Assembly: GCA_028284485.1 (NCBI GenBank)
Contig: JANQRQ010000269.1
Coordinates: 1 to 64,000, forward strand
Source: Planctomycetaceae bacterium
Lineage (GTDB): Bacteria; Planctomycetota; Planctomycetia; Planctomycetales; Planctomycetaceae
Length of the DNA: 64,000 bases
Direction: 5' to 3'
Shown: piece by piece, positions 1-64,000 of the stretch
How the letters are laid out: every line of letters begins with the position of its first letter
How positions within the stretch are numbered: position 1 is the first letter of the stretch
The notes under the pieces: generated by a model
What the model saw: only the letters and a program-made list of their open reading frames with translations
Told to the model about the DNA's origin: nothing
Databases searched by the model: none
Position numbers and translations under genes: made by a program

Positions 1-1
1 C

Positions 2-895
2 CACGACTATGCTACGGCTCGGGGGCTCGACGAAGCCACATCGCGAGAAATCGAGGCATTGCATGGCGAAGCCCTACGTAACGATCGCGCTTGCGGTGCG
101 CTACCGATCGGCGGCTTGTTGGAGATTGCGCGTCGGCGCGGTCTTGGCGTTGCAACCGTCGACTTGCGAAACTCCGGCGATACGGCCGGCTCGCATGATC
201 GCGTTGTCGGGTATGGTGCCTACGTTGTGAATGAAGGCGACGCCCCAATTCGCTCGTGCTTAGAGCCGTTGCTTGAAAAAGAGAGTGAACGTTGGACTGA
301 AATCGATTGGATCGCAGAAGAATGCAGCGTTTTATTGGAACTCGCTGAACGATCAATTCGGTCGGGTGTTTCTACGGGAAAACCGATCAACATCGAACTT
401 GACGAGTTCTCGGAACGGTTGCATTTGATGCGGGCGACATTTGTAACGCTGCGCATCAATGGGCAGTTACGCGGTTGCATGGGCACTTTAGTGGCCGGCA
501 GACCATTAGCCGCCGATGTGGCGCGTAATGCGTACATGGCGGCTTTTGAGGATCCACGGTTTCGTCCCATGAAGGCTGATGAAGTTGACGGGCTCGATAT
601 TCATATTTCCATACTCAGCCCGAGTGAACCGATTGTCTTCGGGGCGGAAAGCGAATTGCTTAAAGCGATTCGCCCAGGGATTGACGGATTAATTCTGTAC
701 GAAGGCCGGCGACGGGGGACTTTGTTGCCTTCCGTTTGGGATTCGATCAAGAATCCGATGACATTTTTGCATCAGCTCAAGCAGAAAGCCGGATTGCCGG
801 CCGCCTATTGGTCGCCGACAATTCGCGTCGACCGCTATACCGCTCGTTCATTCGGTTGGACGTTGGCCGATCGAGAGCTAGTGTTTGACGACTGA
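2..895 (+). CDS. Memo-AMMECR1 fusion (AmmeMemoRadiSam proteins B and A), 5' truncated
   Basis: The reading frame is open from the left edge of the window, so the N-terminus is missing. The first ~70 visible codons read as the C-terminal end of a Memo (AmmeMemoRadiSam B) domain, ending in the typical NSGDTAGSHDRVVGYGAY stretch. A complete AMMECR1 domain follows, with its signature LRGCMGTL and the PRFRPM and ILSP segments. In many genomes these two domains are separate genes next to a radical SAM partner. Here they sit in one polypeptide. The biochemical role of the system is not established. A radical SAM partner, if present, would lie to the left. The annotated TTG at 59 is probably internal to the gene. 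Confidence 0.85.
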   Translation, partial: HDYATARGLDEATSREIEALHGEALRNDRACGALPIGGLLEIARRRGLGVATVDLRNSGDTAGSHDRVVGYGAYVVNEGDAPIRSCLEPLLEKESERWTEIDWIAEECSVLLELAERSIRSGVSTGKPINIELDEFSERLHLMRATFVTLRINGQLRGCMGTLVAGRPLAADVARNAYMAAFEDPRFRPMKADEVDGLDIHISILSPSEPIVFGAESELLKAIRPGIDGLILYEGRRRGTLLPSVWDSIKNPMTFLHQLKQKAGLPAAYWSPTIRVDRYTARSFGWTLADRELVFDD

Positions 896-936
896 CCAGC
901 GGCAAGTCGGTGTGGTCCTGTGCAGAGATTCTACTT

Positions 937-1611
937 CTACCCTCGCTTGGCGGACTTAGTCTTTCTCGCGACTCGGTAAGCGCATCGGCGGGCGCCTTCG
1001 ATGATGTGCTCGACTCGCTCGATGTCGATCTCATCGCCGAGGACTTGCTGAAAGACGGAAAGTTCGGCTCCGCACAGTCCCGTGCAGGCGGTGGCGGCTG
1101 CACAGATCGGGCAATGATTCTCGACGAACAAGAAGGAACCGTCATGGTTGTCGATGACTTCTGCCATGTAGCCTTCGTTACTTCGTATCTGAGAGAGTAT
1201 ATCGAGCCGTTTACGTAGCGATGCCCGTCGAGGCATTTTATCGCAATAGGCAGCGATTTGTTCACGCGTTCGAACGGCGAGAAGTTTTTCCAGGCCTTTG
1301 GCACCAAACGCCTGTGTCATCGATTGCACGAGGCCGACGGTCAACTCGGCATGGCCATCGGGGAAGAATCGGTCGGCGGCCGAGGTCAATTTCCAAAGCT
1401 TGACGGGGCGCCCCACCGGTTGTGGCTGTTCATCAAATGTGACGATTCTTTCATTCTGCAGCGCGTACAGATGCTGACGCACCGCCATGGCAGAAACGCC
1501 TACGTGCGCCGCGAGATCTCGCGCATCGCTCGGCCCCTCCTTTTTAAGCAGGTTGAGGATGACCTGACGCGAACGTTGTTTTGTCGGAGGCGGGGTTTGG
1601 GAACTGGGCAT
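937..1611 (-). CDS. SufR/COG2345-like winged-helix repressor with Fe-S-type cysteines
   Basis: This 224-residue protein has an N-terminal winged helix (about residues 12-75, including the recognition-helix segment DLAAHVGVSAMAVRQHLYAL). The C-terminal half carries cysteines at 167, 170, 176, 180 and 210 in the arrangement seen in SufR-like regulators that sense iron-sulfur or redox state. It is divergent from the Rieske and ferredoxin genes, so control of those genes is the natural inference. The ATG at 1611 has no ribosome binding site and lies at the predicted transcription start, suggesting a leaderless mRNA. A ligand other than an Fe-S cluster cannot be excluded. Confidence 0.82.
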   Translation of the reverse strand: MPSSQTPPPTKQRSRQVILNLLKKEGPSDARDLAAHVGVSAMAVRQHLYALQNERIVTFDEQPQPVGRPVKLWKLTSAADRFFPDGHAELTVGLVQSMTQAFGAKGLEKLLAVRTREQIAAYCDKMPRRASLRKRLDILSQIRSNEGYMAEVIDNHDGSFLFVENHCPICAAATACTGLCGAELSVFQQVLGDEIDIERVEHIIEGARRCAYRVARKTKSAKRG

Positions 1612-1617
1612 GCTTTA

Positions 1618-1646
1618 TTTATAAAGAATTATCTTTACAAATTCAA
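1618..1646 (-). promoter_or_regulatory. Predicted sigma70-type promoter of the SufR-like gene
   Basis: Read on the minus strand, the -35 is TTGAAT (1641-1646), followed by a 17-base spacer and the -10 TATAAA (1618-1623). The start site would fall near 1611, at or beside the ATG. The spacer contains the left operator copy. Confidence 0.6.
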
Positions 1647-1680
1647 TAGCGGCCGTTACTATTTGTAAAGGATTTTCTTT
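1623..1680. promoter_or_regulatory. Paired operator AAAGRATTWTCTTT plus 10-bp inverted repeat
   Basis: Two near-identical sites, AAAGAATTATCTTT (1623-1636) and AAAGGATTTTCTTT (1667-1680), are 44 bases apart. A perfect inverted repeat, CTTTACAAAT (1633-1642) and ATTTGTAAAG (1661-1670), links them. One site lies in the spacer of the minus promoter and the other at the start of the plus promoter. This is the placement expected for a repressor acting on both directions, probably the adjacent SufR-like protein. Confidence 0.65.
1634..1662 (+). promoter_or_regulatory. Predicted sigma70-type promoter of the Rieske gene
   Basis: The -35 is TTTACA (1634-1639) and the -10 is TACTAT (1657-1662), 17 bases apart. 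The start would be near 1669, inside the right operator copy. It overlaps the divergent promoter back to back. Confidence 0.55.
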
Positions 1681-1745
1681 TGAAACGAGCGCATGCCTGA
1701 TCAGTGCGCCGCGTGCCAACAGGCGACGAGTGAGGAGACTGGCAA

Positions 1746-3320
1746 ATGACCTGGGTGAAGGCGACGACCGTCGAAGAGCTACAGAATTGTCCGCAGTTGT
1801 TCCGAGCGTCCCCCAAGCAGATTGCCTTGTTTCAAGTGGACGGCCGCTCCTTTGCCGTCGACAACCGTTGTCCTCATGAAGGGTATCCCTTGATCGAAGG
1901 CAGCGTCGACGAGGCGTGTCTGTTGACATGCAACTGGCACAACTGGAAGTTTCGCCTTGAGGACGGGCAGTGCGTTTTGGGGGGAGATCATGTGCGCTCG
2001 TATCCCACGCGCGAAGAAAACGGCGAAGTGTGGATCGATTTGAGTGATCCGCCAGCGGATGAATTGTTGGAGAAAACGCTGGTTGGCCTGAAGGTCGCAT
2101 TCGACGAGCGCGATTTCGGTCGGATTTGTCGTGAGATCACCCGGCTGCATTACTATCAACTCGATCCGGAGGTTGCCGTTTGGAAGGCGATCGAATGGTC
2201 GCACGACCGCTGGGAATTCGGCACGACTCATGCATATGCGGCGGCGGCCGATTGGTTGACTTTGGCGCGCGAGCAACACGAGATTTGGGATCGAAGGCTC
2301 GTTTGTTTGGCCGAAACTGTCGATCACATGGCGTTTGATGCGCTGCGGCGACCGCAGTTTCCTTATGCTGCGGTGGGTGACGAGTTCGATGCGGCAGCAT
2401 TTACCGAAGCCATTGAGGCGGAAGACCGGGAAACGGCAGAAGGCATGGTGCTGCGGGCTATGGGTGACGGATTGCATTGGCCCGAATTGGAGCCGGCCTT
2501 CACGAAGTCGGCTTTAGCCCACTACAACGATTTCGGGCATTCGCTGATTTATGTGTTGAAAACTCGGCAGTTGCTCGAGCAGGGTGGGGCGAAGCTGGAA
2601 CCATTTCTACTGCCAGCGCTGGCTCGCCATTTGATCTATACGACGCGCGAAGATTTGATTCCGGAATTTCAAGAATACGGAGCGGCGCTTGCGCAGATCG
2701 ACGAGCCGAACAAAGAGTTACCCGAATCCGGGGAATTGTTTGGTGCTTCCGTCCGGCAGGCATTGGAATGGGTGATTGTGCATCGCGCGAGCGAACCGGT
2801 GGAAGCAGTGTACGATCAACTGCTTTGTTGCTTGGCAAGGAATCTGTTGCACTACAACCTCGAGTGCGAATTCGTCGTGGAACAGCCGGTTAGCCGCAAC
2901 AAGAGTTGGCTGCACTTTACGCACGGCATTACGTTTGCGAATGCAGTGCGGGAAATGTGCAACACATATCCCGAATATTGGAATGCCGGTTTGTTGCAGA
3001 TGGCCTGCTTCATCGGCCGGAATCGTGGTTATCTGGACGAAGCGATCAACGAGTCGGAATGGTTTGTTGCCGATGACGATGAGTTTTTCGGCGAGGCGTT
3101 CGATCGAATTCTCGACCACGGACTGCGCGATCCGATCTTTTCGGCACATCTGCTGAAAACAACAATTGCCGTGCGAGATGAATGTGCGCACGCATCCGAT
3201 GATTGTGGGAAGTACTTACTGGCGGGGCTTAACCGATTTCTTCATTCGCCGATTAAACAGAAACATACCCGCCGGTTGGCGCATCAGGCGATTGCGTTGG
3301 TGAAGCGGGACTTCGACTGA
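1746..3320 (+). CDS. Rieske 2Fe-2S protein with a large unknown helical C-terminal domain
   Basis: Residues 1-100 are a Rieske fold with ligands C42-P-H44 and C62-N-W-H65, of the small ferredoxin-like type (AVDNRCPHEG, CNWHNWKF). Residues ~120-524 form a long, mostly helical domain that I do not recognise from a named family. It contains repeated His-rich segments (H149-150 region, GH265, LH390-F-T-H393). This domain appears related to the Tat protein encoded at 30115-31650. The gene is divergent from a SufR-like repressor and is followed after 157 bases by a ferredoxin, so an electron-transfer role is likely. There is no signal peptide, so the protein is cytoplasmic. The substrate is unknown. 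Confidence 0.85.
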   Translation: MTWVKATTVEELQNCPQLFRASPKQIALFQVDGRSFAVDNRCPHEGYPLIEGSVDEACLLTCNWHNWKFRLEDGQCVLGGDHVRSYPTREENGEVWIDLSDPPADELLEKTLVGLKVAFDERDFGRICREITRLHYYQLDPEVAVWKAIEWSHDRWEFGTTHAYAAAADWLTLAREQHEIWDRRLVCLAETVDHMAFDALRRPQFPYAAVGDEFDAAAFTEAIEAEDRETAEGMVLRAMGDGLHWPELEPAFTKSALAHYNDFGHSLIYVLKTRQLLEQGGAKLEPFLLPALARHLIYTTREDLIPEFQEYGAALAQIDEPNKELPESGELFGASVRQALEWVIVHRASEPVEAVYDQLLCCLARNLLHYNLECEFVVEQPVSRNKSWLHFTHGITFANAVREMCNTYPEYWNAGLLQMACFIGRNRGYLDEAINESEWFVADDDEFFGEAFDRILDHGLRDPIFSAHLLKTTIAVRDECAHASDDCGKYLLAGLNRFLHSPIKQKHTRRLAHQAIALVKRDFD

Positions 3321-3477
3321 TCAATGTCCCGTTTTTGGGTGGTAGAACGTCGGGATCGAGCAGCGGGACTTGCATCACTGAGAGAATCGTTCGATCATGA
3401 CGAACATTCATCATGTCGTTCGACACAACGACCCCAAGTGTGTTTTCGGTCATCGTTCAGATTCATCAGGAGGAGAA

Positions 3478-3837
3478 ATGCCTAAGTTGACTGTCGAAGG
3501 TGTCGGGGATTTCGAAGTCCCGGAAAACAAGCGATTAGTTCTGGCTTTAGAAGAAGAAGCTGGTGTCGACCAGTTGCATGCCTGCGGGGGAAATTCCAAA
3601 TGCACAACCTGCAAAGTGGAATTCGTTACCGGAGAACCGCAGAAGATGACCGCTGCTGAAAAGGAGACGCTGACAGCACGCGAACTGACCGGCGTGCGGT
3701 TGAGTTGCCAGGTTCTCTGCGATCAGGATATGACCGTGCGTGCGATCAGCCGCCTGGAAGGGAGCGGCCGCGCCGATGCCGGCGGCCGACCGACCGACGA
3801 ACTTCAGCCGCAACCGGTGGAGTGGGTCGACTCGTAA
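3478..3837 (+). CDS. 2Fe-2S ferredoxin
   Basis: This 119-residue plant/adrenodoxin-type ferredoxin has cluster ligands C36-x5-C42-x2-C45 and C77. The ATG at 3478 is preceded by a strong AGGAGG (about 3469-3474), so the longer upstream reading frame is not used. It lies downstream of the Rieske gene and probably exchanges electrons with it or with a related oxidoreductase. The last ~25 residues are a polar tail rich in Gly, Asp and Pro beyond the usual ferredoxin end. Confidence 0.9.
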   Translation: MPKLTVEGVGDFEVPENKRLVLALEEEAGVDQLHACGGNSKCTTCKVEFVTGEPQKMTAAEKETLTARELTGVRLSCQVLCDQDMTVRAISRLEGSGRADAGGRPTDELQPQPVEWVDS

Positions 3838-3959
3838 TTCGCGCATGCGACAGGACTTCTGGACGGCAGAACCGTGGCGGTGACATGATTTCCCGGCGAG
3901 TTCACCCATGTTGCGTATTTGAAGATTCTTTGAAATTCTTCGAAATCCCCGGCTGATTG

Positions 3960-3988
3960 TTGACAGACTTTGGCGATTTGACTCTAAT
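3960..3988 (+). promoter_or_regulatory. Strong sigma70-type promoter of the DUF1559 operon
   Basis: A perfect -35 TTGACA (3960-3965) is followed by a 17-base spacer and a -10 TCTAAT (3983-3988, five of six consensus bases). Transcription would begin about 3995, leaving a leader of roughly 170 nt before the ATG at 4166. Confidence 0.7.
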
Positions 3989-4050
3989 TCTTACATGAGA
4001 TTGAGACTCAATCTCAATTAAATGTCCCGTTTTGGGGGCATTTAGAGTCA
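3979..4050 (+). repeat. 9-bp inverted repeat enclosing the Fur-like box
   Basis: TGACTCTAA (3979-3987) and its exact complement TTAGAGTCA (4042-4050) flank the palindrome. The left arm overlaps the -10 element. It may help form a hairpin in DNA, or it may be coincidental. Confidence 0.4.
3996..4016. promoter_or_regulatory. Fur-box-like 21-bp palindrome at the start site
   Basis: The site is TGAGATTGAG, one central A (4006), then the exact complement of the first arm. It can be read as two overlapping 7-1-7 half-site pairs offset by six bases, the layout known for Fur-family operators. It begins one base after the predicted transcription start. Which Fur-family member (Fur, Zur, Mur or PerR) binds it cannot be told from sequence. 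Confidence 0.65.
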
Positions 4051-4090
4051 GCCAGCCAGCGGAATCCTCTGTGGAAAGCCAGCCAGCCCG

Positions 4091-4131
4091 ACTCAAACGT
4101 GGCACGTGTAGCCGTTGCCACGGAATTGAGT
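4091..4131 (+). promoter_or_regulatory. Leader stem-loop upstream of the DUF1559 gene
   Basis: Two nested stems are perfect: ACTCAA (4091-4096) with TTGAGT (4126-4131), and GTGGCA (4099-4104) with TGCCAC (4116-4121), around an 11-base loop. It sits 34 bases before the start codon in the predicted leader, so it could affect mRNA stability or translation. Confidence 0.5.
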
Positions 4132-4165
4132 GTCTTAGGCCCTTGTTATCCACAGGAGGAGTTGC

Positions 4166-5047
4166 ATGTTGAGTCGTCCACGAGTGAACCGCTACCAACG
4201 CGGATTCACGTTGATCGAGCTGTTGGTTGTCATCGCGATCATCGCGATTCTGATTTCCCTACTGATGCCCGCCGTGCAGCAGGCCCGCGAGGCCGCCCGC
4301 AGCACAAGCTGCCGGAACAATATGAAGCAAATTGGGCTGGCGATGCATAACTACCACGACGTCTACACGACGTTACCACTTGGTACGAACCCGCAGCTCT
4401 ATGGTCCGCTTGTCGCGATTCTACCGCATTTGGATCAGGCCGCCGTCCAGGACTTGTATGACTTCGATCTCTACTACACGAATCCAAAGAACCTGGAAGC
4501 GATTAATCGCTCGATTCCGCTTTATCTGTGTCCCACGATGATTCTGCCGCGTGGAGTTCCAAACGAGCCTTGCAACGAAGCGGGTGGACCGACGAGCTAC
4601 GGGGGCTCGATGGGGACGTCCGCGTCTGCGGACGACGGATTGTTCTCAGGGTACGGTGGCTTTAGGGCTCCAGTCCCGACACGGTTCAGGGATATTTCGG
4701 ACGGTATGACCAATACGATCATGTGTGGCGAATTCAACTATCAATTGCCGGACTACGTGTGGTCCGCCTTTAGTTGCCGGTCTGATCCTTCCGCAAGTGG
4801 CAAAGCCCGATTTGGCAGTTACCGGTGGGCGCCGGGTTACCCAGGAGTTTCGCTGGGCGATACGTCTGGTGACTTCAATGTGAACGAGAAAGCCAATCGA
4901 CTGACGTGGCGCAGTGACCATCATGGGGGAGCCAACTTTCTTTTGGCCGACGGTTCCGTGAAATTTGTTAACGAGAACATCGACTCGGAAGTGCTCGACA
5001 ATCTGGCAGCCCGGAATGACGGAGAGGTTGTTGCCGGCAGCTTCTGA
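4166..5047 (+). CDS. DUF1559 prepilin-like protein
   Basis: This 293-residue protein begins with a type IV prepilin-type leader: a basic N-terminus, then [17 protein letters not shown], with cleavage expected after the Gly at ~13. The DUF1559 domain follows, including [25 protein letters not shown] near the N-terminus and the C-terminal [15 protein letters not shown] signature. Planctomycetes carry many copies. Individual functions are unknown, but a pseudopilin-like surface or periplasmic role is inferred. A good GGAGG lies before the ATG. It is the first gene behind the Fur-like promoter. Confidence 0.95.
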
Positions 5048-5217
5048 TCGAGGAGATAGCGAGCGAGCAGTGGCCGCAGCTGGTTGTACGAATCTGAACC
5101 GGCATGCTGGAGTCTGATTTCACGACCCGACCGAGGTTTCCACATGCCGACTCGTATTTCGAGAGAAGTCGGCGTCCCTGATCGAGAGAATTGTTTAAAG
5201 AATTAAGGAATAGAACG

Positions 5218-5757
5218 GTGAACGTTTTTCATTCGGTACACCAGTATCGGAGCAATGGTCGTAGTCGCCAACTTGGCGTTACCGCGACACGGGAAGCGGC
5301 CCATCTGCGATTCACATGGTGTATTGTCAGTATTGTTGTGGTGGGCGCTCTGGGATGTGGATCGCAGGACGCGGATCCGCGAGGCGTGCGCGTTGCAGTG
5401 CACGGAAATGTAACATTGGACGGTACGCCTTTGTCGCGTGCCCGCATTGTCTTTTTGAGTGAAGGCGAAAAAGGGGCCGTCAAAGCGACCGGATCGATCG
5501 AAGACGGTACCTACCAGATCCCACAAGAGAATGGCCCTTTGGTCGGAAAATCGCGAGTTGAGATCTACTCTGAGATGGCAGACTTCGAAGAGTTCGAAGC
5601 GGCGAAAGCCTCGAACAAGCGAGTTACGAGACCGTCCGCAGTGTCGCGAATCCCGATCAACTACAATACACGGTCGACATTGACGGCTGATGTCCAAGAG
5701 CAAGAGGAAAACACGTTCGACTTCTCGCTAAAATCGGGAGCCGGGCGTCGCCGCTGA
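5218..5757 (+). CDS. Small lipoprotein with carboxypeptidase-regulatory-like beta domain
   Basis: The GTG at 5218 has an AAGGA about eight bases upstream and is preferred to the TTG at 5191. The product (179 residues) has an unusually long, basic N-terminus, then a hydrophobic stretch ending in the lipobox GALGC, so it should be lipid-anchored. The rest is a small beta-sandwich-like domain (VHGNVTLDGTPLSRARIVF...), as found in proteins that commonly follow DUF1559 genes in planctomycetes. It lies 170 bases after the DUF1559 gene. A structural or ligand-binding role at the cell surface is inferred. Confidence 0.8.
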   Translation: MNVFHSVHQYRSNGRSRQLGVTATREAAHLRFTWCIVSIVVVGALGCGSQDADPRGVRVAVHGNVTLDGTPLSRARIVFLSEGEKGAVKATGSIEDGTYQIPQENGPLVGKSRVEIYSEMADFEEFEAAKASNKRVTRPSAVSRIPINYNTRSTLTADVQEQEENTFDFSLKSGAGRRR

Positions 5758-5914
5758 TTCACCCATTTGGGGGACGTCGATATCTGGATCGTCTCAGTCC
5801 ATGACTTCGTAGAATGTTATTGAACTTTCATTACCTGGTTTGTTGATTCGGCAATTGAATATGACGTCTGACAAGTCTGCTGTCGGGCTATCCACGATCG
5901 AAAGGATCACAGAA

Positions 5915-7564
5915 ATGAGTTTCAAACGGATGATAATGCTGGCATTGGCGGCGGTCGTCGCCGTTCCTCAACTGGCGCAGGCGCATTTCCCCTGGCTGGT
6001 TGTGGATGAGGGGCACGGCAAACTGGGGGTTTACTTCGGTGAACTGGCGGAACCAGACGATCCGGCCATGCTCAAGTATTTGGAGGGATCGCAGGCCTGG
6101 GCCGTTGCGTCGAAACGTGCGCCGCAGGAAATCTCTCTGGCACGAACGGAAGAGGAATTCTCTGGTGACATTCCCGGTGAGGTCGACGGACGGCAACTGT
6201 TTGTTTTGCATAAGGACTTTGGAATCTTCAGTCGCGGCGATACGCCGTTTCGCCTGCAATACTACGCCAAGACGGGACCAGCTCTGGTAAGCAGTGCATG
6301 GAGCGAAGTCGATTGCGGAAAGCTGATGCCGTTGGACCTCATTCCTGAACGCGATGGCGGGGAAGTTCGGATTCAAGTATTGTGGCATGGCAAGCCGGAT
6401 GCCGGCGCCGAAGTCAATGTGTCCGGACCTGGTATCGAGGATGTGGAGGCGACCAGCGACAAGAAGGGCTGGGTTCGTTTCGAATTAGGCGATGCCGGGT
6501 TATATTCCATCCGGGCCAAGCATGTGGAAGACGAGTCGGGCACGATCGATGGCAAATCTTTTTCGGATGTGCGACATTACTCGACATTGGCGCTTCGAGT
6601 GGGAAAAACCGAACCGGCGAAACAGGTGAGTAAGAAGTCGAACATCTCTGAAGAATCGTCGGTCTTTGCTGATCTTCCTGAATTGGTGACCAGCTTCGGG
6701 GCTGCCATTGCCGATTCGAATCTGTACGTTTTTGGGGGACATACCGGAGACGCGCACCAGTATTGGAACGAATCTCAAGCTGACACCTTATGGCGATTGA
6801 ATCTGAGTGGCAGCGGCAAATGGGAGGCCGTCATAAAAGGTCCCCGTTTGCAGGGTCTGGCGTTAGTGGCTCATGAGGGCCAGCTTTACCGCCTGGGTGG
6901 ATTCACTGCGAAGAATGCCGAGGGCGAAGAGCACGATTTGTGGTCACAAGATACGGTATCGCGATTTGATCCCAAACAGGATGAATGGTCACCGATGCCA
7001 GCCCTTCCGGAAGCTCGCTCGTCGTTTGACGCGGCTGTGTTGGACGGAACCATATTTGTCGTGGGTGGATGGAATTTACACGGTGGCAGTGAATCGCATT
7101 GGCACGAAACGGCCCATGCACTCAATTTGTCCGAAGATCACCCTCAATGGAAGCCGCTGCCCCAACCACCGTTTCAACGGCGGGCATTGTCGGTGGCTGC
7201 TCACAACGGGCGGGTCTACGCGATCGGCGGAATGCAAATGGAAGATGGTCCAACGACGCGAGTTGACATCTTCGACCCTGCCACAGGCGAGTGGTCGCTC
7301 GGCCCCAGCTTGAACGGTGAGCCGATGGAAGGTTTCGGTAGCGCAGCTTTTGCCGTCGGCGGCCAGTTGTTTGTCAGTACGATTCGTGGGAATCTGCAGC
7401 GTTTGTCTGAAGATGGCTCCCAATGGGAGAACATCCACAAGTTGGAGCGATCCCGCTTCTTTCATCGCATGCTTCCATTGTCTGCAGACAAGCTGCTGTT
7501 TGTGGGTGGGGCCGACATGTCGGTGGGCAAATTTGCCGAGCTTGATGTGGTTGATGTGGATTAA
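5915..7564 (+). CDS. Exported DUF4198 plus kelch-repeat protein
   Basis: The ATG at 5915 (AAAGGA upstream) gives a clean signal peptide ending AQA at residue 23. Residues ~24-215 match the DUF4198 pattern (HFPWLVVDEG, later a beta-sandwich segment). Such domains are often found with metal, especially nickel, cobalt or iron, uptake genes. Residues ~235-545 form a kelch beta-propeller with repeated YVFGGHTG, YRLGGFTA, FVVGGWNLHG, YAIGGMQM and LFVGGADM blades. The fusion suggests a periplasmic or surface binding protein. It is the third gene behind the Fur-like operator, consistent with metal control. Confidence 0.85.
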   Translation: MSFKRMIMLALAAVVAVPQLAQAHFPWLVVDEGHGKLGVYFGELAEPDDPAMLKYLEGSQAWAVASKRAPQEISLARTEEEFSGDIPGEVDGRQLFVLHKDFGIFSRGDTPFRLQYYAKTGPALVSSAWSEVDCGKLMPLDLIPERDGGEVRIQVLWHGKPDAGAEVNVSGPGIEDVEATSDKKGWVRFELGDAGLYSIRAKHVEDESGTIDGKSFSDVRHYSTLALRVGKTEPAKQVSKKSNISEESSVFADLPELVTSFGAAIADSNLYVFGGHTGDAHQYWNESQADTLWRLNLSGSGKWEAVIKGPRLQGLALVAHEGQLYRLGGFTAKNAEGEEHDLWSQDTVSRFDPKQDEWSPMPALPEARSSFDAAVLDGTIFVVGGWNLHGGSESHWHETAHALNLSEDHPQWKPLPQPPFQRRALSVAAHNGRVYAIGGMQMEDGPTTRVDIFDPATGEWSLGPSLNGEPMEGFGSAAFAVGGQLFVSTIRGNLQRLSEDGSQWENIHKLERSRFFHRMLPLSADKLLFVGGADMSVGKFAELDVVDVD

Positions 7565-7781
7565 GTCCTGGCGAGGCGCAAAATTTTTCTACTCGTAGGA
7601 CGGTCCCTAAAACGTTTGCAGTCAAACGCGCGCGAGCGAACCAACGATTGAACATGTCGTCGATTCCTCGGGCGCAACGACTGCGTTCGGACCCCGTATT
7701 TTCGAACGAATGGACGCGTTACCACAAGCTTGGGTCACGTGACTGGCCCATTGACGCTGCTTGACGGTTGAGAGGTAATCA

Positions 7782-8528
7782 ATGGCTGTAGAGTTGCTTT
7801 CGGTTTGGAAAGCCTACCAATCGGGCCAATTAAGCCGTGCCATGATTCTTGTCAATTCCCACTTGGTGCGGCATAACGACGACGGTCGCGGTTGGGAGAT
7901 CCTCGGGTTGATTCAATATGCCAGAGGGAAAGTCGGCATCGCTGTGTCTGCATTGGAGCGGGCGGCATTATTTGTGCCGTTGGTCCCGGCGGCCCGAGTT
8001 TGCCTCGCGCACGGCTATGGAAGGATTGGGTGCCCAGAACTCTCCCGTGATTTGCTTTTAGAATTGATCGACGACGAGTCGGTTTCGATTCCGCTTCTGC
8101 TACAGGTTGCCGCCGGTTTGGATGCCGTCGATCAGCCAAGGTTGGCGATGCGCGCCTGCCAAGTCGCTGCCCAGCGGGATGCCGACCACGCGCAGGTTTA
8201 CTACGATCATGGATATTATGCGGCACGCAGTGGTTTTCCTCCGCATGTGACGGAGTCACTCGCGCGGAAGGCACTCGAATTGGACCCGGACAACGTCCGC
8301 TTTCGAGTGGGACTGGCTTCGATGCTGATCCGGCAAGACCGCAACGACGAGGCTTACGAATTCGTACGAGAATTTTCAAATGCTCAAATTGAGCAGATTA
8401 ACTGCCGTTGCTGTTTGGAGCGAATCGTCCAGCTATTTGAAGAAGCGCATGACTACCGTCGCGTTGTGCTGTGTCGGCAGCAGTTACTTTCTCTGGAATT
8501 GCGCGGAGTCGAGTCGGATTGTGAATAG
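7782..8528 (+). CDS. Tetratricopeptide-repeat protein
   Basis: This 248-residue all-helical protein has several TPR-like units, for example GWEILGLIQYARGKVGIAVSALERAALFVP and ALELDPDNVRFRVGLASMLIRQDR. It has no signal peptide or membrane segment. AGAGGT lies just before the ATG. The role is likely protein-protein interaction; the partner is unknown. The preceding 217-base gap shows no feature I can support. Confidence 0.75.
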   Translation: MAVELLSVWKAYQSGQLSRAMILVNSHLVRHNDDGRGWEILGLIQYARGKVGIAVSALERAALFVPLVPAARVCLAHGYGRIGCPELSRDLLLELIDDESVSIPLLLQVAAGLDAVDQPRLAMRACQVAAQRDADHAQVYYDHGYYAARSGFPPHVTESLARKALELDPDNVRFRVGLASMLIRQDRNDEAYEFVREFSNAQIEQINCRCCLERIVQLFEEAHDYRRVVLCRQQLLSLELRGVESDCE

Positions 8529-8627
8529 TCGAACCACTGCATTTTTCGCCAGTGAACCAACCGAATTGGACAAATACTTGACATTTCTATTTGAATCGCG
8601 GTGTCGAACCGAGGGGGTAGTTTGACC

Positions 8628-10157
8628 ATGACATTTTGGATGCTCGTTACTACGCATGTTCAAGCATTTCTCGGGGTCGCTTTGTTATTGTATTTCTCGG
8701 TTGTCATGCGCAACGCGGTGGCCTTATTCGCGATTCCTCTATTCAACAAGACCGTGCGGAAGTACCGAAAACAGATTCAGCTTGCTGCCGCTTCGCAAAT
8801 TCGCAAGCAATCGATGCCCGGCCGCACTTTGCCGATCCGAGACTTTGGAATCTACCTGCAGAATTCGGTGCCAATCGCTGTAATCGCTGCAGCAATCATC
8901 ATGTCGCAGCCCGGCTATACTGCTGCCGGAGAGAATTGGCCATCTTTTCAAAACGGTGGGCAGGTCTCATTGGAAAGCGACCATGCTGCCAAGCTTTCCG
9001 AAAGGAAGTGGACCGCGACAATTAAGGGCTATGGTCAATCGAGCCCCGTCGCCTTCAATGGTCAAGTGTATGTCACATCGGTCTCCGGCGAGAATAAGGA
9101 TCAGTACCACATCACAGCCTACCGCATCGCGGATGGCGAACAGATTTGGCAACACGACCTTGCCAATGCCACTCCCCAAGAAAACAACAACTATGTCAGC
9201 AAAGCGGCGCCAACCCCGGCAGCCGACGACAATGGCGTCATCTGCTCCTTTGAAGGGGGTAACCTTGTTGCATTGACTCACGAAGGAGTCGTTCGTTGGG
9301 AACGCAATCTTGTAGAGGAATATGGCGCGATCGATGCACGCCACGGATTAGCGGCCTCACTTGAACAATCAGACGATGCCGTTTTCGTTTGGGTCGAACG
9401 TCAGACCGATCCTTACGTCCTTGCTGTCGATAAACCGACTGGCAAAACGATCTGGAAAGTTCCTGGTATTGGGGCCACGAGTTGGGCAAGTCCCAGGCTG
9501 ATTGAAGTAGATGGTGGGAGTCACCTGGTACTGAGCGGTATCGGCACGCTGAAGGGGCTCGACCCAGAGACCGGAGAACAATTGTGGTCGTTCGATGGCA
9601 TTTCTGGCAATTCGACGCCGACGCCGATCCCCATGGGCGAAGGACGCTTTCTCATCGGCGCGACCGTCGGCCGCGAATCGTCTGGCGACGGCAATGCTGC
9701 GGAGTCGAACGGTGTTGTGGCAATTCAACAGGTCGAACCGGGTGTTTGGAATGTCGACTACCTGTGGAAGGCGAAACGGGCTACCAGTTCGTTCGGTTCA
9801 CCAATCATCCACTCTGGTTTCGCCTACTTCGTTAATCGTAGCGGCGTACTGTATTGTCTCGATGCGACATCCGGCCAAGAGGCGTACGCCGAACGTGTCG
9901 GAAGCAGTGTGTGGGCGACTCCAATTGCGTTTCAAAGTCGGCTGTTGTTTTTCGGAAAGGACGGCGTAGTGAAAAGCATCGCCGCGGGCAACACTTTTCA
10001 CGTGTTAGGTGAGGCCAATGTGCTTCCCGATCCTGCCGCCGACTCAGGTGCGGGCGAGGCCAATCCGTTCGGCGGTCCGACGTTGTATGCGGGGATCGCT
10101 GTCGACAACACGATTCTCGTTCGGAGTGGGAACGAGTTGATCTGTCTTGGCCCGTAG
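8628..10157 (+). CDS. PQQ-like beta-propeller repeat protein with membrane-anchored N-terminus
   Basis: About residues 100-505 form a PQQ/WD-like beta-propeller (PSFQNGGQVS, SSPVAFNGQVYVTS, AYRIADGEQIWQH, LYCLDATSGQEAYAERVGSSVWATPI). No PQQ-ligand set of a true quinoprotein is evident. The first ~90 residues carry a hydrophobic helix (FLGVALLLYFSVVMRNAVALFAI), then a basic segment and a second hydrophobic stretch (IAVIAAAIIM) that resembles a signal peptide. The ATG at 8628 follows GAGGGGG; GTG at 8601 or an internal ATG near 8814 are alternatives. Planctomycetes use such exported propellers in large numbers. Confidence 0.8.
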   Translation: MTFWMLVTTHVQAFLGVALLLYFSVVMRNAVALFAIPLFNKTVRKYRKQIQLAAASQIRKQSMPGRTLPIRDFGIYLQNSVPIAVIAAAIIMSQPGYTAAGENWPSFQNGGQVSLESDHAAKLSERKWTATIKGYGQSSPVAFNGQVYVTSVSGENKDQYHITAYRIADGEQIWQHDLANATPQENNNYVSKAAPTPAADDNGVICSFEGGNLVALTHEGVVRWERNLVEEYGAIDARHGLAASLEQSDDAVFVWVERQTDPYVLAVDKPTGKTIWKVPGIGATSWASPRLIEVDGGSHLVLSGIGTLKGLDPETGEQLWSFDGISGNSTPTPIPMGEGRFLIGATVGRESSGDGNAAESNGVVAIQQVEPGVWNVDYLWKAKRATSSFGSPIIHSGFAYFVNRSGVLYCLDATSGQEAYAERVGSSVWATPIAFQSRLLFFGKDGVVKSIAAGNTFHVLGEANVLPDPAADSGAGEANPFGGPTLYAGIAVDNTILVRSGNELICLGP

Positions 10158-10228
10158 ACTTCATCCCATTCATTCCCGCGATGAATAAGTCGATCGGACC
10201 GTCGCTGGGGGATTGAATAGGCCAAGTA

Positions 10229-12325
10229 TCACTCGATGATCGGCGTTTCCAACGTGATTGGCTCGGAACTGCCATCGGCCGCAACCGAAACGGGAATCCT
10301 CCAGCGGGCAGTATCCATTTTGCACAATCCCCCAACGCCATCGCGACAGTAGTTAAATGTCAAAGTCAAGTCGAAGGTTGCCGTGCCGGATTGGCTGGCC
10401 ATTGGAATCGCAATGGCCACGCGATCGTTCTCGGCGGTTGCTTTCTGTCGTTTACTGAGATGTTCCGGTGCAATGACTTGTTGGTCAGCGTTCGCCTGCA
10501 ATCGGTAATTGAGCGGAGCCAACGGATTGATTTTGAATCCCGTGGGGAGGTTCAACTTAATCTCAAACTGCAGAGTGCCATCGGACTGAACTGTTTGCGT
10601 TGCCACAGTCATGACCTCGGAGTTTTCCGTCAGGTACTCCAATTCTTCCGTGGGAATCGGCGTTGGCGGTTCCAGTCCGGCAATCTCAAACACTTCGAAT
10701 TGATTCGTTTTGAGATTGGCCGTGCAAATCCGATGGTTGTTCGTATCGGCAATAAAGAGCGTCTCGCCCGCGATGGCCAAACCGGCTGGTTCTGAGAATC
10801 GGGCCGGTTCAAGACGGTTCCCCGCTGTTCCGTCCCCGAGCCAGGTTGTTACCTCATTGGTATCGAGATTGATATGTTTGATTTTGTGGTTGTAACTGTC
10901 TGCGATGTACAAGGCGTCGTCAACATACGCCACACCCAGTGGATGCTGCAGTCGCGCATCAGCCCCAATGCCGTCCTTGTCGCCGAATGCAAACAATGAT
11001 TGACCGCGCGGCAGCTCTGAGGTGCCGGCGATTGTCGTCACTTCGGCATTCTCTCCGATGCCGATTTTGCGAACTGCCGATCCTTCGCTGTCAACGACGT
11101 ACATGAACGACTCACCATCGCTCACCACTCCGGATGGTTGCGCGAGCGCCGACTCCGCTAAGGGACCGTTGATAATGTCTTCGCGTCCCGTGCCGGCGTA
11201 GACCCCAATGACGTTGGTCCCCAATTCGTGCGACCACATTTGGTGCGGCCCCGCCATGGCAATGTAAAGCACGCCGTTCACATGCTCGAGAGCCCAGGGG
11301 CTATTGAGACCAGCTGTGTTGAGATGCCCACGAGAGATGCGTGCTCGGGACTGTTCACCGGTTCCCACCAGAGTCGAAACAGTTTTGGCGGTTAAGTCGA
11401 CGACTCGAATCGCGTGGTTCTCGGTGTCGGCGACATACAGCGTTTCGCCCACGAGGGCCATTCCCTGTGGATGATCGAACATCGCTTCGGAATAGGAGCC
11501 GTCCTTAAATCCCATTGCTCCGTTGCCAATAACATCGACGAGCTTGCCATCCAATGTCGAGATGACAATGCGGTTGTGGTTGCTGTCGGAGACGAATAGG
11601 CGATTGCCAGCTTCGTCGGCGTGCACTTTTCCAGGATACTTGAGTGGACCGGGCGGGACGCGATCGCGTTCGAGATCGAACCGAATCGGCGACCGGTCGA
11701 GCGTGCCTTTGGCGGAGTGATATTCGACCAATCGGGCGATAATTGCGTCGAATAACTCGCGATGCCCCTCTCCAGATTGCGATCCCAGGTAGTATCCTTC
11801 GGGATCGATCAATGCCAATGTGGGCCAGGCCCGAGTGCCGAATTTCCGCCAAATAATTCTGTTGGAATCGTTCACGACGGGATGCTCGATTTCGTAGCGG
11901 ACGATTGCTTGCCGAATGGCTTCCGAATCTTGTTCGTTGTCAAATTTCGCGGAATGCACTCCGATGACGACTAGTTCGTTCGGGTACTTCTGTTCGAGGT
12001 ATTTGAGATCCGGCAGGATGTGCATGCAGTTAATGCAACAATACGTCCAAAAGTCGAAGAGCACGATTTTTCCGCGTAAGTCCTTGAGATTGATGTCGCC
12101 GCCTGTATTCAACCAGGCCGTGCCGCCATCGAGCATGTCTTCCGGTGCTTTGGCGCGGTTGGGGAATGGATTCTCGGGAACGTTGCCTTGCTCGTCTGTG
12201 ACTTCGTCATTCGAATTGGTCGCAGATTGAGTTTCGTCCAATGGGTTCGCAGCAGCGAAACCAATAGAGGTGAGCACAACGATTCCAAGAAATAAGCCTG
12301 CAATTGCGGAATTCCGGATCGACAT
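10229..12325 (-). CDS. NHLRC2-like exported thioredoxin/NHL-propeller protein
   Basis: The start at 12325 follows a good AAAGG and gives a signal peptide (AIAGLFLGIVVLTSIGFAAA). Residues ~60-205 are a thioredoxin-fold domain with WTYCCINC (C96, C97, C100), the active-site pattern of NHLRC2 proteins. Residues ~245-570 are NHL beta-propeller repeats (LFVSDSNHNRIV, LYVADTENHAIRVVD, LYIADSYNHKIKHI, LFIADTNNHRICTA). The last ~110 residues form a beta domain resembling DsbD N-terminal-like folds, ending with CRDGVGGLCKMDTARW. The whole layout matches NHLRC2. It probably works in the periplasm on thiols. It converges with the PQQ gene. Confidence 0.9.
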   Translation of the reverse strand: MSIRNSAIAGLFLGIVVLTSIGFAAANPLDETQSATNSNDEVTDEQGNVPENPFPNRAKAPEDMLDGGTAWLNTGGDINLKDLRGKIVLFDFWTYCCINCMHILPDLKYLEQKYPNELVVIGVHSAKFDNEQDSEAIRQAIVRYEIEHPVVNDSNRIIWRKFGTRAWPTLALIDPEGYYLGSQSGEGHRELFDAIIARLVEYHSAKGTLDRSPIRFDLERDRVPPGPLKYPGKVHADEAGNRLFVSDSNHNRIVISTLDGKLVDVIGNGAMGFKDGSYSEAMFDHPQGMALVGETLYVADTENHAIRVVDLTAKTVSTLVGTGEQSRARISRGHLNTAGLNSPWALEHVNGVLYIAMAGPHQMWSHELGTNVIGVYAGTGREDIINGPLAESALAQPSGVVSDGESFMYVVDSEGSAVRKIGIGENAEVTTIAGTSELPRGQSLFAFGDKDGIGADARLQHPLGVAYVDDALYIADSYNHKIKHINLDTNEVTTWLGDGTAGNRLEPARFSEPAGLAIAGETLFIADTNNHRICTANLKTNQFEVFEIAGLEPPTPIPTEELEYLTENSEVMTVATQTVQSDGTLQFEIKLNLPTGFKINPLAPLNYRLQANADQQVIAPEHLSKRQKATAENDRVAIAIPMASQSGTATFDLTLTFNYCRDGVGGLCKMDTARWRIPVSVAADGSSEPITLETPIIE

Positions 12326-12578
12326 TCTGGCAACTATCCTTTCGGGAATTCGATTCATGGAAGGAGCCGTATTGGGGGCGTGCAATGCCCCCGCGACTCG
12401 TCAGACCGCCGGTGCTTGCTCGCTTGATTCATCGTAGCAGACGGCAATTGCAGGTCTAGTCTCTGCCCCCGATTGAGAAGCAAATGTCGGGCGAACACCG
12501 ACTTCCAATGAATGCTCTTAGAAGAATCTAACGGTATCCGTGAGTAATCCGATGAAGTTCGGGTTTCCCGCCGGCAAC

Positions 12579-13622
12579 TTACTTTCTGCCCAGCATCCGA
12601 TCGAGTGAATCGGAAGTTTGATAGATGAGAGCTTCCGGCCAGTGTTGGAACGGGTGAAAATACTCAAATGTCAAATAGCCGCGGTATCCGACTGAATCAA
12701 GGGCCGCGAGAACCGAAGGCCAGTCGGTCGTTCCATCGAGCAAGGGTCGAAACGAATACAAATTGAACTCGTTTGTGCCGCGTTTGTCGTATTCCTTGAG
12801 GTGAATGTTGCGAATGCGCTTGCCGCAAATCTTGATCCAGTGTTCGGGAAACTGATACTGCATGATATTCCCGGTATCGAAGTGAATGTTGACATAGTCA
12901 CTGTCGAAGCTGTCGACGAAGGCATTCATTTCGATGGGGCTCAGCAAGAAGCCATTGGCGAAGATATTTTCCAGGTTGAGAGAGACTCCCGCTTTTTCGG
13001 ATTCTGACAAGACATTGCCAATGGCCTCGGCAGCACGCCGGTGGCAGATATCGTTCGGCACGGGAACATCTTCTGGATCCCAGGGAATGTAGACGGCACC
13101 TGGTACAACCAGAAGATTTTGAGTCCCTAGGTCGCGGGCGGCGTGAATCATCTTCAGCGCAAGTTCTCCGCCGGTTTTGCGTCGTTCTGCGTCATTGCTT
13201 GTGAGTGAATACGGCCAAAATAGAAACGAGCAAACGCCGCTAATGTCGATGCCGATACTGCGAGCCATATCACCGATGGCCTTCAGGTCGGCGGAACTCG
13301 CTTCCGGGGAAAGGTCGCCTTCTAAATTGTAGTTGACCTCAATTCCGTCGAATCCAGCATCCTTGGCAAGTTGAAAGCATTCGCGCAAGGACATCTGATC
13401 GGGATAGGGGAAAGCCCACATATTGATGGACTTTTTCATGTTATACGGTTTACCAGGTTGCGTCGTCGGCTGAGCCTGCGAAACATTCGGCTCTGGGTCG
13501 GCAGCGATCAATCCTTGTGAGGCCAAAAACGCCGATCCGAACGCCGCCGTATAAGAGATCAGCTCTCTCCGGTCGAGTTGCGGGGCGGCGAGTCTCGGTG
13601 AAGAGTCGGCTGCATCGGTCAT
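12579..13622 (-). CDS. Exported sugar phosphate isomerase/epimerase-like TIM barrel
   Basis: The 347-residue protein carries a twin-arginine-type N-terminus (DRRELISYTAAFGSAFLAS) and then an AP-endonuclease-2/xylose-isomerase-like barrel. Candidate metal ligands are visible in LENIF, FDTGN, HLKEYD and TFEYF. It begins after AAGGGGA. The family includes hydroxypyruvate isomerase and inosose-type enzymes; the substrate is unknown. It is divergent from the alpha/beta hydrolase operon, which also encodes exported enzymes. Confidence 0.88.
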   Translation of the reverse strand: MTDAADSSPRLAAPQLDRRELISYTAAFGSAFLASQGLIAADPEPNVSQAQPTTQPGKPYNMKKSINMWAFPYPDQMSLRECFQLAKDAGFDGIEVNYNLEGDLSPEASSADLKAIGDMARSIGIDISGVCSFLFWPYSLTSNDAERRKTGGELALKMIHAARDLGTQNLLVVPGAVYIPWDPEDVPVPNDICHRRAAEAIGNVLSESEKAGVSLNLENIFANGFLLSPIEMNAFVDSFDSDYVNIHFDTGNIMQYQFPEHWIKICGKRIRNIHLKEYDKRGTNEFNLYSFRPLLDGTTDWPSVLAALDSVGYRGYLTFEYFHPFQHWPEALIYQTSDSLDRMLGRK

Positions 13623-13948
13623 GGGAATTCCCCTTTTTCTTTATATTGTTGCAGCATCGAAAACTGCGCAGTGCAGAAACAGTTTCGAAAAGTATCGACG
13701 ATTTGGCTGCAACCAGGATTAACCGGCCGCGCTGAGAGTGACTGTGGGTACGTTGAAAGCCTTGATCGTAGTGCAGTATCTCGTGGTGTTCAATATGCGG
13801 AAAATGCCAGAGAAGATCCATTGCGGCAACGGGACGTGGTATTTGACTGACGACCGGTAATGCCCATGAATTTGCTTGCTCGTCTCAGGGCGAGGCGGCA
13901 GAATGAATTGACTCTTTGCAACGGGAAAATGGCAGAAAGGATAGAGCC
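13623..13948. other. Divergent intergenic region between exported isomerase and hydrolase genes
   Basis: The 326 bases hold the ribosome binding sites of both neighbours and a possible TATAAA -10 for the minus gene near 13640. I see no convincing operator, RNA or small gene. Confidence 0.4.
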
Positions 13949-14935
13949 ATGGCGTTTTTGACTCGGCGTGACTTTCTAAAAGGAATGGCGATCGGAGCCA
14001 TGGGCATCTCCCCGATCGTGCGGGCGGACGAAGTTCCGTCATTCGAACAGCGCACATTCACATACAAGAGGGTTGGTGACCTTGAGATAAAGGCCCAAGT
14101 GTTCCAACCGCCGGTCGAACGTCCGAATCCCGTCATTATGTGGATTCATGGTGGTGCGTTGATCATGGGTTCGCGAGCAAGCGTCAGTCGACCGGTTCGC
14201 GATTCGTTCTTGAAAGCGGGATACACAATCGTATCGATCGATTACCGCTTGGCACCCGAAACGAAAGCTCCGCAGATTCTTGAAGATGTGGCCGACGCTT
14301 ACGAGTGGTTAAGGACGCAAGGGCCCGGTCTGTTCGGAGTCGATACGTCGAAGATCGCCGTCCTCGGAAGTTCTGCCGGAGGGTACTTGACGCTAACGTG
14401 CGGCTATCGTTTACAGCCGCGGCCTGTGGCGTTGGTCTCGTTTTGGGGATACGGAGATTTGCCTGGGCCCTGGTATAGCGAACCGAGTGAGTTTTATCGC
14501 CGACTGCCGTTAGTTGCGAAGGAGGATGCCTACGCCGGTGTTGGCGGCAAACCGGTGGCCGATGGCAACCAAAACCGAAACGGCCGTCGGGATTTTTATT
14601 TGTATTGTCGGCAAAACGGGCTATGGCCGAAGGAAGTGGTTGGTTTTGATCCTCACACGGAAGATGCAAAATTTGATGCGGTCTGCCCCGTGCGAAATGT
14701 CACTTCTGAGTATTCACCGACGCTATTGATTCATGGAACTGAAGATACGGACGTACCCTACGGGCAATCCGTGCTCATGGCTGGACAATTCAAAAAACAT
14801 GGTGTCGATCATCAGTTTATTACCGTGCCGGATGCGGGGCATGGACTGAGTCGTGGCGACCGCGGATTGGTGAATGCCGCTTATCGAGAAGCATTCACGT
14901 TTGTCGATAAGCGCATGCGCTTGGAGGGCCGATGA
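13949..14935 (+). CDS. Tat-exported alpha/beta hydrolase (esterase/lipase-like)
   Basis: The start at 13949 gives TRRDFLKGMAIGAMGI, a Tat signal. The enzyme shows the oxyanion HGG motif (residues 67-69), the nucleophile elbow GSSAG (Ser142), an acid in IHGTEDTDVP and a His in DAGHG. This is the pattern of the hormone-sensitive-lipase/BD-FAE-like family. It hydrolyses esters, but the substrate is unknown. It is the first gene of a co-directional group with an amidohydrolase three bases downstream. Confidence 0.9.
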   Translation: MAFLTRRDFLKGMAIGAMGISPIVRADEVPSFEQRTFTYKRVGDLEIKAQVFQPPVERPNPVIMWIHGGALIMGSRASVSRPVRDSFLKAGYTIVSIDYRLAPETKAPQILEDVADAYEWLRTQGPGLFGVDTSKIAVLGSSAGGYLTLTCGYRLQPRPVALVSFWGYGDLPGPWYSEPSEFYRRLPLVAKEDAYAGVGGKPVADGNQNRNGRRDFYLYCRQNGLWPKEVVGFDPHTEDAKFDAVCPVRNVTSEYSPTLLIHGTEDTDVPYGQSVLMAGQFKKHGVDHQFITVPDAGHGLSRGDRGLVNAAYREAFTFVDKRMRLEGR

Positions 14936-14938
14936 CTC

Positions 14939-16717
14939 ATGATCGAATGGGCATCGCGTCGGTGGATCGCCTGTCTGCTGCTTGGGACTGCGCTGCAGTT
15001 CTTTGCGTCCTCGGATTCCATTCTTGCACAAGCCGTTGATAAGAAGGTGGACGTTGTTCTGCGGAACGGCCAGGTCGTCACTGTTGATGACGACTTCAGT
15101 GTTGCTGAAGCAGTCGCGATTGACGAGGGTCGCATCCTGGCTGTCGGCAAGAATGAGACGATTAATCGACATATCGGTAGCGGGACTCGAGTTCTTGACT
15201 TGCACGGCAAGATGGTCCTCCCGGGATTAATCGAGACCCATTGTCATGCCATCGGGGTCGGGAATTCCGCTTTAGAACAGCCGTATGTGGAACTGAAGAC
15301 AATTAGCGATGTGCAAGCTTGGATTCGCAAACGGGCTGACGAAGTTCCGAAAGGGCGGTGGTTGCGCGTGCCGCGGACCGACATCACGCGGCTCGTCGAG
15401 CGACGGCACCCGACACCGGCTGAGTTAGATGCAGCTACCACGACGCACCCCGTGATCTTCAACGCAGCACGGAAAAACGTGCTGAATTCCCTAGGGTTTG
15501 AGCTTGTCGGTGTGAAGAACGATCCGCAGACAGCACCGCCGGAATTGGAAGGACGAGTTCGCCGTGACAAATCGGGGAAGCCGGTGATGATCATCGGAGG
15601 CGATAGTTACCTGCGCAAGTTTGCAACCGCCCGGGAATACAGCGAAGAAGAGACGCTGAGTGCGCTGCGACGTGTGCATCGCCGATACAACGAAGTGGGC
15701 ATAACAAGCATATTCGAGCGGGCCTCGAATCGTGAGGGCGTGGATGTTTACCGCAAGTTGCGCGATGCGGACGAACTGACGGTCCGCACAACGCTTACGA
15801 TTCGCCAGCAGTTTCGATCGGGTGACGCGGTTGGTCCCTTTTCTGAAAGCCTCGGGCTCAAAACCGGGGATGGAGACGACTGGGTACGCATCGGCCCCTT
15901 GAAGATTACCGTTGACGGCGGCATTCATTGGGGAAACACGTACCTGCGAGAAGAGTACGGTGATAAGCGGGTGGCGTTTTACGCTTTAGATGATCCACAA
16001 TACCGCGGGGATATCAGCTATTCGACCGCTCTGTTGAAGGATGTGTTCTCGGCAGGGCACCAACTCGGTTGGCAAATGTGTTGCCACGTGACAGGTGATG
16101 CCGGTGTCGATCGTGTCCTGGAGGCACTTGCCGCTGTTGATAGAGAAACTCCGATTAACGATCGGCGGTTCACCATGACACATGCTTACTTTCCCGCGAT
16201 CGATTCGATCGAACGCGCCCGAGGATTGGGCGTGTGTGTCGATACGCAGCCTTATCTGTATCTCAAAGATGCAGAGGCCATGGCCGAAGTCTATGGCACC
16301 GAATGGGCAGAGCGGTTTATCGGTCTCGGCGATTGGGTTGCCGGCGGAATTCCGTTGGCCATTAATAGTGACCATATGATTGGATTGGATCCGGATCATG
16401 CGATGAACTCGTTCAATCCGTTTTTGATGATGTGGATTGCTGTCGCTCGGCGTACGGACCAAGGGAATATCTATGGCGAGCGACAACGGTTGTCGCGGGA
16501 AGACGCATTGCGGTGCGTGACTCGGCACGCGGCCTATTTGAGCTTCGATGAAGATCGCAAGGGCTCGTTGGAAGCTGGAAAACTGGCCGATCTCGTGATC
16601 ATTGACCGCGATTATTTGACCTGTTCCGAAGAAGAGATCCGACAAATTCGTCCGCTGGCGACAATGGTTGACGGCGAATTCGTGTACACTGCCGAAGAGT
16701 GGTCACTCTCTAACTAA
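14939..16717 (+). CDS. Exported amidohydrolase (YtcJ-like, amidohydrolase family 3)
   Basis: This 592-residue protein starts with a signal peptide (WIACLLLGTALQFFASSDSILAQA). The metal-binding HCH motif of the amidohydrolase superfamily is in LPGLIETHCHAIG. Later His residues (CHVTGDAGVDR, MTHAYFPAID, INSDH) and the C-terminal GSLEAGKLADLVIIDRDY segment fit family 3. The start overlaps the ribosome region of the preceding hydrolase stop, so the two are translationally linked. The substrate is unknown; the context suggests extracytoplasmic breakdown of organic compounds. Confidence 0.9.
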   Translation: MIEWASRRWIACLLLGTALQFFASSDSILAQAVDKKVDVVLRNGQVVTVDDDFSVAEAVAIDEGRILAVGKNETINRHIGSGTRVLDLHGKMVLPGLIETHCHAIGVGNSALEQPYVELKTISDVQAWIRKRADEVPKGRWLRVPRTDITRLVERRHPTPAELDAATTTHPVIFNAARKNVLNSLGFELVGVKNDPQTAPPELEGRVRRDKSGKPVMIIGGDSYLRKFATAREYSEEETLSALRRVHRRYNEVGITSIFERASNREGVDVYRKLRDADELTVRTTLTIRQQFRSGDAVGPFSESLGLKTGDGDDWVRIGPLKITVDGGIHWGNTYLREEYGDKRVAFYALDDPQYRGDISYSTALLKDVFSAGHQLGWQMCCHVTGDAGVDRVLEALAAVDRETPINDRRFTMTHAYFPAIDSIERARGLGVCVDTQPYLYLKDAEAMAEVYGTEWAERFIGLGDWVAGGIPLAINSDHMIGLDPDHAMNSFNPFLMMWIAVARRTDQGNIYGERQRLSREDALRCVTRHAAYLSFDEDRKGSLEAGKLADLVIIDRDYLTCSEEEIRQIRPLATMVDGEFVYTAEEWSLSN

Positions 16718-16821
16718 AATGGGGCAGAAGTTGGCGGCAACATCGAGCCTTTGGCCACGGATTTCGGGTGATTTGAATCGTTTCCGTTCTAGAGCTAGAG
16801 ATCATGGGGAGTCATCGAGAT

Positions 16822-18021
16822 ATGAAACGTCGAGAGTTTCTGGCAGCTACTTCCGCAGCATCGTTATTGCCGCATTTCGCGTGGGCACAGGATGCTCCGC
16901 AAGATATCCGGATTACTCGCATCGTTGGATTCAGCGTAATGAGCCGACGGTCAAAAGTGGCTGGCAAGAATTCCCGACTTGATGTTCATGGGGATACGGC
17001 CACCGATCGCATGGTGCGGATTTTTACCAATACGGGACAAGAGGGAATCGGAAACTGCCGGGCATCGCGCGCCGATGCCTCCGAGCTACTGGGAAAGAAC
17101 CCATTTGATTATTTCGACGCCGATCAGCCTGGGGTCATTAGTCCGCTCGGGACCGGGTCGATGCCGCTATGGGATCTCGTCGGTCGGGTCATGAACAAAC
17201 CGGTTTACGAACTGTTAGGTGGAAAGGGGCCGAAGCGCGTGCCTGTTTACGACGGCTCGATCTATTTCGCCGACTTATTGTCGCAGTATGCCGACAATTG
17301 GGAGTATCGGTTCCGGGAAGAAATCGATATGGCGCGTGATGCCGGTCATGTCGCCGTCAAAGTGAAGATCGGTCGCGGAAACAAATGGATGATGCGAGAG
17401 GAAGGAGACGCACGCGACGCGGCAATTATCAAGTTGATTCGCGAACATGCCGGCCCTGATTTTCTGATCGGTGTCGATGCCAACAATGGATACGACTTGG
17501 CTGGAACGAAAAAACTCTTTGAGCAAATCGGCGATGAAAAAATTGCTTTCGCGGAAGAGATGTTTCCCGAGGAAGTGGACCACTGTTTGGAATTCAAGGC
17601 GTTTCTGAAATCAAACGGCTGGGACACACTTGTCGCCGATGGGGAAACTCAGAAAGACTTAGGGGCCTATTTGCCGTTCATGAAGGCGGGGGCGATCGAC
17701 GTTTATCAAGGCGATATGAATCGCTTTGGATTCGAAGGAATTCTGACGGAGGCGTCTTGGGCTGCCGAGCACGGCGGTAGAGTGGCTCCGCATAACTGGG
17801 GATCGCAGGTCGGATTCTTCATGCAAGTCCAAATCGGTCGCGCCATCACAAACTTCTACCGCGCCGAAAATGATCCACTGCGCAACCAAATCGTTGTCAC
17901 CGATGGATACAAGATTGAAAACGGCACGGCAGCGCCGCCCGATGCACCCGGATGCGGGATGACCGTCGACGAGGCGAAGTTCGGCAATAACGTGCGAATG
18001 TCGTTCGATCTACAGGCTTGA
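16822..18021 (+). CDS. Tat-exported mandelate racemase/muconate lactonizing-like enzyme (enolase superfamily)
   Basis: MKRREFLAATSAAS is a Tat signal, so I chose 16822 over the ATG at 16804. The barrel shows a KVKIGRG Lys-x-Lys pair, an Asp ligand in VDANNGYD, Glu ligands in AEEMFPEE and ADGETQ, and a C-terminal APHNWGS. These are typical enolase-superfamily positions. Export is unusual for the superfamily but common in planctomycetes. The reaction probably abstracts a proton alpha to a carboxylate; the substrate is unknown. It lies 104 bases after the amidohydrolase. Confidence 0.88.
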   Translation: MKRREFLAATSAASLLPHFAWAQDAPQDIRITRIVGFSVMSRRSKVAGKNSRLDVHGDTATDRMVRIFTNTGQEGIGNCRASRADASELLGKNPFDYFDADQPGVISPLGTGSMPLWDLVGRVMNKPVYELLGGKGPKRVPVYDGSIYFADLLSQYADNWEYRFREEIDMARDAGHVAVKVKIGRGNKWMMREEGDARDAAIIKLIREHAGPDFLIGVDANNGYDLAGTKKLFEQIGDEKIAFAEEMFPEEVDHCLEFKAFLKSNGWDTLVADGETQKDLGAYLPFMKAGAIDVYQGDMNRFGFEGILTEASWAAEHGGRVAPHNWGSQVGFFMQVQIGRAITNFYRAENDPLRNQIVVTDGYKIENGTAAPPDAPGCGMTVDEAKFGNNVRMSFDLQA

Positions 18022-18038
18022 AATAGGGCGCTGTTGAG

Positions 18039-18578
18039 TCAGTCGTTTGCCGACTCAATGAGATCGACGTACGAGTGCGCCAGCAGGTCATCCTCTTCGA
18101 TGCCAAAACGCTCTCGCAGTTCAGCCAGTAGAGAGTGTCCGTCCGATTCCGCTTGATCGGGAGAGAGTACGGCTTCGAATTCGAGAAATGTTCCCAGAGC
18201 AGTCACCTCATCCAAGTGTATCCGTACGTTTTGGTAGAGAGATATCGTACGTTGCTTCTCGACCACCGATCGAATGCCAAGGACACCTTCCAGCATGTCT
18301 TTGAGCAGTTGTGGGTCGGATACAGGAAACAAATGGTAGCGGCTTAAACGTGTGGCTGTCCCATCGGGGCGATCGTAGGCAATAAGCACGGCCTGTTCGC
18401 CCGCGATCTCGCGCAGTTTCAGTCGGCCCTGAGTCACAACAAAATAGGTATCACGCTGACGTTCGACTCCTGCGTCGGTTGCTCCGAGTTCTTGACAAAC
18501 TTGGAGGGCATTTTTGAGGCTTTTCAGTTTGGCCTTTAGCTCAATGTTTCGTCGCGGAGCAGAAACTGAATCGGACAT
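18039..18578 (-). CDS. CYTH-domain protein (CyaB/thiamine triphosphatase-like)
   Basis: The 179-residue protein begins NIELKAK (the ExExK-type motif of CYTH domains). It continues with QRDTYFVV, RLKLRE, SRY and VRIHLDEVTALGTFLEFE, the strand pattern of the beta tunnel. Members act on triphosphates such as thiamine triphosphate, inorganic tripolyphosphate or ATP. The activity here cannot be assigned. It converges with the enolase-superfamily gene and lies beside a DgkA-type kinase gene. Confidence 0.88.
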   Translation of the reverse strand: MSDSVSAPRRNIELKAKLKSLKNALQVCQELGATDAGVERQRDTYFVVTQGRLKLREIAGEQAVLIAYDRPDGTATRLSRYHLFPVSDPQLLKDMLEGVLGIRSVVEKQRTISLYQNVRIHLDEVTALGTFLEFEAVLSPDQAESDGHSLLAELRERFGIEEDDLLAHSYVDLIESAND

Positions 18579-18664
18579 TTCTTAAGGCTTTCGAGCAATG
18601 CTTGCGATGAGTGAAACTCGACGCGTGGGATTCCGACTGTGAACTCCGCATCCAGGATCTCCAT

Positions 18665-19039
18665 TCAACTGATCCATCCCAGGCGCTGACAGATCGGTGG
18701 GCCCAAAACGAGCAGGCCGACAACGATCGACGTGAGGGCTGTCATGAGTACTGCAGCAGCTGCCACATCTTTCGCGATTTTGGCATTCTCATTGTGATCA
18801 GGCATGACGAGATCGACAATCGTCTCGGCTACGGTATTTCCGGCCTCGGCAGTGATAACAAATCCAATCGTTAACGCCAGGACCGACCACCGTATGGCCT
18901 CTAAGCCGAGCCAGACGCCGATCGCTATTACCATAGCTGCGATGACAAAATGAATGCGAGCGTTTCGCTGTGTGACCAATAGATAACGTAGGCCGCACAA
19001 TGCACAACGCATCGATTGCCAAAAAGTCGATGATCGCAT
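18665..19039 (-). CDS. dgkA: DgkA-type diacylglycerol/undecaprenol kinase
   Basis: This 124-residue integral membrane kinase has three or four helices and the DgkA signature EAGNTVAETIVDLVMPDHNE with the downstream AKDVAAAAVL. The ATG at 19039 has GGGAG upstream and is preferred to the TTG at 19069. Gram-positive-type members phosphorylate undecaprenol for peptidoglycan lipid recycling, and Gram-negative members phosphorylate diacylglycerol. Which applies here is unclear. The gene is short, typical of the family. Confidence 0.88.
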   Translation of the reverse strand: MRSSTFWQSMRCALCGLRYLLVTQRNARIHFVIAAMVIAIGVWLGLEAIRWSVLALTIGFVITAEAGNTVAETIVDLVMPDHNENAKIAKDVAAAAVLMTALTSIVVGLLVLGPPICQRLGWIS

Positions 19040-19220
19040 GGAAGGCTCCCGACAGCGAGTTTCCGACAAAGGAACTTTCGTTCCGTCATCGTAGCTTTAG
19101 TGCGGCCGGCTGCGAAGTGTGGCGATGTCAGTCAGAATTGTGACCCACGGGGCGCCGAAGCCCTAAGAGTCAAACTTCGAATGCTGCCGCTAGATCGCGC
19201 GATTTGACAATGAGACGGGC

Positions 19221-20459
19221 CTAGATTGCCGGGACTTCTCCCACGGTCGCAGAATCAGAGACTGCGACAGCCATGGATTCACGCCGTGGCCGTTTGACTC
19301 CGGCCCGTAACGACAGCAATGTCGCTTCCGGTTTGCAGTTTAGACGCAGCGGATAGCGGCCTGAAATTCCACGCGACACATGCATCAACGTCGGCGGTTT
19401 GCGAAACGTTCCGCCGGCGTATCGAACACCGTGAATGCTGGGGGAATAGACGGGGCCTATGAAGGGCAGCACAACCTGTCCACCGTGGTTGTGCCCCGAC
19501 AGCATCAAATCGACGTCATGACTCCGAGACCAATTGAAATTGTCGGGAGTGTGGCTCAGTAGAATGCGGAATTCTTCCTCGGGGCTCTGCGAGAAATTTG
19601 GGTGCTTCGCCATCCAAGGCATTTCGGAACCACCGATGACAATCTTGTGATTTTCGTGTTGCAGGTCGAATGTTCTTCCCGCGACGTTGATCCATCCGAG
19701 CTCTTCAATGGCCTTATGAATGGACCTCTCTTCGAGATACCAGTCATGATTCCCGAGAATAAAGAAACGGCCCAGCGGTGCGTCTAGGCGGCCCAGTGTC
19801 GTTGGCAGCCAATCCGTCAAACGCTGCTCGTCCAGAAGATCGCCCGTAAAGACGACTAAATCCGGTTCCCACTCCGTCAGGTGATCGAACAAATAGTCGA
19901 AATAACGACGGTCGGGAGTCCCATGAAAATGTAAGTCGCTGATATGCAGGATCGAAAGGCCATCGCAGGCGGCTGGCAATCGGGGTAGGAATGCCTCTTT
20001 TTCGGTGAGTTCGATTTGGTAGATTTCGTTACCCGGAACTTTGGCCAGGTAAGAATGGTATCCGTCACCTTGCGGGCATTCGCCGATCTCTGCAGCAATG
20101 TCAATAGTGCGGCAATGCACTTCGTAGTTCGCACGTTGCCAGCACTGCCAGCCATGACGACACCAGGATACCACGAATCCGGCGAACCCCATGGCGCAGA
20201 CGGTGAGATAAGCCTGCCAGCCGACAGAGAGGTCGGTCCATGCACCACCGAGAATCAGTCCCGGGCCGGAGATGCCGACAAACCAGAACAAAACGGGTGG
20301 AAAAAGGGGGATGAGCAGGTCATGTGCGTGCCGGACTTGCGTCAACACAGACTGAGGGATTCGGAGTCCGTGCACCCGATTAACAATGGTGACCAGCAGC
20401 TCGATATGACCGATGACGAATACAATTAGCAAGCACGTATTGAGCAGGCTGAAGTTCAT
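19221..20459 (-). CDS. Membrane-anchored metallophosphoesterase (YkuE/LpxG-like)
   Basis: This 412-residue protein has about three N-terminal membrane segments (to residue ~100) and then a calcineurin-type phosphoesterase domain. The metal motifs are ISDLHFHG, FTGDLLD, LGNHDW, LLSHTPDN and SGHNHGGQV. Related enzymes include YkuE and the lipid A enzyme LpxG (UDP-2,3-diacylglucosamine hydrolysis), so a role in envelope lipid metabolism is possible but not shown. Confidence 0.88.
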   Translation of the reverse strand: MNFSLLNTCLLIVFVIGHIELLVTIVNRVHGLRIPQSVLTQVRHAHDLLIPLFPPVLFWFVGISGPGLILGGAWTDLSVGWQAYLTVCAMGFAGFVVSWCRHGWQCWQRANYEVHCRTIDIAAEIGECPQGDGYHSYLAKVPGNEIYQIELTEKEAFLPRLPAACDGLSILHISDLHFHGTPDRRYFDYLFDHLTEWEPDLVVFTGDLLDEQRLTDWLPTTLGRLDAPLGRFFILGNHDWYLEERSIHKAIEELGWINVAGRTFDLQHENHKIVIGGSEMPWMAKHPNFSQSPEEEFRILLSHTPDNFNWSRSHDVDLMLSGHNHGGQVVLPFIGPVYSPSIHGVRYAGGTFRKPPTLMHVSRGISGRYPLRLNCKPEATLLSLRAGVKRPRRESMAVAVSDSATVGEVPAI

Positions 20460-20873
20460 TTGCAGCTTGATTTCGAATTCTGAGGTGGGAAGCCTACGGG
20501 GTGGTCAATGACTCGAATCGGTCATTCTAAGTCGCTCGAGAATATAGGGGAACGGCAACTTCTGTGAATTCCGAACGGGAAATATCGTAAAAAGGCCGGA
20601 GCACTCGGAGATGGCCCGTGCGTCGGTGTTTGTTGGCGCGTTTTCCGGATTATACATCACTTTTCGGCTGATATTCGATTTGGCCAGCCAATGCTGCTTT
20701 TCTAAGATTGTTTTGTGCCGTTTGTGTGATCTGCCATGAATTCGCCAGATTTCCCGCTCAACTTGGTTGGAATTCTCTGGTTGGCTGACAATACTCCTCC
20801 AACGGAATACGGCTGCACGAAATCGCAACCACCAGTCGCGAAAGGTCGCTTCTTTTAACCCCGAACTTCACCA
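20460..20873. other. Divergent intergenic region, metallophosphoesterase and UbiD
   Basis: The 414 bases between the two outward-facing genes contain AT-rich stretches but no promoter pair, repeat, RNA or supported reading frame. Confidence 0.4.
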
Positions 20874-22706
20874 ATGGGCTACCGCAACCTTAAGGAGTGT
20901 TTGATCGATCTCGAACGAGCTGGGCAACTGGTGCGCCTTGATCAGGAAATCGATCCCTATCTGGAGGCTGCCGAAGTCCAGCGCCGCGTTTACCAGGCCG
21001 GCGGCCCGGCGATCGTTTATGAGCGCGTCAAAGGTTGCCGGTTCCCGATGGTGAGCAATCTCTTCGGTACGTTGGAGCGAACGCGTTTCTTGTTTCGAGA
21101 TGCGCTGCAGGCAGTGCGGCATTTGGTCGAGCTAAAGATCGATCCCATGGCTTTCTGGAAGAATCCATGGCAATACCGAGGAGTCGCGCGTGCCGCCTTG
21201 TCGATGCTGCCGCGACGTGTCCGTTCAGGAAATGCAGTCCGAAACGAAACGACGATCGATCAGCTTCCGCAACTTCAATGCTGGCCGGATGACGGCGGCG
21301 CGTTTGTCACACTACCGGAAGTCTATTCCGAGAATGTCGACCGGCCCGGCTTGATGCAGTCGAATTTGGGAATGTACCGGGTGCAGCTGTCGGGTGGGGA
21401 GTATCAGCCCAATCAGCAAGTCGGTTTGCATTACCAAATCCATCGCAGTATCGGCGTTCATCATGCGGCGGCAATTCGGCGTGGCGAACCATTTCGAGTC
21501 AACATCTTCGTCGGAGGCAGTCCCGCGATGATGTTGGCGGCGGTCATGCCGTTGCCTGAAGGACTTTCCGAATTGACGTTTGCCGGCGCTTTGAGCCGTC
21601 GTCCAATCCGCATGATTCGACAGAATACCGGATTACCCGTCTATGCCGAGGCCGATTTCTGCATCTGCGGCACAGTCGATCCGGATCGATTGCTGCCGGA
21701 GGGACCATTTGGCGATCACTTGGGCTACTACAGTTTGGCTCATGATTTCCCAGTGTTGAATGTTGAAAAGGTTTACCACCGAGACGGGGCTGCCTGGCCA
21801 TTTACCGTCGTGGGACGACCTCCTCAGGAAGATACGTCTTTTGGGCAGATCATCCATGAATTGACTGGACCGGCAATCCCGTCGGTTGTGCCGGGAGTAC
21901 ATGCCGTGCATGCCGTCGACGCGGCCGGCGTGCATCCGCTATTGCTGGCGATGGGGAGCGAACGATACGTTCCGTACGGCGAGCGCCGCCGCCCTCAGGA
22001 GATTCTCACGTGTGCAAATGCCATTCTGGGGCAGGGTCAATTGTCGTTGGCCAAGTATTTGTGCATCGTCGCAAAGGAGGATGCCCCCAATCTCGATATT
22101 GAAGACATCGCCGAATTCTTCAAGCATCTGCTCGAACGAATTGATTGGCAGCGTGACCTGCATTTTCAAACGTGTACAACAATCGATACGTTGGACTACT
22201 CTGGTTCGGGCTTCAATGAGGGCTCCAAGGTCGTGTTAGCGGCTGCAGGTTCGGCGGTGCGGACGCTACCATCGGAAATTCCAGCTGAGTTGCGATTGCC
22301 AAACCTATTTCGGGAACCGAAGGTTTGTTTACCCGGTGTGCTAGCTATCCAAGGGCCGGCCTATGTTGAAAGCGGCGATACTGCGCTAGATCAATTCTGC
22401 AGCCACTATCAATCGAGCGATGGCATCAACGCGTTCCCATTGGTCGTGATTGTCGATGACAGTGAAATGACATCACGAAATCTGAATAACTTTCTGTGGG
22501 TGACGTTTACCCGCTCTGCACCGGCTGCTGATATCGACGGAATCGAGGCCTTTGTTGAAAACAAACATTGGGGATGCCGCGGATCGCTGGTGATTGATGC
22601 ACGCATTAAGTCGCACCATGCCCCGCCGCTAGTGGAAGATCCGGCAGTGACAAGGCGGGTTGATCAATTGGGCGCACCTGGAGGGCCGCTGCATGGGATC
22701 ATTTGA
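20874..22706 (+). CDS. ubiD: UbiD-family decarboxylase
   Basis: The 610-residue protein matches UbiD decarboxylases. It shows the N-terminal NLKECLIDLERAGQLVRLDQEIDP, the prenylated-FMN region NLGMYRVQLSG, the GLHYQIHRSIGVHHA segment and the catalytic-loop region EGPFGDHLGYYS with the essential Glu. UbiD needs prenyl-FMN made by UbiX, whose gene is not in this window. It probably acts in quinone (ubiquinone or menaquinone) synthesis or aromatic acid decarboxylation. The next gene's frame overlaps its stop codon. Confidence 0.92.
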   Translation: MGYRNLKECLIDLERAGQLVRLDQEIDPYLEAAEVQRRVYQAGGPAIVYERVKGCRFPMVSNLFGTLERTRFLFRDALQAVRHLVELKIDPMAFWKNPWQYRGVARAALSMLPRRVRSGNAVRNETTIDQLPQLQCWPDDGGAFVTLPEVYSENVDRPGLMQSNLGMYRVQLSGGEYQPNQQVGLHYQIHRSIGVHHAAAIRRGEPFRVNIFVGGSPAMMLAAVMPLPEGLSELTFAGALSRRPIRMIRQNTGLPVYAEADFCICGTVDPDRLLPEGPFGDHLGYYSLAHDFPVLNVEKVYHRDGAAWPFTVVGRPPQEDTSFGQIIHELTGPAIPSVVPGVHAVHAVDAAGVHPLLLAMGSERYVPYGERRRPQEILTCANAILGQGQLSLAKYLCIVAKEDAPNLDIEDIAEFFKHLLERIDWQRDLHFQTCTTIDTLDYSGSGFNEGSKVVLAAAGSAVRTLPSEIPAELRLPNLFREPKVCLPGVLAIQGPAYVESGDTALDQFCSHYQSSDGINAFPLVVIVDDSEMTSRNLNNFLWVTFTRSAPAADIDGIEAFVENKHWGCRGSLVIDARIKSHHAPPLVEDPAVTRRVDQLGAPGGPLHGII

Positions 22707-22750
22707 ATCTTCTGACCGGAAAGTCATCGCCACATCGGCGCCCTGATGAA

Positions 22751-23935
22751 ATGGAATTGCGAGTGAATTCTGAGAAGATCGGCTTGGTGGCATTAACGGC
22801 ATTCGGGTTGGAAGCGGTCGTTTCGCGCGAGCTCAAGCAACTGGGGTACGACGATCATACGATCACCGATGGACGCGTGGCATTCTCGGCCGATCGGTCA
22901 GCGATTTGCCGGGCCAATCTCTGGCTGCGAAGTGCAGAACGCATCGCCATCAAATTGGGCTCATTTCCGGCTAACGATTTTGGCGAGTTATTCGATGGGG
23001 TAAAAGCACTTTCGTGGGCCGACTGGCTTCCTGAGAATGCGGCATTCCCTGTGCAAGGCAAGTCAAAGCGGTCGAAGTTGCACAGCGTTCCCGATTGCCA
23101 ATCGATTGTCAAAAAAGCCATCGTCGAAAGCCTGAAGCACACCTACTCGTCGCAATGGTTCGCGGAGAATGGGCCGAAGTACTCCGTGGAGGTTTCCCTT
23201 GTCAACGATGAAGCCACGTTGCTAATCGATACAACAGGGCCGGGACTGCACAAACGCGGCTACCGCAAGTTGATGGGAAAAGCGCCGCTCAAAGAAACGT
23301 TGGCAGCAGCGCTCGTCCAATTAAGTTACTGGAATCGAGACCGGCCGTTTATTGATCCGTTTTGCGGAACAGGGACGATCCCGATTGAGGCGGCGATGAT
23401 TGCACGGAATCTTGCGCCTGGTCGAAACCGCGAATTCGCTGCCGAGTCGTGGCCCGTCGTCCCGATTGAATTGTGGAAGCAGGCGCGTGAAGAGGCGGCT
23501 GATGTCGAACGTCGCGATTCGTACGAAACACTGATTGGAACCGACGCTGACGATGAAGTGTTAAGTCTGGCTCGATATCACGCTCGGCAGGCCGGCGTCG
23601 ACGCGGATATCCATTTTCAGCAGAAGAGCTTTGCCGATTTAACCACCAAAAGAGAATACGGCTGCCTGATTACGAATCCGCCCTACGGAGAGCGGAGCGG
23701 CGAATTGGAAGAGGCGCTTGCGATTTACCATTCGATGAGTGACATATTTCGACTGTTGGAGACCTGGTCGATCTACGTCCTAACGTCGCATTCGCAGTTC
23801 GAGCAGATTGTCGGGCGACAAGCGGGACGCCGGCGTAAGCTGTACAATGGTCGAATCGCCTGCACCTACTACCAATTTCCAGGTCCGCGGCCACCAAAAA
23901 AACCTGTTTCAAACGCTGAGCACAGCGTCGACTGA
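22751..23935 (+). CDS. THUMP-domain class I RNA methyltransferase (RlmL/RlmK-N-type)
   Basis: The 394-residue enzyme has an N-terminal ferredoxin-like/THUMP region (about residues 10-165) and a Rossmann methyltransferase. Its SAM motif is IDPFCGTGTIPIEAAMIARN, and its catalytic motif is NPPYGER for N2-guanine modification. The family includes 23S rRNA m2G2445 methyltransferase. The ATG at 22751 is preferred over the TTG at 22703 because homology begins there. It is translated just after ubiD. Confidence 0.9.
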   Translation: MELRVNSEKIGLVALTAFGLEAVVSRELKQLGYDDHTITDGRVAFSADRSAICRANLWLRSAERIAIKLGSFPANDFGELFDGVKALSWADWLPENAAFPVQGKSKRSKLHSVPDCQSIVKKAIVESLKHTYSSQWFAENGPKYSVEVSLVNDEATLLIDTTGPGLHKRGYRKLMGKAPLKETLAAALVQLSYWNRDRPFIDPFCGTGTIPIEAAMIARNLAPGRNREFAAESWPVVPIELWKQAREEAADVERRDSYETLIGTDADDEVLSLARYHARQAGVDADIHFQQKSFADLTTKREYGCLITNPPYGERSGELEEALAIYHSMSDIFRLLETWSIYVLTSHSQFEQIVGRQAGRRRKLYNGRIACTYYQFPGPRPPKKPVSNAEHSVD

Positions 23936-23983
23936 AAACCGTCGCCTCGCGGAAGCAAAATACGCACGGCGAATCCGTGGCAA

Positions 23984-24565
23984 ATGCCAGGAACGGCTTA
24001 CGAGGAAAGAGACTTGAATTCACCACGACAACACGGTCCCTGGCAAGTTTTGAACTCGAGCCTTGTTTATGAAGACCCCTGGCTCTCTGTACGTAAGGAC
24101 GATGTCATACGTCCGGATGGCAACCCGGGAACTCATAGCGTCGTGAATATTAAGGCGGGCGTTTCTGTTCTAGCGATCGACGAACATGAGACGGCATTTT
24201 TGACGGACGAGTTTCATTACGCCATTGGTCGAGATTCGTTAGAAACTGTCAGCGGCGGCATCGATGCCGACGAGTCGGCTGAGCAGGCAGCACGCCGCGA
24301 ATTGCAAGAAGAGTTGGGGATCGTCGCTGATGATTTGCAGCATCTGGGCCTGGTGGATCCCTTTACGTCGAGTGTGGTATCACCGACGAATCTGTTTTTG
24401 GCCCGCGGATTGCATTTTGTCGATCCCGATCCGGAAGGGACCGAGCAGATTCGGTGCGTTAAAGTCCCGTTTCAAGAGGCTGTTGCCATGGCGCTGGATG
24501 GCCGAATTACGCATGCCCCCAGTGCGGTGCTCATCCTGAAGGCAATGCATGTTTTGACAGATTGA
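23984..24565 (+). CDS. Nudix hydrolase (ADP-ribose pyrophosphatase-like)
   Basis: The Nudix box spans residues 91-113 (GGIDADESAEQAARRELQEE and onward), matching GX5EX7REUXEEXGU. The TDEFHYAIGRDSLETVSGG context is typical of ADP-ribose or nucleoside-sugar pyrophosphatases (NudF-like). The start could be the ATG at 23984 or the TTG at 24014, which has GAGGAAAG upstream. It lies 48 bases after the methyltransferase in the same direction. The exact substrate is unknown. Confidence 0.9.
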   Translation: MPGTAYEERDLNSPRQHGPWQVLNSSLVYEDPWLSVRKDDVIRPDGNPGTHSVVNIKAGVSVLAIDEHETAFLTDEFHYAIGRDSLETVSGGIDADESAEQAARRELQEELGIVADDLQHLGLVDPFTSSVVSPTNLFLARGLHFVDPDPEGTEQIRCVKVPFQEAVAMALDGRITHAPSAVLILKAMHVLTD

Positions 24566-24661
24566 TCGACGGTATCGACCGCCGCTGATAATTGAGTTTT
24601 CTTACCTCAATTGCTCGCTGCGACACTGTTGGAGTTGTTGTTTTTCCCAAGCAGAAGACGA

Positions 24662-25525
24662 ATGGCCGACACGCGACCAATGCCGGGCGAGTCGAAGTTC
24701 CTCCCCGGTACTCGGATTGAGATTGTCTACGAATTCTCGTCGGCGGCGAAACCGCGCCACGCGCTGTTCGATTTTGATGGAACATTGAGTTTGATCCGGG
24801 AAGGTTGGATCGAAGTCATGGTCCCGATGATGGTGGAAGCCCTTCAGGCAACTGGAACGAGCGAGACTCCTGAAGAGCTGGGTCTTCTGGTCCGTGAGTT
24901 CGTCATGGAGCTAACGGGAAAACAAACGATCTATCAGATGATGCGATTAGCGGACGAAGTCGCTCGAAGAGGAGCGACACCGGAAGATCCGTTGGAATAC
25001 AAATCTCGCTACCACGAGCAGTTGATGCGCAGAATTCATGACCGACGTGAAGCTTTGCGCGCAGGCAGGGATTCTCCCCAGCGGTGGCTGGTCGCCGGTG
25101 CCCAACAGATCCTGGGGGAACTGCAGGCACGAGGTGTGGAACTGTATCTTGCCAGTGGTACAGACGAGCATTTCGTTCGTGAAGAGGCCGCCCTATTGCA
25201 GATTGGCGACTTTTTCGGCGAACGCATTTATGGGGCGGTCGACGACTACCGGAACTTCTCAAAGCAAATGGTGATCGACCGAATACTCAACGAGAATGAA
25301 GTTGACGGCGAGACACTAATCGGGTTTGGTGACGGCTACGTCGAGATTGATAACGTCCGCTCTGTCGGAGGTGTCGCAGTCGGTGTCGCAAGCGATGAAG
25401 AAGCACGCAACGGGCAGATCGACGAATGGAAACGCCAGCGACTGATCGGTGTGGGGGCTCAAATCGTCGTTCCTGATTTCGGTGAATGCGATACGATGTG
25501 TCAGTACTTGTTCCGCGAAATGTGA
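24662..25525 (+). CDS. HAD-superfamily phosphatase
   Basis: This 287-residue HAD hydrolase has motif I DFDGT (nucleophile D37 and D39), motif II ASGT, a motif III Lys in FSKQMVIDR and motif IV GFGDGYVEIDN. The cap domain lies between motifs I and II. It is first in a three-gene run: the next gene begins 11 bases later, and the third overlaps the second. The neighbours include a PfkB sugar kinase, so dephosphorylation of a sugar phosphate or heptose-like bisphosphate is plausible, though not proven. Confidence 0.9.
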   Translation: MADTRPMPGESKFLPGTRIEIVYEFSSAAKPRHALFDFDGTLSLIREGWIEVMVPMMVEALQATGTSETPEELGLLVREFVMELTGKQTIYQMMRLADEVARRGATPEDPLEYKSRYHEQLMRRIHDRREALRAGRDSPQRWLVAGAQQILGELQARGVELYLASGTDEHFVREEAALLQIGDFFGERIYGAVDDYRNFSKQMVIDRILNENEVDGETLIGFGDGYVEIDNVRSVGGVAVGVASDEEARNGQIDEWKRQRLIGVGAQIVVPDFGECDTMCQYLFREM

Positions 25526-25535
25526 TGGATCGTCT

Positions 25536-26507
25536 ATGCCCTTTGAACAGTTTGATCGTTCCCAGTTGAATATCAGGCCGTTACCCGAACGGCAGCACGA
25601 CATACGGCTCGATGAGATACTGGTCGATCCGAGCGGTCCGCGACTTACATTTGAGCATGAAGCGATTCCGATTCTGGCAGACCGAATTGCCTCTGCCACA
25701 AAAGACGGTCGAGCGGTTGTATTCGCGTGCGGAGCGCATGTGTTGCGGCGAGGCAACGGGCCGTTGTTGATCGATTTAATGCAGCGCGGAATATTAAATC
25801 ACGTTTCCTTCAACGGTGCGGGGGCGATACACGATTTCGAACTGGCACTCATCGGGGCGAGTTGCGAAAGTGTCGCACGGTACGTTTCGGAGGGGCAATT
25901 TGGATTATGGAGGGAAACGAGCCGACTCAACGATGCGGTTGTGGAAGGTGCGGCAGACGGCTTGGGATTCGGCGAATCCGTTGGCCGCATGATCGAGCAA
26001 GACCAATTCCCCCATCGGAACTCGAGTGTGCTTGCGGCCGGATACCGATTGCAGATCCCGGTTACAGTTCACGTTTCGATCGGCCAAGATATTGTCCACG
26101 AGCATCCCAATTTCGATGGCGCGGCCGCGGGAGCCGCGTCGTTAACCGACTTTTTGATTTTCACGAGTTCCATCTCGCGGTTAGAAGGAGGTGTGTTTCT
26201 GAATATTGGGTCGGCCGTGATGGGTCCAGAGGTGTATCTTAAGGCATTGGCCATGGCTCGGAACGTCGCCCATCAACAGGGCCAACAGATTCGGAAATTC
26301 ACGACCGGCGTATTCGATTTGCCAAATCTTGGCAACGACCTGTCGCACGAAGCTCCCAAGGACGATCCGAGATACTACTTTCGTCCCTTTAAGACAATTC
26401 TGGTCCGAACAGTCGCCGATGGCGGTGAAAGTTATTATGTGCAAGGCGATCATAGCGCCACGGTTCCTGCCTTATACGACGCAATCATCTCCCGAATAGG
26501 ACAATGA
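25536..26507 (+). CDS. Conserved protein of unknown function (possible Rossmann-like) in a HAD-kinase operon
   Basis: The ATG at 25536 starts a 323-residue soluble protein. I do not recognise it with certainty. It contains Gly-rich loops (VSFNGAGAIHDFELALIG, FDGAAAGAASLTDF, VFLNIGSAVMGPEVYLKAL) and conserved-looking His residues (IHDFE, HVSIGQDIVHEHP, QGDHSATVP). These suggest a Rossmann-type or deoxyhypusine-synthase-like fold, which is a guess. It is sandwiched between a HAD phosphatase and a PfkB kinase, with ATGA overlap to the kinase, so the three probably serve one pathway. Confidence 0.7.
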   Translation: MPFEQFDRSQLNIRPLPERQHDIRLDEILVDPSGPRLTFEHEAIPILADRIASATKDGRAVVFACGAHVLRRGNGPLLIDLMQRGILNHVSFNGAGAIHDFELALIGASCESVARYVSEGQFGLWRETSRLNDAVVEGAADGLGFGESVGRMIEQDQFPHRNSSVLAAGYRLQIPVTVHVSIGQDIVHEHPNFDGAAAGAASLTDFLIFTSSISRLEGGVFLNIGSAVMGPEVYLKALAMARNVAHQQGQQIRKFTTGVFDLPNLGNDLSHEAPKDDPRYYFRPFKTILVRTVADGGESYYVQGDHSATVPALYDAIISRIGQ

Positions 26508-27535
26508 ATTCCGAACGCCTGCAAGAAATCATCGCGAAATTCCCGCAGCAGCGAATCGCCGTTGTGGGCGACTACTTTCTCGACAAGTACTTCGATATCG
26601 ATCCGGCGCTTGTGGAAACGAGTGTCGAAACCGGTAAAGACGCACACCAGGTTATTGCCGTTCGACGAAGTGCCGGCGCTGCGGGAACGGTCGTCAACAA
26701 TCTTGCAGCGTTAGGGGCAGGGGAGCTGTCAGCCGTTGGCGCCACGGGGGACGATGGTGACGGGTACGATTTGCGCCATTGTCTCGAAAAGCTCGGCTGC
26801 CGATGTGACCGCTTGTTGACCTCATCGGAGATGATGACACCTGTCTATTTGAAGCCACGCGATATCGGCGATGAGGGGCTTACGGGCGAGTACGAACGAT
26901 ATGACACGAAGAATCGCAGCCCCTTGCCAGATCGCATTTCGGATGAAATCTTAAGACAATTACGCACGATTACGTCCTCCGTCGATGCCGTCATCATCGC
27001 CGACCAAGTCACCGAGAAGGACTGTGGAATCATTTCGGCAAGTTTGCTAAAAGCGCTTAACGAGTTGGCCGCCGAGGCTCGCGGCGTAAAATTCTTTGCC
27101 GACAGTCGGACGAAGATTCGGTCGTTTCGCAATATCATTATCAAGCCCAACCAATTCGAGGCGATCGAGCATGCCAATCCCAATCCGAGTGAATCGATTG
27201 ACGAACAAAGGTTAAGCGAGGCGATCGCCGAACTGCGGGATCTTTGTTCGGCTCCCGTTTTTGTGACGTATGGCGATCGGGGAATCTGGGTCAGCGATCC
27301 GCAGCCACGATTGGTCCGCGGTGTAATCGTTACAGGTGAAGTCGACCCAACCGGTGCAGGCGACAGCGCGATGGCCGGCATTGTTCTCGCCCTGACTGCC
27401 GGTGCAGATTACGAAGAAGCTGCCCTAATAGGAAACCTGGTTGCTTCGATTACGATTCAACAGCTAGCGACAACCGGGACGGCCAGTCCGCAGCAGTTAA
27501 CGGAACGATTGGAAAAATGGCGAGAGCAGCAATAG
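26504..27535 (+). CDS. PfkB-family sugar kinase (RfaE/HldA-like)
   Basis: The 343-residue kinase begins with VVGDYFLDKYFDIDP, then the SAGAAGTVVNNLAALGA segment. It ends with the catalytic PTGAGDSAMAG motif (GAGD at residues 284-287). This resembles heptose-7-phosphate kinases (HldA/HldE kinase domain) more than fructokinases, but no nucleotidyltransferase domain is attached. It overlaps the preceding gene by four bases (ATGA). The preceding HAD phosphatase would fit a GmhB-like step, an inference only. Confidence 0.88.
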   Translation: MNSERLQEIIAKFPQQRIAVVGDYFLDKYFDIDPALVETSVETGKDAHQVIAVRRSAGAAGTVVNNLAALGAGELSAVGATGDDGDGYDLRHCLEKLGCRCDRLLTSSEMMTPVYLKPRDIGDEGLTGEYERYDTKNRSPLPDRISDEILRQLRTITSSVDAVIIADQVTEKDCGIISASLLKALNELAAEARGVKFFADSRTKIRSFRNIIIKPNQFEAIEHANPNPSESIDEQRLSEAIAELRDLCSAPVFVTYGDRGIWVSDPQPRLVRGVIVTGEVDPTGAGDSAMAGIVLALTAGADYEEAALIGNLVASITIQQLATTGTASPQQLTERLEKWREQQ

Positions 27536-27558
27536 GGCGGAGAAATCAGCTGGACGAT

Positions 27559-28038
27559 TCATTCGCCCGCCTGCTGTGCTTCACGAAGCTTGTCTAAGCC
27601 CGCTCCTGTCGGAACGCAAACGAATAAGACTCCGAACATGTCGTCACCGACATTTCGGAATTCGTGCTCGACCGACGGTGCCACATGCACAACGTCCCCC
27701 TGGGTCACCTCCAAACGATCATCGCCAATCAGGGCGACTCCGGATCCTCGAGTGATCACGACGATTTCTTCAGCATCCGGGTGGATGTGCAACTCGGCAA
27801 CATGACGACCACCAGGGGGAATCAACATGTGATGAACAAATTGGATTGTCTCGAGGCACGTTCGTTCGGGCGGTGTTTCGGCCTCATAAAGCCGCTTGAC
27901 TGGTGCTGGAGAATCGGCTCGATTCCGCCAACCACCCTGTCCGTCTTGTACGCGGTACTCAATCACCCGATGCGGATTATTGAAGAGCAGGCTTTGAATT
28001 ACGTTGTAGGGCTGAGTTTTCCAGTTGGCGACTGTCAT
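27559..28038 (-). CDS. Cupin-domain protein
   Basis: The start at 28038 (MTVANWKTQ) gives a 159-residue protein with a double-stranded beta-helix cupin. The first cupin motif is ELHIHPDAEEIVVITRGSG, and the second is VAPSVEHEFRNVGDDMFGVLFV. Such proteins bind a metal through the H-x-H...E and a later His. The function is unknown. It converges with the PfkB operon, 23 bases apart, and its upstream region holds repeat copy E. Confidence 0.85.
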   Translation of the reverse strand: MTVANWKTQPYNVIQSLLFNNPHRVIEYRVQDGQGGWRNRADSPAPVKRLYEAETPPERTCLETIQFVHHMLIPPGGRHVAELHIHPDAEEIVVITRGSGVALIGDDRLEVTQGDVVHVAPSVEHEFRNVGDDMFGVLFVCVPTGAGLDKLREAQQAGE

Positions 28039-28079
28039 AGTCTGTTGTCTCAATTCTCGTTTCGGTTTTGACGGGGCTA

Positions 28080-28179
28080 CCCGTGTTACGCGGATTCGCG
28101 GGCGCGACAATCGCGTGTTGGTCAATGGTTGCTGGCCCCGGTTAGCCAGAAACTCCCACGAAAAAGGTAAATCTCGCTA
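28080..28179 (+). repeat. Three-hairpin dispersed repeat, copy E
   Basis: Hairpin 1 is CCGTGTTACGCGG (28081-28093), hairpin 2 is CGCGACAATCGCG (28103-28115) and hairpin 3 is CTGGC...GCCAG (28132-28149). Hairpin 1 differs in sequence from other copies but keeps its pairing. The right end overlaps the TAG stop (28177-28179) of the minus-strand SGNH gene. Confidence 0.8.
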
Positions 28180-29706
28180 TTGATCAGAGTCGGCCGAGTT
28201 GCGAGTTTTGGGCTTTTCTGCGAGCGGAGGGCCATCGGCGCGGCCGGAAGTCCAGCTGTCTAAAACATCCAGCATTCTCCGTCCGTGGAGGTAATACATG
28301 TTGTCCAGCGAAAGCCGGTGTTGTTCAAATGCCAGATCACGCTTTTCCTGCCAATCTCCTTCGGGATGAAAATAGTCGAGACGAATAAACTCATCTGCGA
28401 TAGCATTGGCGATGATTTGGTGCCCGCGTATCGACGGGTGAATGTGATCGACCAAGAGGAATTCCCCAGCAATACGCTGGGGGCTAAGATTGGTTAACAG
28501 AGACTGAGCATCGATGATTGGCGTTTTCGTTTCGTGCGCGACTCGAACCAATGCCTCCTCCATGGTCGACAGAATTCGTAGCGGGCAGACATCGAAATCC
28601 CGGGCTAACAAAAATTCCTTTCTAGCCATGTCGTAGTCGTTGAGTGATTGATAGCACTGACCAAGTTCGAAATGCGTAGCGGCATATTGGTTGTCGAGCT
28701 TCAATGCCTGCTTCAGAGTTGCAATTGATTTTGGCAAGTCTGTTGCATAAGTTTCGCGAGCAGAATAGATCAGCATTTGCCACTTGTCTAATTCTTCTGC
28801 CGAGAGGTCGTGGCGGTGTTCCGATTTGAACGGTGGGCAATCCGACAGATTCGAGGTCGGTTTGATCAGGACGACGGGGACACCCGCTGCTTCGGCGATG
28901 CGAATCATCCGCCGCACATTGAATTCGTAATGCTGGGCGACATCGGCACGCCATTGCTCGTCCCAGTGATAGGCATCGAGCCCGCCACGGTAGTCGAGCC
29001 AAGCATCGACCTCGGCAGGAAGTTCGGGGCGATTCTGCAAATACTGTGTTTCGACCTTGCGGATTTGATCAATTCCCTGGCGTGCGAGTGTGTATGTTCT
29101 CGTGCGCGACAATAGCCCCTCAACGAACGCGACGCCGTCTGGTCCGTTCTTGATGTGGTCGTACGTGCGGTCCTCTAAAAATTCATTGTGGCCCGTGCAG
29201 AGAATGAACAGATCGGGCTCGTAAGCCAGGCACTCCTGCAGAATCGGAACCAGGCGATAACTGGCATACGAAATCCCGCCACAGTTAACGACTTCCCAGT
29301 TTTTCGAGGTATCGCCTTCATTAAGGGAGATTTTTAGCCAGGTCGTAAATGACGTCTCTTTGGAAAACGGCCGCCCTTGCACCGTCGAACCGCCGAAGCT
29401 GAAGACTCGAAACGTGTTTTCCGCCTTCTGTATGGGAAATGAATCCGGTGCAAAGAATTGTCGTCGTGCTTTGGGAATCTCGTAGTTCGTACCGGTATCG
29501 TCAGGGACGAAAAGCGGGTAAACGGCACTAAACCCGACGAATGGGTCTTGGTAGTCGTCAGGATGTCCCCAATCGAGCGCGATACAAGCCAATTCGAATA
29601 CCAGGAATGGCGAAAGCGCCAGCAGCACGGCGAGCATCCGAAATCGACGCAGTCGAGACTTCGTCGCAACAGCCTGCGAATCGTGTTTTTGGTTGCCGGT
29701 GGCCAA
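28177..29706 (-). CDS. Membrane-anchored SGNH-hydrolase-like protein with TPR insert
   Basis: The 509-residue protein has an N-terminal hydrophobic helix (LAVLLALSPFLVFELACIAL). It carries the SGNH motifs: FSFGGSTVQG (nucleophile Ser), HNEF with its Asn, and a C-terminal DHIHPSIRGH (Asp and His). A TPR-like segment (ATLKQALKLDNQYAATHFELGQCYQSLNDYDMARKEFLLARD) sits between the SGNH blocks, an unusual insertion. It may act on acetyl groups of an extracellular polymer. The TTG start follows GGGGGATT. Its stop codon lies in a repeat copy. Confidence 0.85.
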   Translation of the reverse strand: MATGNQKHDSQAVATKSRLRRFRMLAVLLALSPFLVFELACIALDWGHPDDYQDPFVGFSAVYPLFVPDDTGTNYEIPKARRQFFAPDSFPIQKAENTFRVFSFGGSTVQGRPFSKETSFTTWLKISLNEGDTSKNWEVVNCGGISYASYRLVPILQECLAYEPDLFILCTGHNEFLEDRTYDHIKNGPDGVAFVEGLLSRTRTYTLARQGIDQIRKVETQYLQNRPELPAEVDAWLDYRGGLDAYHWDEQWRADVAQHYEFNVRRMIRIAEAAGVPVVLIKPTSNLSDCPPFKSEHRHDLSAEELDKWQMLIYSARETYATDLPKSIATLKQALKLDNQYAATHFELGQCYQSLNDYDMARKEFLLARDFDVCPLRILSTMEEALVRVAHETKTPIIDAQSLLTNLSPQRIAGEFLLVDHIHPSIRGHQIIANAIADEFIRLDYFHPEGDWQEKRDLAFEQHRLSLDNMYYLHGRRMLDVLDSWTSGRADGPPLAEKPKTRNSADSDQ

Positions 29707-30114
29707 ACCCAGAATCCCCCGAAATCCCGCTTAGCGACATGGAATCGATGTGGCTCTGCTCAATGCCTTCGGTCTGCTCGATTTCTGATGGCCATCGACA
29801 ATGGCAACAACGGATTCGGAAAAACTCCATGCCGACGGTCCATGGTCAGTTTCCCTAAGAATCTACTGGAATAACCGAGCAATCTCCTTCTATGATATCC
29901 CAAAGGCCAAGGCGACGATAGCATTGGATTGGCTGCCAACCACTCCTTCGCGTTGGTGCAGGCGTTCCAGCACACCACGACTGACGACGCTTGTCGCGAG
30001 TCTTTATGGATACGCGGCTACACAAGGCGTTGCCGTCGAGGTTGATCGCAAACACAGTGATTCAAGCACTTGTCTGATTAATACCATAAATGTCCGGCGA
30101 CAGGAGGAATTGGC
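29707..30114. other. Divergent intergenic region before the Tat protein gene
   Basis: The 408 bases lie between two outward-facing genes. Only the AGGAGG of the Tat gene (near 30100-30105) is clear. No promoter, repeat or small gene is convincing. Confidence 0.4.
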
Positions 30115-31650
30115 ATGGCGACTCGGAGCACGCGGCGACAATTCATACAGACAGCAACGACCGGTGGAACACTGTTGGGGATCGGCGGACTTTCGTTTCT
30201 ATCTCGACTTCCGCGAGTATCGGCCGATGAGGCTCGGCTGGACCCGAAGCTTGTCCAATTCCAGCCGGAAATCGAACCACTCGTGCGGCTAATCGAAGAG
30301 ACGCCACGCAATAAGGTATTGGAGAAGATCGCCAGTCAGATTCATGCGGGCACTTCGTATCGCGAAATCTTGGGCGCATTGCTGCTCGCCGGCGTGCGAA
30401 ATGTGCAGCCGCGTCCTTCTGTGGGATTCAAATTTCACGCGGTGCTGGTCGTCAACTCAGCTCATTTGGCGAGTTTGAATTCGCCCGAGAGTGATCGGTG
30501 GCTGCCGATCTTTTGGGCGATCGATAATTTTAAGTCGTCACAAGCTGACGAAAGTAAGAACAGTGGCTGGCGAATGAAGCCGGTCGAAGAAGACCGAGTT
30601 CCCTCGGCAACCCATGCGCGTCAAGCGTTTATCGAGGCGATGGAGAATTGGGACCAAGAAGCAGTCGACGCCGCTGTTGCAGGATTGGCTCGACACGCAG
30701 GTGCGAATGAGATCTTCGAGTTGTTCTATCGATTTGGTTCGCGCGATTATCGTTCGATTGGGCACAAGGCAATTTTTGTGGCCAATAGCTGCCGGACGTT
30801 GCAGTCCATCGGCTGGAGGTATGCCGAGCCAGTGCTGCGGTCCCTCGCGTATGCGCTCGTGAATCACACGGGCGAGCCGAATCCCGCGAAAAGCGATTTG
30901 GGACCAGATCATTCCTGGCGAGTGAACCAGGAACTCGCGGCAGAGATTCCGAAAAACTGGTTGGAGGGAAAGCTAAGCGAATCGGCAACCAATGACTTGT
31001 TGGCGACATTGCGCAGCGGAACCAACGACGATGCGTCGGCCAAAGCGGCAGAACTACTGGCTGCAGGAGTCTCGCCGCAATCCGTGTGGGATGCAGTATT
31101 TGTCGGGGCCGGAGAATTGCTGATGCGCCAGCCGGGCATCATCGGTTTGCATTCGCTAACGACGGCCAATGCCATTCATTACGCCTTTCAGGCGAGTGGG
31201 AACGACAAAACACGCCGCTTCCTGTTATTGCAGGCATGCTCGTTCCTGCCGATGTTTCAGCAGTCGGCCAAAGGTCGAGGCAAACTTCAAGATCGGACCG
31301 TCGACGATTTGAGTGCCGTGGCTCTTCAACGCGGCGACGCTACCGGCGCACCTGCCGAGATATTTGCTGACGTGAGCGGCAATCGTATGCGTGCGGCTGG
31401 TAAAATCCGCGCCTACCTCGATTCCGGCGGGGATCCTCGCGAGCTAATCAATACCGCTCAACGACTGATCTTCCTGAAAGGACGCGATTCCCACGATTAC
31501 AAGTTCAGTTCGGCTGTGTTGGAAGACTACTACCACGTCAGCCCGCAATGGCGCGATCGTTTCCTGGCCACGAGTGTCTTCAACTTGAAAGGATCGGGCG
31601 ACCGAGACAGTGGCGTCGTCGAGCGGACGCGGGCAGCCTTGGATTCATAA
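30115..31650 (+). CDS. Tat-exported protein with domain shared with the Rieske C-terminus
   Basis: A Tat signal (STRRQFIQTA) with strong AGGAGG starts this 511-residue, mainly helical protein of no named family I can recognise. Segments ~170-250 and ~320-380 align by eye with residues 219-300 and 351-424 of the Rieske protein at 1746-3320. Examples are AFIEAMENWDQEA vs AFTEAIEAEDRET, the shared GH (here H217), EPVLRSLAYALV vs EPFLLPALARHL, and LHSLTTANAI vs LHFTHGITFANAV. This suggests a common domain with conserved His residues, possibly metal or heme related. No catalytic motif is evident. Confidence 0.75.
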   Translation: MATRSTRRQFIQTATTGGTLLGIGGLSFLSRLPRVSADEARLDPKLVQFQPEIEPLVRLIEETPRNKVLEKIASQIHAGTSYREILGALLLAGVRNVQPRPSVGFKFHAVLVVNSAHLASLNSPESDRWLPIFWAIDNFKSSQADESKNSGWRMKPVEEDRVPSATHARQAFIEAMENWDQEAVDAAVAGLARHAGANEIFELFYRFGSRDYRSIGHKAIFVANSCRTLQSIGWRYAEPVLRSLAYALVNHTGEPNPAKSDLGPDHSWRVNQELAAEIPKNWLEGKLSESATNDLLATLRSGTNDDASAKAAELLAAGVSPQSVWDAVFVGAGELLMRQPGIIGLHSLTTANAIHYAFQASGNDKTRRFLLLQACSFLPMFQQSAKGRGKLQDRTVDDLSAVALQRGDATGAPAEIFADVSGNRMRAAGKIRAYLDSGGDPRELINTAQRLIFLKGRDSHDYKFSSAVLEDYYHVSPQWRDRFLATSVFNLKGSGDRDSGVVERTRAALDS

Positions 31651-31712
31651 GCACGAAGCGCAAGCTCTCACAATTGGCAGCCACGCGTCAGTGCGCGTGA
31701 TGAGCAGAACAA

Positions 31713-31817
31713 TACAGCGTATTACGCTGACTTGTGGCCGCGACAATCGCGTTTTGTTCTATGATAGCTGGTTCCCACGAGCCAGAATCGCCCACGAGAA
31801 AGAGTCAACCGCTCTAG
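31713..31817 (+). repeat. Three-hairpin dispersed repeat, copy A
   Basis: The hairpins are CAGCGTATTACGCTG (31715-31729), CGCGACAATCGCG (31739-31751) and CTGGTTCCCACGAGCCAG (31768-31785). The right end, with TAG in reverse, lies two bases from the stop of the minus-strand rhodanese gene. With copy B it forms a direct repeat bracketing that gene. Confidence 0.88.
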
Positions 31818-31818
31818 G

Positions 31819-32208
31819 TTAAGCATCTTCAGATGGGCTCGCGGTAGGATATCCCGCTTCCCTCCAGCCTCGCCAACCGCCATCCATCGAGATCACGTTG
31901 GTGTATCCCATGGCCTGCAGGTTGACGGCGGCCAAAGCCGATCGGTAACCACCACCACAGTACAGGACGATTTCGGCATCGCGATCGGGGATCGCTTGCT
32001 CGATATCTCGTTCGATAATCCCTTTGGATAGGTGGGTCGAATCGGGGATGTGTCCTGCCGCGAATTCCGAGGCCTCTCGCACATCGATGAGACAAAACGA
32101 ATCACCGCGGTCGATACGTGCTTTAACGTCATCGACCGTGCATTCCCGAATCTTTGCTCGGGCTTCGTCGACGACTTTTAGGAATCCTGGAGAGTGATTT
32201 TTCGCCAT
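31819..32208 (-). CDS. Rhodanese-domain protein
   Basis: This 129-residue single rhodanese domain has the ARDVR-like IDVREASEFAAGHIP segment and the active-site loop CGGGYRS with Cys84. It may transfer sulfur or act as a persulfide carrier; the acceptor is unknown. It is short, with no signal peptide. The gene is bracketed on both sides by copies of the same ~100-bp repeat in the same orientation, 514 bases apart, so it may have moved as a unit or be prone to loss by recombination. Confidence 0.92.
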   Translation of the reverse strand: MAKNHSPGFLKVVDEARAKIRECTVDDVKARIDRGDSFCLIDVREASEFAAGHIPDSTHLSKGIIERDIEQAIPDRDAEIVLYCGGGYRSALAAVNLQAMGYTNVISMDGGWRGWREAGYPTASPSEDA

Positions 32209-32226
32209 TGATCTCGGGATGATTTC

Positions 32227-32330
32227 TACAGAGTATTACGCTGACTTGTGGTCGCGACAATCGCGTTTAGTTCTATGATAGCCGGCTCCCACGAGCCAGA
32301 AACGCCCACAAGAAAAAGTCAACCGCTCAA
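32227..32330 (+). repeat. Three-hairpin dispersed repeat, copy B
   Basis: The hairpins are at 32229-32243 (one mismatch in hairpin 1), 32253-32265 (CGCGACAATCGCG) and 32282-32299. It is about 90 percent like copy A over its length by eye. It lies between the rhodanese start and the stop of the nucleotide-sugar dehydrogenase gene. Confidence 0.88.
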
Positions 32331-32351
32331 ACTGGTTCTCAGTCGCGCCGA

Positions 32352-33671
32352 TCAGGCTTTGCGAATTTTTTCTCTCATTGTCGAGACATTCTTCGTTGCG
32401 TTTCGTGTGTCGACGACAAGCTTGGCGTGTTTCACGATTTCGTCGTAATCATAAGCGGAATGATCGGTCGCAATGAGGATGCAATCTTGCGCCGCAATAA
32501 ACTCAGGCGTTAAATCTTGGCTTGTCAAATCGGGAACATTGTGGTGCCGCATTTTCGGCAGCTTGGGAATATGCGGATCGTTGTAGGTTAATTCGGCTCC
32601 CCGTTCTCGCAGCATGTCCATCAAGACAAACGAAGGGCTCTCGCGTGGATCGTCGACGTCTTTCTTGTAGGCCATGCCCAGCAGACAAATCTTGCTGCCC
32701 TTCACCGGCTTGCCGACTTCGTTGAGAAAGTCTGCGACGCGCGAGATGACGTAGCTCGGCATGCTGGAATTAACTTCACCGGCTAATTCGATGAATCGCG
32801 TCGAAAGTCCCTGTTTGCGCGCGAGCCACGTGAGGTAGAACGGGTCGATCGGAATGCAGTGTCCTCCGAGCCCCGGACCGGGATAAAACGCTTGAAAACC
32901 GAAAGGTTTGGTTTTGGCGGCTTCCACAACGTCCCAGACGTCGATGCCCATTCGGTCGAACAGCATTTTGAGCTCATTGACCATGGCAATATTGACCGCG
33001 CGGTAAGTGTTCTCCAGAATCTTGCACGCTTCGGCGACTTCGGGGCTCGCCACAGGAATCACTTTCACGATGGCATGGCCGTAAAGCGCTTCGGCCAGTT
33101 TGCAACTCGTCTCATCAGTACCGCCGACAACTTTCGGTATCCCTGCAGCGGAGTAATCGGGGTTGCCCGGATCTTCCCGCTCTGGACTGTAGGCCAAAAA
33201 GAAATCTTCACCGGACTTCAAGCCGCTTTGGCTGAGAATGGGAAGCAAAACATCTCGTGTCGTCGTGGGATACGTCGTGCTTTCCAAAATTACCAATTGA
33301 CCGGGGCGCAAAACCTTGGCGATTGCCTCGGCCGTCAGCGTGACATATTTCAAATCCGGGTCGCGACTGTCGGATAAGGGGGTTGGCACGCAAATCAGCA
33401 AACAATCCGCCTCGGACAGGCGGGACATATCCGTCGTTGGTTCAAGTTGGCCTTCACGAATCCAGGAGGCAACGGCTGCGGAATCGATGTGTTTGATGTA
33501 GCTTTTTCCGGCAGTAAGCATGTCGACCTTTTCTTGGTCGACGTCGAATCCCATCGTGCGAAAACCCGATGAAACGAATGCGCTGATTAAGGGAAGTCCG
33601 ACGTAGCCGAGTCCGATAATCCCGATTCTGGCCGACTTGTCCTCAATCGCCTGTTGCAACTGCTGAGCCAT
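32352..33671 (-). CDS. Nucleotide-sugar dehydrogenase (UDP-GlcNAc/ManNAc 6-dehydrogenase-like)
   Basis: The 439-residue protein has the NAD-binding IGIIGLGYVGLPL at the N-terminus, STTYPTTT, and the catalytic GGHCIPIDP with Cys272. The C-terminal domain (GSKICLLGMAYKKDVDDPRESPS) completes the fold. Its sequence style (SPEREDPGN, NIAMVNELKMLFDRMGIDVWDVV) fits the WbpA/WecC group making UDP-uronic acids for surface polysaccharide, rather than simple UDP-glucose dehydrogenases. A good AAGGA precedes the ATG. Confidence 0.92.
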   Translation of the reverse strand: MAQQLQQAIEDKSARIGIIGLGYVGLPLISAFVSSGFRTMGFDVDQEKVDMLTAGKSYIKHIDSAAVASWIREGQLEPTTDMSRLSEADCLLICVPTPLSDSRDPDLKYVTLTAEAIAKVLRPGQLVILESTTYPTTTRDVLLPILSQSGLKSGEDFFLAYSPEREDPGNPDYSAAGIPKVVGGTDETSCKLAEALYGHAIVKVIPVASPEVAEACKILENTYRAVNIAMVNELKMLFDRMGIDVWDVVEAAKTKPFGFQAFYPGPGLGGHCIPIDPFYLTWLARKQGLSTRFIELAGEVNSSMPSYVISRVADFLNEVGKPVKGSKICLLGMAYKKDVDDPRESPSFVLMDMLRERGAELTYNDPHIPKLPKMRHHNVPDLTSQDLTPEFIAAQDCILIATDHSAYDYDEIVKHAKLVVDTRNATKNVSTMREKIRKA

Positions 33672-33849
33672 TTGTCGTCAATCCTTGATAGAAGCTGTTT
33701 TAACCCGCCATTCCGATGCAGGTCCGTCGTATGCGGACGAAATCCCCTGGAGTACGTGGCGTCCCCAGAGTCGACATGCGGCCTATCATAGCGATCGATG
33801 ATTTTATTGCGAGAGAGACTGCCGCCGCACCGTCAATCACCGGGGAAAA

Positions 33850-34458
33850 TCATTCGTCGACCGTTTCCCATCCATCGAGTCGGACTTTGTGATTCTGGAG
33901 TATTTGTCGAATCGATCGGAGCCGCTGAGAATGCTGGGCTTCATCGAGGACCGGTCTCAATCCAGACGTGGGCAGGGCCTGATCTAACTCTACCCAGCTA
34001 TGACAGCCGGCGTATTCGGCGATATCGTCGATTTCTAACGGTTTGTCCAGGGCGTAGGCGCGAATGACCATTAATGCCAGACCGGCGCGGCGATAGCGAA
34101 ACCGTTGTTCGACCGTCTTTTGCGACAGAATATGTGTCTCTGCCAAGGCGGAAAGGGCAGCGGGTTCGTCAAGCCAAGCCACGTCCTCGACCTCGATATA
34201 GACGTTGAGTGGAACGATGCCTTCAGCTGGAATTTGTGATTGAACTCGACTTAATAGCGGTCTTGCGTCGTCGACGAGTTCGCCCGGATCCTGGTGAAAC
34301 CGCGTCGGAAACAACCAAAACTCCGCATGATCGCAACGGAACCGGCCGCCCCGTTCACGCAGTCCCCCTTTGCGCAGCAACAGACTTTGGCAGCCTTCGG
34401 CAATCGCTGCACAGACGACGGCCCATTCCTTTAAGGCATGACGGTTAGCTGTGTGCAT
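33850..34458 (-). CDS. DUF1802 family protein
   Basis: From the ATG at 34458 the product has 202 residues. ALKEWAVVCAAIAEGCQSLLLRKGGLRE, then EFWLFPTRFHQ, are the hallmarks of DUF1802. The function is unknown. It is last in a run with the YeiH-like transporter and a small membrane protein, with only 27 bases from the latter. The TTG at 34470 is an alternative start. Confidence 0.82.
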   Translation of the reverse strand: MHTANRHALKEWAVVCAAIAEGCQSLLLRKGGLRERGGRFRCDHAEFWLFPTRFHQDPGELVDDARPLLSRVQSQIPAEGIVPLNVYIEVEDVAWLDEPAALSALAETHILSQKTVEQRFRYRRAGLALMVIRAYALDKPLEIDDIAEYAGCHSWVELDQALPTSGLRPVLDEAQHSQRLRSIRQILQNHKVRLDGWETVDE

Positions 34459-34485
34459 TCGTCGCTTCAAAGATTCGTGAATCGG

Positions 34486-34791
34486 TCAATGCCGGTTTGA
34501 TGGATGCTTCGGGATCCATAAGGATCGTGGTCGCTTTCGGTGATAGGCATCGAAGCGCTCAACGACTTCCCCTGTCACCTCCAGGTCGGTGTAGAACATG
34601 GCCGCTGGATCGATTCCACGCGATTCCAATCGTTGTAAACGCTCTTGAATCTGTGGCCGTTTTGAAACGGCCGGCAAGACGACCAGCCAGCAGATCGCAA
34701 GGGCGATGCAAACAGTCGACAACATGCACCAGCCCCGAAAACGGGACGTTCCGCCAAGCTTCAGAATACGATTGTTCGAAGAGACCACCAC
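34486..34791 (-). CDS. Small single-span membrane protein
   Basis: The 101-residue product starts with GTG five bases after the YeiH stop, suggesting translational coupling. One membrane segment is clear (GWCMLSTVCIALAICWLVVLPAV, residues ~20-42). The rest is a basic soluble tail containing ERLQRLESRGIDPAAMF. The family is not recognised. Its position between a transporter and DUF1802 suggests a shared transcript. Confidence 0.65.
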   Translation of the reverse strand: MVVSSNNRILKLGGTSRFRGWCMLSTVCIALAICWLVVLPAVSKRPQIQERLQRLESRGIDPAAMFYTDLEVTGEVVERFDAYHRKRPRSLWIPKHPSNRH

Positions 34792-34796
34792 GATCG

Positions 34797-36257
34797 CTAT
34801 TGTTGCAGTGCCTGTTGCACTTGCTCCCTAAAGAGGACTTCAAACATTAGCCACGCCATCGTCAACGTCAGCAGCAAGTTAAACGATTGCCCAACGATGT
34901 AAAGTACCAACGGTTTGCCGCCCTGCATCTGTTTGCCGAGTTCGCGAAAATTGGTTTCCAGACCGATACAAACGAACGCCAGGCAGAAAAACCAACCACG
35001 GAATACCTTTGTATCGGCGGTGACGACAGGAACAATGTCTTCCCCGCGAGGAAGAAATTCTGCCACGAGAGAAAACACAGCCGAAGCTGCGACAAATCCG
35101 AGCACAAATTTCGGGAATCGGTACCAGATTTCCATGGCGTTCGGGCGAGTCGAGTCACTGCCCGGCTCGACGACGAGGACCCAATACAACGCGACACAAA
35201 ATGCCGTCACTCCAATCAGGATGTTTTGGATCATCTTGATGGTCGTGGCGACCTGCAGGGCGTCGTCGCCCAGAAACTCTCCCGCAGCGGCCACAGCTCC
35301 CGTCGAGTCGATTGTGCCTCCCATCCAGGCTCCACCGAGGATTTCACTCATCCCCGTGTTTTCGATAATCGCCGGCATCACAACCATCATGACGACGGTA
35401 AAAGTCAGCGACATTCCAATCGCTGCCGATAGTTCTTCTTTCTTGGCTTTGCAGGCGGCGGCGGTTGCGATGGCAGCGGAGACCCCGCAAACGGACATGT
35501 CTGCCGAAATCACCATGTTGAACGACTTGGATTGCATTTTCAGGATCTTCTGGCCGAACGCGTATGTCCCGATCAGAACAATCGGCGTCACAATCCAGGC
35601 CACACAAACACCAGGCAATCCAAGGATCACCAATCTGCCAATAAGGACTTCCGCTCCCAGAATGACCAGGCCGGTTTTGATATAAAACTCGGTGAGAACG
35701 GCGGGGCGGGCAAAACTTGGCGTGCCGATCGTATTGCTAATCAGCAACCCCAGCCCCAAAGCCCACAGGGCGTACTCCAAGTTGTAAGCCTTGATGGTCG
35801 CTTGCCCGGTCAGAACATAGGCGACGGTAGCCAGTAGGAAGACAAAAGCGTAGCCGGGCGCGAATGCTGCGAATGATCGCCCCATGACGGCATTCCCGAT
35901 ACCGAAACAAACTAGCCCGACAACGAAAACGCCCAAGATTCCGCCGACAAGGCTCGCTTTGTCGGGTGGAACAAATGCATGTTTGGGATTCGATTCCCAA
36001 GAGCCCGGCTTGGCAAGCCAACCCTTAAGAGGGCTACTGATGCTGGTGCCGCCTGATTCGGAACTGTCTGCAGCGGCATCGGGCAGTGTCGACAACACGG
36101 CAATCAAACAGACTGCCAGTAACGTCGATCCGATCCAAATGGCCCACCAGTCTTCGGACTTCAATAGGCCTGGGGAGTTCGACGAATTATCTGGGGAGCC
36201 ATTTTGCTCGGTGTGTTCAGGGTTAACACCAGGTGAATCGCCAGAGTTGTCTTGCAC
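34797..36257 (-). CDS. YeiH-family transporter (putative sulfate exporter family)
   Basis: This 486-residue protein has about ten membrane helices. It shows the YeiH family signatures [31 protein letters not shown] and [15 protein letters not shown] polar N-terminal tail of ~30 residues and a short periplasmic-type insert (residues ~70-95) are extra to the core. Family members have been linked to sulfate or other anion export; the substrate here is unknown. It leads an operon with a small membrane protein and DUF1802. Confidence 0.88.
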
Positions 36258-36938
36258 GGCGAGAAGCCTCTTCGACTACAAGGATTGTCAACCAGCGTCG
36301 GTCACGCTGCATTCCTTCAATGAGGAAGCACATCGGTTAGGAATCATCGGAAATCTCCCGATCGTCCAGCACGCGACACGACTAAAAACATCACTAGGCT
36401 GACGCTCAGTGGAAGAGATTGCAACCAAACAGGTCGACAGTGAATCTAAGATGGTTGTCGAACAGGCGAGGCCGTGCCCAGAATTCCAACCACTCCGAAA
36501 GCAAGATTAAAATTGGCTCGCTTGCGCGAGTATGCCATCAGAATCATTCATCAAACGAGCGGTGATACTCAGATCAAGCGAGGCGAACATCCTGATGAGC
36601 CGCGCTGGACGTACCGCCTTGAACAATGCCCACATCGGTGCGACCAAGGGAATCACCACCCATCCACGAGCGGCCGTCACGGCGAAATGTTGAGGAAAGT
36701 TCAGACTCGTGTAAGAACTTGACAGCCAAGAGTCACATCGAATCGCGAGGTTCGACGGTTGTTCCAACGGCAGCACTAATTCTATTTCTATCTAGAAAAT
36801 GCGTATTCGGAGAATCGATCATGTCCGAATAATGTCCTTTGGTAGCAATGGGGACGCCTGTTGCTTTGTACAGATTGCAAGTTGTTCGCCCGTTGCGAAG
36901 TGGACACGAAATCGACAATTACGATTTCGCACAAACTA

Positions 36939-37040
36939 CCGCGTACTAAACTGACTCGTGGCCGCGACAATTGCGTTTTGTTCTATGATAGCTGGCTCCC
37001 GCGAGCCAGAATCACCCACATCAAGAAATCATCCGCTTGA
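36939..37040 (+). repeat. Three-hairpin dispersed repeat, copy C
   Basis: Hairpin 2 is CGCGACAATTGCG (36963-36975), keeping its pairing through a G-U wobble. Hairpin 3 is CTGGCTCCCGCGAGCCAG (36992-37009). Hairpin 1 is degraded. The copy stands in a gene-poor region. Confidence 0.82.
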
Positions 37041-37276
37041 GAACTCACAAAGGACGTAGAGGTTAGAAGGTGGCTTCGCAATTGCCGCGTCGTATTCGGC
37101 CCAAGATTTGCGTGGAGGAGTTGGTCGGGACAATTCGGCCTTACCATCGCATCTCTCACAGGCGGAATGGTATACGGATTCTCGGATCAAGAGCGGTTTC
37201 AGTTCGAACAATTTGAGAAATCGTTCAGGCCCAATGATTCAAATCCCCGATTGACTTCCATTCATTCGGGATGACT

Positions 37277-37285
37277 TGCTAGAAT
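37277..37285 (+). promoter_or_regulatory. Possible extended -10 promoter for the small acidic gene
   Basis: TGCTAGAAT gives the extended TG and -10 TAGAAT (37280-37285). A start near 37292 would leave a ~95-base leader containing a small hairpin with stems ACCCC and GGGGT. Confidence 0.4.
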
Positions 37286-37387
37286 CCCGACGACGTTACG
37301 AAACAAGTATGGGAGGAGCCCTGACCCCTATCGTGGGGTACTGACACGTACGAGAACGAGCGCGACGAGAACAAAAGGAGGTGTTCT

Positions 37388-37735
37388 GTGTCCAACATCA
37401 GGCTTAAAGGCCGATGCGAGTCGTTCGTAATGGCCGTCGACTTCTGGGAAGACTTATTGGCCTGGGCCATCGAAGCTGGATGGGAACCGGAACGGGCGCC
37501 CGATTTCTACCGTTCTGAAACTGGTATCGAAGTTTCAGCCGACGATGCTGACAATCTGGCCGACGCCATGGAGCACATCGCAGGCGATTTTGCGTTGACC
37601 GAAACGCAAGTCCCCGAAAAGTTTCTGCGGGAACTTGTCGATGGATTGCGGAATCTTACTCGGTTTTTCAAGAACGGTGAATTTCATATCAACGACGTTC
37701 CAGCCGGTTATGTTCCGGGGTCGTCCTTGACTTGA
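37388..37735 (+). CDS. Small acidic protein of unknown function
   Basis: The GTG at 37388 is preceded by AAAGGAGGT, a near-perfect ribosome binding site, so this is a real, strongly translated gene. The 115-residue product is acidic and helical (FWEDLLAWAIEAGWEPERAPDFYRS, DDADNLADAMEHIAGDF) without membrane segments. I do not recognise the family. It could be a regulator or an immunity-type protein, but nothing in the sequence decides this. The YjbQ gene follows after 96 bases. Confidence 0.78.
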   Translation: MSNIRLKGRCESFVMAVDFWEDLLAWAIEAGWEPERAPDFYRSETGIEVSADDADNLADAMEHIAGDFALTETQVPEKFLRELVDGLRNLTRFFKNGEFHINDVPAGYVPGSSLT

Positions 37736-37831
37736 AACACCTTCAAACAACGCGGCTGATCCCGTCCTACCGATCTTGGGAATGACCGAGACAGGTGGCA
37801 CTTGCTCGCATTACGTAGTTCAGATTCTTGT

Positions 37832-38248
37832 ATGATCTATCGTGACAATATTTCGCTACAGACGACCGGTCACCGAGACATCCACGATTTGACCAGTGAA
37901 GTTTCGACAATCGTCGACCGCTCCGGAATTGCCCAGGGATTGGCCCATATCTTCAACATTGGAAGTACGGGCAGTATCGGAACAATTGAATTCGAACCTG
38001 GCCTGCAGCACGATCTGCCGGAAATCCTCGACCAACTGATTCCTTCCGGGCGGCATTACGGTCATGAGCAGGCGTGGCACGATGGAAACGCCCATTCCCA
38101 TTTGCAGGCCACGATTCTCGGCCCGTCATTGACTGTCCCGATTGAGGACGGCAAACTGCTATTGGGGACGTGGCAGCAAATCTTCCATCTCGAATGCGAT
38201 GTTCGCCCCCGGAACCGTGTCGTGGTAGTAACGATCTACGGCGAGTAG
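37832..38248 (+). CDS. yjbQ: YjbQ/UPF0047 family protein
   Basis: The ATG at 37832 gives 138 residues with the UPF0047 signature HDGNAHSHLQATILGPSLTVPIEDGKLLLGTWQQIFHLECD. His residues at the active site bind metal or phosphate. Family members have shown weak thiamine-phosphate synthase activity in some bacteria, but the true role is unknown. The next gene starts 18 bases downstream. Confidence 0.92.
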   Translation: MIYRDNISLQTTGHRDIHDLTSEVSTIVDRSGIAQGLAHIFNIGSTGSIGTIEFEPGLQHDLPEILDQLIPSGRHYGHEQAWHDGNAHSHLQATILGPSLTVPIEDGKLLLGTWQQIFHLECDVRPRNRVVVVTIYGE

Positions 38249-38266
38249 CAGCAACAAGAGTATTCC

Positions 38267-39199
38267 ATGAAAAATACCCGTCGGATTTGTGTGGCTGGAT
38301 TGGCCTTGGCGATCATTTGCGGACTGTCCGGGTGGGCATCTGGCTGGTTCATCCCGACTGAAACGACTGTGACTGAGCTTGCCGACGGCGTGTTCTTTCG
38401 CAAAACACAAACCGAACCGGAATTCATCGGTTGTAACCAAGGATGGATCGTTTTCAAAGATTTTGTCCTGGTTGTCGATGCCAACTTTCCCAACCAGGCG
38501 GAAGAAGTCATTTCGTCGATTCGTCGGACGACGGACAAGCCAATTCGTTATGTCTTCGATACGCACTATCACGGTGACCATGCCGATGGCAACATGAAAT
38601 ACACCGACCTTGGTGCAACAGCTATCGCGTCTCAAAACAGTAAACTCCTCTTTGAGACGAAGGGAATCGCCGGTTTTCAAGACTCGCAGGAAACAAAGCC
38701 GGAAGAGTACGGCGATCTGCAATACCAGCAAGCTTCGATGTACTTTCCCCGCAAGCTAGTCATCGATGATGGAACGCAGCGCGTGGAATTGATCCACTTC
38801 GGTCATGCCCATACGGCGGGCGACGCCGTTGCCTGGCTCCCGGAACATGGCATTATGTTTACCGGGGATGCCTGCGTGAACGGACCGTTCAATTATACAG
38901 GCGACAGCAATACCGAAAGTTGGATTGGCGTGCTGACGGAAATGGCGGAGTTACCAATCAAGACCATCGCGCCGGGGCACGGTGAAATCAGCGATATTGG
39001 TTTGATCGGAAAGCAAAAGCGTTACTTCGTCGAACTACGGCAGTTGGTGCAGCAAGCGATCGACGCCGGTACAAGTTTGGATGCGCTCAAACAGCAGATT
39101 CAGTTGCCCTTTTACAAGGAATGGACTGGTGTCGATGTCCAGGAACGGACCGAAAATATCGAACACGTCTATTCCGAATTGACCGACCGTTCCAAGTAG
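38267..39199 (+). CDS. Exported or anchored metallo-beta-lactamase-fold hydrolase
   Basis: The 310-residue protein has an N-terminal hydrophobic segment (CVAGLALAIICGLSGWASG) and the zinc motif THYHGDHADG (H100, H102, D104, H105). Further ligands lie in HFGHAHTAGDAVAW and APGHGEI. The fold includes glyoxalase II-like, lactonase and lactamase enzymes; the reaction is unknown. It follows yjbQ closely and may be cotranscribed. Confidence 0.9.
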   Translation: MKNTRRICVAGLALAIICGLSGWASGWFIPTETTVTELADGVFFRKTQTEPEFIGCNQGWIVFKDFVLVVDANFPNQAEEVISSIRRTTDKPIRYVFDTHYHGDHADGNMKYTDLGATAIASQNSKLLFETKGIAGFQDSQETKPEEYGDLQYQQASMYFPRKLVIDDGTQRVELIHFGHAHTAGDAVAWLPEHGIMFTGDACVNGPFNYTGDSNTESWIGVLTEMAELPIKTIAPGHGEISDIGLIGKQKRYFVELRQLVQQAIDAGTSLDALKQQIQLPFYKEWTGVDVQERTENIEHVYSELTDRSK

Positions 39200-39270
39200 A
39201 CTCCGTTCTTCGTCGCACGTCCTGGATTCGGAGCTTCACAACCGTCGATTACTCTTTCGCAGCGGCGGAT

Positions 39271-39873
39271 CTACGGTTTGCGAGTCAACAAGCACGACCA
39301 GCCCAGCGGACCTTCCACGCCGCCAGCATCCTGAAAACGAAACTCGCGAATCCATTCAAACTCGAAAAGATCTTCCAGGTCTTCTCGGATTTCGTGTTCA
39401 TGGAGACGCGGCGGACCATGCTCGGTTTGCTCATTCGCGTTGCCGGTCAGTACAAGGTACCGAGAGCCAGCTGTTGTGATGCACTCGAGCGTCTTGAGGA
39501 AACCGTTCAGATCAATTCCGCGCACACAGTGGTAGCACGCCCGATCAAAAACGAACGGGAAAGGATCGCCGGCGTATTCGAATTTCGAAATATCTGCCTC
39601 GATGAAATCGATTGCAAATTGACGGTCAGCCGCTCGTTGTTTTGCACGCTCGAGGGCCAAAGCGGCACAATCGACGGCTGTGACGTCGAACCCCGATTCC
39701 GCGAGGAGCAAGGCATTCGTGCCTGTTCCGCACCCCAACTCAATGGCCCGACCGCGCGGTATCGATTCGACGTCAATTACACGTCGGAGTTCTCGTGACG
39801 GCAATCCGGAGTCCCACGGCGTGTCTTGACCGCGATATCGTTCGTTCCATTCGGAAGTGGTCTTCGGTGGCAT
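39271..39873 (-). CDS. Class I SAM-dependent methyltransferase (TehB/TPMT-like)
   Basis: The 200-residue enzyme begins EWNERYRGQDTPWDSGLPS, typical of thiopurine/TehB-like methyltransferases. It has the SAM motif I AIELGCGTGTNALLLAESG, then VTAVDCAALALERAK, and later DRACYHCV. Such enzymes methylate small thiol, selenium, tellurium or xenobiotic compounds. It is convergent with the lactamase gene. Confidence 0.9.
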   Translation of the reverse strand: MPPKTTSEWNERYRGQDTPWDSGLPSRELRRVIDVESIPRGRAIELGCGTGTNALLLAESGFDVTAVDCAALALERAKQRAADRQFAIDFIEADISKFEYAGDPFPFVFDRACYHCVRGIDLNGFLKTLECITTAGSRYLVLTGNANEQTEHGPPRLHEHEIREDLEDLFEFEWIREFRFQDAGGVEGPLGWSCLLTRKP

Positions 39874-40001
39874 GGGCGTGAATCAACTCATCGAGATTGT
39901 TGGTCGACGTTTACTTTTGAGTTTAGCGATGTCGTTGTATCCGCGCGGTGCGTATCGACCTCTGAAATTCAACACGGCAACTTCATCAGCCGGCAGCGAG
40001 T

Positions 40002-41393
40002 CTACGCGAATACTTCAGAAATGGCGGCTCCGCCAAAAACGGTTGGTACCTCGTTACGGCCGTGGTGCAGGTATGTTAACCGATTTGCGTCCATGCCGAG
40101 GGCGTGCAATATGGTGGCATGAAAGTCGTGGGGGGTGACAGGTCGCTCGATGGCGACGTACCCCAATGGGTCGGTCTCGCCGATGATCTTACCGCCTTGC
40201 GCCCCTCCGCCGGACATCCAAACGGTGTAGCCGGCGGGTGAATGGTCGCGCCCGTTGCCGCGGCCTTCCATCGTGGGGGTCCGTCCGAATTCGCCACCCC
40301 ACACCACAAGAGTTGAATCCAAAAGTCCGCGTTCCTGAAGGTCGTTCAACAGCGCCGCGATCGGTTTGTCCGTGCGGGTTGCCAGTCGCTCATGATTGCT
40401 TTTTAGGTTGCTATGGGCATCCCAACCACCGACTCGAACCTGCACGAATCGGACTCCTCGTTCAACCATGCGGCGCGCTAGCAGACACCCTTGCCCCACG
40501 ATTTCGGTTTCCTGCTGATCGATTCCGTAGGCCGTTTGGGTCTTGCCTGTTTCAGAGGAAAGATCGAATAGTTCGGGGCCGGAAGTCTGCATGTGGAACG
40601 CCATTTCGTAAGAGCGAATGCGTGCATCGAGTTCGGAGTTGATGCCCTGCGTTTGGAGATGATTGTGGTCGAACCACGACATCAACTCGAGTTGCCGCCG
40701 GCGGTTTTGCTCGCTCGTTTTCGATGGCATTTGCAAATGTTGAATTCCTGTCACCGGATTGATGACCGTTCCCTGGTAACGAGATGGCAGAAACGCCGCA
40801 CCCCAGCCAGCGCGTTGGGGGTATTGCATTCCGTCGGTGTGGAGGTTCATCGTCAAGAAGGCGGGGAGATTGTCGTTTTCCGAACCTAAGCCGTAGATCG
40901 ACCAGGCTCCGATACTTGGCCGGTCGCCGGCTCCTGTGCCGGTCAATGCGACGCATTCCCCGGGTCCATGAACGGGATTGCGATGGTTGAGTGACCGGAC
41001 CACGCAGAGTTTGTCTGCATGCTTTGCCGTCTCCGGAAGAAGTGACGAGACAGGAATACCACTTTCGCCATGGCACCCAAACTTCCACGGCGACTGCAGA
41101 AGGTTCTTAAGCCCCGCCCGCTGAATCTTTGGTACATATTGGGCAATGCTTTCGGGTACGTCCTGGCCGGCAAGACGGGCGAGCTCCGGCTTGGGGTCAA
41201 ATGTGTCGACTTGGCTGGGACCACCGGACATGAACAAAAAGATGACACTTCGCGCTGTTGGTGCGAAATGCGGCTGGAACTTGCCGGACGGCTTCGAATC
41301 GGCCGCAAGCAACGTCTCGGTCGCAATCCCGGCAGCACCGAGGCCGGAATGGTAAAGAAATCGCCTTCGATTGAATCGATTCGCTGTCATCAT
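40002..41393 (-). CDS. DUF1501 Tat-exported protein
   Basis: The 463-residue protein has a Tat signal (NRRRFLYHSGLGAAGIAT) and the DUF1501 pattern: SVIFLFMSGGPSQVDTFDPKPEL, then HGPGECVALTGTG, FVQVRVGGWDAHSN, LVVWGGEFGRTPTMEG and RDHSPAGYTVWMSGGG. The fold is sulfatase/alkaline-phosphatase-like, but the function is unknown. It overlaps the preceding DUF1549/DUF1553 gene by four bases (ATGA), the standard planctomycete pairing. Confidence 0.95.
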   Translation of the reverse strand: MMTANRFNRRRFLYHSGLGAAGIATETLLAADSKPSGKFQPHFAPTARSVIFLFMSGGPSQVDTFDPKPELARLAGQDVPESIAQYVPKIQRAGLKNLLQSPWKFGCHGESGIPVSSLLPETAKHADKLCVVRSLNHRNPVHGPGECVALTGTGAGDRPSIGAWSIYGLGSENDNLPAFLTMNLHTDGMQYPQRAGWGAAFLPSRYQGTVINPVTGIQHLQMPSKTSEQNRRRQLELMSWFDHNHLQTQGINSELDARIRSYEMAFHMQTSGPELFDLSSETGKTQTAYGIDQQETEIVGQGCLLARRMVERGVRFVQVRVGGWDAHSNLKSNHERLATRTDKPIAALLNDLQERGLLDSTLVVWGGEFGRTPTMEGRGNGRDHSPAGYTVWMSGGGAQGGKIIGETDPLGYVAIERPVTPHDFHATILHALGMDANRLTYLHHGRNEVPTVFGGAAISEVFA

Positions 41394-44300
41394 GGGATAT
41401 ACACAAACTCATTTGTATTTAACAAAGCCAAGCACAACTCACGCAGTTCTTGGTCTCTCAAGAATTCGACGGCCCGCTCTACCTCTGCCTTGGTGGGTGA
41501 TCTTCCCCACGCGAGTTCTAAGGCGAATCGCGCTTGCTGTTGTGGGGCGCTCGATTCTTGGGCGACCCGTCGGGAAAACCGGGTTGCAGCACGCTGCATG
41601 AAATCGCTATTGAGCAAGTACAACGACTGCAACGGCACGGTCGACACGGCTCGCCGCGAGCAACTTTTTACCAAATCTGGAGAGTCAAACAACATTTGTT
41701 GCTCAGGCAAGTCGTCGCGGCGTTGCGTTAGATACATACTTCGACGGTGGGAAGATTCTGCTTCGGTCGTGGGAATACTGGGCCCGCCCGCGGAAAGGTC
41801 AAGCATTCCGCAAACTGCCAGTATCGAATCGCGTATCGCCTCGGCTTCGAGTCTGTGTAAAGGCCAGCGCCAGAGAGTCCGATTGTCGGGATCACGGTCA
41901 TAATGCGAGGCCGTGAACTGTGTCGACTGGCGGTACGTTCTCGAATTGAGGATCAATCGATGGATGTGGTTGGTATCCCAGCCGGAGTCGATCAAGTTCC
42001 ACGCCAGCCAATCGAGTAGCTCCAGATGGCTCGGCGATTCCCCTTGCGTCCCGAAATCGGAAGACGACCCGACGAGACCGACGCCAAAATGCCACTGCCA
42101 GATTCGATTCACCCACACACGTGCTGTCAGCGGGTTATCGGGCGCTGTCATCCAGTCGGCAAGTTCCAGACGAGTCAGGCGTTGCTCGAGGGGCTGATGT
42201 TGGCCGAAAACGGCGGGCCAACCTGGCTGGACAACTGGTCCTTTGGCTTTGACGTCGCCGCGAATCAGCAAATGAGTTTCGATGGAATCGAGATGCCCAC
42301 GGCCACGCGCGAGTGGCCAGCGCATCGTATGCGGCGAAACAATCGGTTCGGCGACACCGGATTTGCTCGAGTACCAGCTCCAGCTTTGTGGCAAATCGTC
42401 AATTTCGCTTTCCAGCTCGTCGAATAAGCGGCGTTCCCGATCGTCCATTCCGGAAAAGACGCTATTCGGAATCACGAGAATCGGTTCTGGATAATCCCTC
42501 GCCCGCCGAGATTCGACGAGACGATGGTGGACCGAATCGAAAACCTTCCAACGGAGATCGACAATTCGTTGCACGACCGGCTTTGGAGCATTCAGGATGA
42601 GATTGCCTGGCTGACCCTGTGAAAAGAATGCTTGAAATCGATAGTAGTCACGGATGGAGACGGGGTCGAACTTATGCGTGTGACACTGCGCACATTCGAG
42701 AGTGATTCCCAGAAAGGCTGACGCCGTAGTATTGACGACTTCGACAAGGATGTCGTTTCGTTGAATCTCCTTATCGAGTTCATTACCGCTGTAACGTGCT
42801 GCAGCAAGGAATCCCGTGGCGATCTGATTCTCGCCGAAATCGGGCAATAAATCGCCAGCGATCTGCTCACGCAAAAAAAGATCGTATGGTTTGTTATTGC
42901 GAAAACTATCGATGACATAATCTCGATATCGCCAAGCATGAGGACGCAATCGATTGTGTTGATGGCCGTTGCTTTCGGCCCAGCGCGCGACATCGAGCCA
43001 ATGTCGTCCCCATCGCTCGCCATATTGCTGTGTGGTCAGTAGCTGGTCGATCCATTTGTCGATGAGCCGATCCGAATCTTCAGTCGACTGTTCGAGAAGT
43101 TCATTCTGTAGGCTCTTCAGGCCCGGAACGAGATTTGCCTCAGGGGGCAGCCCTAAAAGATCGAGGCAAATACGCCGCAGCAACGTTTCGGTTGAAGCTG
43201 GCTCGGCGAACGACAAGCCAAGTTGGCTGTGCTTTTCATGAATGAATGCATCGACGGGTGTACGAATTTGGTCGTTTCTGTCACTCGACGGGACTTCCGG
43301 TTTGTGAATCGGCTGAAAAGCCCAGTGAGTACTTTGGGGCCGTGGCGTCGGCAAAAGCGACTCGTCCCAGTGTGGCCCTTCATCGATCCACACTTTGAGT
43401 AGATCGATTTCTTGGGAACTCAACACGAAATCAGAGTCGATCGGAGGCATACGTGTTTCATCGCTTGCCGTGATCAGTTCGGCTAAGCGGCTCGAATTGC
43501 TGTCGTGAGGGGTGACGCGATTTAGAACGTCATCGAAGTTATCCAACCGAACACCCGATTCGGGGTCATCCCCGGAATGACATGAAAAGCATTTGGATCG
43601 CAAAATGGGATAGACATCGACTGCGAAATCGACGGTTCGAATGGCATCGTCTTCCAACTTCGCAAGCGTGGTCTGACTGTTCGATGGGACGTGAGAAATT
43701 CCAAACACTTCTTCCCAACTCGTGTACGCTCCGATGTCGGACACCTGAATACGGTCGTTGGATTCGGTTTTTCGGCCGGTCGAGATTCCGACCCAATTGA
43801 CAGTACCAATCGTTTGTGGGGATTCGATCGTCGCATCGGGAGAATCTTCCGAGATGATCTTCGGATCAATCCACAAGTCAAACCGGTCGAAGGGAGAGTC
43901 TTTGCCGGGCTTTGACTTCGAAGCACAGCCGATCAACTGATAAACACGATCCCCTTCCACAGCGACATTCGAATAGACCTCGCGCGATGACGAGTATCGC
44001 ACCATAAATTCGTTTTGACCGGTTTTCGGATTGACGTGAATTCCGAAAGTCGGCACCCCTTGGTGCGTCGAGCGGTCTCCACCTTCGCTTTCGTCCATCC
44101 ACAGCACGAGGAATTCCCCGTCATCCTCCTGCGAACTGTCCAACGATTCTACTTCATAAACGAGTTCGAGTCGTAGAAATAACTTCTCTCCACTGAAGGG
44201 ACTTGTCAGCTGCTTGCGCAATGGATTATTTCGGTCGTTGGTTCCGGACACATGAAAAACCGTCGTGACGCCGTTGCGCACGGATGTGGTCCAATCACTC

Positions 44301-44623
44301 TTGAGCAAGTCATCAGCGAGTAAGGTGTTGCAGAAATTGGCGAGCAGGCAGAAGACAATCATTCGTGCAATGACGTCCGAAATCTGCCGAGATCGATTTG
44401 CGCTCCGGACGATCCATCCGGAGTAAGACTTGAAGGAAGGCATCCAATAATTCTCGCCGAGATCGAAGTACGATTTCAAGAGTGGTTCCGCATCTGTTGC
44501 GGTTGTGATTGCAATGTCGGCGAATGAATCTGCAATTCGCAGGAGTCGATCGACGACCGACGTACGTCGCCGCATATTCTTGAATGTCCGAAGCTTCAAA
44601 TCAATTGTCGCGCGGAATCGCAT
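41390..44623 (-). CDS. Planctomycete cytochrome with DUF1549 and DUF1553
   Basis: The 1,077-residue protein carries a planctomycete cytochrome motif (CFSCHSG, one c-type heme), then DUF1549 (with CAQCHTHKFDPVSIRDYY, a second CxxCH), and DUF1553 at the C-terminus (LADWMTAPDNPLTARVWVNRIWQWHFG). An extra ~200-residue beta-rich domain, LamG/concanavalin-like (about residues 90-330), precedes the heme domain. The hydrophobic stretch near residues 85-100 suggests a secreted protein. The true start may be internal (near 44443), because the first ~60 residues look unlike a signal. DUF1501 is translationally coupled. Confidence 0.92.
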   Translation of the reverse strand: MRFRATIDLKLRTFKNMRRRTSVVDRLLRIADSFADIAITTATDAEPLLKSYFDLGENYWMPSFKSYSGWIVRSANRSRQISDVIARMIVFCLLANFCNTLLADDLLKSDWTTSVRNGVTTVFHVSGTNDRNNPLRKQLTSPFSGEKLFLRLELVYEVESLDSSQEDDGEFLVLWMDESEGGDRSTHQGVPTFGIHVNPKTGQNEFMVRYSSSREVYSNVAVEGDRVYQLIGCASKSKPGKDSPFDRFDLWIDPKIISEDSPDATIESPQTIGTVNWVGISTGRKTESNDRIQVSDIGAYTSWEEVFGISHVPSNSQTTLAKLEDDAIRTVDFAVDVYPILRSKCFSCHSGDDPESGVRLDNFDDVLNRVTPHDSNSSRLAELITASDETRMPPIDSDFVLSSQEIDLLKVWIDEGPHWDESLLPTPRPQSTHWAFQPIHKPEVPSSDRNDQIRTPVDAFIHEKHSQLGLSFAEPASTETLLRRICLDLLGLPPEANLVPGLKSLQNELLEQSTEDSDRLIDKWIDQLLTTQQYGERWGRHWLDVARWAESNGHQHNRLRPHAWRYRDYVIDSFRNNKPYDLFLREQIAGDLLPDFGENQIATGFLAAARYSGNELDKEIQRNDILVEVVNTTASAFLGITLECAQCHTHKFDPVSIRDYYRFQAFFSQGQPGNLILNAPKPVVQRIVDLRWKVFDSVHHRLVESRRARDYPEPILVIPNSVFSGMDDRERRLFDELESEIDDLPQSWSWYSSKSGVAEPIVSPHTMRWPLARGRGHLDSIETHLLIRGDVKAKGPVVQPGWPAVFGQHQPLEQRLTRLELADWMTAPDNPLTARVWVNRIWQWHFGVGLVGSSSDFGTQGESPSHLELLDWLAWNLIDSGWDTNHIHRLILNSRTYRQSTQFTASHYDRDPDNRTLWRWPLHRLEAEAIRDSILAVCGMLDLSAGGPSIPTTEAESSHRRSMYLTQRRDDLPEQQMLFDSPDLVKSCSRRAVSTVPLQSLYLLNSDFMQRAATRFSRRVAQESSAPQQQARFALELAWGRSPTKAEVERAVEFLRDQELRELCLALLNTNEFVYIP

Positions 44624-44776
44624 GGCAAGGAATCCGTTAGGCGGTCGCGCCAGTGTTCCTCATTTGCCCCCATATGGTTTGGCTATGCGTGTCTTGCTGA
44701 GGCAGCGATTCGCGACAAAAGAGTCGAAACGATACACTTTGACAAGAATTCCCTGGCACAAAGCGGATGCGATCGC

Positions 44777-46435
44777 ATGGCGACGGGTTTAACAACAATT
44801 GACTATTTGGTGGTCGCGATCTACCTCGTGGGGACGTTGGCATTAGGTCTGTGGATCGGCCGCCGCGTCAAAACCGGGAAAGACTTCTTCCTTGGTGGCA
44901 GACAGCTACCGTGGTGGGCGATCGGGATGTCGCTGGTCGCAACTGACATCGGCGGGACCGATATCATCGGCGTGGGAGGAGCTGCTTTCGCACACGGTCT
45001 GGCGGTCGCCAATTTTGAATGGATCGGATGTGTGCCGGCGATGATCGTCGCGGCCTTTGTGTTTATTCCGTACTTTTGGCGGATCGGCGTTTACACAATT
45101 CCGGAGTTTCTCGAGCGACGATTCAATGCGTCGCTGCGGTCGGCACTTGCGCTTTGTTGGCTAATCTTTATGGCGTGCAATCTCGGGATCATGCTCCTCG
45201 CTTCGGCAAAGATGATGGGGGCTATGGTCAATGTCGAGGCCGTCTCCGATTGGTTCGGCTGGGAAGTGGAACGAAGTCTTGCCATTGCACGAATTCAATG
45301 GGTATGCATTCTCGCGACAGCCGCCATGGTGGGGGTTTACACCTGCGCCGGCGGTTTAGCGGCAGTCGTGTATACCGATATGATTCAGTGTGCCGTAATG
45401 ATTGCGGGCTGCCTCTTGGTTGTTGCCTTGGGATTGATCGAAATCGGTGGTATCTCAGGATTGCGCGAAGGAATTGCGCAACATGAGAGCGATACTCTCA
45501 CCGAAAGCGAGGTTGGAGACTCTGTCGATGCAGCGCAAACTCGACGGGGGCGCGAGCGCACGTCGCTGATTCTGCCGGTTGATACTGCGACGCCGTTTCC
45601 CTGGACGGGAATCTTCTTCGGCTTGGCGCTAATCCTCAGCCCTGCGTATTGGATTGGAAATCAGGCGATTGTGCAGCGATCACTCGGTGCGAAAAGCGAG
45701 TTTGAGGCAAAGGCAGCCTACATTTGGGGGGCTTTGCTGAAGAACATTATCCCGTTTATCGTAGCCGTTCCGGGGCTAATTGCGCTGGTGATGTTTCCAC
45801 AGCTGGAAGATGGCGATCAAGCATTTCCTAAATTGGTCTCGGTGCTGTTGCCGACGGGATTACGAGGAGTTTTTCTAGCGGCATTTATTGCTGCGTTAAT
45901 GTCGAGCATCGATTCGTATCTCAACTCGGCATCGACGATTGTTACCAATGATTTCTACCGGCGATTTGTCAACGTGCAGGCCGACGAGCAAAGGATTCTG
46001 TTGATCGGGCGTGGCGTAACATTGTTACTTGTTTTGTGGGCAATTTTCTTTGCCGGATATTTGATGGGACGTAGCGAGGGGATCTACGCAATCTTTCAAA
46101 CGATGATGGCGTTCTTTCAAGGACCGGCATTGGCCGTACTGATGTCGGGCTTGTTATGGCGGCGGGCCACCGGAACGGCTGCGTTAATCGGCTTTATCGC
46201 CGGAGTGCTCTCTTCCATTGGATTATTCGCGTTGACCCAGCCGCAGGTTTATACAGCACTCGGTTGGAAACCGCTATTTCAGATCAGCGAGCCATTTTTG
46301 TATTTCTCGGTGTGGGCGTTTCTCGTGTCGTTATCGTTGATCGTTCCGATCAGCCTGTGCACCAAGCCCGACCCAGCCAGCAAGCAGCAGTACGTCGTAT
46401 TTGCCACCGAGAGTCAGAACGGAGAGCCCCGATGA
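44777..46435 (+). CDS. Sodium:solute symporter (SSS family)
   Basis: The 552-residue protein has about 13 membrane helices. It shows the SSS pattern GRRVKTGKDFFLGGRQLPWWAIGMSLVATDIGGTDIIG and the core YTCAGGLAAVVYTD. Solute specificity, such as a sugar or organic acid, is unknown. It is divergent from the large cytochrome gene and overlaps a small membrane gene by ATGA. Confidence 0.92.
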   Translation: MATGLTTIDYLVVAIYLVGTLALGLWIGRRVKTGKDFFLGGRQLPWWAIGMSLVATDIGGTDIIGVGGAAFAHGLAVANFEWIGCVPAMIVAAFVFIPYFWRIGVYTIPEFLERRFNASLRSALALCWLIFMACNLGIMLLASAKMMGAMVNVEAVSDWFGWEVERSLAIARIQWVCILATAAMVGVYTCAGGLAAVVYTDMIQCAVMIAGCLLVVALGLIEIGGISGLREGIAQHESDTLTESEVGDSVDAAQTRRGRERTSLILPVDTATPFPWTGIFFGLALILSPAYWIGNQAIVQRSLGAKSEFEAKAAYIWGALLKNIIPFIVAVPGLIALVMFPQLEDGDQAFPKLVSVLLPTGLRGVFLAAFIAALMSSIDSYLNSASTIVTNDFYRRFVNVQADEQRILLIGRGVTLLLVLWAIFFAGYLMGRSEGIYAIFQTMMAFFQGPALAVLMSGLLWRRATGTAALIGFIAGVLSSIGLFALTQPQVYTALGWKPLFQISEPFLYFSVWAFLVSLSLIVPISLCTKPDPASKQQYVVFATESQNGEPR

Positions 46436-46665
46436 CCGTTTTGCACGAGATAGGCGGCTTCGTACGCGAGCTATTTCTTGCGATCCCACTTTCTGTTGTC
46501 CGAGTGCTGTTTGTTGCGGTACCGGTTCTCCTGCTGTTGTGGGTGATCCGTTTGCCGCGCGAGCGAACGATATCGCCTGATGGAGAGGGGCTATGGAGCG
46601 AGAACCTGAAGTACGGCGCAGCAGCGGCTCTGCTTGTTCAGATTGTGATCTACGGGATCTTGTGA
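46432..46665 (+). CDS. 77-residue membrane protein coupled to the symporter
   Basis: The ATG overlaps the symporter stop (ATGA), giving 77 residues with two membrane segments (VVRVLFVAVPVLLLLWVI and YGAAAALLVQIVIYGIL). It is hidden in a longer frame. Its position suggests an accessory subunit or a stabilising partner of the transporter, as with small subunits in some SSS systems; this is inferred. The family is not recognised. Confidence 0.72.
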   Translation: MTVLHEIGGFVRELFLAIPLSVVRVLFVAVPVLLLLWVIRLPRERTISPDGEGLWSENLKYGAAAALLVQIVIYGIL

Positions 46666-46693
46666 CCGATCGTGGTCGTCCCGGTCAAGTCCG

Positions 46694-47362
46694 TCAATCC
46701 TTTAGCGGAGTCAGCTCGACCTTCCGGTATTCGATCAGCGCCCCCTCGGACTGCAACGAAATCGCCCCCTTCGTTTCACTACAATCGGTCGCATGGTTCA
46801 CCAAGTCGCCGTTGACGTGGACGATGATTTCATCCCCTCGACAAACGATTTCCATTTGATTCCATTCGCCAATCGGCTTCTCCGAATCGTCTGTGAGATT
46901 GAGGTGGCGGCGGCCCTTGCGCCTACTTTCCAGGTCGGGAACTGTCAGCTCGGTGCCGATGACCCAAAAGTCGCCGGCGTTGCCTCGGAAAAGCTGCACT
47001 TCGATCGACTTGGGCCAAACCCCGAGTGCGTTCGGTGTTGAAGTATGCACCAAGACACCGTTGTTACCGCCGGGAGTTCCTTCCGGCCAGCGCCATTCCA
47101 CGACCAGTCGGTAGTTTTCGAAGTCGTCTTTCTTCGTGCGGATATAGCCTGCCGGCTTTCCCTTGCAGATTAAGAGGCCATTCTTAACGCTCCAAACGTC
47201 CTCCATTTTGACGTTTTCATCCCGAAGGTAGTACGTCCAGTTGTCGAGGTTTTTGCCGTTGAACAGCGCAATCGTCTCGGGCTTTTCTTCTGCACTAAGT
47301 GCCTCGTTTGCCAAACCGTTGATTGCAAATCCGACGATTAGGATCGATGCGATCGAGCGCAT
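46694..47362 (-). CDS. Exported DUF1080 (3-keto-disaccharide hydrolase-type) protein
   Basis: The 222-residue protein has a signal peptide (ASILIVGFAINGLANEALSA) and a DUF1080 fold typical of planctomycetes: ALFNGKNLDNWTYY, VVEWRWPEGTPGGNNGVLVH, KSIEVQLFRGNAGDFWVIG, and QSEGALIEYRKVELTPL. The family is concanavalin-like, with some members acting on 3-keto-glycosides. It lies 46 bases after the Gfo/Idh/MocA gene, a pairing that suggests sugar oxidation and hydrolysis. Confidence 0.93.
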   Translation of the reverse strand: MRSIASILIVGFAINGLANEALSAEEKPETIALFNGKNLDNWTYYLRDENVKMEDVWSVKNGLLICKGKPAGYIRTKKDDFENYRLVVEWRWPEGTPGGNNGVLVHTSTPNALGVWPKSIEVQLFRGNAGDFWVIGTELTVPDLESRRKGRRHLNLTDDSEKPIGEWNQMEIVCRGDEIIVHVNGDLVNHATDCSETKGAISLQSEGALIEYRKVELTPLKD

Positions 47363-47408
47363 GAGAGTGCCTTTTTTGTTCTTGAGCGAAGAGACGTTGT
47401 CGAAATCA

Positions 47409-48719
47409 TTAGACGAAGGGCGTGACGCCCGGGACAGCCACTTCGGGAAGCGGCAGGGGAGTATCCCAACTCAACGGATCGGGTGTCAGGTTGAGTTCCG
47501 AATTCATCGCTTGTTCCCAAGTCAACTCTTTTCCGGTGTAGGCCGACATGCGAGCCATAATGCCGAGCATGGTACTCTTGGCCATATAGTTTCCATTGTT
47601 AATGTACTCGCCGTTGCGCATCGCAGCATACATGGCATTGTGTTCAAGCTGATGCATGTCGGTTCGGCGCTCTCTCCGCCGCCATGGGTTTTCACCGGTG
47701 ATTTCATACTTCATGAGATCAGCCGCTCCCTTCGAGCCGGAAACGTGATCGAAAAACGAATTGGAGCACCCGGCCTGATGGCGAGTGGTGGCGACGTACT
47801 TCACTCCATTTTCGTATTCGAAAATCGTGCTGAAGTGGTCGTAGATGTTTCCGTACTTTTTGTCAGTCCGGGTTTGGCGGCCGCCCGTGCTGATGCAACT
47901 GACCGGGTATTCATCTCCCATGATCCAGGACATTTTGTCCATTTCGTGGACGAATTGCTCGACGTTGAAATCGCCCGATAGCCACGTGTAGTAGTACCAG
48001 TTGCGTAGCTGATATTCGAGATCGGAACTGACCTGGTCACGTGTCCGACGGGGATCCCAGACGCCACCGCCGTATCGCACGCTGTGCAAGGCAACGATGT
48101 CGCCGATCTCGCCGTTATGGAGACGCTTCACCATTTCCTGCATACCGGTTTCGTATCGCCAGCAGAGTCCCGAAACGACAAACAGATTTTTTTCGCGGGC
48201 CTCTTCGCTGGTATTTAGAACGGATCGGACACCGGTCGGGTCGACGGCGACCGGCTTTTCGGCGAAGACATGCTTTCCACCATCGATGCAGGCCTTGAGG
48301 TGCTGTGGCCGGAATTGCGGCGGCGTCGCCAACAGAACAATATCCACATCGGAATCGACGACCTTCTGGTACGCATCCAGTCCGGCAAACAGGTTCTCCG
48401 GGGACACTTCGATCTGTTCTGCAACATCGCTCTTTTGGAGATTCTCGAGGCTTTTCTCCAGATGATCCTCGAAGACATCTCCCATGGCGACGAGCTTCGT
48501 GTAGGGGTCGGCCCGCAATGTTTGTCCTGCGGCCCCGGTTCCTCGGCCTCCGCAACCGACCAAACCGACCCGTAGCGTCGGGTCGTCTTGTACATAGGCG
48601 GCCCGAGCAATACCGAGATCGAGAGCAGCGCCGGCGGCTGTCGCTGCCGCGGTCGACTTTAAGAACTCGCGGCGTGTTGGTTTTGGGTTAGCGGAGGACG
48701 CTGAGGTGGGATTCTGCAT
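47409..48719 (-). CDS. Tat-exported Gfo/Idh/MocA oxidoreductase
   Basis: From the ATG at 48719 the 436-residue protein has a Tat signal (TRREFLKSTAAATAAG), an N-terminal NAD(P)-binding domain (LRVGLVGCGGRGTGAAGQ, HVFAEKPVAVDP with EKP) and a C-terminal substrate domain. The family oxidises sugars or cyclitols and often forms a 3-keto product, and the adjacent DUF1080 protein fits that theme. The exported location is typical for planctomycetes. The substrate is unknown. Confidence 0.93.
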   Translation of the reverse strand: MQNPTSASSANPKPTRREFLKSTAAATAAGAALDLGIARAAYVQDDPTLRVGLVGCGGRGTGAAGQTLRADPYTKLVAMGDVFEDHLEKSLENLQKSDVAEQIEVSPENLFAGLDAYQKVVDSDVDIVLLATPPQFRPQHLKACIDGGKHVFAEKPVAVDPTGVRSVLNTSEEAREKNLFVVSGLCWRYETGMQEMVKRLHNGEIGDIVALHSVRYGGGVWDPRRTRDQVSSDLEYQLRNWYYYTWLSGDFNVEQFVHEMDKMSWIMGDEYPVSCISTGGRQTRTDKKYGNIYDHFSTIFEYENGVKYVATTRHQAGCSNSFFDHVSGSKGAADLMKYEITGENPWRRRERRTDMHQLEHNAMYAAMRNGEYINNGNYMAKSTMLGIMARMSAYTGKELTWEQAMNSELNLTPDPLSWDTPLPLPEVAVPGVTPFV

Positions 48720-49085
48720 GGTGAGGTTTCTCCGATGTCGGAAAGTGGAGGTCAATTGCCTCGATTCAGTCGGGATGGCTTCTAATTTCGATTTCAGAGA
48801 CTGGAATTATCTTAACTGTTTGCGAGTCTCGATGCCAAAAGGGGCATCGATTTCGGGCGGCAAGGGGAAACTCCAGTTTGGCCCAAGACATCGTTGATTT
48901 CAATGGCCGCCTGAGATGAAAAGTTCGGCCGGACGCGTCAAACCGGCGCCTGACACGGGAGAAATCCCACGGATGTATTCATTGTTTGGAGCAGGGGACT
49001 CGACTGAAAAAAAATAAGCACCCAGGCGAAATGCCCGGGTGCTTTATAAAAATCGGTCGCGGATGAGGCCGCATGATTTCGAGGC
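48720..49085. other. Intergenic region with groEL terminator
   Basis: The 366 bases between the Gfo/Idh/MocA start and the groEL stop contain the groEL terminator at 49007-49044 and no supported gene. Confidence 0.5.
49007..49044 (-). terminator. Rho-independent terminator of groEL
   Basis: The stem AAGCACCC (49016-49023) pairs with GGGTGCTT (49037-49044), with an inner GGC/GCC pair. On the minus strand it is followed by an eight-base U tract (49007-49014). It ends the groES-groEL transcript. Confidence 0.9.
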
Positions 49086-50702
49086 TTAGTAGATGTCCTC
49101 GTCACCAGCGCCGCCGCTCCCTTTGTCGTCCTTCGGCTTCTCTGCAATCAAGGCATCACTTGTCAGCAACAGCGTCGATACGCTAGCTGCATTCTGTAGT
49201 GCCGTGCGAGTCACCTTGGTGGGATCGATAATTCCGGATTTCAAAAGGTCTTCAAACTTGCCGGAGGCGGCATTGTAGCCCTTGTTGCCTTCGAGTTCCG
49301 AAACCTTTTCGCAAATCACGCTGCCATCGACACCGGCGTTGTTCGCAATTTGCGTCAGCGGTGCTCGGCAAGCCCGGAGAATGATGTTGTAGCCGACTTC
49401 GGCGTCGTGATCCAAGCCTCTGGGCTTGCTACCGGTTGATGCACGAAGTAACGCGACACCACCGCCGGGAAGAATTCCTTCCTCAACGGCAGCCCGTGTG
49501 GCATGCAGGGCATCTTCGACGCGAGCCTTCTTCTCTTTCATTTCGCTTTCCGTCGCTGCACCGACATTGACCTGAGCGACTCCGCCGGAAAGCTTGGCAA
49601 CTCGCTCTTCCAGTTTTTCCCGATCGTAATCGCTGGTGGAGTTCTCCAACTCACGACGAATCTGATCGATGCGTGCTTTAATGTCGGCCGTCTTGCCAGA
49701 ACCTTCAACGATCGTCGTGTTGTCTTTGTCGATGACAATCTTCTTCGCCTGGCCAAGGTCGGCAAGTTGAATGTTCTCGAGTTGAATTCCGAGATCTTCA
49801 AAGATTGCCTGGCCACCAATCATGATGGCAATGTCTTGCAGCATGGCCTTCCGTCGGTCGCCGTAACCCGGCGCCTTGACGGCGACACACTTGAAGGTCC
49901 CACGCAACTTGTTGATGACCAACGTTGCCAGGGCTTCGCCTTCGACGTCTTCGGCAATGATCAGCAGCGGCCGACCGGCGTTGACAACCTTCTCGAGGAC
50001 CGGCACGAGATCCTTGATGTTAGAGATCTTCTTTTCATGGATCAGCACGTAGGCGTTCTCGAGGACGCACTCCATGCTTTGCGGGTCTGTGACGAAGTAC
50101 GGCGAAAGGTAACCGCGGTCGAACTGCATTCCTTCGACAACCTCAAAGTCGGTATTCAGGCTTTTGCCTTCTTCGACGGTGATGACGCCGTCTTTGCCGA
50201 CTTGTTCCATGGCATCGGCCAAGATGGACCCGATTTCTTGATCGCCGTTCGCGGCAACGGTTCCAACCTGAGAGATGGCTTTCTTCGTCCGGCATTCGGT
50301 CGCCATGTCGTGCAGCTTTTTGACAATATCATCGACTGCCTTGTCCATTCCCCGTTTCATTTCGATGGGGCTGACGCCGGCGACGACGGCCTTCAATCCT
50401 TCATTGTAGATCGCTTCGGCCATAATGGTCGCGGTGGTAGTTCCATCACCGGCGATGTCGGAAGTCTTACTGGCGACTTCCTTGACCATGCGGGCGCCCA
50501 TATCTTCGAACTTGTCACTCAGTTCGATCTCACGGGCGACGGTCACGCCATCCTTTGTAACCGTTGGCGAGCCAAAGCTTTTTTCAAGAATGACATTGCG
50601 TCCGCGGGGACCCAACGTGACCCGGACGGCACGTGCCAATTTGCTGACACCACGCCGCATTGCTTCTTGGGCTTCTTGGTCGAAGGCAATCATCTTTGCC
50701 AT
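49086..50702 (-). CDS. groL: Chaperonin GroEL
   Basis: The 538-residue GroEL has the ATPase motif [15 protein letters not shown], the [15 protein letters not shown] start region and the [14 protein letters not shown] segment. Unlike most main GroELs, the C-terminal tail lacks GGM repeats and ends [11 protein letters not shown]. Several groEL paralogues with such tails occur in planctomycetes, so this may not be the only copy. It folds proteins with GroES from the gene upstream and ends at a strong terminator. Confidence 0.97.
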
Positions 50703-50834
50703 GTCTGTTCATCTCCTGAGATAGGTCTAGTGTTGGCTTCGTATGGGATTGAGCTGATCGCGATTCTTCCAGCGATCGCGTTTCGGTGTTGCCGCCGACT
50801 CCCTCGCGTTCGCGTCGACGAAATATTCGGTGAA

Positions 50835-51146
50835 TTAGTATGTCGCCAGAATGTCGCTCTCGCGGAGCAGCAGGAAGTCCGAATCGCCAACTTTGATTTC
50901 GTCACCGGCGTAGGAACTGAAAATGACTTTGTCACCTTCCTTGACCGTCAATGCCACCTTCGATCCGTCGTTTTTGACGTGTCCGTCGCCAACGGCTACC
51001 ACTTCGCCCTTTTGAGGTTTATCTTGTGCGGAATCGGGCAGAACAATGCCGCCGGAGGTAGTCGATTCCGCCTCTTCACGCTTCAGTACGACCCGGTCGC
51101 CCAACGGTACAAGCTTGATGCCCTTCTTAGCGGCCTTCTTTGCCAT
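50835..51146 (-). CDS. groS: Co-chaperonin GroES
   Basis: The 103-residue protein starts at 51146 after GGGGAG. It has the mobile loop [12 protein letters not shown]-like region ([16 protein letters not shown]), then GEVVAVGDG and [23 protein letters not shown]. It caps GroEL. It lies 132 bases upstream of groEL in the same direction. No CIRCE element was seen upstream. Confidence 0.96.
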
Positions 51147-51620
51147 TACACGCTCCCCAAATTCCTGGTCTTGATTCCTCACCAATCTTCGCTTGGCCGT
51201 CGGGTTACGGCCCGAGGCGCGAATGGAGTCTGTTTCGTCGCCGACTAAGCGAACTTCGTGCCCATTCGAAACGATTTCCAAAGTGACTCTCAATAAACAT
51301 GTTACGGCGATCAATCAAATCGACGCCGACTGCCAGATCCTGTTTGACTGGTTCTGCCGATGATTGACATCTGCCAAATTGACAGTGAAGGGCATTCGGA
51401 TGCCGAGGCCAGTGGCCTGTCTCCGTCAAATGCCGGAAATAATTGACACAGGTCGAACATCCGGTACGATCGATAGAAACAGGCGGGAAGCAATTCCAGC
51501 TTGTTTTGCAGAACATCTCTCGGTTCTGTTTCCCTTGGGGCTTCGGCTGAAAGGCTGAGCCCGGCTCGCGAATGCCATCAAGTCCTGTTCGGTTCCTACG
51601 AATCCCGGGGTTTGATTGCT
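51147..51620. other. Divergent intergenic region, groES and TPR gene
   Basis: The 474 bases contain a plausible promoter for the TPR gene (51443-51470) but no CIRCE and no clear groES promoter. Confidence 0.45.
51443..51470 (+). promoter_or_regulatory. Possible promoter of the TPR gene
   Basis: A perfect -35 TTGACA (51443-51448) is followed by a 16-base spacer and a -10 TACGAT (51465-51470). Confidence 0.45.
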
Positions 51621-52412
51621 GTGGCAAATCCGTCCGACATCGAGGCGCAAATCGCACGCGCCAAGAAGCTTGCGAGCCAGGGCCACCATCCGCAGGCCAG
51701 AGCTGTATTCAGCGAAATCATTGAGACTTCCTCTGATTTCCGAGCCCGTAACGAGTTTGGCTGTTATCTTCTCCAACTCGAGCAATTTGACGAAGCGAAG
51801 GCGCAGTTTCTCCGTCTTCTCAATGATGCTCGTAAGCACTCCAACAAGCGGTTGACTTCCGTGGCCTGTCACAATTTGGCAGCCCTCTACCGTGCTGTCG
51901 GAGAATTCCGATTAGCCGCCAAATGGCAACAGGCAGCCGATTCCACCGAGGATGAGTTGGTTTCCGGGCTTAGTCTTTGCGAATCGCTATCTGCCCGGGG
52001 CTGCGATGCAATCGGGTCAGGAGATTATGAGCTCGCAGAAGAGCTTCTGTGGCGATCCCTGCGTGCGGGAGAGGAAACTGCCGACTGCCCGAATCAAGCG
52101 GCAGATTGGGGCAATTTGGCGGTTCTGGCCGGTCTGCGGGGGGAGATTCCGACCGCTATTCGGTATTTGATCCGTGCCTACCGGATCAACTCAGAGAATC
52201 GGGATTACTTCTGGATGGGCTGCGATTTGATCAATCTTGCTGAATGTTTGCTCCAAGTTCGGAAGCGGCGCACGGCGCTTCGCTTCTTGCAGGACGCGAT
52301 CGATTGCTTTGAGCGCAGCGGCGCTGAGTCCTCGCGAAACCGGGCCATCGACCGTTGGACTGAGATCCAGCAAGTCGAGGATGTCTACCAGCGAGACCCG
52401 TTGCTGAATTAG
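51621..52412 (+). CDS. TPR-repeat protein
   Basis: The product is all-helical, with several TPR-like repeats (ARAVFSEIIETSSDFRARNEFGCYLLQLEQFDEAKAQFLRLL; ADWGNLAVLAGLRGEIPTAIRYLIRAYRIN). I chose GTG at 51621 (MANPSDIEAQ), giving 263 residues; the frame is open farther upstream but lacks repeats there. It is cytoplasmic, and the partner is unknown. Confidence 0.65.
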   Translation: MANPSDIEAQIARAKKLASQGHHPQARAVFSEIIETSSDFRARNEFGCYLLQLEQFDEAKAQFLRLLNDARKHSNKRLTSVACHNLAALYRAVGEFRLAAKWQQAADSTEDELVSGLSLCESLSARGCDAIGSGDYELAEELLWRSLRAGEETADCPNQAADWGNLAVLAGLRGEIPTAIRYLIRAYRINSENRDYFWMGCDLINLAECLLQVRKRRTALRFLQDAIDCFERSGAESSRNRAIDRWTEIQQVEDVYQRDPLLN

Positions 52413-52775
52413 AGCCATGGGCACTTTCCTAGGCCCGCGAGGCAGGCAAGCTACAGCTTTTCAGAATACGCCACGATGATCCAGATCGCCGCGATTGAGG
52501 CTTGGACGCGTGCGATGACCCGGAGTCGGGAAGCCCACAATTTCGAGATGGGATCCGCGAAAACCGGGCGTATCGATCTAGCGACGCACGCGAAAATGGA
52601 GATAATCCCCCGACTTCTGTCGATCGCCTTTCCTTGCTCACCCAGCGTCAGCTGGCCGGATATCGATTACTCTGTTCCGTGCCAAGTCGCGCAGGCCCTG
52701 ATTCTCGTCAAACCATGAAGTCGCACACGCGACTCGCCGTCGAACGACTACAATTGCTCAAGGAAGAGATTCGCA
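52413..52775. other. Intergenic region between TPR and lipoprotein genes
   Basis: The 363 bases include frames up to 110 codons that run into the lipoprotein start, but none has a supporting motif or ribosome binding site. Confidence 0.4.
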
Positions 52776-53204
52776 ATGACCCGAAAGATCACTGGATTGA
52801 TCCTCATCGGAATCGGCCCTTTCCTGCTGATTAGCGGCTGCGAAGCTTTGTACGAAGCCGGCGTCACAGGAATGGCCCCGTTTGTCGATTTTGAGCCGCG
52901 GATTCGAGAAGAGGAAAAGCACCGCAAGGAGTATCAGGAGCATGGATCACCAGCCGCCTTGCGATGGCTGCTCGCCAATCGAATCCAGGCGGGTATGTCG
53001 GTGGCTGAAGTCGAAAAGGTTTTGGGCCAAACCGCGACCAGAGAATTCAACGACACCTGGCTGAAAACCAAAGGTGGTCATTATCGCAGTGGTGATTCAA
53101 CTTATAAATGGGGGCCCGATAGCGAAGGCCGAACACTCTATTTGGTGTTTCGGGAAGGCAAACTGGTGAACTTCAATCCGCGGGATTACAACGATTCACT
53201 TTGA
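52776..53204 (+). CDS. Small lipoprotein with BamE/SmpA-like motif
   Basis: The 142-residue protein has a signal peptide ending in the lipobox LISGC (Cys22). AGMSVAEVEKVLGQTATREFNDTW resembles the GM-x-EV-x-x-LG motif of SmpA/BamE-like domains, which bind other envelope proteins. Whether it belongs to the outer-membrane assembly machine is unknown. AAGGAAGAG precedes the ATG. Confidence 0.75.
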   Translation: MTRKITGLILIGIGPFLLISGCEALYEAGVTGMAPFVDFEPRIREEEKHRKEYQEHGSPAALRWLLANRIQAGMSVAEVEKVLGQTATREFNDTWLKTKGGHYRSGDSTYKWGPDSEGRTLYLVFREGKLVNFNPRDYNDSL

Positions 53205-53301
53205 AGAGTCGCCGATCTTCCATCGCTTGTGAACCGCTGACGGCGCTGCTGAGAATAACTTCCGATCGCGATGGCTCATTCATCGTTGGAGTGGCCGCGA
53301 T

Positions 53302-54417
53302 TCACGGCTTGGGAAGCGCTGTCTCCGTCAACGGAATGACCTCGGGAGACGGCTTCGATCGTTCGAGGCGCAGTTGCCCGCAGGCCGCGTCAATGTCGGC
53401 CCCTTTGCGTTTTCGGATCGTTGCAGGGACTCCGTTTTGCTCAAGGATGCTGAGGAACTGCTGAGTGCGCGGCTGAGCCGGTTCAGAATACGGCAATGCA
53501 GACACATCGTTCATCGGAATCAAATTAACATGGGCGTTACGTTCACGCAGCAGGATTGACAATTGCCGAGCATGAACAGAAGCGTCGTTCACACCGCCGA
53601 GTAGTACATATTCATAAGTCACCCGGCGGCCCGTGGATGCAAAGTAGTAGTCGGCAGCCTGCACGATTTCATCGATTCCGACGCGGTCATTCACAGGCAC
53701 GAGACGATTGCGCAATTCGTCGTTTGGCGCATGCAGCGAGACGGCCAAGTTGTATTGGCGGCCCGATTCAGCCAGCTCGCGCATTTTTAGCGGTAAACCG
53801 ACGGTTGAAATCGTAATCCGGCGTGCTCCCAATCCCAGGCCGTTGGGGCTGTGGACATCGGCGAGAGCAGACAATAATGCGTCCAAATTGGCTAACGGCT
53901 CGCCGATCCCCATCACCACGAGATTGGTAAGCTTTTCATCTCGTTTGAGGCACGCTTCGATGCGGACGACTTGTTCGAGGATTTCGCCGCGTGACAAGTT
54001 GCGTTTAAGCCCCAACAGGCCGCTGGCACAAAAAACGCATCCCATCGCGCAGCCGACCTGGGTGCTAATGCACGCCGTTCGTCGCGACGTTTCCCGCATG
54101 AGGACGCATTCGACACTTTCGTTGTCCCGCCACTCGAGGAGTAGCTTTTCGGTATTGTCGCTGGCCCGTTGATGCGCTGCGACGTTAGCTGCCAGAATCT
54201 CGAACGAGGATGACAGTCTTTCGCGAAGAGGCTTTGGCAGGCTATGCATCTTGTCAAAGTCATAGACCCGCTTTTCAAATACCCAATGACGGATCTGTCG
54301 CGCCCGAAACGCAGGAATTCCGGCGTCTCGACACCAGTCGCCGAGACTGGCCTCGCTGAATTCGAGCAATGATTCAGGCAGCAATTCGTCAGGCATGTCG
54401 AAGGGATTGCTTTCCAA
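53302..54417 (-). CDS. rlmN: Radical SAM rRNA/tRNA methyltransferase RlmN
   Basis: The 371-residue enzyme has the radical SAM cluster motif C123-x3-C127-x2-C130 (GCAMGCVFCASG), a GIGEPLANLDALLSAL segment, ISTVGL, and the catalytic Cys346 in DIDAACGQLRL. It adds the 2-methyl group to A2503 of 23S rRNA and A37 of some tRNAs. The upstream neighbour is in the same direction, separated by 178 bases. Confidence 0.95.
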   Translation of the reverse strand: MESNPFDMPDELLPESLLEFSEASLGDWCRDAGIPAFRARQIRHWVFEKRVYDFDKMHSLPKPLRERLSSSFEILAANVAAHQRASDNTEKLLLEWRDNESVECVLMRETSRRTACISTQVGCAMGCVFCASGLLGLKRNLSRGEILEQVVRIEACLKRDEKLTNLVVMGIGEPLANLDALLSALADVHSPNGLGLGARRITISTVGLPLKMRELAESGRQYNLAVSLHAPNDELRNRLVPVNDRVGIDEIVQAADYYFASTGRRVTYEYVLLGGVNDASVHARQLSILLRERNAHVNLIPMNDVSALPYSEPAQPRTQQFLSILEQNGVPATIRKRKGADIDAACGQLRLERSKPSPEVIPLTETALPKP

Positions 54418-54595
54418 GTCGAACGGATGAGAGACCCTTCATTCTAGGCCTGCGGATCATTCTTCACCAGAGTGAGCAATCAGCACTCGGCTCGTCCTAT
54501 CACAGCCGCTTCACCGAACTGATTGGTGGAGAATCGTGGGAATTCGGTTTGAAAAGCTCAACAAGGCTTCGATTACAAGCAACGAAAGTTTCCCG

Positions 54596-56404
54596 TCAAT
54601 TGCCACTGGAATCGAACCGCATTGGTGCCGGAGCCTCAAGCGGAATCTCCCGGTCAGTCAATCGTGCGGTCCCAATATCATCGTCTGTTACGATGCTTGG
54701 TACGGAAATACTGACCGGTCGCGAACGCGACGGAAGCTGCTCGGTAGCGGTTCGGGTACCAAAATCATTGGTCGTGGGAAGCGTTCGATACACTGGTGCG
54801 TTTTTTGCCAACGGCAGGTAGGTGTCGCCGACTTGGGCGGCAACAACTTGCAGGACAGGCGCAGAAGAGATGGCCCGCCGTCGACCCGATTCTGCTGCAT
54901 AATTGGTATCCGCCCCAATGGACGGCAGGTGAGAATCGGCCTGAGGCCGGAACTGCATGACAACCCGAATTGGGGGGGCACCCGGATAGGACAGATCAAG
55001 ATGAGCTGCCATATTCGTTGGAGAGCTCGCGGAAAGAGGATTTCCCAAATCCAAAATGCCCGAGAATTGTACGCTCGTCCCATCTTCTGATGGTTCGACT
55101 GTCGGTTGGCCGAATTGGCGTTGGCCGAGGGACAATGCCATTTTGGAATCACGATTCAAATGCCACCCGTGCGAAGTCATCAACACGAGATCGTCCCGCC
55201 CGAAGTGAATTCGCGGATAACCGTACAGCGACTGCGTGATATGAGAAACCGCGACAGCCGGCACGTTGGGTTGACCAAGTTTGGCAGCACAAACGAGCAG
55301 CAATGGAACGGGAAGATCGGCTACGACTTGCGGGTCGCCCAAATACTTGACCATTTTCGCGCCGTCGTTTGAGACGTAATACAGCGAGACCAGGCTGGCC
55401 AGACTCTGTTGGCGCTCCAAATCGACGTCCAGGTTGCGGAGAATGGCGTCTTCGGCTTCGGCATACTGGCTGTGGTTTGCCAGGACACGGGCAGATACCA
55501 AATTGGCTTCCCAAACCTGTGTCGAATACCGTAGCGCTGCCAAAGCCGTTCTTGGTGCGCCCGGTTGATTCAGTCCTTCCTGGATCGCTGCCAGATTGGC
55601 CACTCCGGCCGCCAGCATTTCGTCCTGCCGAAAATGGCCGGCTCCCAATTCTGCCAGCCGAGTATAGGTATTTGCTGCGGCGAAGAGTTGTCCACGCATT
55701 TGTTCGGTCCGCGCGACGTAATACCAATACGGCGGATAACATTCCATAAACTTTTCCATGCGCTTGAGAATGCGCAAACGTACTTCCAAGTCCGGTTCCT
55801 GAAGGGCCTGTTCCAACTGGTCAAGATCGTTGTTCCGTACGAGCCAGCGGTCGGGGATATTCTTCTCTTTGGCCAGTTTCCAGAATGTATCGAGAAACTT
55901 CGAAGACTTATCGACAACCGCCCCCATTTGTTGCTTTTCGATTCTCCAGTTTTCCAACTCGCGCTGCGATGTGGCGTTGCGATAATCCCACCAAGAGTTG
56001 GCACCGGTGCGCACGGCGGACCCGAATTGCATCGACGCTAGTTGCGTAACAGCCACGAACGTGTTTGCTGAAATTTGTCGCCGAATTTGCTGTTTGTATT
56101 TGTCGCGTAGGACGACTCTTTCGTGATCGGCGATTTGGATCTGACCGATCTCGTCAAGCACCTCTGTGTAAAGCTCAACCACCTGTTGATCGGCAAGTCC
56201 GTTGAGGTCGAGGTTATTCAGGATTTTTTCCTGTTCTTCAATCAACACCGCTTTTGTGGGGTATCGCCTGATGCGATGGAATGAGGCCCGGCAGTAATTG
56301 AGCGCGACGGCGGTCGATCGTGCCTGATCGCTTGCGGCAGATTCAGTGCCGACGTCCTGCGCTGGTAGTGCCGAAACAAAAAAGAGAAGTAGATTCGCAT
56401 GCAT
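54596..56404 (-). CDS. Exported TPR-like protein of unknown function
   Basis: The 602-residue protein has a short signal peptide (NLLLFFVSALPAQ). The middle (residues ~180-370) is helical, with TPR-like content (QLEQALQEPDLEVRLRILKRMEKFMECYPPYWYYVARTEQMRGQLFAAANTYTRLAELG). The last ~200 residues appear beta-rich and low in known motifs (SVQFSGILDLGNPLSASSPTNMAAHLDLSYPGAPPIRVVMQFRP). I do not recognise the family; it may be planctomycete-specific. Confidence 0.75.
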   Translation of the reverse strand: MHANLLLFFVSALPAQDVGTESAASDQARSTAVALNYCRASFHRIRRYPTKAVLIEEQEKILNNLDLNGLADQQVVELYTEVLDEIGQIQIADHERVVLRDKYKQQIRRQISANTFVAVTQLASMQFGSAVRTGANSWWDYRNATSQRELENWRIEKQQMGAVVDKSSKFLDTFWKLAKEKNIPDRWLVRNNDLDQLEQALQEPDLEVRLRILKRMEKFMECYPPYWYYVARTEQMRGQLFAAANTYTRLAELGAGHFRQDEMLAAGVANLAAIQEGLNQPGAPRTALAALRYSTQVWEANLVSARVLANHSQYAEAEDAILRNLDVDLERQQSLASLVSLYYVSNDGAKMVKYLGDPQVVADLPVPLLLVCAAKLGQPNVPAVAVSHITQSLYGYPRIHFGRDDLVLMTSHGWHLNRDSKMALSLGQRQFGQPTVEPSEDGTSVQFSGILDLGNPLSASSPTNMAAHLDLSYPGAPPIRVVMQFRPQADSHLPSIGADTNYAAESGRRRAISSAPVLQVVAAQVGDTYLPLAKNAPVYRTLPTTNDFGTRTATEQLPSRSRPVSISVPSIVTDDDIGTARLTDREIPLEAPAPMRFDSSGN

Positions 56405-57021
56405 AGGATTGATCGTCCTAATGATTGCTGTCGTCAGTTCGATTCAGAAGCCATGTGGCTATGGAATGAATTCTCATTCGGGATTGTTCGTTCCGGCGAC
56501 CAGTGTCATCCGCCGGCGAACGCAGATCAGTCGAGGTATTGTTGCGATGGAAACTTCCCCTCATCGTACGACCGCAAACAGCTTGGTAGACCGTCAGCGC
56601 AAGGTGTCGTACAGACGGCGCGTCACAATACTACAACATGCAACGGCTCTGGGAATTGACCGGTGTGAAGCGTTGGCCAAGATCTTGGAAGATGCGGCCG
56701 GTCTCGACAATTGGGCAAACTGATTCATGCACGGCAAAAGAATTCAAGTGCCGGCATGCGTTACCGAGTCCGCAAAGCTTAACTGATTTACGTATTCGGA
56801 TCGGGGTAACGATATTCGACCAACGCTACCCGCGCAAACCTCGCGGATCTTCCGAGCCATCTTGAATCTAACGTAGGTGGATTCCGATCGCTGGCGTGCG
56901 GGAACATCGTTCGCAAAGGCGAGGACGTATCCCGCAGACTTGTGGCCTCGATAGCCGCGTTTTGCTTTGAATTGGCTGGCTTGCACGAGCCAGTATCGCC
57001 CACAATAAAAAGCAAACCACT
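56405..57021. other. Intergenic region holding a short frame and repeat copy D
   Basis: The 617 bases contain the possible 58-codon plus-strand frame at 56547-56723 and repeat copy D (56924-57026). No other gene is supported. Confidence 0.45.
56547..56723 (+). CDS. Possible 58-residue small protein
   Basis: The ATG at 56547 has a weak CGAGG nine bases upstream. The product is basic and helical (RRRVTILQHATALGIDRCEALAKILEDAAGLDNWAN), a style seen in small soluble planctomycete proteins. Chance cannot be excluded. Confidence 0.35.
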   Translation: METSPHRTTANSLVDRQRKVSYRRRVTILQHATALGIDRCEALAKILEDAAGLDNWAN

Positions 57022-57026
57022 CTAAG
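56924..57026 (+). repeat. Three-hairpin dispersed repeat, copy D (degraded)
   Basis: Only hairpin 3 is intact: CTGGCTTGCACGAGCCAG (56976-56993). The other two are diverged. The right end overlaps the TAG stop (57022-57024) of the minus-strand DegT gene, so the repeat end supplies that stop. Confidence 0.7.
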
Positions 57027-58260
57027 CAGCTCGGCGATTCGAGTCCCGCGAGAAGTTGGGGTGTCTGACAACATCCGGCTCTTCGGTGGTCGAGTCGGCC
57101 TGAAGAGCATCGGTAATTCCCGCGACAACTCGTTCTTGCTGAGCTGCGGTCAGTTCTGCATAAATCGGCAAAGCGAGAATCTCTTGTGAAGCAAGCTCCG
57201 ATTGCGGGAAATCACCTTCCCGATAACCCAAGTGCTGAAAGCACTCCTGCAGATGCAGCGAAGTCGGGTAGTACACCATGCATCCGATTTCTTGCTGACG
57301 AAGGAAGTTCATGACCTCGTCGCGTCGACCGTGCTTCACTCGGATACAAAATTGGTTGTAGATATGACGGCGACCCGGTGCAACGACCGGTAGCTCAATC
57401 GCGTCGAGTAGCCCTGCAGAGGAAAACAATTTGACGTACTGAGCGGCGTTCTTCTGGCGTGCCTCTGTCCAATCGTCCAAATGAGTGAGCTTGACTTGCA
57501 AGACTGCGGCTTGAAGGGCATCAAGCCGGCTGTTGATTCCAACTTCGATGTGTCGGTATTGCCCTGACTCGCCGTGCACTCGCAAACGACGCAGGCGGGC
57601 GGCAAGTTGTTCGTCGTCGGTGGTGATTAGCCCACCATCTCCGGCGCCGCCCAGGTTCTTTGTTGGAAAAAAGCTGAAGCAGCAAAGCGTTCCCAACACG
57701 CCGGCCCTTCTGCCATGATATTCGGCACCAATGGCTTGGCAGGCGTCTTCGATAATGGGCAACTCGTGGCGGCTGGCGATGCGCCACAGTGGTTCCATTT
57801 CTGCGCATTGCCCAAAAATATGAACGGGCATGATCGCGCGTGTCTTAGAAGTAATGGCGGTTTCAACAGCCGATGGATCGAGGTTGTACGTTTCGGGATC
57901 GATATCGACAAAAACCGGCGTTGCTCCGACTCGGTAGATCGCGCCGGCCGTCGCAAAGAATGTAAACGGACTGGTAATGACTTCATCGCCCGGCTGGATG
58001 TCTAGTGCCATTAATGACAAGACCAACGCATCCGTTCCCGAAGCGCAGCCGATTGCGTGGTGCGCGTCACAGTACCGAGCGATGGCCGCCTCAAATTCGG
58101 CGACCGTTTCTCCGAGAACAAATCTCTGGGACGCAAAAAGCGATTGAACAGCTTCTTCAATTTCGGAAGAAATCTGAGAATGTTGTGCAACAAGATCGAT
58201 GAATGGGACCGGCTCGATGGTTGGTTTTTCGTGAACTGCAGCCGGAATGATCTCAGACAT
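57022..58260 (-). CDS. DegT/DnrJ/EryC1/StrS aminotransferase
   Basis: The start at 58260 (GGAG upstream) gives 412 residues. It shows PLP-enzyme signatures: [26 protein letters not shown], and [10 protein letters not shown] with the PLP Lys201. The family transaminates nucleotide keto-sugars for surface polysaccharide. A long run of minus-strand genes precedes it, with ilvE 268 bases upstream. The stop codon lies in repeat copy D. Confidence 0.93.
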
Positions 58261-58410
58261 TCGTAACTCCAAATGCTCAACCGCTGACTTGCCTGGGAGA
58301 AGGGGGCGTAAATTATGCGCCGATCGGCTTTATGTCAATACGAGGTCCGGGCACGATTAACACTGCGGATTGGCGTTCTTAGAATCAGGGGCGGCTGACT
58401 CGTGGGGGCG

Positions 58411-58499
58411 GCTCTCATTCGGCGGTGAGAGCGACGAGATGGCTTATTGCGAAATTGACGTTGACATGCACAACGCCAAACTGCCCGCTTTCGAGCGGG
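58411..58499 (-). terminator. Paired hairpins between ilvE and degT, possible weak terminator
   Basis: Two perfect hairpins lie here: GCTCTCA/TGAGAGC (58411-58417 and 58426-58432) and CCCGCT/AGCGGG around a 4-base loop (58484-58499). On the minus strand neither is followed by a clear U tract, so termination is uncertain. They may be attenuating or mRNA-protecting structures. Confidence 0.4.
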
Positions 58500-58528
58500 G
58501 CGGGAAGATTTCGCGGATCACGGCAAGA

Positions 58529-59392
58529 TCAGCCGCCGCTTCGCGTCAAATCGCGAAATCGGCTGCGTAAATCTTTGGTGATCGGGCCGGGGACACCCTC
58601 GCCAATCACGCGTCCGTCCAAGCTGACCACGGCGATGACTTCAGCCGCTGTTCCCGTCAGGAAACATTCGTCGGCTGTGTAAATGTCATGCCGCAGAATC
58701 GCCGTCTCCAAGACGGTATGTCCGGCTTCCTTGGCCAACTGAATAGCCGTGTTGCGGGTAATTCCCTCCAGGATGCCGGCTTCGAGCGACGGTGTTTTGA
58801 TCATTCCACGCGTGACGATAAAAATGTTGTCGCCGGTGCACTCGGCCACTTCGCCTTTGTGATTAAGCATCAATGCTTCGACGGTTCCCGCGTCGGTTCC
58901 CTCGATTTTGGCGAGGATGTTGTTCAAGTAATTCAGCGACTTGATTCGCGGGCTGAGTGCCGCTGGATGGTTTCGAATTGTGCTGGATGTGACCAGCTTC
59001 ATGCCCTGTTCGTACACTTCCGGGTCGTACAGAGTGATGGTGTCGGCAATGATGATGATTTGAGGGTTGCTCGTTTTACGTATATCGAGACCGAGCGTGC
59101 CGGCCCCCCGTGTGACCACGAGACGGACATAGCCGTCGTCGATTTGGTTGGCTGCCACTGTTTGTTCGACGGCGGATGCCATGTCGGCCTTCGACATCGG
59201 AATTTCGAGTCGAATGGCATGAGCGCTTTCATAAAGGCGTTCGACGTGTTCGGTGAGCAGGAATACCTTGCCGCCGTAAACACGGATCCCTTCGAACACA
59301 CCATCGCCGTACAGCAATCCATGATCGTAAACGCTGACTTTGGCATCGTCTTTGTCGACGAGCGATCCGTTAATGTAGACCTGCGATGGCAT
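58529..59392 (-). CDS. ilvE: Branched-chain amino acid aminotransferase
   Basis: The 287-residue fold-type IV PLP enzyme has HGLLYGDGVFEGIRVYGGK, the PLP Lys151 in IKSLNYLNNI, and the AECTGDNIFIV and GTAAEVIAV segments. It converts leucine, isoleucine and valine to and from keto acids. D-amino acid aminotransferases share the fold, but the spacing and sequence favour BCAT. It lies downstream of the lolD-like gene by ~100 bases. Confidence 0.9.
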   Translation of the reverse strand: MPSQVYINGSLVDKDDAKVSVYDHGLLYGDGVFEGIRVYGGKVFLLTEHVERLYESAHAIRLEIPMSKADMASAVEQTVAANQIDDGYVRLVVTRGAGTLGLDIRKTSNPQIIIIADTITLYDPEVYEQGMKLVTSSTIRNHPAALSPRIKSLNYLNNILAKIEGTDAGTVEALMLNHKGEVAECTGDNIFIVTRGMIKTPSLEAGILEGITRNTAIQLAKEAGHTVLETAILRHDIYTADECFLTGTAAEVIAVVSLDGRVIGEGVPGPITKDLRSRFRDLTRSGG

Positions 59393-59494
59393 CGGAAGCT
59401 GAATTCAAAAAAAGGTGACACCGGCAGGCAACAGGGCCGGCGAGAGTGGAATCGAGGGAGAAGGCATGAAGACCAGATGTCTCGTCAATGCCGA

Positions 59495-60223
59495 CTAGGC
59501 CGCCTCTTCAAGCACGTCAATTCGTCCTTCGTGGAGTCTGACAATTCGATGCGCCTGTTTCGCAATGGAATCGTCGTGCGTCACCATGATAATAGTCAGA
59601 CTTTCGACCTCGTTCAACTCCGTCAACAGGTCCATAATCTCCTGACCGGTTTGCGAATCGAGATTGCCGGTCGGCTCGTCCGCCAACAGAACTTCCGGTT
59701 TGGCAACCAGTGACCGTGCGATGGCGGCTCGTTGCATCTCTCCGCCGGAAAGTTGCGAGGGACGATGTTTGATGCGGTGTGCCAAGCCGACCTTTTGAAT
59801 GATGTCTTTTGCAAGCCGTCGGTACTCGCGGCGCCGCTTCCAATAGACCCAACTGGGGTGCCGAATCATCAGTGGAGCCAGAACATTCTCCAGGACGGTT
59901 AATTCTGGCAGCAGGTGGTAGAACTGAAAGATGAAACCAAAAACGCGATTTCGGAGTTTGTCGCGCGTGTCGAACGGCAAATTATCGATTCGCTGCCCGT
60001 CGAGAATGACCTCACCGACACTCGGCGAATCGAGCAGTCCCATCAGGTGCAAAAGCGTGCTTTTTCCGGAGCCGGATTGCCCGACGATGGACAGAAATTC
60101 TCCGCGATTGACGCCGATGTCAACGCCCTTGAGGACGGGAACTTCATGTTGGCCGGTGCGGTACGTTTTTTCCAAAGCGACGGCGCGGATATGTTTTCGA
60201 GGCATTTTTATGGTCTCTGCCAT
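59495..60223 (-). CDS. lolD: LolD-type ABC transporter ATPase
   Basis: The 242-residue ATPase has Walker A GQSGSGKST (48-56), signature LSGGE, and Walker B LLADEPTGNLD. It shows the family phrase VFGFIFQFYHLLPELTVLENV. The neighbouring LolC/E-type permease supports a lipoprotein-release role in the inner membrane. A MacB-type exporter is the alternative. The permease gene ends 99 bases upstream in transcription order. Confidence 0.88.
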   Translation of the reverse strand: MAETIKMPRKHIRAVALEKTYRTGQHEVPVLKGVDIGVNRGEFLSIVGQSGSGKSTLLHLMGLLDSPSVGEVILDGQRIDNLPFDTRDKLRNRVFGFIFQFYHLLPELTVLENVLAPLMIRHPSWVYWKRRREYRRLAKDIIQKVGLAHRIKHRPSQLSGGEMQRAAIARSLVAKPEVLLADEPTGNLDSQTGQEIMDLLTELNEVESLTIIMVTHDDSIAKQAHRIVRLHEGRIDVLEEAA

Positions 60224-60322
60224 GGAGTTACCCGACGATTCCTTGCTGAGCGACGGCTGTGATTACATCGAAGGTGTTCAGTTGCCTCACAGTGAGGCAA
60301 ACTTGCCGAGTTCATTCAGAGT

Positions 60323-62002
60323 TTATTCGTATCGCAGTGCTTCGACCGGGTGTAGACGGGCGGCACGCCGGGCTGGAAGAATGCTGGCGAGGACCGCAAT
60401 GGTCATCGCACCAAATGCGACCCAAAGAACCATCATGGGGTTCACTTCGGTTGGGATCTCAGGGAAATAGTAGATTCGTTCGTCGAAAACCTTTCGGCCC
60501 GTTAACCAGGTGAAGAACTCTTCAATTTTGTTGATGTAATGCACGAACAACAGTCCCAAAACGACTCCTACACCGCTCCCGACGATGCCGAGCGCTAGTC
60601 CGTACGACAAAAAGATCGACATCACTCCGTTCGAGCTGGCACCGAGTGCTTTGAGAATGCCGATGTCGCGGGTCTTTTCCACGACAATCATGAAGAAGAT
60701 CGCCAGAATGCCGAACCCGGCCACGGTAATAATGAGGAACAACAAGATGTTCAGAATCGCCGACTCGATATCGACAGCCGCGAGGAGCGGTCCCTGCTTT
60801 TGTTCCCAGGTGCCGACTTCAAACATGCCAGGAGGGAAAACCGACCGCAGCTTTTCGACGACTTCGTCGGAATCAGCATAGTCTTTCAATTTGATCTGAA
60901 TGGTCGTGAACCGACCTTTGCCGGTTTGCGGGTCGATCATCCCCCGCATTTCCTGCAGAAACTCGAGATTGCAGAAGACGAGGTTTTGGTCGTATTCGCT
61001 CATACCGCTGCGAAACACATCGACGATTGTTGCGGGAAAGTGTGTTGTTGCTGGCGGCCGGCCGGCGGTCACCGTGCTGATTTTCACATCGTCGCCAGTC
61101 CGTACCATTTTGATCGTCTTGGGCTCGCCGGTTTCCGGGTCATCCACCATGAATTCGATCAGGCCCGATCCGATGTAGATTCGTCCCGGCATCAATGCTG
61201 TCGGGTCTACCGTTGCTTCTGCCGTGGCATCACCCTGATCGAACAGTTCCCAGGGATCTGCGGTGGGGGCGGTGCCGTCCGCAGTTTTCACTTGGTTTTG
61301 GTCGGCGTCGGCATCTGCAGTTGCGCCGGCCTGGATGATTGCCGGTTGAGGACCGATCGTTGTCGACTCGCTGGGCGTCGTGTTTTGGGAAACGTCGTCA
61401 TCAAATGGGGTCCATCCGTTGTCACGGGCCGACGATTCGTCGCCGGGCACCGATCGGTTGTCATAAGAATTGAAGAACAACTGCCGCCGTGCGACCATTT
61501 CGCGACGATACGCCAACGCTTCGGGAGTCAGTTCCCATCCGGGGGTCTCGTCACGAGATCGTTGCGGTGGTTCTTTCACCTCATTGCCGATCTTGACGCC
61601 GGCAAAACTTTCCAACTGGTCCTTCAGCGGACCAACTTGTGCTTTGCTTTCAGGATGAATTCCGACAATGGTAACTGGCCGATTGATCGGTTCGTTGACA
61701 TATTCAAAGCTCAACAAACCGTAAACTTCCACAGTGGCGGTCATGGCTTCGATTTGGTCGCCGGCGACCTGCCGGGCCAATTTCATGTAATAATCAGCAT
61801 CCGCCTGGCCATCGAGCGTATGAGAATCGATGATGACATCGGCGAGAATTCCATGAATTCGATCCCGCATTTCGCTGCTGAAACCGGACATAACGCTGTT
61901 GACCACGATCATCGTGGCGACGCCCAGCATCACGCTGACAATACTCGCCAGTGCGATATAACGAGTGCGAAGATAACGCAGACAAAGCAGCAGTTTGTAC
62001 AT
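60323..62002 (-). CDS. LolC/LolE-type ABC permease with a large insert
   Basis: From ATG 62002 (AAAGGA upstream) the 559-residue permease has one N-terminal membrane helix (ALASIVSVMLGVATMIVVNSV) and three C-terminal helices (ILNILLFLIITVAGFGILAIFFMIV, VMSIFLSYGLALGIVGSGVGVVLG, MVLWVAFGAMTIAVLASILPA) around a periplasmic domain. An insert of ~100 acidic, Thr/Ala-rich residues (about 170-270) makes it longer than the usual ~400. It likely extracts lipoproteins with the adjacent ATPase. Confidence 0.88.
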   Translation of the reverse strand: MYKLLLCLRYLRTRYIALASIVSVMLGVATMIVVNSVMSGFSSEMRDRIHGILADVIIDSHTLDGQADADYYMKLARQVAGDQIEAMTATVEVYGLLSFEYVNEPINRPVTIVGIHPESKAQVGPLKDQLESFAGVKIGNEVKEPPQRSRDETPGWELTPEALAYRREMVARRQLFFNSYDNRSVPGDESSARDNGWTPFDDDVSQNTTPSESTTIGPQPAIIQAGATADADADQNQVKTADGTAPTADPWELFDQGDATAEATVDPTALMPGRIYIGSGLIEFMVDDPETGEPKTIKMVRTGDDVKISTVTAGRPPATTHFPATIVDVFRSGMSEYDQNLVFCNLEFLQEMRGMIDPQTGKGRFTTIQIKLKDYADSDEVVEKLRSVFPPGMFEVGTWEQKQGPLLAAVDIESAILNILLFLIITVAGFGILAIFFMIVVEKTRDIGILKALGASSNGVMSIFLSYGLALGIVGSGVGVVLGLLFVHYINKIEEFFTWLTGRKVFDERIYYFPEIPTEVNPMMVLWVAFGAMTIAVLASILPARRAARLHPVEALRYE

Positions 62003-62067
62003 TCCGCCAATCCTTTGGCATGAGGGCAAACTTGAATTGTTGGGTCGCGGCCGGTGGCCACGTTTGC

Positions 62068-63546
62068 CTATTGGGTGGGCCCTTCCTGGGTCTCCGGTCG
62101 TAGTAGCGGGAAGAATATCACGTCCCGAATGCTGCGGCTGTTGGTCAGCAACATCACCAATCGGTCGATGCCGATTCCCAGTCCACCGGCTGGTGGCATT
62201 CCGACCTTTAACGCCTGCACGAATTCGTGGTCCATTTTCGCCATCGACTCTTCTTCGGAAAGTCCGGCAAGTTGCGTGCGAAACAGATCCTCTTGCAAAC
62301 GCGGATCATTCAATTCGGTATAGGCATTTGCCAATTCCATCCCTTGAATGAACAACTCGAAACGTTCGGCGATGTTCGGATCATCCTGCTTGCGTTTGGT
62401 CAACGGGCAGATCGATGCTGGGTAATCGATAACAAAGACCGGTCCGGTCAAGTGGTCTTCGACGGTGGCTTCAAAGACCTCGTTGACAACAACGTCGTGG
62501 TGTACGCCCTCTGTTTCAATACCGTGCTGGGCGGCGACACTTTGGACCGCAGTTGCATCGTGCATGTCGCAGCCGGCATGCTCTGCGAATAGCTCAGCGT
62601 ACGTCTTTCGCGGCCAGCGGGGTGTAAAATCGATGGTGGTATCGTCCCATGGCAGTTGAAAACCTTGATCGAGGCTTTTCACCGCATTGACGACGATCGC
62701 TTCCGTCAAATCCATCATGGTTTCGTAGTTGCCGTACGCCTGATAGATTTCGATCATCGTGAATTCAGGATTATGGGTCGCATCAATCCCTTCATTTCGA
62801 AACACCCGACCAATCTCATAGACGCGTTCAATTCCGCCGACCATGAGCCTCTTAAGGTGCAACTCCAGCGCGATGCGCATAAAGAGCTCAATGTCGAGCG
62901 TATTGTGGTGCGTGATGAACGGCCGTGCGGCGGCACCCCCGGCGATGGCATGCAAGACGGGCGTTTCGACTTCAACGAAGCCAGCATCGCGCAGTGTCCC
63001 TCGGACGGAGTCGATTACCTTCGTCCGCTGCAGCATTCGATCCAGAACGCCTTCGTTGTAGATTAAATCGATATACCGCTGGCGGAGCAACATTTCGGTG
63101 TCGCGCGCGCCGTGAAACTTTTCAGGCGGCTGGGCTAGCGATTTGCACAGAATCGTCAGCGATTCCACGAAAATCGTGACCTCGCCTGTGTTGGTGCGTC
63201 GCAATTTCCCGTCGACGCCGACCAGATCTCCCAAATCGAGCGCCGTAATCAGTTCCCATTGTTCTTCCGGCAAGTCGCGGCGCGAGGCCATCAGTTGGAT
63301 GCGGCCGGTCCAATCCTGGATATGAAAAAACTTGAGTTTGCCTTTGTTGTTGCGAAGCATGATCCGGCCGGCGACACGGACCGATTCGCCATCGATGCCC
63401 GACTCGGGCGGGCACATTTCTCGTGCCCGGGTGATGGGGATATGGTTGTCGAATCGCTGTCCCCACGGATCGACACCGAGTGACACGATCTTTTCCAGCT
63501 TTTCCAGCCGGGCTTGTTCGAGACGGTCAGGTTTTTGAGTGGACAT
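62068..63546 (-). CDS. lysS: Lysyl-tRNA synthetase, class II
   Basis: From ATG 63546 the 492-residue enzyme has an OB-fold anticodon domain ([30 protein letters not shown]) and class II catalytic motifs: [20 protein letters not shown] (motif 2) and [16 protein letters not shown] (motif 3). It charges lysine to tRNA-Lys. It heads the minus run of lolC, lolD and ilvE, possibly separate transcripts. No ribosome binding site is obvious. Confidence 0.95.
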
Positions 63547-63708
63547 ACTGTGTGATGTCAAAGCAAGCGGAGAGAGACGCTCCGACCGTAGCCGGATTTC
63601 GACCCCCAATCGGCCGAATCGTTGCCGAATTTGGCGAACAATCCGACTGATCGACTGGTGGTCGAAAAACAGAGCGGACAATGATGGGGAAAACGTAGAT
63701 ATAGGTCA

Positions 63709-63783
63709 ATGGCAATGCTCGGGAAAGTAGGCAAAGCAGGGGGAGTTGCAGCAATCGCTGCCCAATTGCTGCGCTTGGCCTAG
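63709..63783 (+). CDS. Possible 24-residue peptide ending at repeat copy F
   Basis: ATG 63709 opens a short frame, MAMLGKVGKAGGVAAIAAQL and onward, with a hydrophobic Ala/Gly/Leu end; its TAG stop is within the repeat end (63781-63783). It is too short to call with confidence. It is notable because other copies also supply TAG stops. Confidence 0.25.
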   Translation: MAMLGKVGKAGGVAAIAAQLLRLA

Positions 63784-63885
63784 AGCGATTTACTATTTCT
63801 CGTGGTCATTTCTGGCTCTTGGCAACCGGCAATGGTAGTACTAAACGCGATTGTCGCGGCCAGAAGTCAGCGTAATACGCTGTAG
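63779..63885 (-). repeat. Three-hairpin dispersed repeat, copy F (reverse)
   Basis: Read in reverse, the hairpins lie at 63868-63882 (stem CAGCGTA/TACGCTG), 63846-63858 (CGCGA/TCGCG) and 63812-63829 (one mismatch). This copy is close to copies A and B in hairpins 1 and 2. Confidence 0.85.
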
Positions 63886-64000
63886 CCATTTGGTGGTCGA
63901 AGAGTCCGGCGATCCCGCTCCGGGGTGAGATTGTCAATTTCGCGCGAATTTCATTTCGTTACTGCGCCGCGGCTGTTTCTTCCAGACGGGCTGAAAGCTG

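Follow-up and report, generated by a model that had tools for sequence, protein, structure and literature searches.

A Rieske protein and a Tat-signal protein of a planctomycete share a domain with a predicted questin oxidase fold

Two proteins encoded in the window, by which we mean the whole 64,000-nucleotide stretch of Planctomycetaceae DNA analyzed here, share a helical domain that resembles, in bacterial form, a ring-cleaving iron dioxygenase of fungi and is predicted to hold a non-haem iron. In our main reading, to which we assign a probability of about 60%, P0001 is an iron oxygenase fed by its own Rieske domain and containing a catalytic domain of the questin oxidase type, whose substrates may be quinones or hydroquinones, and P0002 is an exported paralogue. 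The homology of the two proteins, the predicted fold, the conserved residues, the Rieske fusion and the linkage to regulator genes are computed results.

Homology of P0001 and P0002

The preliminary description of this DNA had located both open reading frames, which were found at the same positions (Table 1), and had proposed that they share a domain. By BLASTP, residues 218–302 of P0001 and 171–254 of P0002 showed 27% identity with an E-value of 0.004, which, as one pair picked from many, is marginal and unconvincing alone. This leaves room for a chance likeness between two helical proteins, a reading whose probability becomes practically nil with the profile comparison, by which it was ruled out: when 53 sequences of the Rieske family were compared by hhalign with 15 of the Tat family, the probability was 94 and the E-value 9.1e-8 across 294 columns, recovery by HMM was reciprocal, and all four histidines were aligned. 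The pairs H265/H217, H393/H346 and H468/H460 were in register in the hhalign alignment, and so were both segments that had been aligned by eye before, the domain being larger than they suggested. An iterative HMM search seeded by residues 101–524 of P0001 alone reached the Tat family with E-values of 1e-40 to 1e-105. When 294 genomes of the phylum were searched by tblastn with P0002, Rieske fusions in the genomes G016, G052 and G067 were matched (E 1e-4 to 8e-4), which are matched by P0001 as well. P0001 and P0002 are homologous, as these comparisons and the tree described below strongly support, and the shared domain comprises about 400 residues (about 119–515 of P0001 and 44–491 of P0002). 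No Pfam model fits it, in agreement with its earlier designation as unnamed; its fold can be named, however, after BTG13, AflY and PaD.

Table 1. Features of P0001, P0002 and the neighboring genes in the window.
Feature	Position	Strand	Basis or remark
SufR-like winged-helix regulator, divergent, with Fe-S-type cysteine motif CPICAAATACTGLC	937–1611	-	HTH_5
Presumed operator copy 1, TTTATAAAGAATTATCTTTACAAA	1618–1641	.	pattern TTTNNAAAG-N6-CTTTNNAAA
Presumed operator copy 2, TTTGTAAAGGATTTTCTTTTGAAA	1662–1685	.	genome pattern search
P0001, Rieske [2Fe-2S] domain and helical domain of predicted questin oxidase fold	1746–3320	+	524 aa ORF
P0001 Rieske domain, residues 1–101	1746–2048	+	Pfam PF00355, E 2.9e-16
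P0001 helical catalytic-type domain, residues 119–515	2100–3290	+	fold match 8yxs
P0001 H162, candidate metal ligand	2229–2231	+	75/75
P0001 H265, candidate metal ligand	2538–2540	+	75/75
P0001 H393, candidate metal ligand	2922–2924	+	75/75
P0001 T396, HxxT motif	2931–2933	+	75/75
P0001 H468, candidate metal ligand	3147–3149	+	75/75
P0001 K471, candidate metal ligand	3156–3158	+	75/75
Plant-type [2Fe-2S] ferredoxin, 76 nt downstream of P0001	3397–3837	+	Fer2, E 3.2e-10
P0002, Tat-signal protein of the same domain superfamily, without Rieske domain	30115–31650	+	511 aa ORF
P0002 twin-arginine signal region, RR at residues 7–8	30115–30228	+	NCBIfam TIGR01409
P0002 H108, candidate metal ligand	30436–30438	+	
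P0002 H217, candidate metal ligand	30763–30765	+	
P0002 H346, candidate metal ligand	31150–31152	+	
P0002 T349, HxxT motif	31159–31161	+	
P0002 H460, candidate metal ligand	31492–31494	+	
P0002 K463, candidate metal ligand	31501–31503	+	

The N-terminal part of P0001 has the CxH and CxxH motifs of a Rieske protein, and the cluster ligands C42, H44, C62 and H65 do not vary in 75 of 75 P0001-type proteins. The fusion itself was present in all retrieved P0001-type loci with an intact reading frame (77/77). A Tat signal is absent from P0001, whereas that of P0002 scored 18.1 bits with TIGR01409 (NCBIfam cut-off 16.7) and its two arginines are unvarying across 15 orthologues, so that the domain probably occurs in both cytoplasm and periplasm, as had been supposed. 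Two further P0002 paralogues are encoded in the same genome (L066:3727–5244 and L067:1319–2863). A scan of viral contigs for the Tat family found no member, and the gene neighborhood of P0002 was not informative on function.

Predicted Fold of the Shared Domain

The AlphaFold2 model of P0001 (pLDDT 95, pTM 0.92) is nearly all helical between residues 104 and 520. By VIA-align, residues 1 to about 103 matched Rieske ferredoxins with a Z-score of 17.7 at 1.4 Å, residues 1–102 superposing on BphA3, the toluene dioxygenase ferredoxin and NirD; with its fused domain, P0001 has five times their length. Residues 128–515 matched the non-haem iron dioxygenase AflY (8yxs) with a Z-score of 17.4 over 330 residues at 4.5 Å, and the hydroquinone dioxygenase PaD (8z4q/8z4r) was matched with a Z-score of 15 over about 330 residues. 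The AlphaFold model of P0002 (pLDDT 74, pTM 0.75) was built with rows of the P0001 family, trimmed at residue 495 to keep H460 in register, and the two models are therefore not independent. Its five best entries were 7y3w, 7y3x, 8yxs, 8z4q and 8z4r (Z 12.6–14.5, 319–333 residues), and the sixth-ranked match spans just 95 residues.

These alignments lie at 4–5 Å and 8–10% identity, and since helical folds carry high background Z-scores, we placed weight on the coverage of the full domain, on the single family at the top and on the ligand residues. Foldseek gave no significant match with the P0002 model, and for P0001 its list was occupied by Rieske entries. Taken as models, the two structures strongly suggest that the shared domain has the fold of the questin oxidase family (PF14027; BTG13, 7y3w/7y3x/7y3y; AflY; PaD; GedK), with about 330 residues of an all-helical arrangement in common; both predictions matched the same solved fold rather than different ones. 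Within residues 49–257 of P0002 (window:30259–30885), sub-bundles resemble the clamp-loader collar and the C-terminal domain of MgsA, which probably reflects a common helical arrangement.

Candidate Metal Site

In the PDB, BTG13 and PaD are matched by a profile built from bacterial questin oxidases. Counted from the profile alignment, the BTG13 residues H58, H158, H296-M-V-T299 and H374-L-A-K377 have their counterparts in H162, H265, H393-G-I-T396 and H468-L-L-K471 of P0001 and in H108, H217, H346-S-L-T349 and H460-D-Y-K463 of P0002. The intervals between the residues are 103, 128, 75 and 3 in P0001 compared to 100, 138, 78 and 3 in BTG13, and in the sequence comparison order, local spacing, HxxT and HxxK are kept in both window proteins. 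We take BTG13 to bind iron via its four histidines and a carboxylated Lys377. The entry 7y3x is the H58F mutant of BTG13 and the sequence of 7y3y has Val at T299, indicating that these positions mattered to the depositors. The correspondence argues strongly, at the level of sequence, that the conserved residues of P0001 and P0002 are equivalent to the ligand set of BTG13, and together with the predicted fold it suggests that the histidines form one metal site.

In a comparison of 55 sequences, the equivalents of H265, H393 and H468 were present in 54, and the first His (H162/H108) and the Lys (K471/K463) did not vary in the non-Rieske set. H265 and H217, to which the preliminary description had drawn attention, are among the near-invariant residues and are candidate metal ligands. 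H162, H259, H265, H393, T396, H468 and K471 showed no variation in 75 full-length P0001-type proteins; HxxD replaces HxxT in 14 of 33 non-Rieske members. In the tree, Rieske and non-Rieske members fell into two clades, of 22 and 30 rows, respectively, each supported at 100/99. The former is divided into subclade I, which includes P0001 and retains HHHTHK, and subclade II, in which H162 is lost and Gln replaces K471. The loss of H162 and the exchange of Lys for Gln are also seen in four homologues, found in Priestia, haloarchaea and Paraburkholderia, that bear no annotation other than Rieske protein. The full site is therefore not required by the Rieske fusion. The Tat branch without Rieske domain retains all five ligand positions.

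Two Rieske fusions of genome G141 lie in tandem (L069:3104–4885 and 4930–6726). In the first copy the four histidines and the Lys/Gln position are gone (SQRAPL), and this copy perhaps serves the adjoining one as a pseudo-enzyme partner.

That tandem copy without any ligand residue and the two missing ligands in subclade II would suit a domain that is a non-catalytic helical scaffold with structural histidines. We consider this highly improbable, since four scattered histidines and one lysine are near-invariant in two clades with about 16% identity, and the conserved positions match those of a known metal enzyme. Alternatively, the domain could bind a metal and yet not be an oxygenase, but act, for instance, as a hydrolase or isomerase that depends on the metal, or serve to store haem or metal; a common fold shows no function, and fold identity is just 8–10%. 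The matches are, however, iron dioxygenases sharing the HxxT and HxxK motifs, and the Rieske partner and the redox-sensing regulators described below indicate redox chemistry, which makes this second explanation distinctly unlikely.

Relation to PF14027 at the Sequence Level

In contrast to the questin oxidases, P0001 and P0002 have no sequence match to PF14027: neither protein was matched at an E-value of 1 or better, the model was not listed among the domains of 52 superfamily members, and a search of the own genome gave no match. Comparison of bacterial questin oxidases with the P0001 and P0002 families by hhalign was weak (probability 15 or less), and searches of the PDB with the family profiles gave no or spurious sequence-profile matches. 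Because the hhalign result is weak, we do not claim membership in PF14027 by sequence, and judged by the Pfam model P0001 and P0002 are not members. Compared to this family, P0001 has an additional Rieske domain and P0002 an additional Tat signal. A planctomycete PF14027 protein (L168:874–2034, minus strand) carries a Tat-like signal (RRDFLVQTSAAGALGALG), and export is thus seen among true questin oxidases as well.

Gene Neighborhood and Presumed Operator

The regulator gene divergent to P0001 encodes a protein scoring 120.2 bits with the SufR model TIGR02702, and as this lies under the equivalog cut-off of 178.8, we call it SufR-like only and reject its assignment as a SufR equivalog. A SufR-like divergent neighbor is also found in 12 other loci, and in seven gammaproteobacterial loci SoxR takes its place (equivalog, 214 bits versus a cut-off of 117). 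Near the tandem fusions of G141, which belong to subclade II, a SufR-like regulator is encoded at L069:8050–8772 (144 bits with TIGR02702). A textbook SoxR box was not found when the SoxR-linked intergenic regions were searched with simple patterns.

Across the 7.7 Mb genome, the palindrome TTTNNAAAG-N6-CTTTNNAAA matches at only two places, which both lie between the regulator gene and P0001. It is also present in seven other loci, each time immediately upstream of the Rieske gene, which is partly so by construction because the pattern was derived from some of these loci; this does not apply to its restriction to this region of the genome or to the copies in L119, L122 and L151. The ferredoxin encoded downstream of P0001, whose true start may be a later ATG, is a possible electron donor. 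No convincing ferredoxin gene adjoins the other Rieske-fusion loci.

Proposed Function

Like the alpha subunits of Rieske non-haem iron oxygenases, P0001 combines an N-terminal PF00355 domain and a predicted non-haem iron domain in one chain. The latter is all-helical with four predicted His ligands and a Lys, whereas the Rieske oxygenases have a helix-grip fold with two His and one carboxylate, and no Pfam match to their catalytic domain (Ring_hydroxyl_A) was obtained in P0001. We therefore rejected the assignment of P0001 as a classical Rieske oxygenase. P0001 most likely works like a cross of a questin oxidase and a Rieske oxygenase.

In the mechanism that we infer, the shared domain would hold one non-haem iron by four His and one probably carboxylated Lys, and in P0001 electrons would pass from the Rieske cluster to this iron, which would activate O2 for the oxidation of a quinone, a hydroquinone or a similar aromatic compound. 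That P0001 is a Rieske-fed oxygenase is probable; the quinone as its substrate is a guess. In fungi, GedK cleaves questin hydroquinone after a separate NADPH reductase, GedF, has made the hydroquinone (PMC9890505). The Rieske domain of P0001, perhaps fed by the adjoining ferredoxin, could replace such a reductase, and in the same chain it might act by reducing the quinone or by supplying electrons to the iron itself. Expression would be set by the local regulators of the Fe-S-cluster type, SufR-like here and SoxR in gammaproteobacteria, and would answer oxidants, redox cyclers or Fe-S damage. SoxR responds to redox-cycling compounds such as quinones, and a quinone or hydroquinone substrate would fit with this. 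The exported P0002, having the five ligand positions and no Rieske domain, would work beyond the cytoplasm, with a substrate able to supply the electrons itself.

With the same fold and metal site, the Rieske domain might instead merely sense the redox state or reduce free quinone, and dioxygenation by the helical domain would, like that of BTG13 and PaD, proceed without electrons from outside. The fungal relatives handle hydroquinones without a Rieske partner (PMC9890505), the Tat branch has all five ligands and no Rieske domain, and the regulators adjoining P0001 are Fe-S sensors. The unbroken fusion in all 77 intact loci and the unvarying Rieske site suggest, however, a tight functional coupling, and we think this alternative rather unlikely.

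A broader proposal goes beyond the Rieske-fed oxygenase that we favor for P0001, and we put it forward tentatively, at somewhat less than even odds: the fusions would form, in several bacterial phyla, a second class of Rieske oxygenases that arose independently of the first, with a four-His/(carboxylated) Lys iron site in a questin oxidase fold, a sister subclade, also in haloarchaea and Priestia, with three His and Gln, and a role in defence against quinones or redox cyclers that is induced via SoxR or SufR-like regulators. To our knowledge, Rieske oxygenases have one catalytic fold. We found no paper that links a Rieske domain to the questin oxidase fold, and relative to the databases and literature searched the fusion would be a new kind of oxygenase. 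If true, the Rieske strategy of electron delivery arose more than once, and the sites with four His and Lys or three His and Gln would offer a natural comparison of iron-site tuning. The proposal would also provide a testable function for a family that, in cultured bacteria and archaea, carries no annotation beyond "Rieske (2Fe-2S) protein", connect the SoxR and SufR-like circuits of bacteria with an enzyme predicted to oxidize aromatic compounds, and tie an uncharacterized Tat-signal family of planctomycetes to the same predicted chemistry.

Genome G171 contains a candidate pathway cluster (L170:5898–13209), in which Rieske-fusion genes stand in one row with genes for a VOC-like protein and a true questin oxidase of PF14027, all on the same strand.

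Follow-up and report, generated by a model that had tools for sequence, protein, structure and literature searches.

The Fur box in its double 7-1-7 form is a 21-bp element with the E. coli/Bacillus consensus TGATAATGATAATCATTATCA. Crystal structures of Fur have shown two dimers on a 7-1-7 repeat offset by 6 as one of two binding modes (PMC7536154), and the double 7-1-7 mode was also described in PMC4506495. In two Caulobacter clusters, the genes under the strongest iron and Fur regulation are those encoding DUF4198 proteins (PMC3751524). Such genes are also iron-responsive in Alteromonas (PMC7190382) and accompany PepSY-like/flavinylation clusters (PMC8238504), which have been proposed to aid periplasmic iron reduction (PMC12004947). 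The pilin-like DUF1559 proteins (PF07596) are encoded by 74 genes in Rhodopirellula baltica (PMC2754498). Neither a regulator of any DUF1559 gene nor a planctomycete Fur regulon was found in the literature searched.

The window, by which we mean the whole 64-kb stretch of planctomycete DNA analysed here, contains the palindrome TGAGATTGAGACTCAATCTCA at 3996-4016, upstream of genes for a DUF1559 protein, a putative lipoprotein and a DUF4198/kelch protein (Table 1). The initial annotation had described a perfect 21-bp palindrome of overlapping 7-1-7 pairs, and this was confirmed, with 10 of 10 arm pairs matching around A4006 and with the two units, TGAGATT-G-AGACTCA (3996-4010) and TGAGACT-C-AATCTCA (4002-4016), offset by 6. 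It is the sole perfect palindrome with 10-bp arms and a spacer of 0-5 in the window, and shuffled windows gave 0.01 matches to it at ≤3 mismatches. The E. coli/Bacillus Fur box shares its length, the 7-1-7 offset-by-6 layout, the TGA...TCA frame and the place over the promoter start, and the window box is identical to the E. coli-type 21-mer at 15 of 21 positions. The difference lies in the planctomycete consensus TTGAGAYTSARTCTCAA, which carries other bases at fixed heptamer positions.

Table 1. Features of the predicted Fur-controlled operon and its surroundings (window coordinates)
Feature	Position	Strand	Basis
SufR-like regulator	937-1611	-	TIGR02702 9e-35, below cut-off
Rieske [2Fe-2S] protein	1746-3320	+	
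2Fe-2S ferredoxin	3478-3837	+	
-35 element TTGACA	3960-3965	+	Sequence; TTGACA/TTGAAA at equivalent place in many orthologous promoters
-10 element TCTAAT, imperfect (second base C)	3983-3988	+	Sequence; orthologues with TANNNT
Predicted Fur operator: palindrome of 21 bp built from two 7-1-7 units offset by 6	3996-4016	.	Sequence, feoAB-matrix score, orthologue conservation
Short hairpin directly after box, TAAATGTCCC / GGGGCATTTA	4019-4044	+	Window sequence, folding
Leader-RNA element, divergent local copy	4045-4094	+	Closing stem GAGTC/GACTC around AGCCAGCCAGC ... GCCAGCCAGCCC
Shine-Dalgarno AGGAGG of DUF1559 gene	4154-4159	+	Sequence
DUF1559 protein, 293 aa	4166-5047	+	PF07596 8.5e-51, PF07963, TIGR04294
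Small putative lipoprotein, ≤188 aa, start uncertain	5191-5757	+	Open frame, lipobox-like ...GALGC
DUF4198 + kelch-propeller protein, 549 aa, signal peptide	5915-7564	+	PF10670, PF01344
Second DUF1559 subfamily, loci with box: L037 (contig C179), L177, L183, L198, L207, L217, L220, L228, L229, L231			

The palindrome is very probably a Fur operator of the double 7-1-7 kind, spanning the predicted start of the DUF1559-lipoprotein-DUF4198/kelch operon. This was deduced because near-identical sites hold the equivalent promoter position at iron-uptake genes and at the operon across many related Planctomycetota. The Fur-family operator reading already put forward in the initial annotation is thereby supported by the recurrence at feoAB, by the matrix score and by the orthologous operons. 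The evidence comprises the 21-bp layout, a lineage consensus, overlap with the predicted start, sites at iron genes, a Fur gene in the genome and conservation among orthologues.

The promoter itself had been claimed as a strong -35/-10 pair. The two hexamers and a 17-bp spacer are present, but the -10 hexamer is imperfect, and an automatic strict promoter scan reported no promoter at 3960-3988 because TCTAAT is without A at the second position. Canonical TANNNT hexamers were found at the equivalent place in many orthologous promoters. The proposed location of the palindrome at a predicted +1 was borne out as a rule of the family: a -10 hexamer ends 4-13 bp upstream of the box in 31 of 47 feoAB and operon promoters, as against 7.8 for shuffles and 3-4 for other positions in the same DNA. 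It was therefore concluded, from 31/47 versus 7.8, that placement of the palindrome at the predicted start is a family trait. Around the box, a 9-nt inverted repeat (TGACTCTAA/TTAGAGTCA) was left aside as near chance expectation. An intrinsic terminator of the upstream ferredoxin gene was likewise dropped, no terminator-like site (G+C-rich stem, T run) being present at 3990-4050.

The box was compared with the feoAB promoters of relatives. Once feoB had been located, the surrounding regions were scanned for the consensus TTGAGAYTCARTCTCAA, which was matched at ≥14 of 17 positions in 21 of 29 feoB loci, and a matrix was built solely from these 21 sites. With this matrix the window box reaches 28.9 out of a maximum of 30.2; the matrix was not wholly blind, since the search consensus had already been seen in the window's own genome. 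Elsewhere in the window no site exceeded 7.2, and composition-matched random sequence (2 Mb) contained 0 sites at ≥20. Scoring with the matrix was next extended to 40 orthologous DUF4198/kelch loci from relatives. Among the DUF1559-headed promoters with readable upstream DNA, 22 of 28 scored ≥20, with the strong box about 70-280 bp before DUF1559, although such counts are not independent since the orthologues and genomes are related. Equal lengths taken inside the kelch gene gave 0 of 37 at ≥20, and column-permuted matrices that keep the dyad gave a mean of 0.08. In several other orthologous operons the box lies further upstream.

In GTDB genomes, a near box at ≥18 was present in 30 of 58 DUF1559-headed operons. 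The box also occurs at the operon in named genomes, e.g., Thalassoglobus, and in MAGs labelled Gimesia, Schlesneria and Roseimaritima. A scan of the named genomes with a single protein gave no match; the scan with an alignment found 230 relatives, of which 80 were kept. Boxes in the Rhodopirellula clade are mostly weak or absent, and several operons of this clade and of Blastopirellula are without a clear box. Three records labelled Acidobacteria (L275, L281 and L288) contain a DUF4198/kelch gene, but neither a box nor DUF1559 was found nearby; either transfer or misbinning may account for them.

Within the genome to which the window belongs (G000; 7.7 Mb, 363 contigs, 91% complete), the 21-mer pattern with 3 mismatches allowed was found at 4 places, compared with 0 for the reversed control. 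The half-palindromic form of the motif yielded a further site directly upstream of feoAB on contig C334. Other sites lie upstream of a second DUF1559 gene (contig C179; L037:6042-7203), between a bacterioferritin gene and an S9-like 721-aa gene (contig C184; L038:9470), and upstream of a gene for a YTV-repeat surface-type protein (contig C258; L039:8674). The 15-mer TGAGAYTSARTCTCA at ≤1 mismatch occurs only in the window and on contigs C184, C334 and C258. There are roughly 25 DUF1559 loci in this genome, with a clear box at only 2. A search for the motif near iron uptake genes, suggested in the initial annotation as a check, thus gave the expected outcome, with feoAB hit directly here and again in relatives, and with bacterioferritin close by.

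Across 59 genomes, TTGAGAYTSARTCTCAA at ≤1 mismatch gave about 150 sites (a total summed by hand from the table), and the reversed pattern gave 2. Among 68 genes flanking a sample of these sites, DUF1559 was the commonest family (14), followed by FeoB, with FeoA also present; the flanking families include S9-like proteins. Fur boxes also recur a short way ahead of the start codon in a second DUF1559 subfamily (loci in Table 1). Within the large DUF1559 family, the box is thereby seen repeatedly at two members.

Boxes of the Fur superfamily look alike, and the genome has two FUR-family genes, on contigs C42 and C225, the second of which scores best against PerR. The palindrome could accordingly be the operator of a different member of this repressor family, be it Zur, PerR, Mur or the C225 paralogue, with the operon answering zinc, peroxide or manganese. 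We consider this unlikely. The most recurrent companion of known function, in this and most related genomes, is feoAB, for which reason iron is favoured over zinc or manganese; bacterioferritin lies close to some sites, and no zinc-uptake or peroxide-defence family is among the 25 commonest families of site-flanking genes. Furthermore, the C42 paralogue is clearly Fur-like, its best PDB match being C. jejuni Fur (9.5e-30); it matches PF01475 (4.4e-29) and scores below the NCBIfam equivalog cut-offs. Of the two gene products, that of C42 is inferred to be the protein that binds the box.

A transcript starting at +1 would form a 9-bp stem from the palindrome, and the entire window leader is more stably folded than its shuffles (z -5.1), so a hairpin at the 5' end of the transcript, acting in stability or attenuation, could be envisaged instead of protein-binding DNA. 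This is very improbable given that the 17 bp of the motif are conserved in their actual letters and not through compensatory change, that the motif also serves feoAB, whose leaders differ, and that no U-run follows the palindrome. Least probable of all, to the point of being negligible, is a chance palindrome without function. Nothing but the imperfect local -10 speaks for it, and it is contradicted by the phylogenetic conservation, by the reversed and shuffled controls, and by the palindrome being the only one of its kind in the window.

With the palindrome taken as a Fur operator, Fe(II)-Fur would, when iron is plentiful, cover +1 as two dimers and block RNA polymerase. When iron is scarce, the operon would be switched on together with feoAB, and its products (the pilin-like DUF1559 protein, the lipoprotein and the secreted DUF4198/kelch protein) would take part in iron acquisition outside the cytoplasm. 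Searches for the TonB-receptor plug domain gave no match in the window's own genome or in 12 of the 20 relatives covered. An extracytoplasmic, TonB-independent role of the operon in iron acquisition is plausible on this basis and on that of the DUF4198 literature. Since this genome and the majority of the relatives tested gave no plug-domain match, the three predicted Fur-controlled products are good candidates for a part in iron uptake.

The closest parallel is provided by Caulobacter CC2193 and CC3059-3063 (PMC3751524), where DUF4198 is likewise under Fur, the product is extracytoplasmic and feoAB is in the regulon. The Caulobacter DUF4198 partners are TonB receptors, PepSY-like proteins and DUF2271 (PMC3751524), whereas in the planctomycete operon DUF1559 and a lipoprotein are joined by a protein in which DUF4198 is fused to a kelch propeller. 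The downstream genes were as claimed in the initial annotation for DUF1559 and for DUF4198 with kelch, the middle protein having a lipobox-like Cys only. The N terminus of the DUF1559 protein resembles that of type IV pilins and carries an N-methylation motif; the C terminus is of the H-X9-DG kind. The small putative lipoprotein gave no family match, and tblastn relatives of it were found at the equivalent place in most orthologous operons. In an alignment of 39 DUF4198/kelch orthologues (L107-L146), A23-H24-F25 is invariant and follows a signal-peptide-like segment, which suggests that the mature protein may expose an N-terminal His as in histidine-brace metal proteins. The predicted structure had a pLDDT of 91.5; in a PDB search with this model the matches were swamped by kelch propellers, leaving the DUF4198 part uninformative.

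The operator is of a well-known kind; what is new, as far as the literature was searched, is the consensus of this lineage, the set of targets and the leader RNA. The data yield a phylum-level consensus of the Fur box, TTGAGAYTSARTCTCAA at +1, together with a short target list. They also offer a first clue to the regulation of DUF1559 proteins, a group with dozens of members in planctomycetes and no known role, and would tie this large family to iron starvation.

The leader between the box and DUF1559 offers a separate lead. Orthologous leaders (e.g., L116, L293 and L283) have in common CAGCMAGC and GCCAGCCACG within a closing stem, the layout of the element being closing stem, CAGCMAGC, variable hairpin and GCCAGCCACG. 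In 26 aligned leaders, 5 of the 6 closing-stem pairs are changed on both sides. The covariation score, from an alignment fitted to the stem, was 0.37 compared with 0.18 for shuffles and ≤0.14 with the partner slid; an alignment made without the closing stem gave 0.39 versus 0.19. The additional GC pairs that RNAalifold placed within the element are invariant and carry no weight either way. The leader had no Rfam match at E up to 1 (window 3400-8800 searched). Rhodopirellula-1 (PMC2864571) is likewise a candidate cis-regulatory RNA motif of Planctomycetes and carries no Rfam number in its listing.

When a model of the element was run on 30 whole genomes, strong matches were confined to the operon and to one further Fur-box leader (L341). 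The weaker matches, where inspected, fell within open frames and were discarded, and the leaders of feoAB and of the second DUF1559 group gave nothing beyond weak matches. The window copy is below the model threshold, and a similarly weak one occurs in the DUF1559 leader on contig C179. The element might most naturally be supposed to act in cis regulation or to bind a protein. A more speculative proposal, which we hold as possible though less probable than not, is that the operon is under dual control, through Fur at the DNA level and through a novel structured leader RNA that follows the Fur box of DUF1559 transcripts across Planctomycetota and would be cis-regulatory, possibly metal-sensing or regulator-binding, within a TonB-independent iron acquisition based on pilin-like DUF1559 proteins.

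A second iron-related locus lies directly upstream of the predicted Fur-controlled operon. It consists of the SufR-like regulator gene, the Rieske gene from which it diverges, and the ferredoxin gene that follows.

Follow-up and report, generated by a model that had tools for sequence, protein, structure and literature searches.

A 106-bp IS630-type MITE family of Fuerstiella-like marine planctomycetes with an excess of copies at stop codons

Correia or NEMIS elements of Neisseria target TA, and their transposase family differs from the IS630 family. They comprise 107- and 155-bp repeats that have been classified as MITEs (PMC2229807). The RUP element of Streptococcus pneumoniae is 107 bp long, intergenic and present in 108 copies; it has a TA target, and its terminal inverted repeats (TIRs) resemble those of the IS630-family element IS630-Spn1 (PMC2229807; PMC3049150). 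In the same species, BOX elements encode the stop codon of 36 coding sequences, and truncation of these is not strongly evidenced (PMC3049150). The GTAG repeats of the REP/RAYT type form families in Planctomycetes too (PMC3733652). 

The repeat described here constitutes a new family, although its type is an ordinary one: an IS630-kind MITE, in marine planctomycetes. Its nearest known counterpart is the pneumococcal RUP. A literature search found no paper on this repeat of Fuerstiella-like planctomycetes. RUP and the planctomycete repeat are alike in their near-equal length, TA target and IS630-like TIRs. They differ in phylum and in the TIR itself, the planctomycete repeat is about fourfold more numerous by extrapolation, and no parent was found in its own genome (see below). 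Furthermore, the excerpts consulted on RUP (PMC2229807; PMC3049150) make no mention of a stop-codon position bias such as the one reported here. BOX elements resemble the planctomycete repeat in supplying stop codons, but they are modular, with end similarities to ISSpn2, and the excerpted report does not describe for them the rebuilding of a stop from TA-G (PMC3049150). REP repeats are likewise short, palindromic and high in copy number (PMC3733652), whereas the Y1 transposases in the genome studied here are unassociated with its repeat.

A preliminary description had placed six copies in the window (the whole 64,000-nucleotide stretch of DNA analysed). A covariance model recovered all six, and a search of the 64-kb window with this model found no seventh copy. 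The family extends well beyond these six; a restriction to six copies, which would have spoken against the preliminary description, was not observed. In 815,302 bases of the own genome (window included) there are 45 copies, 39 of them outside the window in 751,302 bases, and all 45 sampled copies match the 106-bp model over its full span, positions 1-106. By extrapolation, this 7.7-Mb genome carries about 400 copies. The 25-nt left end has 210 matches in the genome at three or fewer mismatches, against none for a reversed-pattern control, so the repeat is not a product of chance. Within the bacterial family, 9 of 170 genomes contain the left-end motif, the own genome counted.

Copies A (28077-28180, plus strand; 77.6 bits with covariance model R1) and E (56920-57025, plus strand; 77.4 bits) are the most diverged. 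The right end of copy A supplies the TAG stop codon (28177-28179, minus strand) of the gene at 28177-29706 (minus strand), whose product is a GDSL-like lipase according to Pfam, and the right end of copy E supplies that of a DegT/DnrJ aminotransferase gene (57022-58272, minus strand; PF01041). A single base separates copy B (31712-31817, plus strand; 125.5 bits) from the stop codon of a small gene at 31819-32208 (minus strand) that we take, from its sequence, to be rhodanese-like. The two 28-bp TIRs of copy B, defined by end-to-end comparison of the consensus, lie at 31712-31739 (left, holding hairpin 1) and 31790-31817 (right), both on the plus strand. Copy C (32226-32331, plus strand; 114.5 bits), in direct orientation relative to B, lies 17 bp upstream of this small gene and 20 bp past the stop of the gene at 32352-33671 (minus strand), and copy D (36936-37041, plus strand; 86.7 bits) is intergenic, between divergent genes. 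Copy F (63780-63885, minus strand; 106.4 bits) aligns as its reverse complement, an opposite orientation missing from the preliminary description.

The ends of the repeat are sharp: conservation is bounded by YTA...TAR, and flank composition is nearly flat beyond. End-to-end comparison of the consensus reveals imperfect TIRs of about 28 bp (20 of 28 positions identical). In the four subfamilies compared, 16-18 of 25-26 TIR positions match, a level reached by 35-73 of 36,963 control 26-mers, a set that includes MITE ends. TA flanks both ends in 26 of the 45 own copies and in 61 of 90 copies from other genomes, relative to a background of 0.024 per position in tiles. At the purH stop codon, one of eight genus members is filled (Y-TA-element-TA, with one extra base at the far border), while the seven others, which are sister species, carry a bare Y-TAR at the same codon and lack the element in the 150 bases shown. 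This filled and empty comparison at a single locus points to TA duplication on insertion. A local search for empty sites, covering 139 joined sites, returned self and nested matches alone. At two further loci (L122 and L129), tandem and tail-to-tail copies have one TA in common.

Candidates for a parent element are present in related genomes, four of eight of which match the IS630 profile PF13358 above its cut-off. Genome G042 carries two IS630-family elements, L200 and L203 (1032 and 1033 bp), as well as a MITE copy (L062). When compared with the right ends of the MITE copies L136 and L062, three of the four ends of these elements match at 20-22 of 26 positions and the fourth at 17 of 26; none of 36,963 control TA-26-mers reaches 20 matches. 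Two ORF pieces of L200 match the IS630 transposase model NF033545, one above the cut-off (E = 9.7e-34) and one below it (1.2e-11). In G192, a one-contig genome, a remnant of the same transposase (L240; 69% identity over 61 amino acids) continues into GTAAACTGCTCTAA, which is the MITE right end. A repeated 750-bp match in G192 was rejected, its sequence presumably being that of a reverse transcriptase from a group II intron.

By these alignments, the MITE has ends in common with autonomous IS630 elements. The case is strong where right ends from related subfamilies are compared and weaker for the own genome, whose MITE ends match the IS ends at 15-18 of 25 positions (right) and 12-16 of 26 (left), levels at which 2 to 1,742 controls are equally good. 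The own genome (G000), in an assembly that is 91% complete, yielded no match to PF13358 or to the L203-type protein, and a profile search of it gave no DDE_Tnp_1. The L203 protein matched 4 of the 11 element-group genomes searched, one match being a 61-amino-acid remnant and another a weak match with a stop. Unpaired ends, sought across 1.34 Mb as traces of a parent, gave 33 matches; 23 of these ends were inspected and the best partner ends were compared for 15, and none was recognised as bracketing a full-length element.

We consider it very probable that the repeat is a 106-bp MITE without a transposase, whose ends are recognised in trans by a TA-targeting IS630-family transposase and whose insertion at YTAR duplicates TA. 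Such an enzyme, acting in trans on both ends, would have moved the MITE; it may since have been lost from the own genome or may be encoded in its missing part. The hairpins would be by-products of the inverted ends, together with inner palindromes inherited from master copies. A mobile MITE was among the three guesses of the preliminary description, next to an ERIC/BOX-like element and a 3′-end RNA structure, and inverted-repeat ends, a TA target with a filled and an empty site, and IS630 elements with similar ends all support it.

A reading frame of at least 80 codons stops exactly on the right-end TAG in 18 of the 45 own copies (6.8 expected; p = 4.4e-5), with 0 and 1 in the other two frames and no stop excess at the left end of these copies (3, 2 and 3 across frames). 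In other genomes, 23 of 90 copies have a frame ending on the right-end stop, against 7 and 7 in the other frames, and the left end gives 9, 10 and 6. Of 513 genes called in the sample by a home-made codon-usage ORF finder, 13 end on an element-made stop. Insertion into a Y-TAR stop codon with the right end toward the gene would rebuild TAG and leave the protein unchanged, because the right end of the MITE starts with TA-G. A left end facing the gene (TA-C in the own genome) would permit read-through, and right-end-facing copies would therefore be kept over time. Survival of harmless insertions is the simplest reading of the excess. A more tentative proposal, which we think doubtful, is that the MITE has Y-TAR stops in one orientation as its targets, or is retained there by preference, its own TAG allowing hundreds of low-cost copies. 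If this were true, a few per cent of host genes would have transposon-made stop codons and 3′ ends.

The preliminary description had also suggested that three hairpins are under structural selection. All three exist in the consensus, but not as separate units: the consensus folds as one, its two ends forming an outer stem (with CTTGTGG/CCCACAAG at its middle) that encloses hairpins 2 and 3, and this inverted-repeat fold replaced three independent hairpins as the candidate functional unit. Among 31 own copies, covariation is no higher than in shuffled alignments: two-sided change is seen at 4 pairs versus 3.7 after shuffling, a value equalled or exceeded in 267 of 500 shuffles, and paired cells amount to 90.7% against 90.3%. 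The individual pairings had been misassigned, as judged by eye and if letters follow list order: CCGTG/CGCGG, ascribed to copy E, sits in the first copy (28077); hairpin 1 of copy E (56920) is mostly unpaired rather than kept; and the hairpin-2 wobble ascribed to copy C is found in the fourth copy (36936). Between subfamilies, hairpin 1 does covary by eye (pair 4/18 as C-G, A-T and G-C; pair 9/13 as T-A and A-T), a pattern for which a palindromic site bound by a protein would be an equally good explanation. Two observations lean toward structural selection. Paired columns vary less than unpaired ones (0.099 versus 0.158), and single changes in the middle stem give 47 G-U against 6 A-C.

Both observations would fit a domesticated 3′-end module, in which right-end-facing copies are kept for a useful stop codon and a structured 3′ UTR that serves mRNA stability or termination. 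The excess of frames ending on the right-end stop would fit as well, and so would the greater age of at-stop copies (15 of 28 copies below 0.88 identity versus 3 of 17 above it; p = 0.028 by Fisher's test), a weak comparison in which p-values were 0.046 and 0.028 at cut-points picked after data inspection. However, an identical orientation bias is expected if harmless insertions simply survive, and the excess is small in 23 further high-similarity copies (8 versus 4 and 2). Hairpin 1 is Watson-Crick paired in 79% of cases in at-stop copies versus 90% in others, a T-run terminator is absent by eye in that orientation, and covariation stands at the shuffled level. Moreover, 29 of the 47 middle-stem G-U cells are the single pair 22/85, and the other helices have no G-U excess (24/42, 4/12, 14/18 and 38/31). 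With four of five helices lacking an excess and the middle stem dominated by one pair, G-U asymmetry was not accepted as a sign of RNA selection; removing pair 22/85 leaves 18 G-U against 5 A-C, a residue unexplained by that pair. A domesticated module is therefore improbable. As for the earlier suggestion of a 3′-end RNA structure, a connection with 3′ ends does exist, but it is made by the stop codon in one of the two ends of the repeat and not by a conserved RNA fold.

A structured non-coding RNA family that is not mobile DNA would likewise draw on the middle-stem G-U excess and on the stable fold of window copy B (z = -3.57), but the remaining five window copies range from z = -1.98 to +0.65, the window has no Rfam match at the curated gathering cut-off, and no covariation excess appears across the 31 copies. 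The sharp ends, TA duplication and IS630-like ends also count against this explanation, to which we give hardly any credence. Mobilisation of a REP/BIME-like repeat by a Y1 (RAYT) tyrosine transposase is just as far-fetched. The own genome does have 11 Y1_Tnp matches, and at one of them (L185) a copy of the repeat abuts the transposase start codon, on one side only. Yet the other 10 of 11 Y1 loci, each with about 1.5 kb of flank, have no copy, and genome G040, which is rich in copies, lacks a homologue of the L185 transposase. To our knowledge, REP/RAYT repeats have neither the long inverted ends nor the TA duplication of this repeat.

The conspicuous repeat that lies between genes of Fuerstiella-like planctomycetes is now explained as a MITE, and its misreading as an RNA family can therefore be avoided. 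The stop-codon pattern offers a testable case in which insertions into a gene-dense genome would survive or not according to the opening bases of a transposon end.

A model built from 31 copies recovers exactly six representatives of the 106-bp MITE in the window, the same six listed in the preliminary description. Five lie on the plus strand (A, 28077-28180; B, 31712-31817; C, 32226-32331; D, 36936-37041; E, 56920-57025) and one on the minus strand (F, 63780-63885). A small minus-strand gene (31819-32208) is bracketed almost exactly by B and C (31712-32331), which are directly oriented and leave gaps of 1 bp and 17 bp; the three may form a composite unit. The element extends far beyond these six copies: its left-end 25-mer has 210 matches with at most three mismatches in the whole genome, compared with none for a reversed control. 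Together with 39 tiles taken from large contigs, the window makes up 815,302 bases that hold 45 copies, and the 39 copies located outside the window, in 751,302 bases, extrapolate to about 400 per 7.72-Mb genome.

The two ends of the consensus, CTACAGCGTATTACGCTGACTTGTGGCCGCGACAATCGCGTTTTGTTCTATGATAGCTGGCTCCCACGAGCCAGAAACGCCCACAAGAAAAAGTAAACCGCTCTAG, are identical at 20 of their first 28 bases when read inward (pattern YTA-n-AGC...TTAC...TGTGG). Three consecutive hairpins had been described originally; hairpins 2 and 3 are present in the fold, but they are enclosed by one stem formed from both ends (TIRs). Selection on this structure, as had been proposed, is not supported by covariation, which among the 31 copies is at the level of shuffles (paired cells, 90.7% versus 90.3%; two-sided changes, 4 versus 3.7). 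Pairing is also poorer in copies located at stop codons than in other copies. Two observations point the other way: the change rate is lower in paired columns (0.099) than in unpaired columns (0.158), a difference that the inverted ends alone might cause, and G-U changes in the middle stem number 47 versus 6 for A-C, with 29 of the former in one pair. Subfamilies diverge in their interiors and keep their ends, and by eye hairpin 1 alters its bases between them with pairing kept. Two copies at different loci of the related genome G020 (L041 and L043) have in common an internal insert of approximately 34 nt, as expected of a copying element; this insert could form its own hairpin.

Beyond the YTA and TAR borders, base composition is nearly flat (45 copies from the window's own genome and 90 from others), and TA is present at both borders in 26 of the 45 and 61 of the 90. 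A filled site is found in G040 at the end of purH, whose protein aligns through the last residue of a solved PurH. The seven remaining genus members terminate purH at this same codon (CAC or CAT, then directly TAA or TAG), and the 150 bases shown for each contain no element. The G040 sequence reads CAC-TAG-AGCAGTTTAC..., and TA recurs at the far border, next to a single additional base. Given the bare stop in seven genomes and TA at both borders in G040, a single TA became two. Another G040 copy is likewise located at a native gene end, the protein aligning as far as the final residue of 3g1z (EpmA, titled 'putative lysyl-tRNA synthetase'), and an aldehyde dehydrogenase of the window's own genome ends within about 6 residues of the ALDH2 end. 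The copy at L117 (3953-4062) lies in the loop between the arms of an inverted repeat of 11 bp (GGAGTACAGGC/GCCTGTACTCC). This repeat may be a terminator that was disrupted; the sequences searched contain no intact version of it. Tandem, tail-to-tail and adjacent copies also occur (L122, 1-208; L129, 7758-7964; L089, 979-1191). The L122 and L129 junctions carry a single TA common to both copies, and look as if one copy had used the terminal TA of another as its target.

The first in-frame triplet reading into the right end is TAG, or sometimes TAA. Among the 45 own-genome copies, a frame of at least 80 codons terminates exactly on this TIR stop in 18 (0 and 1 in the other frames), compared with 6.8 expected from the 15.1% obtained by the same test at YTAR half-sites outside called genes (p=4.4e-5). 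A threshold of 120 codons gives 13 versus 3.9 expected (p=8.5e-5). The corresponding left-end counts at 80 codons are 3, 2 and 3, the three cases there being not significantly under expectation (p=0.14). According to the gene calls, 13 copies provide a gene with its stop from the TIR, without exception through the right end; stop codons make up 127 of 1,049 non-disruptive YTAR sites, and 13 of 43 copies gives p=0.0013. Copies in other genomes yield 23 of 90 at the right end versus 7 and 7 in the other frames (left end 9, 10 and 6), and 23 further high-similarity copies yield 8 versus 4 and 2 (left end 3, 1 and 3). In the window, copies A and E are at stop codons in this way. In a weak test, the at-stop position is commoner among older copies, which fits survival rather than targeting.

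The window's own genome (7.7 Mb) contains no match to DDE_3 or DDE_Tnp_1 and no protein of the L203 type described below, yet it is rich in MITE copies, which is odd. Its 11 transposase matches of the Y1 type include one whose start codon abuts a MITE copy (L185, 1320-2055, contig G000:C16). This adjacency is probably due to chance, since homologues of that protein occur in four of nine genomes searched and none in element-rich G040. DDE_3 scores above cut-off in four of eight related genomes tested. G042 carries two IS630-family elements of approximately 1.03 kb (L200 and L203) with inverted ends TAGAGCA(A/G)TTTMC... or similar, each preceded by C or T. Compared with the right ends of the L136 and L062 MITEs, three of these four ends have 20-22 of 26 identities and the fourth has 17, and no control 26-mer, own-genome MITE copies included, scores 20. 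Similarity to own-genome MITE ends is lower (right, 15-18/25; left, 12-16/26). MITE left ends share 16-17 of 26 bases with an IS end in G044 (L199), a score equaled by 12-36 controls. In one-contig G192, a transposase remnant continues into a MITE right end. A MITE copy directly adjoins an IS630-type gene in G044 (L204, from 1314). Two weak DDE_3 loci of G042 (L215 and L216) have different ends, TAGGG.... Reverse transcriptases of group II introns, identified as such by their sequence, were also encountered (L235 in G192; L072, 1900-3100), with at least six matches in G192.

An exact-motif scan of public genomes returned at least 80 matches, and those listed are all from planctomycete MAGs (Fuerstiella sp., Planctomycetaceae and Planctomycetota). 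Within the window's family, the motif occurs in 9 of 170 genomes, its own included (control, 0), and in 4 of 58 genera, with 6 of 8 genomes positive in genus g43. The MITE model matches three of the 40 nearest genomes, namely G020 with 16 hits, G004 with a single hit (E 6.4e-4) and that of the window itself.

Literature searches on planctomycete MITEs and Fuerstiella repeats listed no description of this element (PMC3733652 being among the sources consulted). It is nearest in kind to RUP of pneumococcus, which is 107 bp long, targets TA and has the ends of IS630-Spn1 (PMC2229807; PMC3049150). BOX elements are credited with supplying stop codons to 36 genes (PMC3049150). The 106-bp MITE is a new family within a known kind, and its point of interest is the stop-codon bias.
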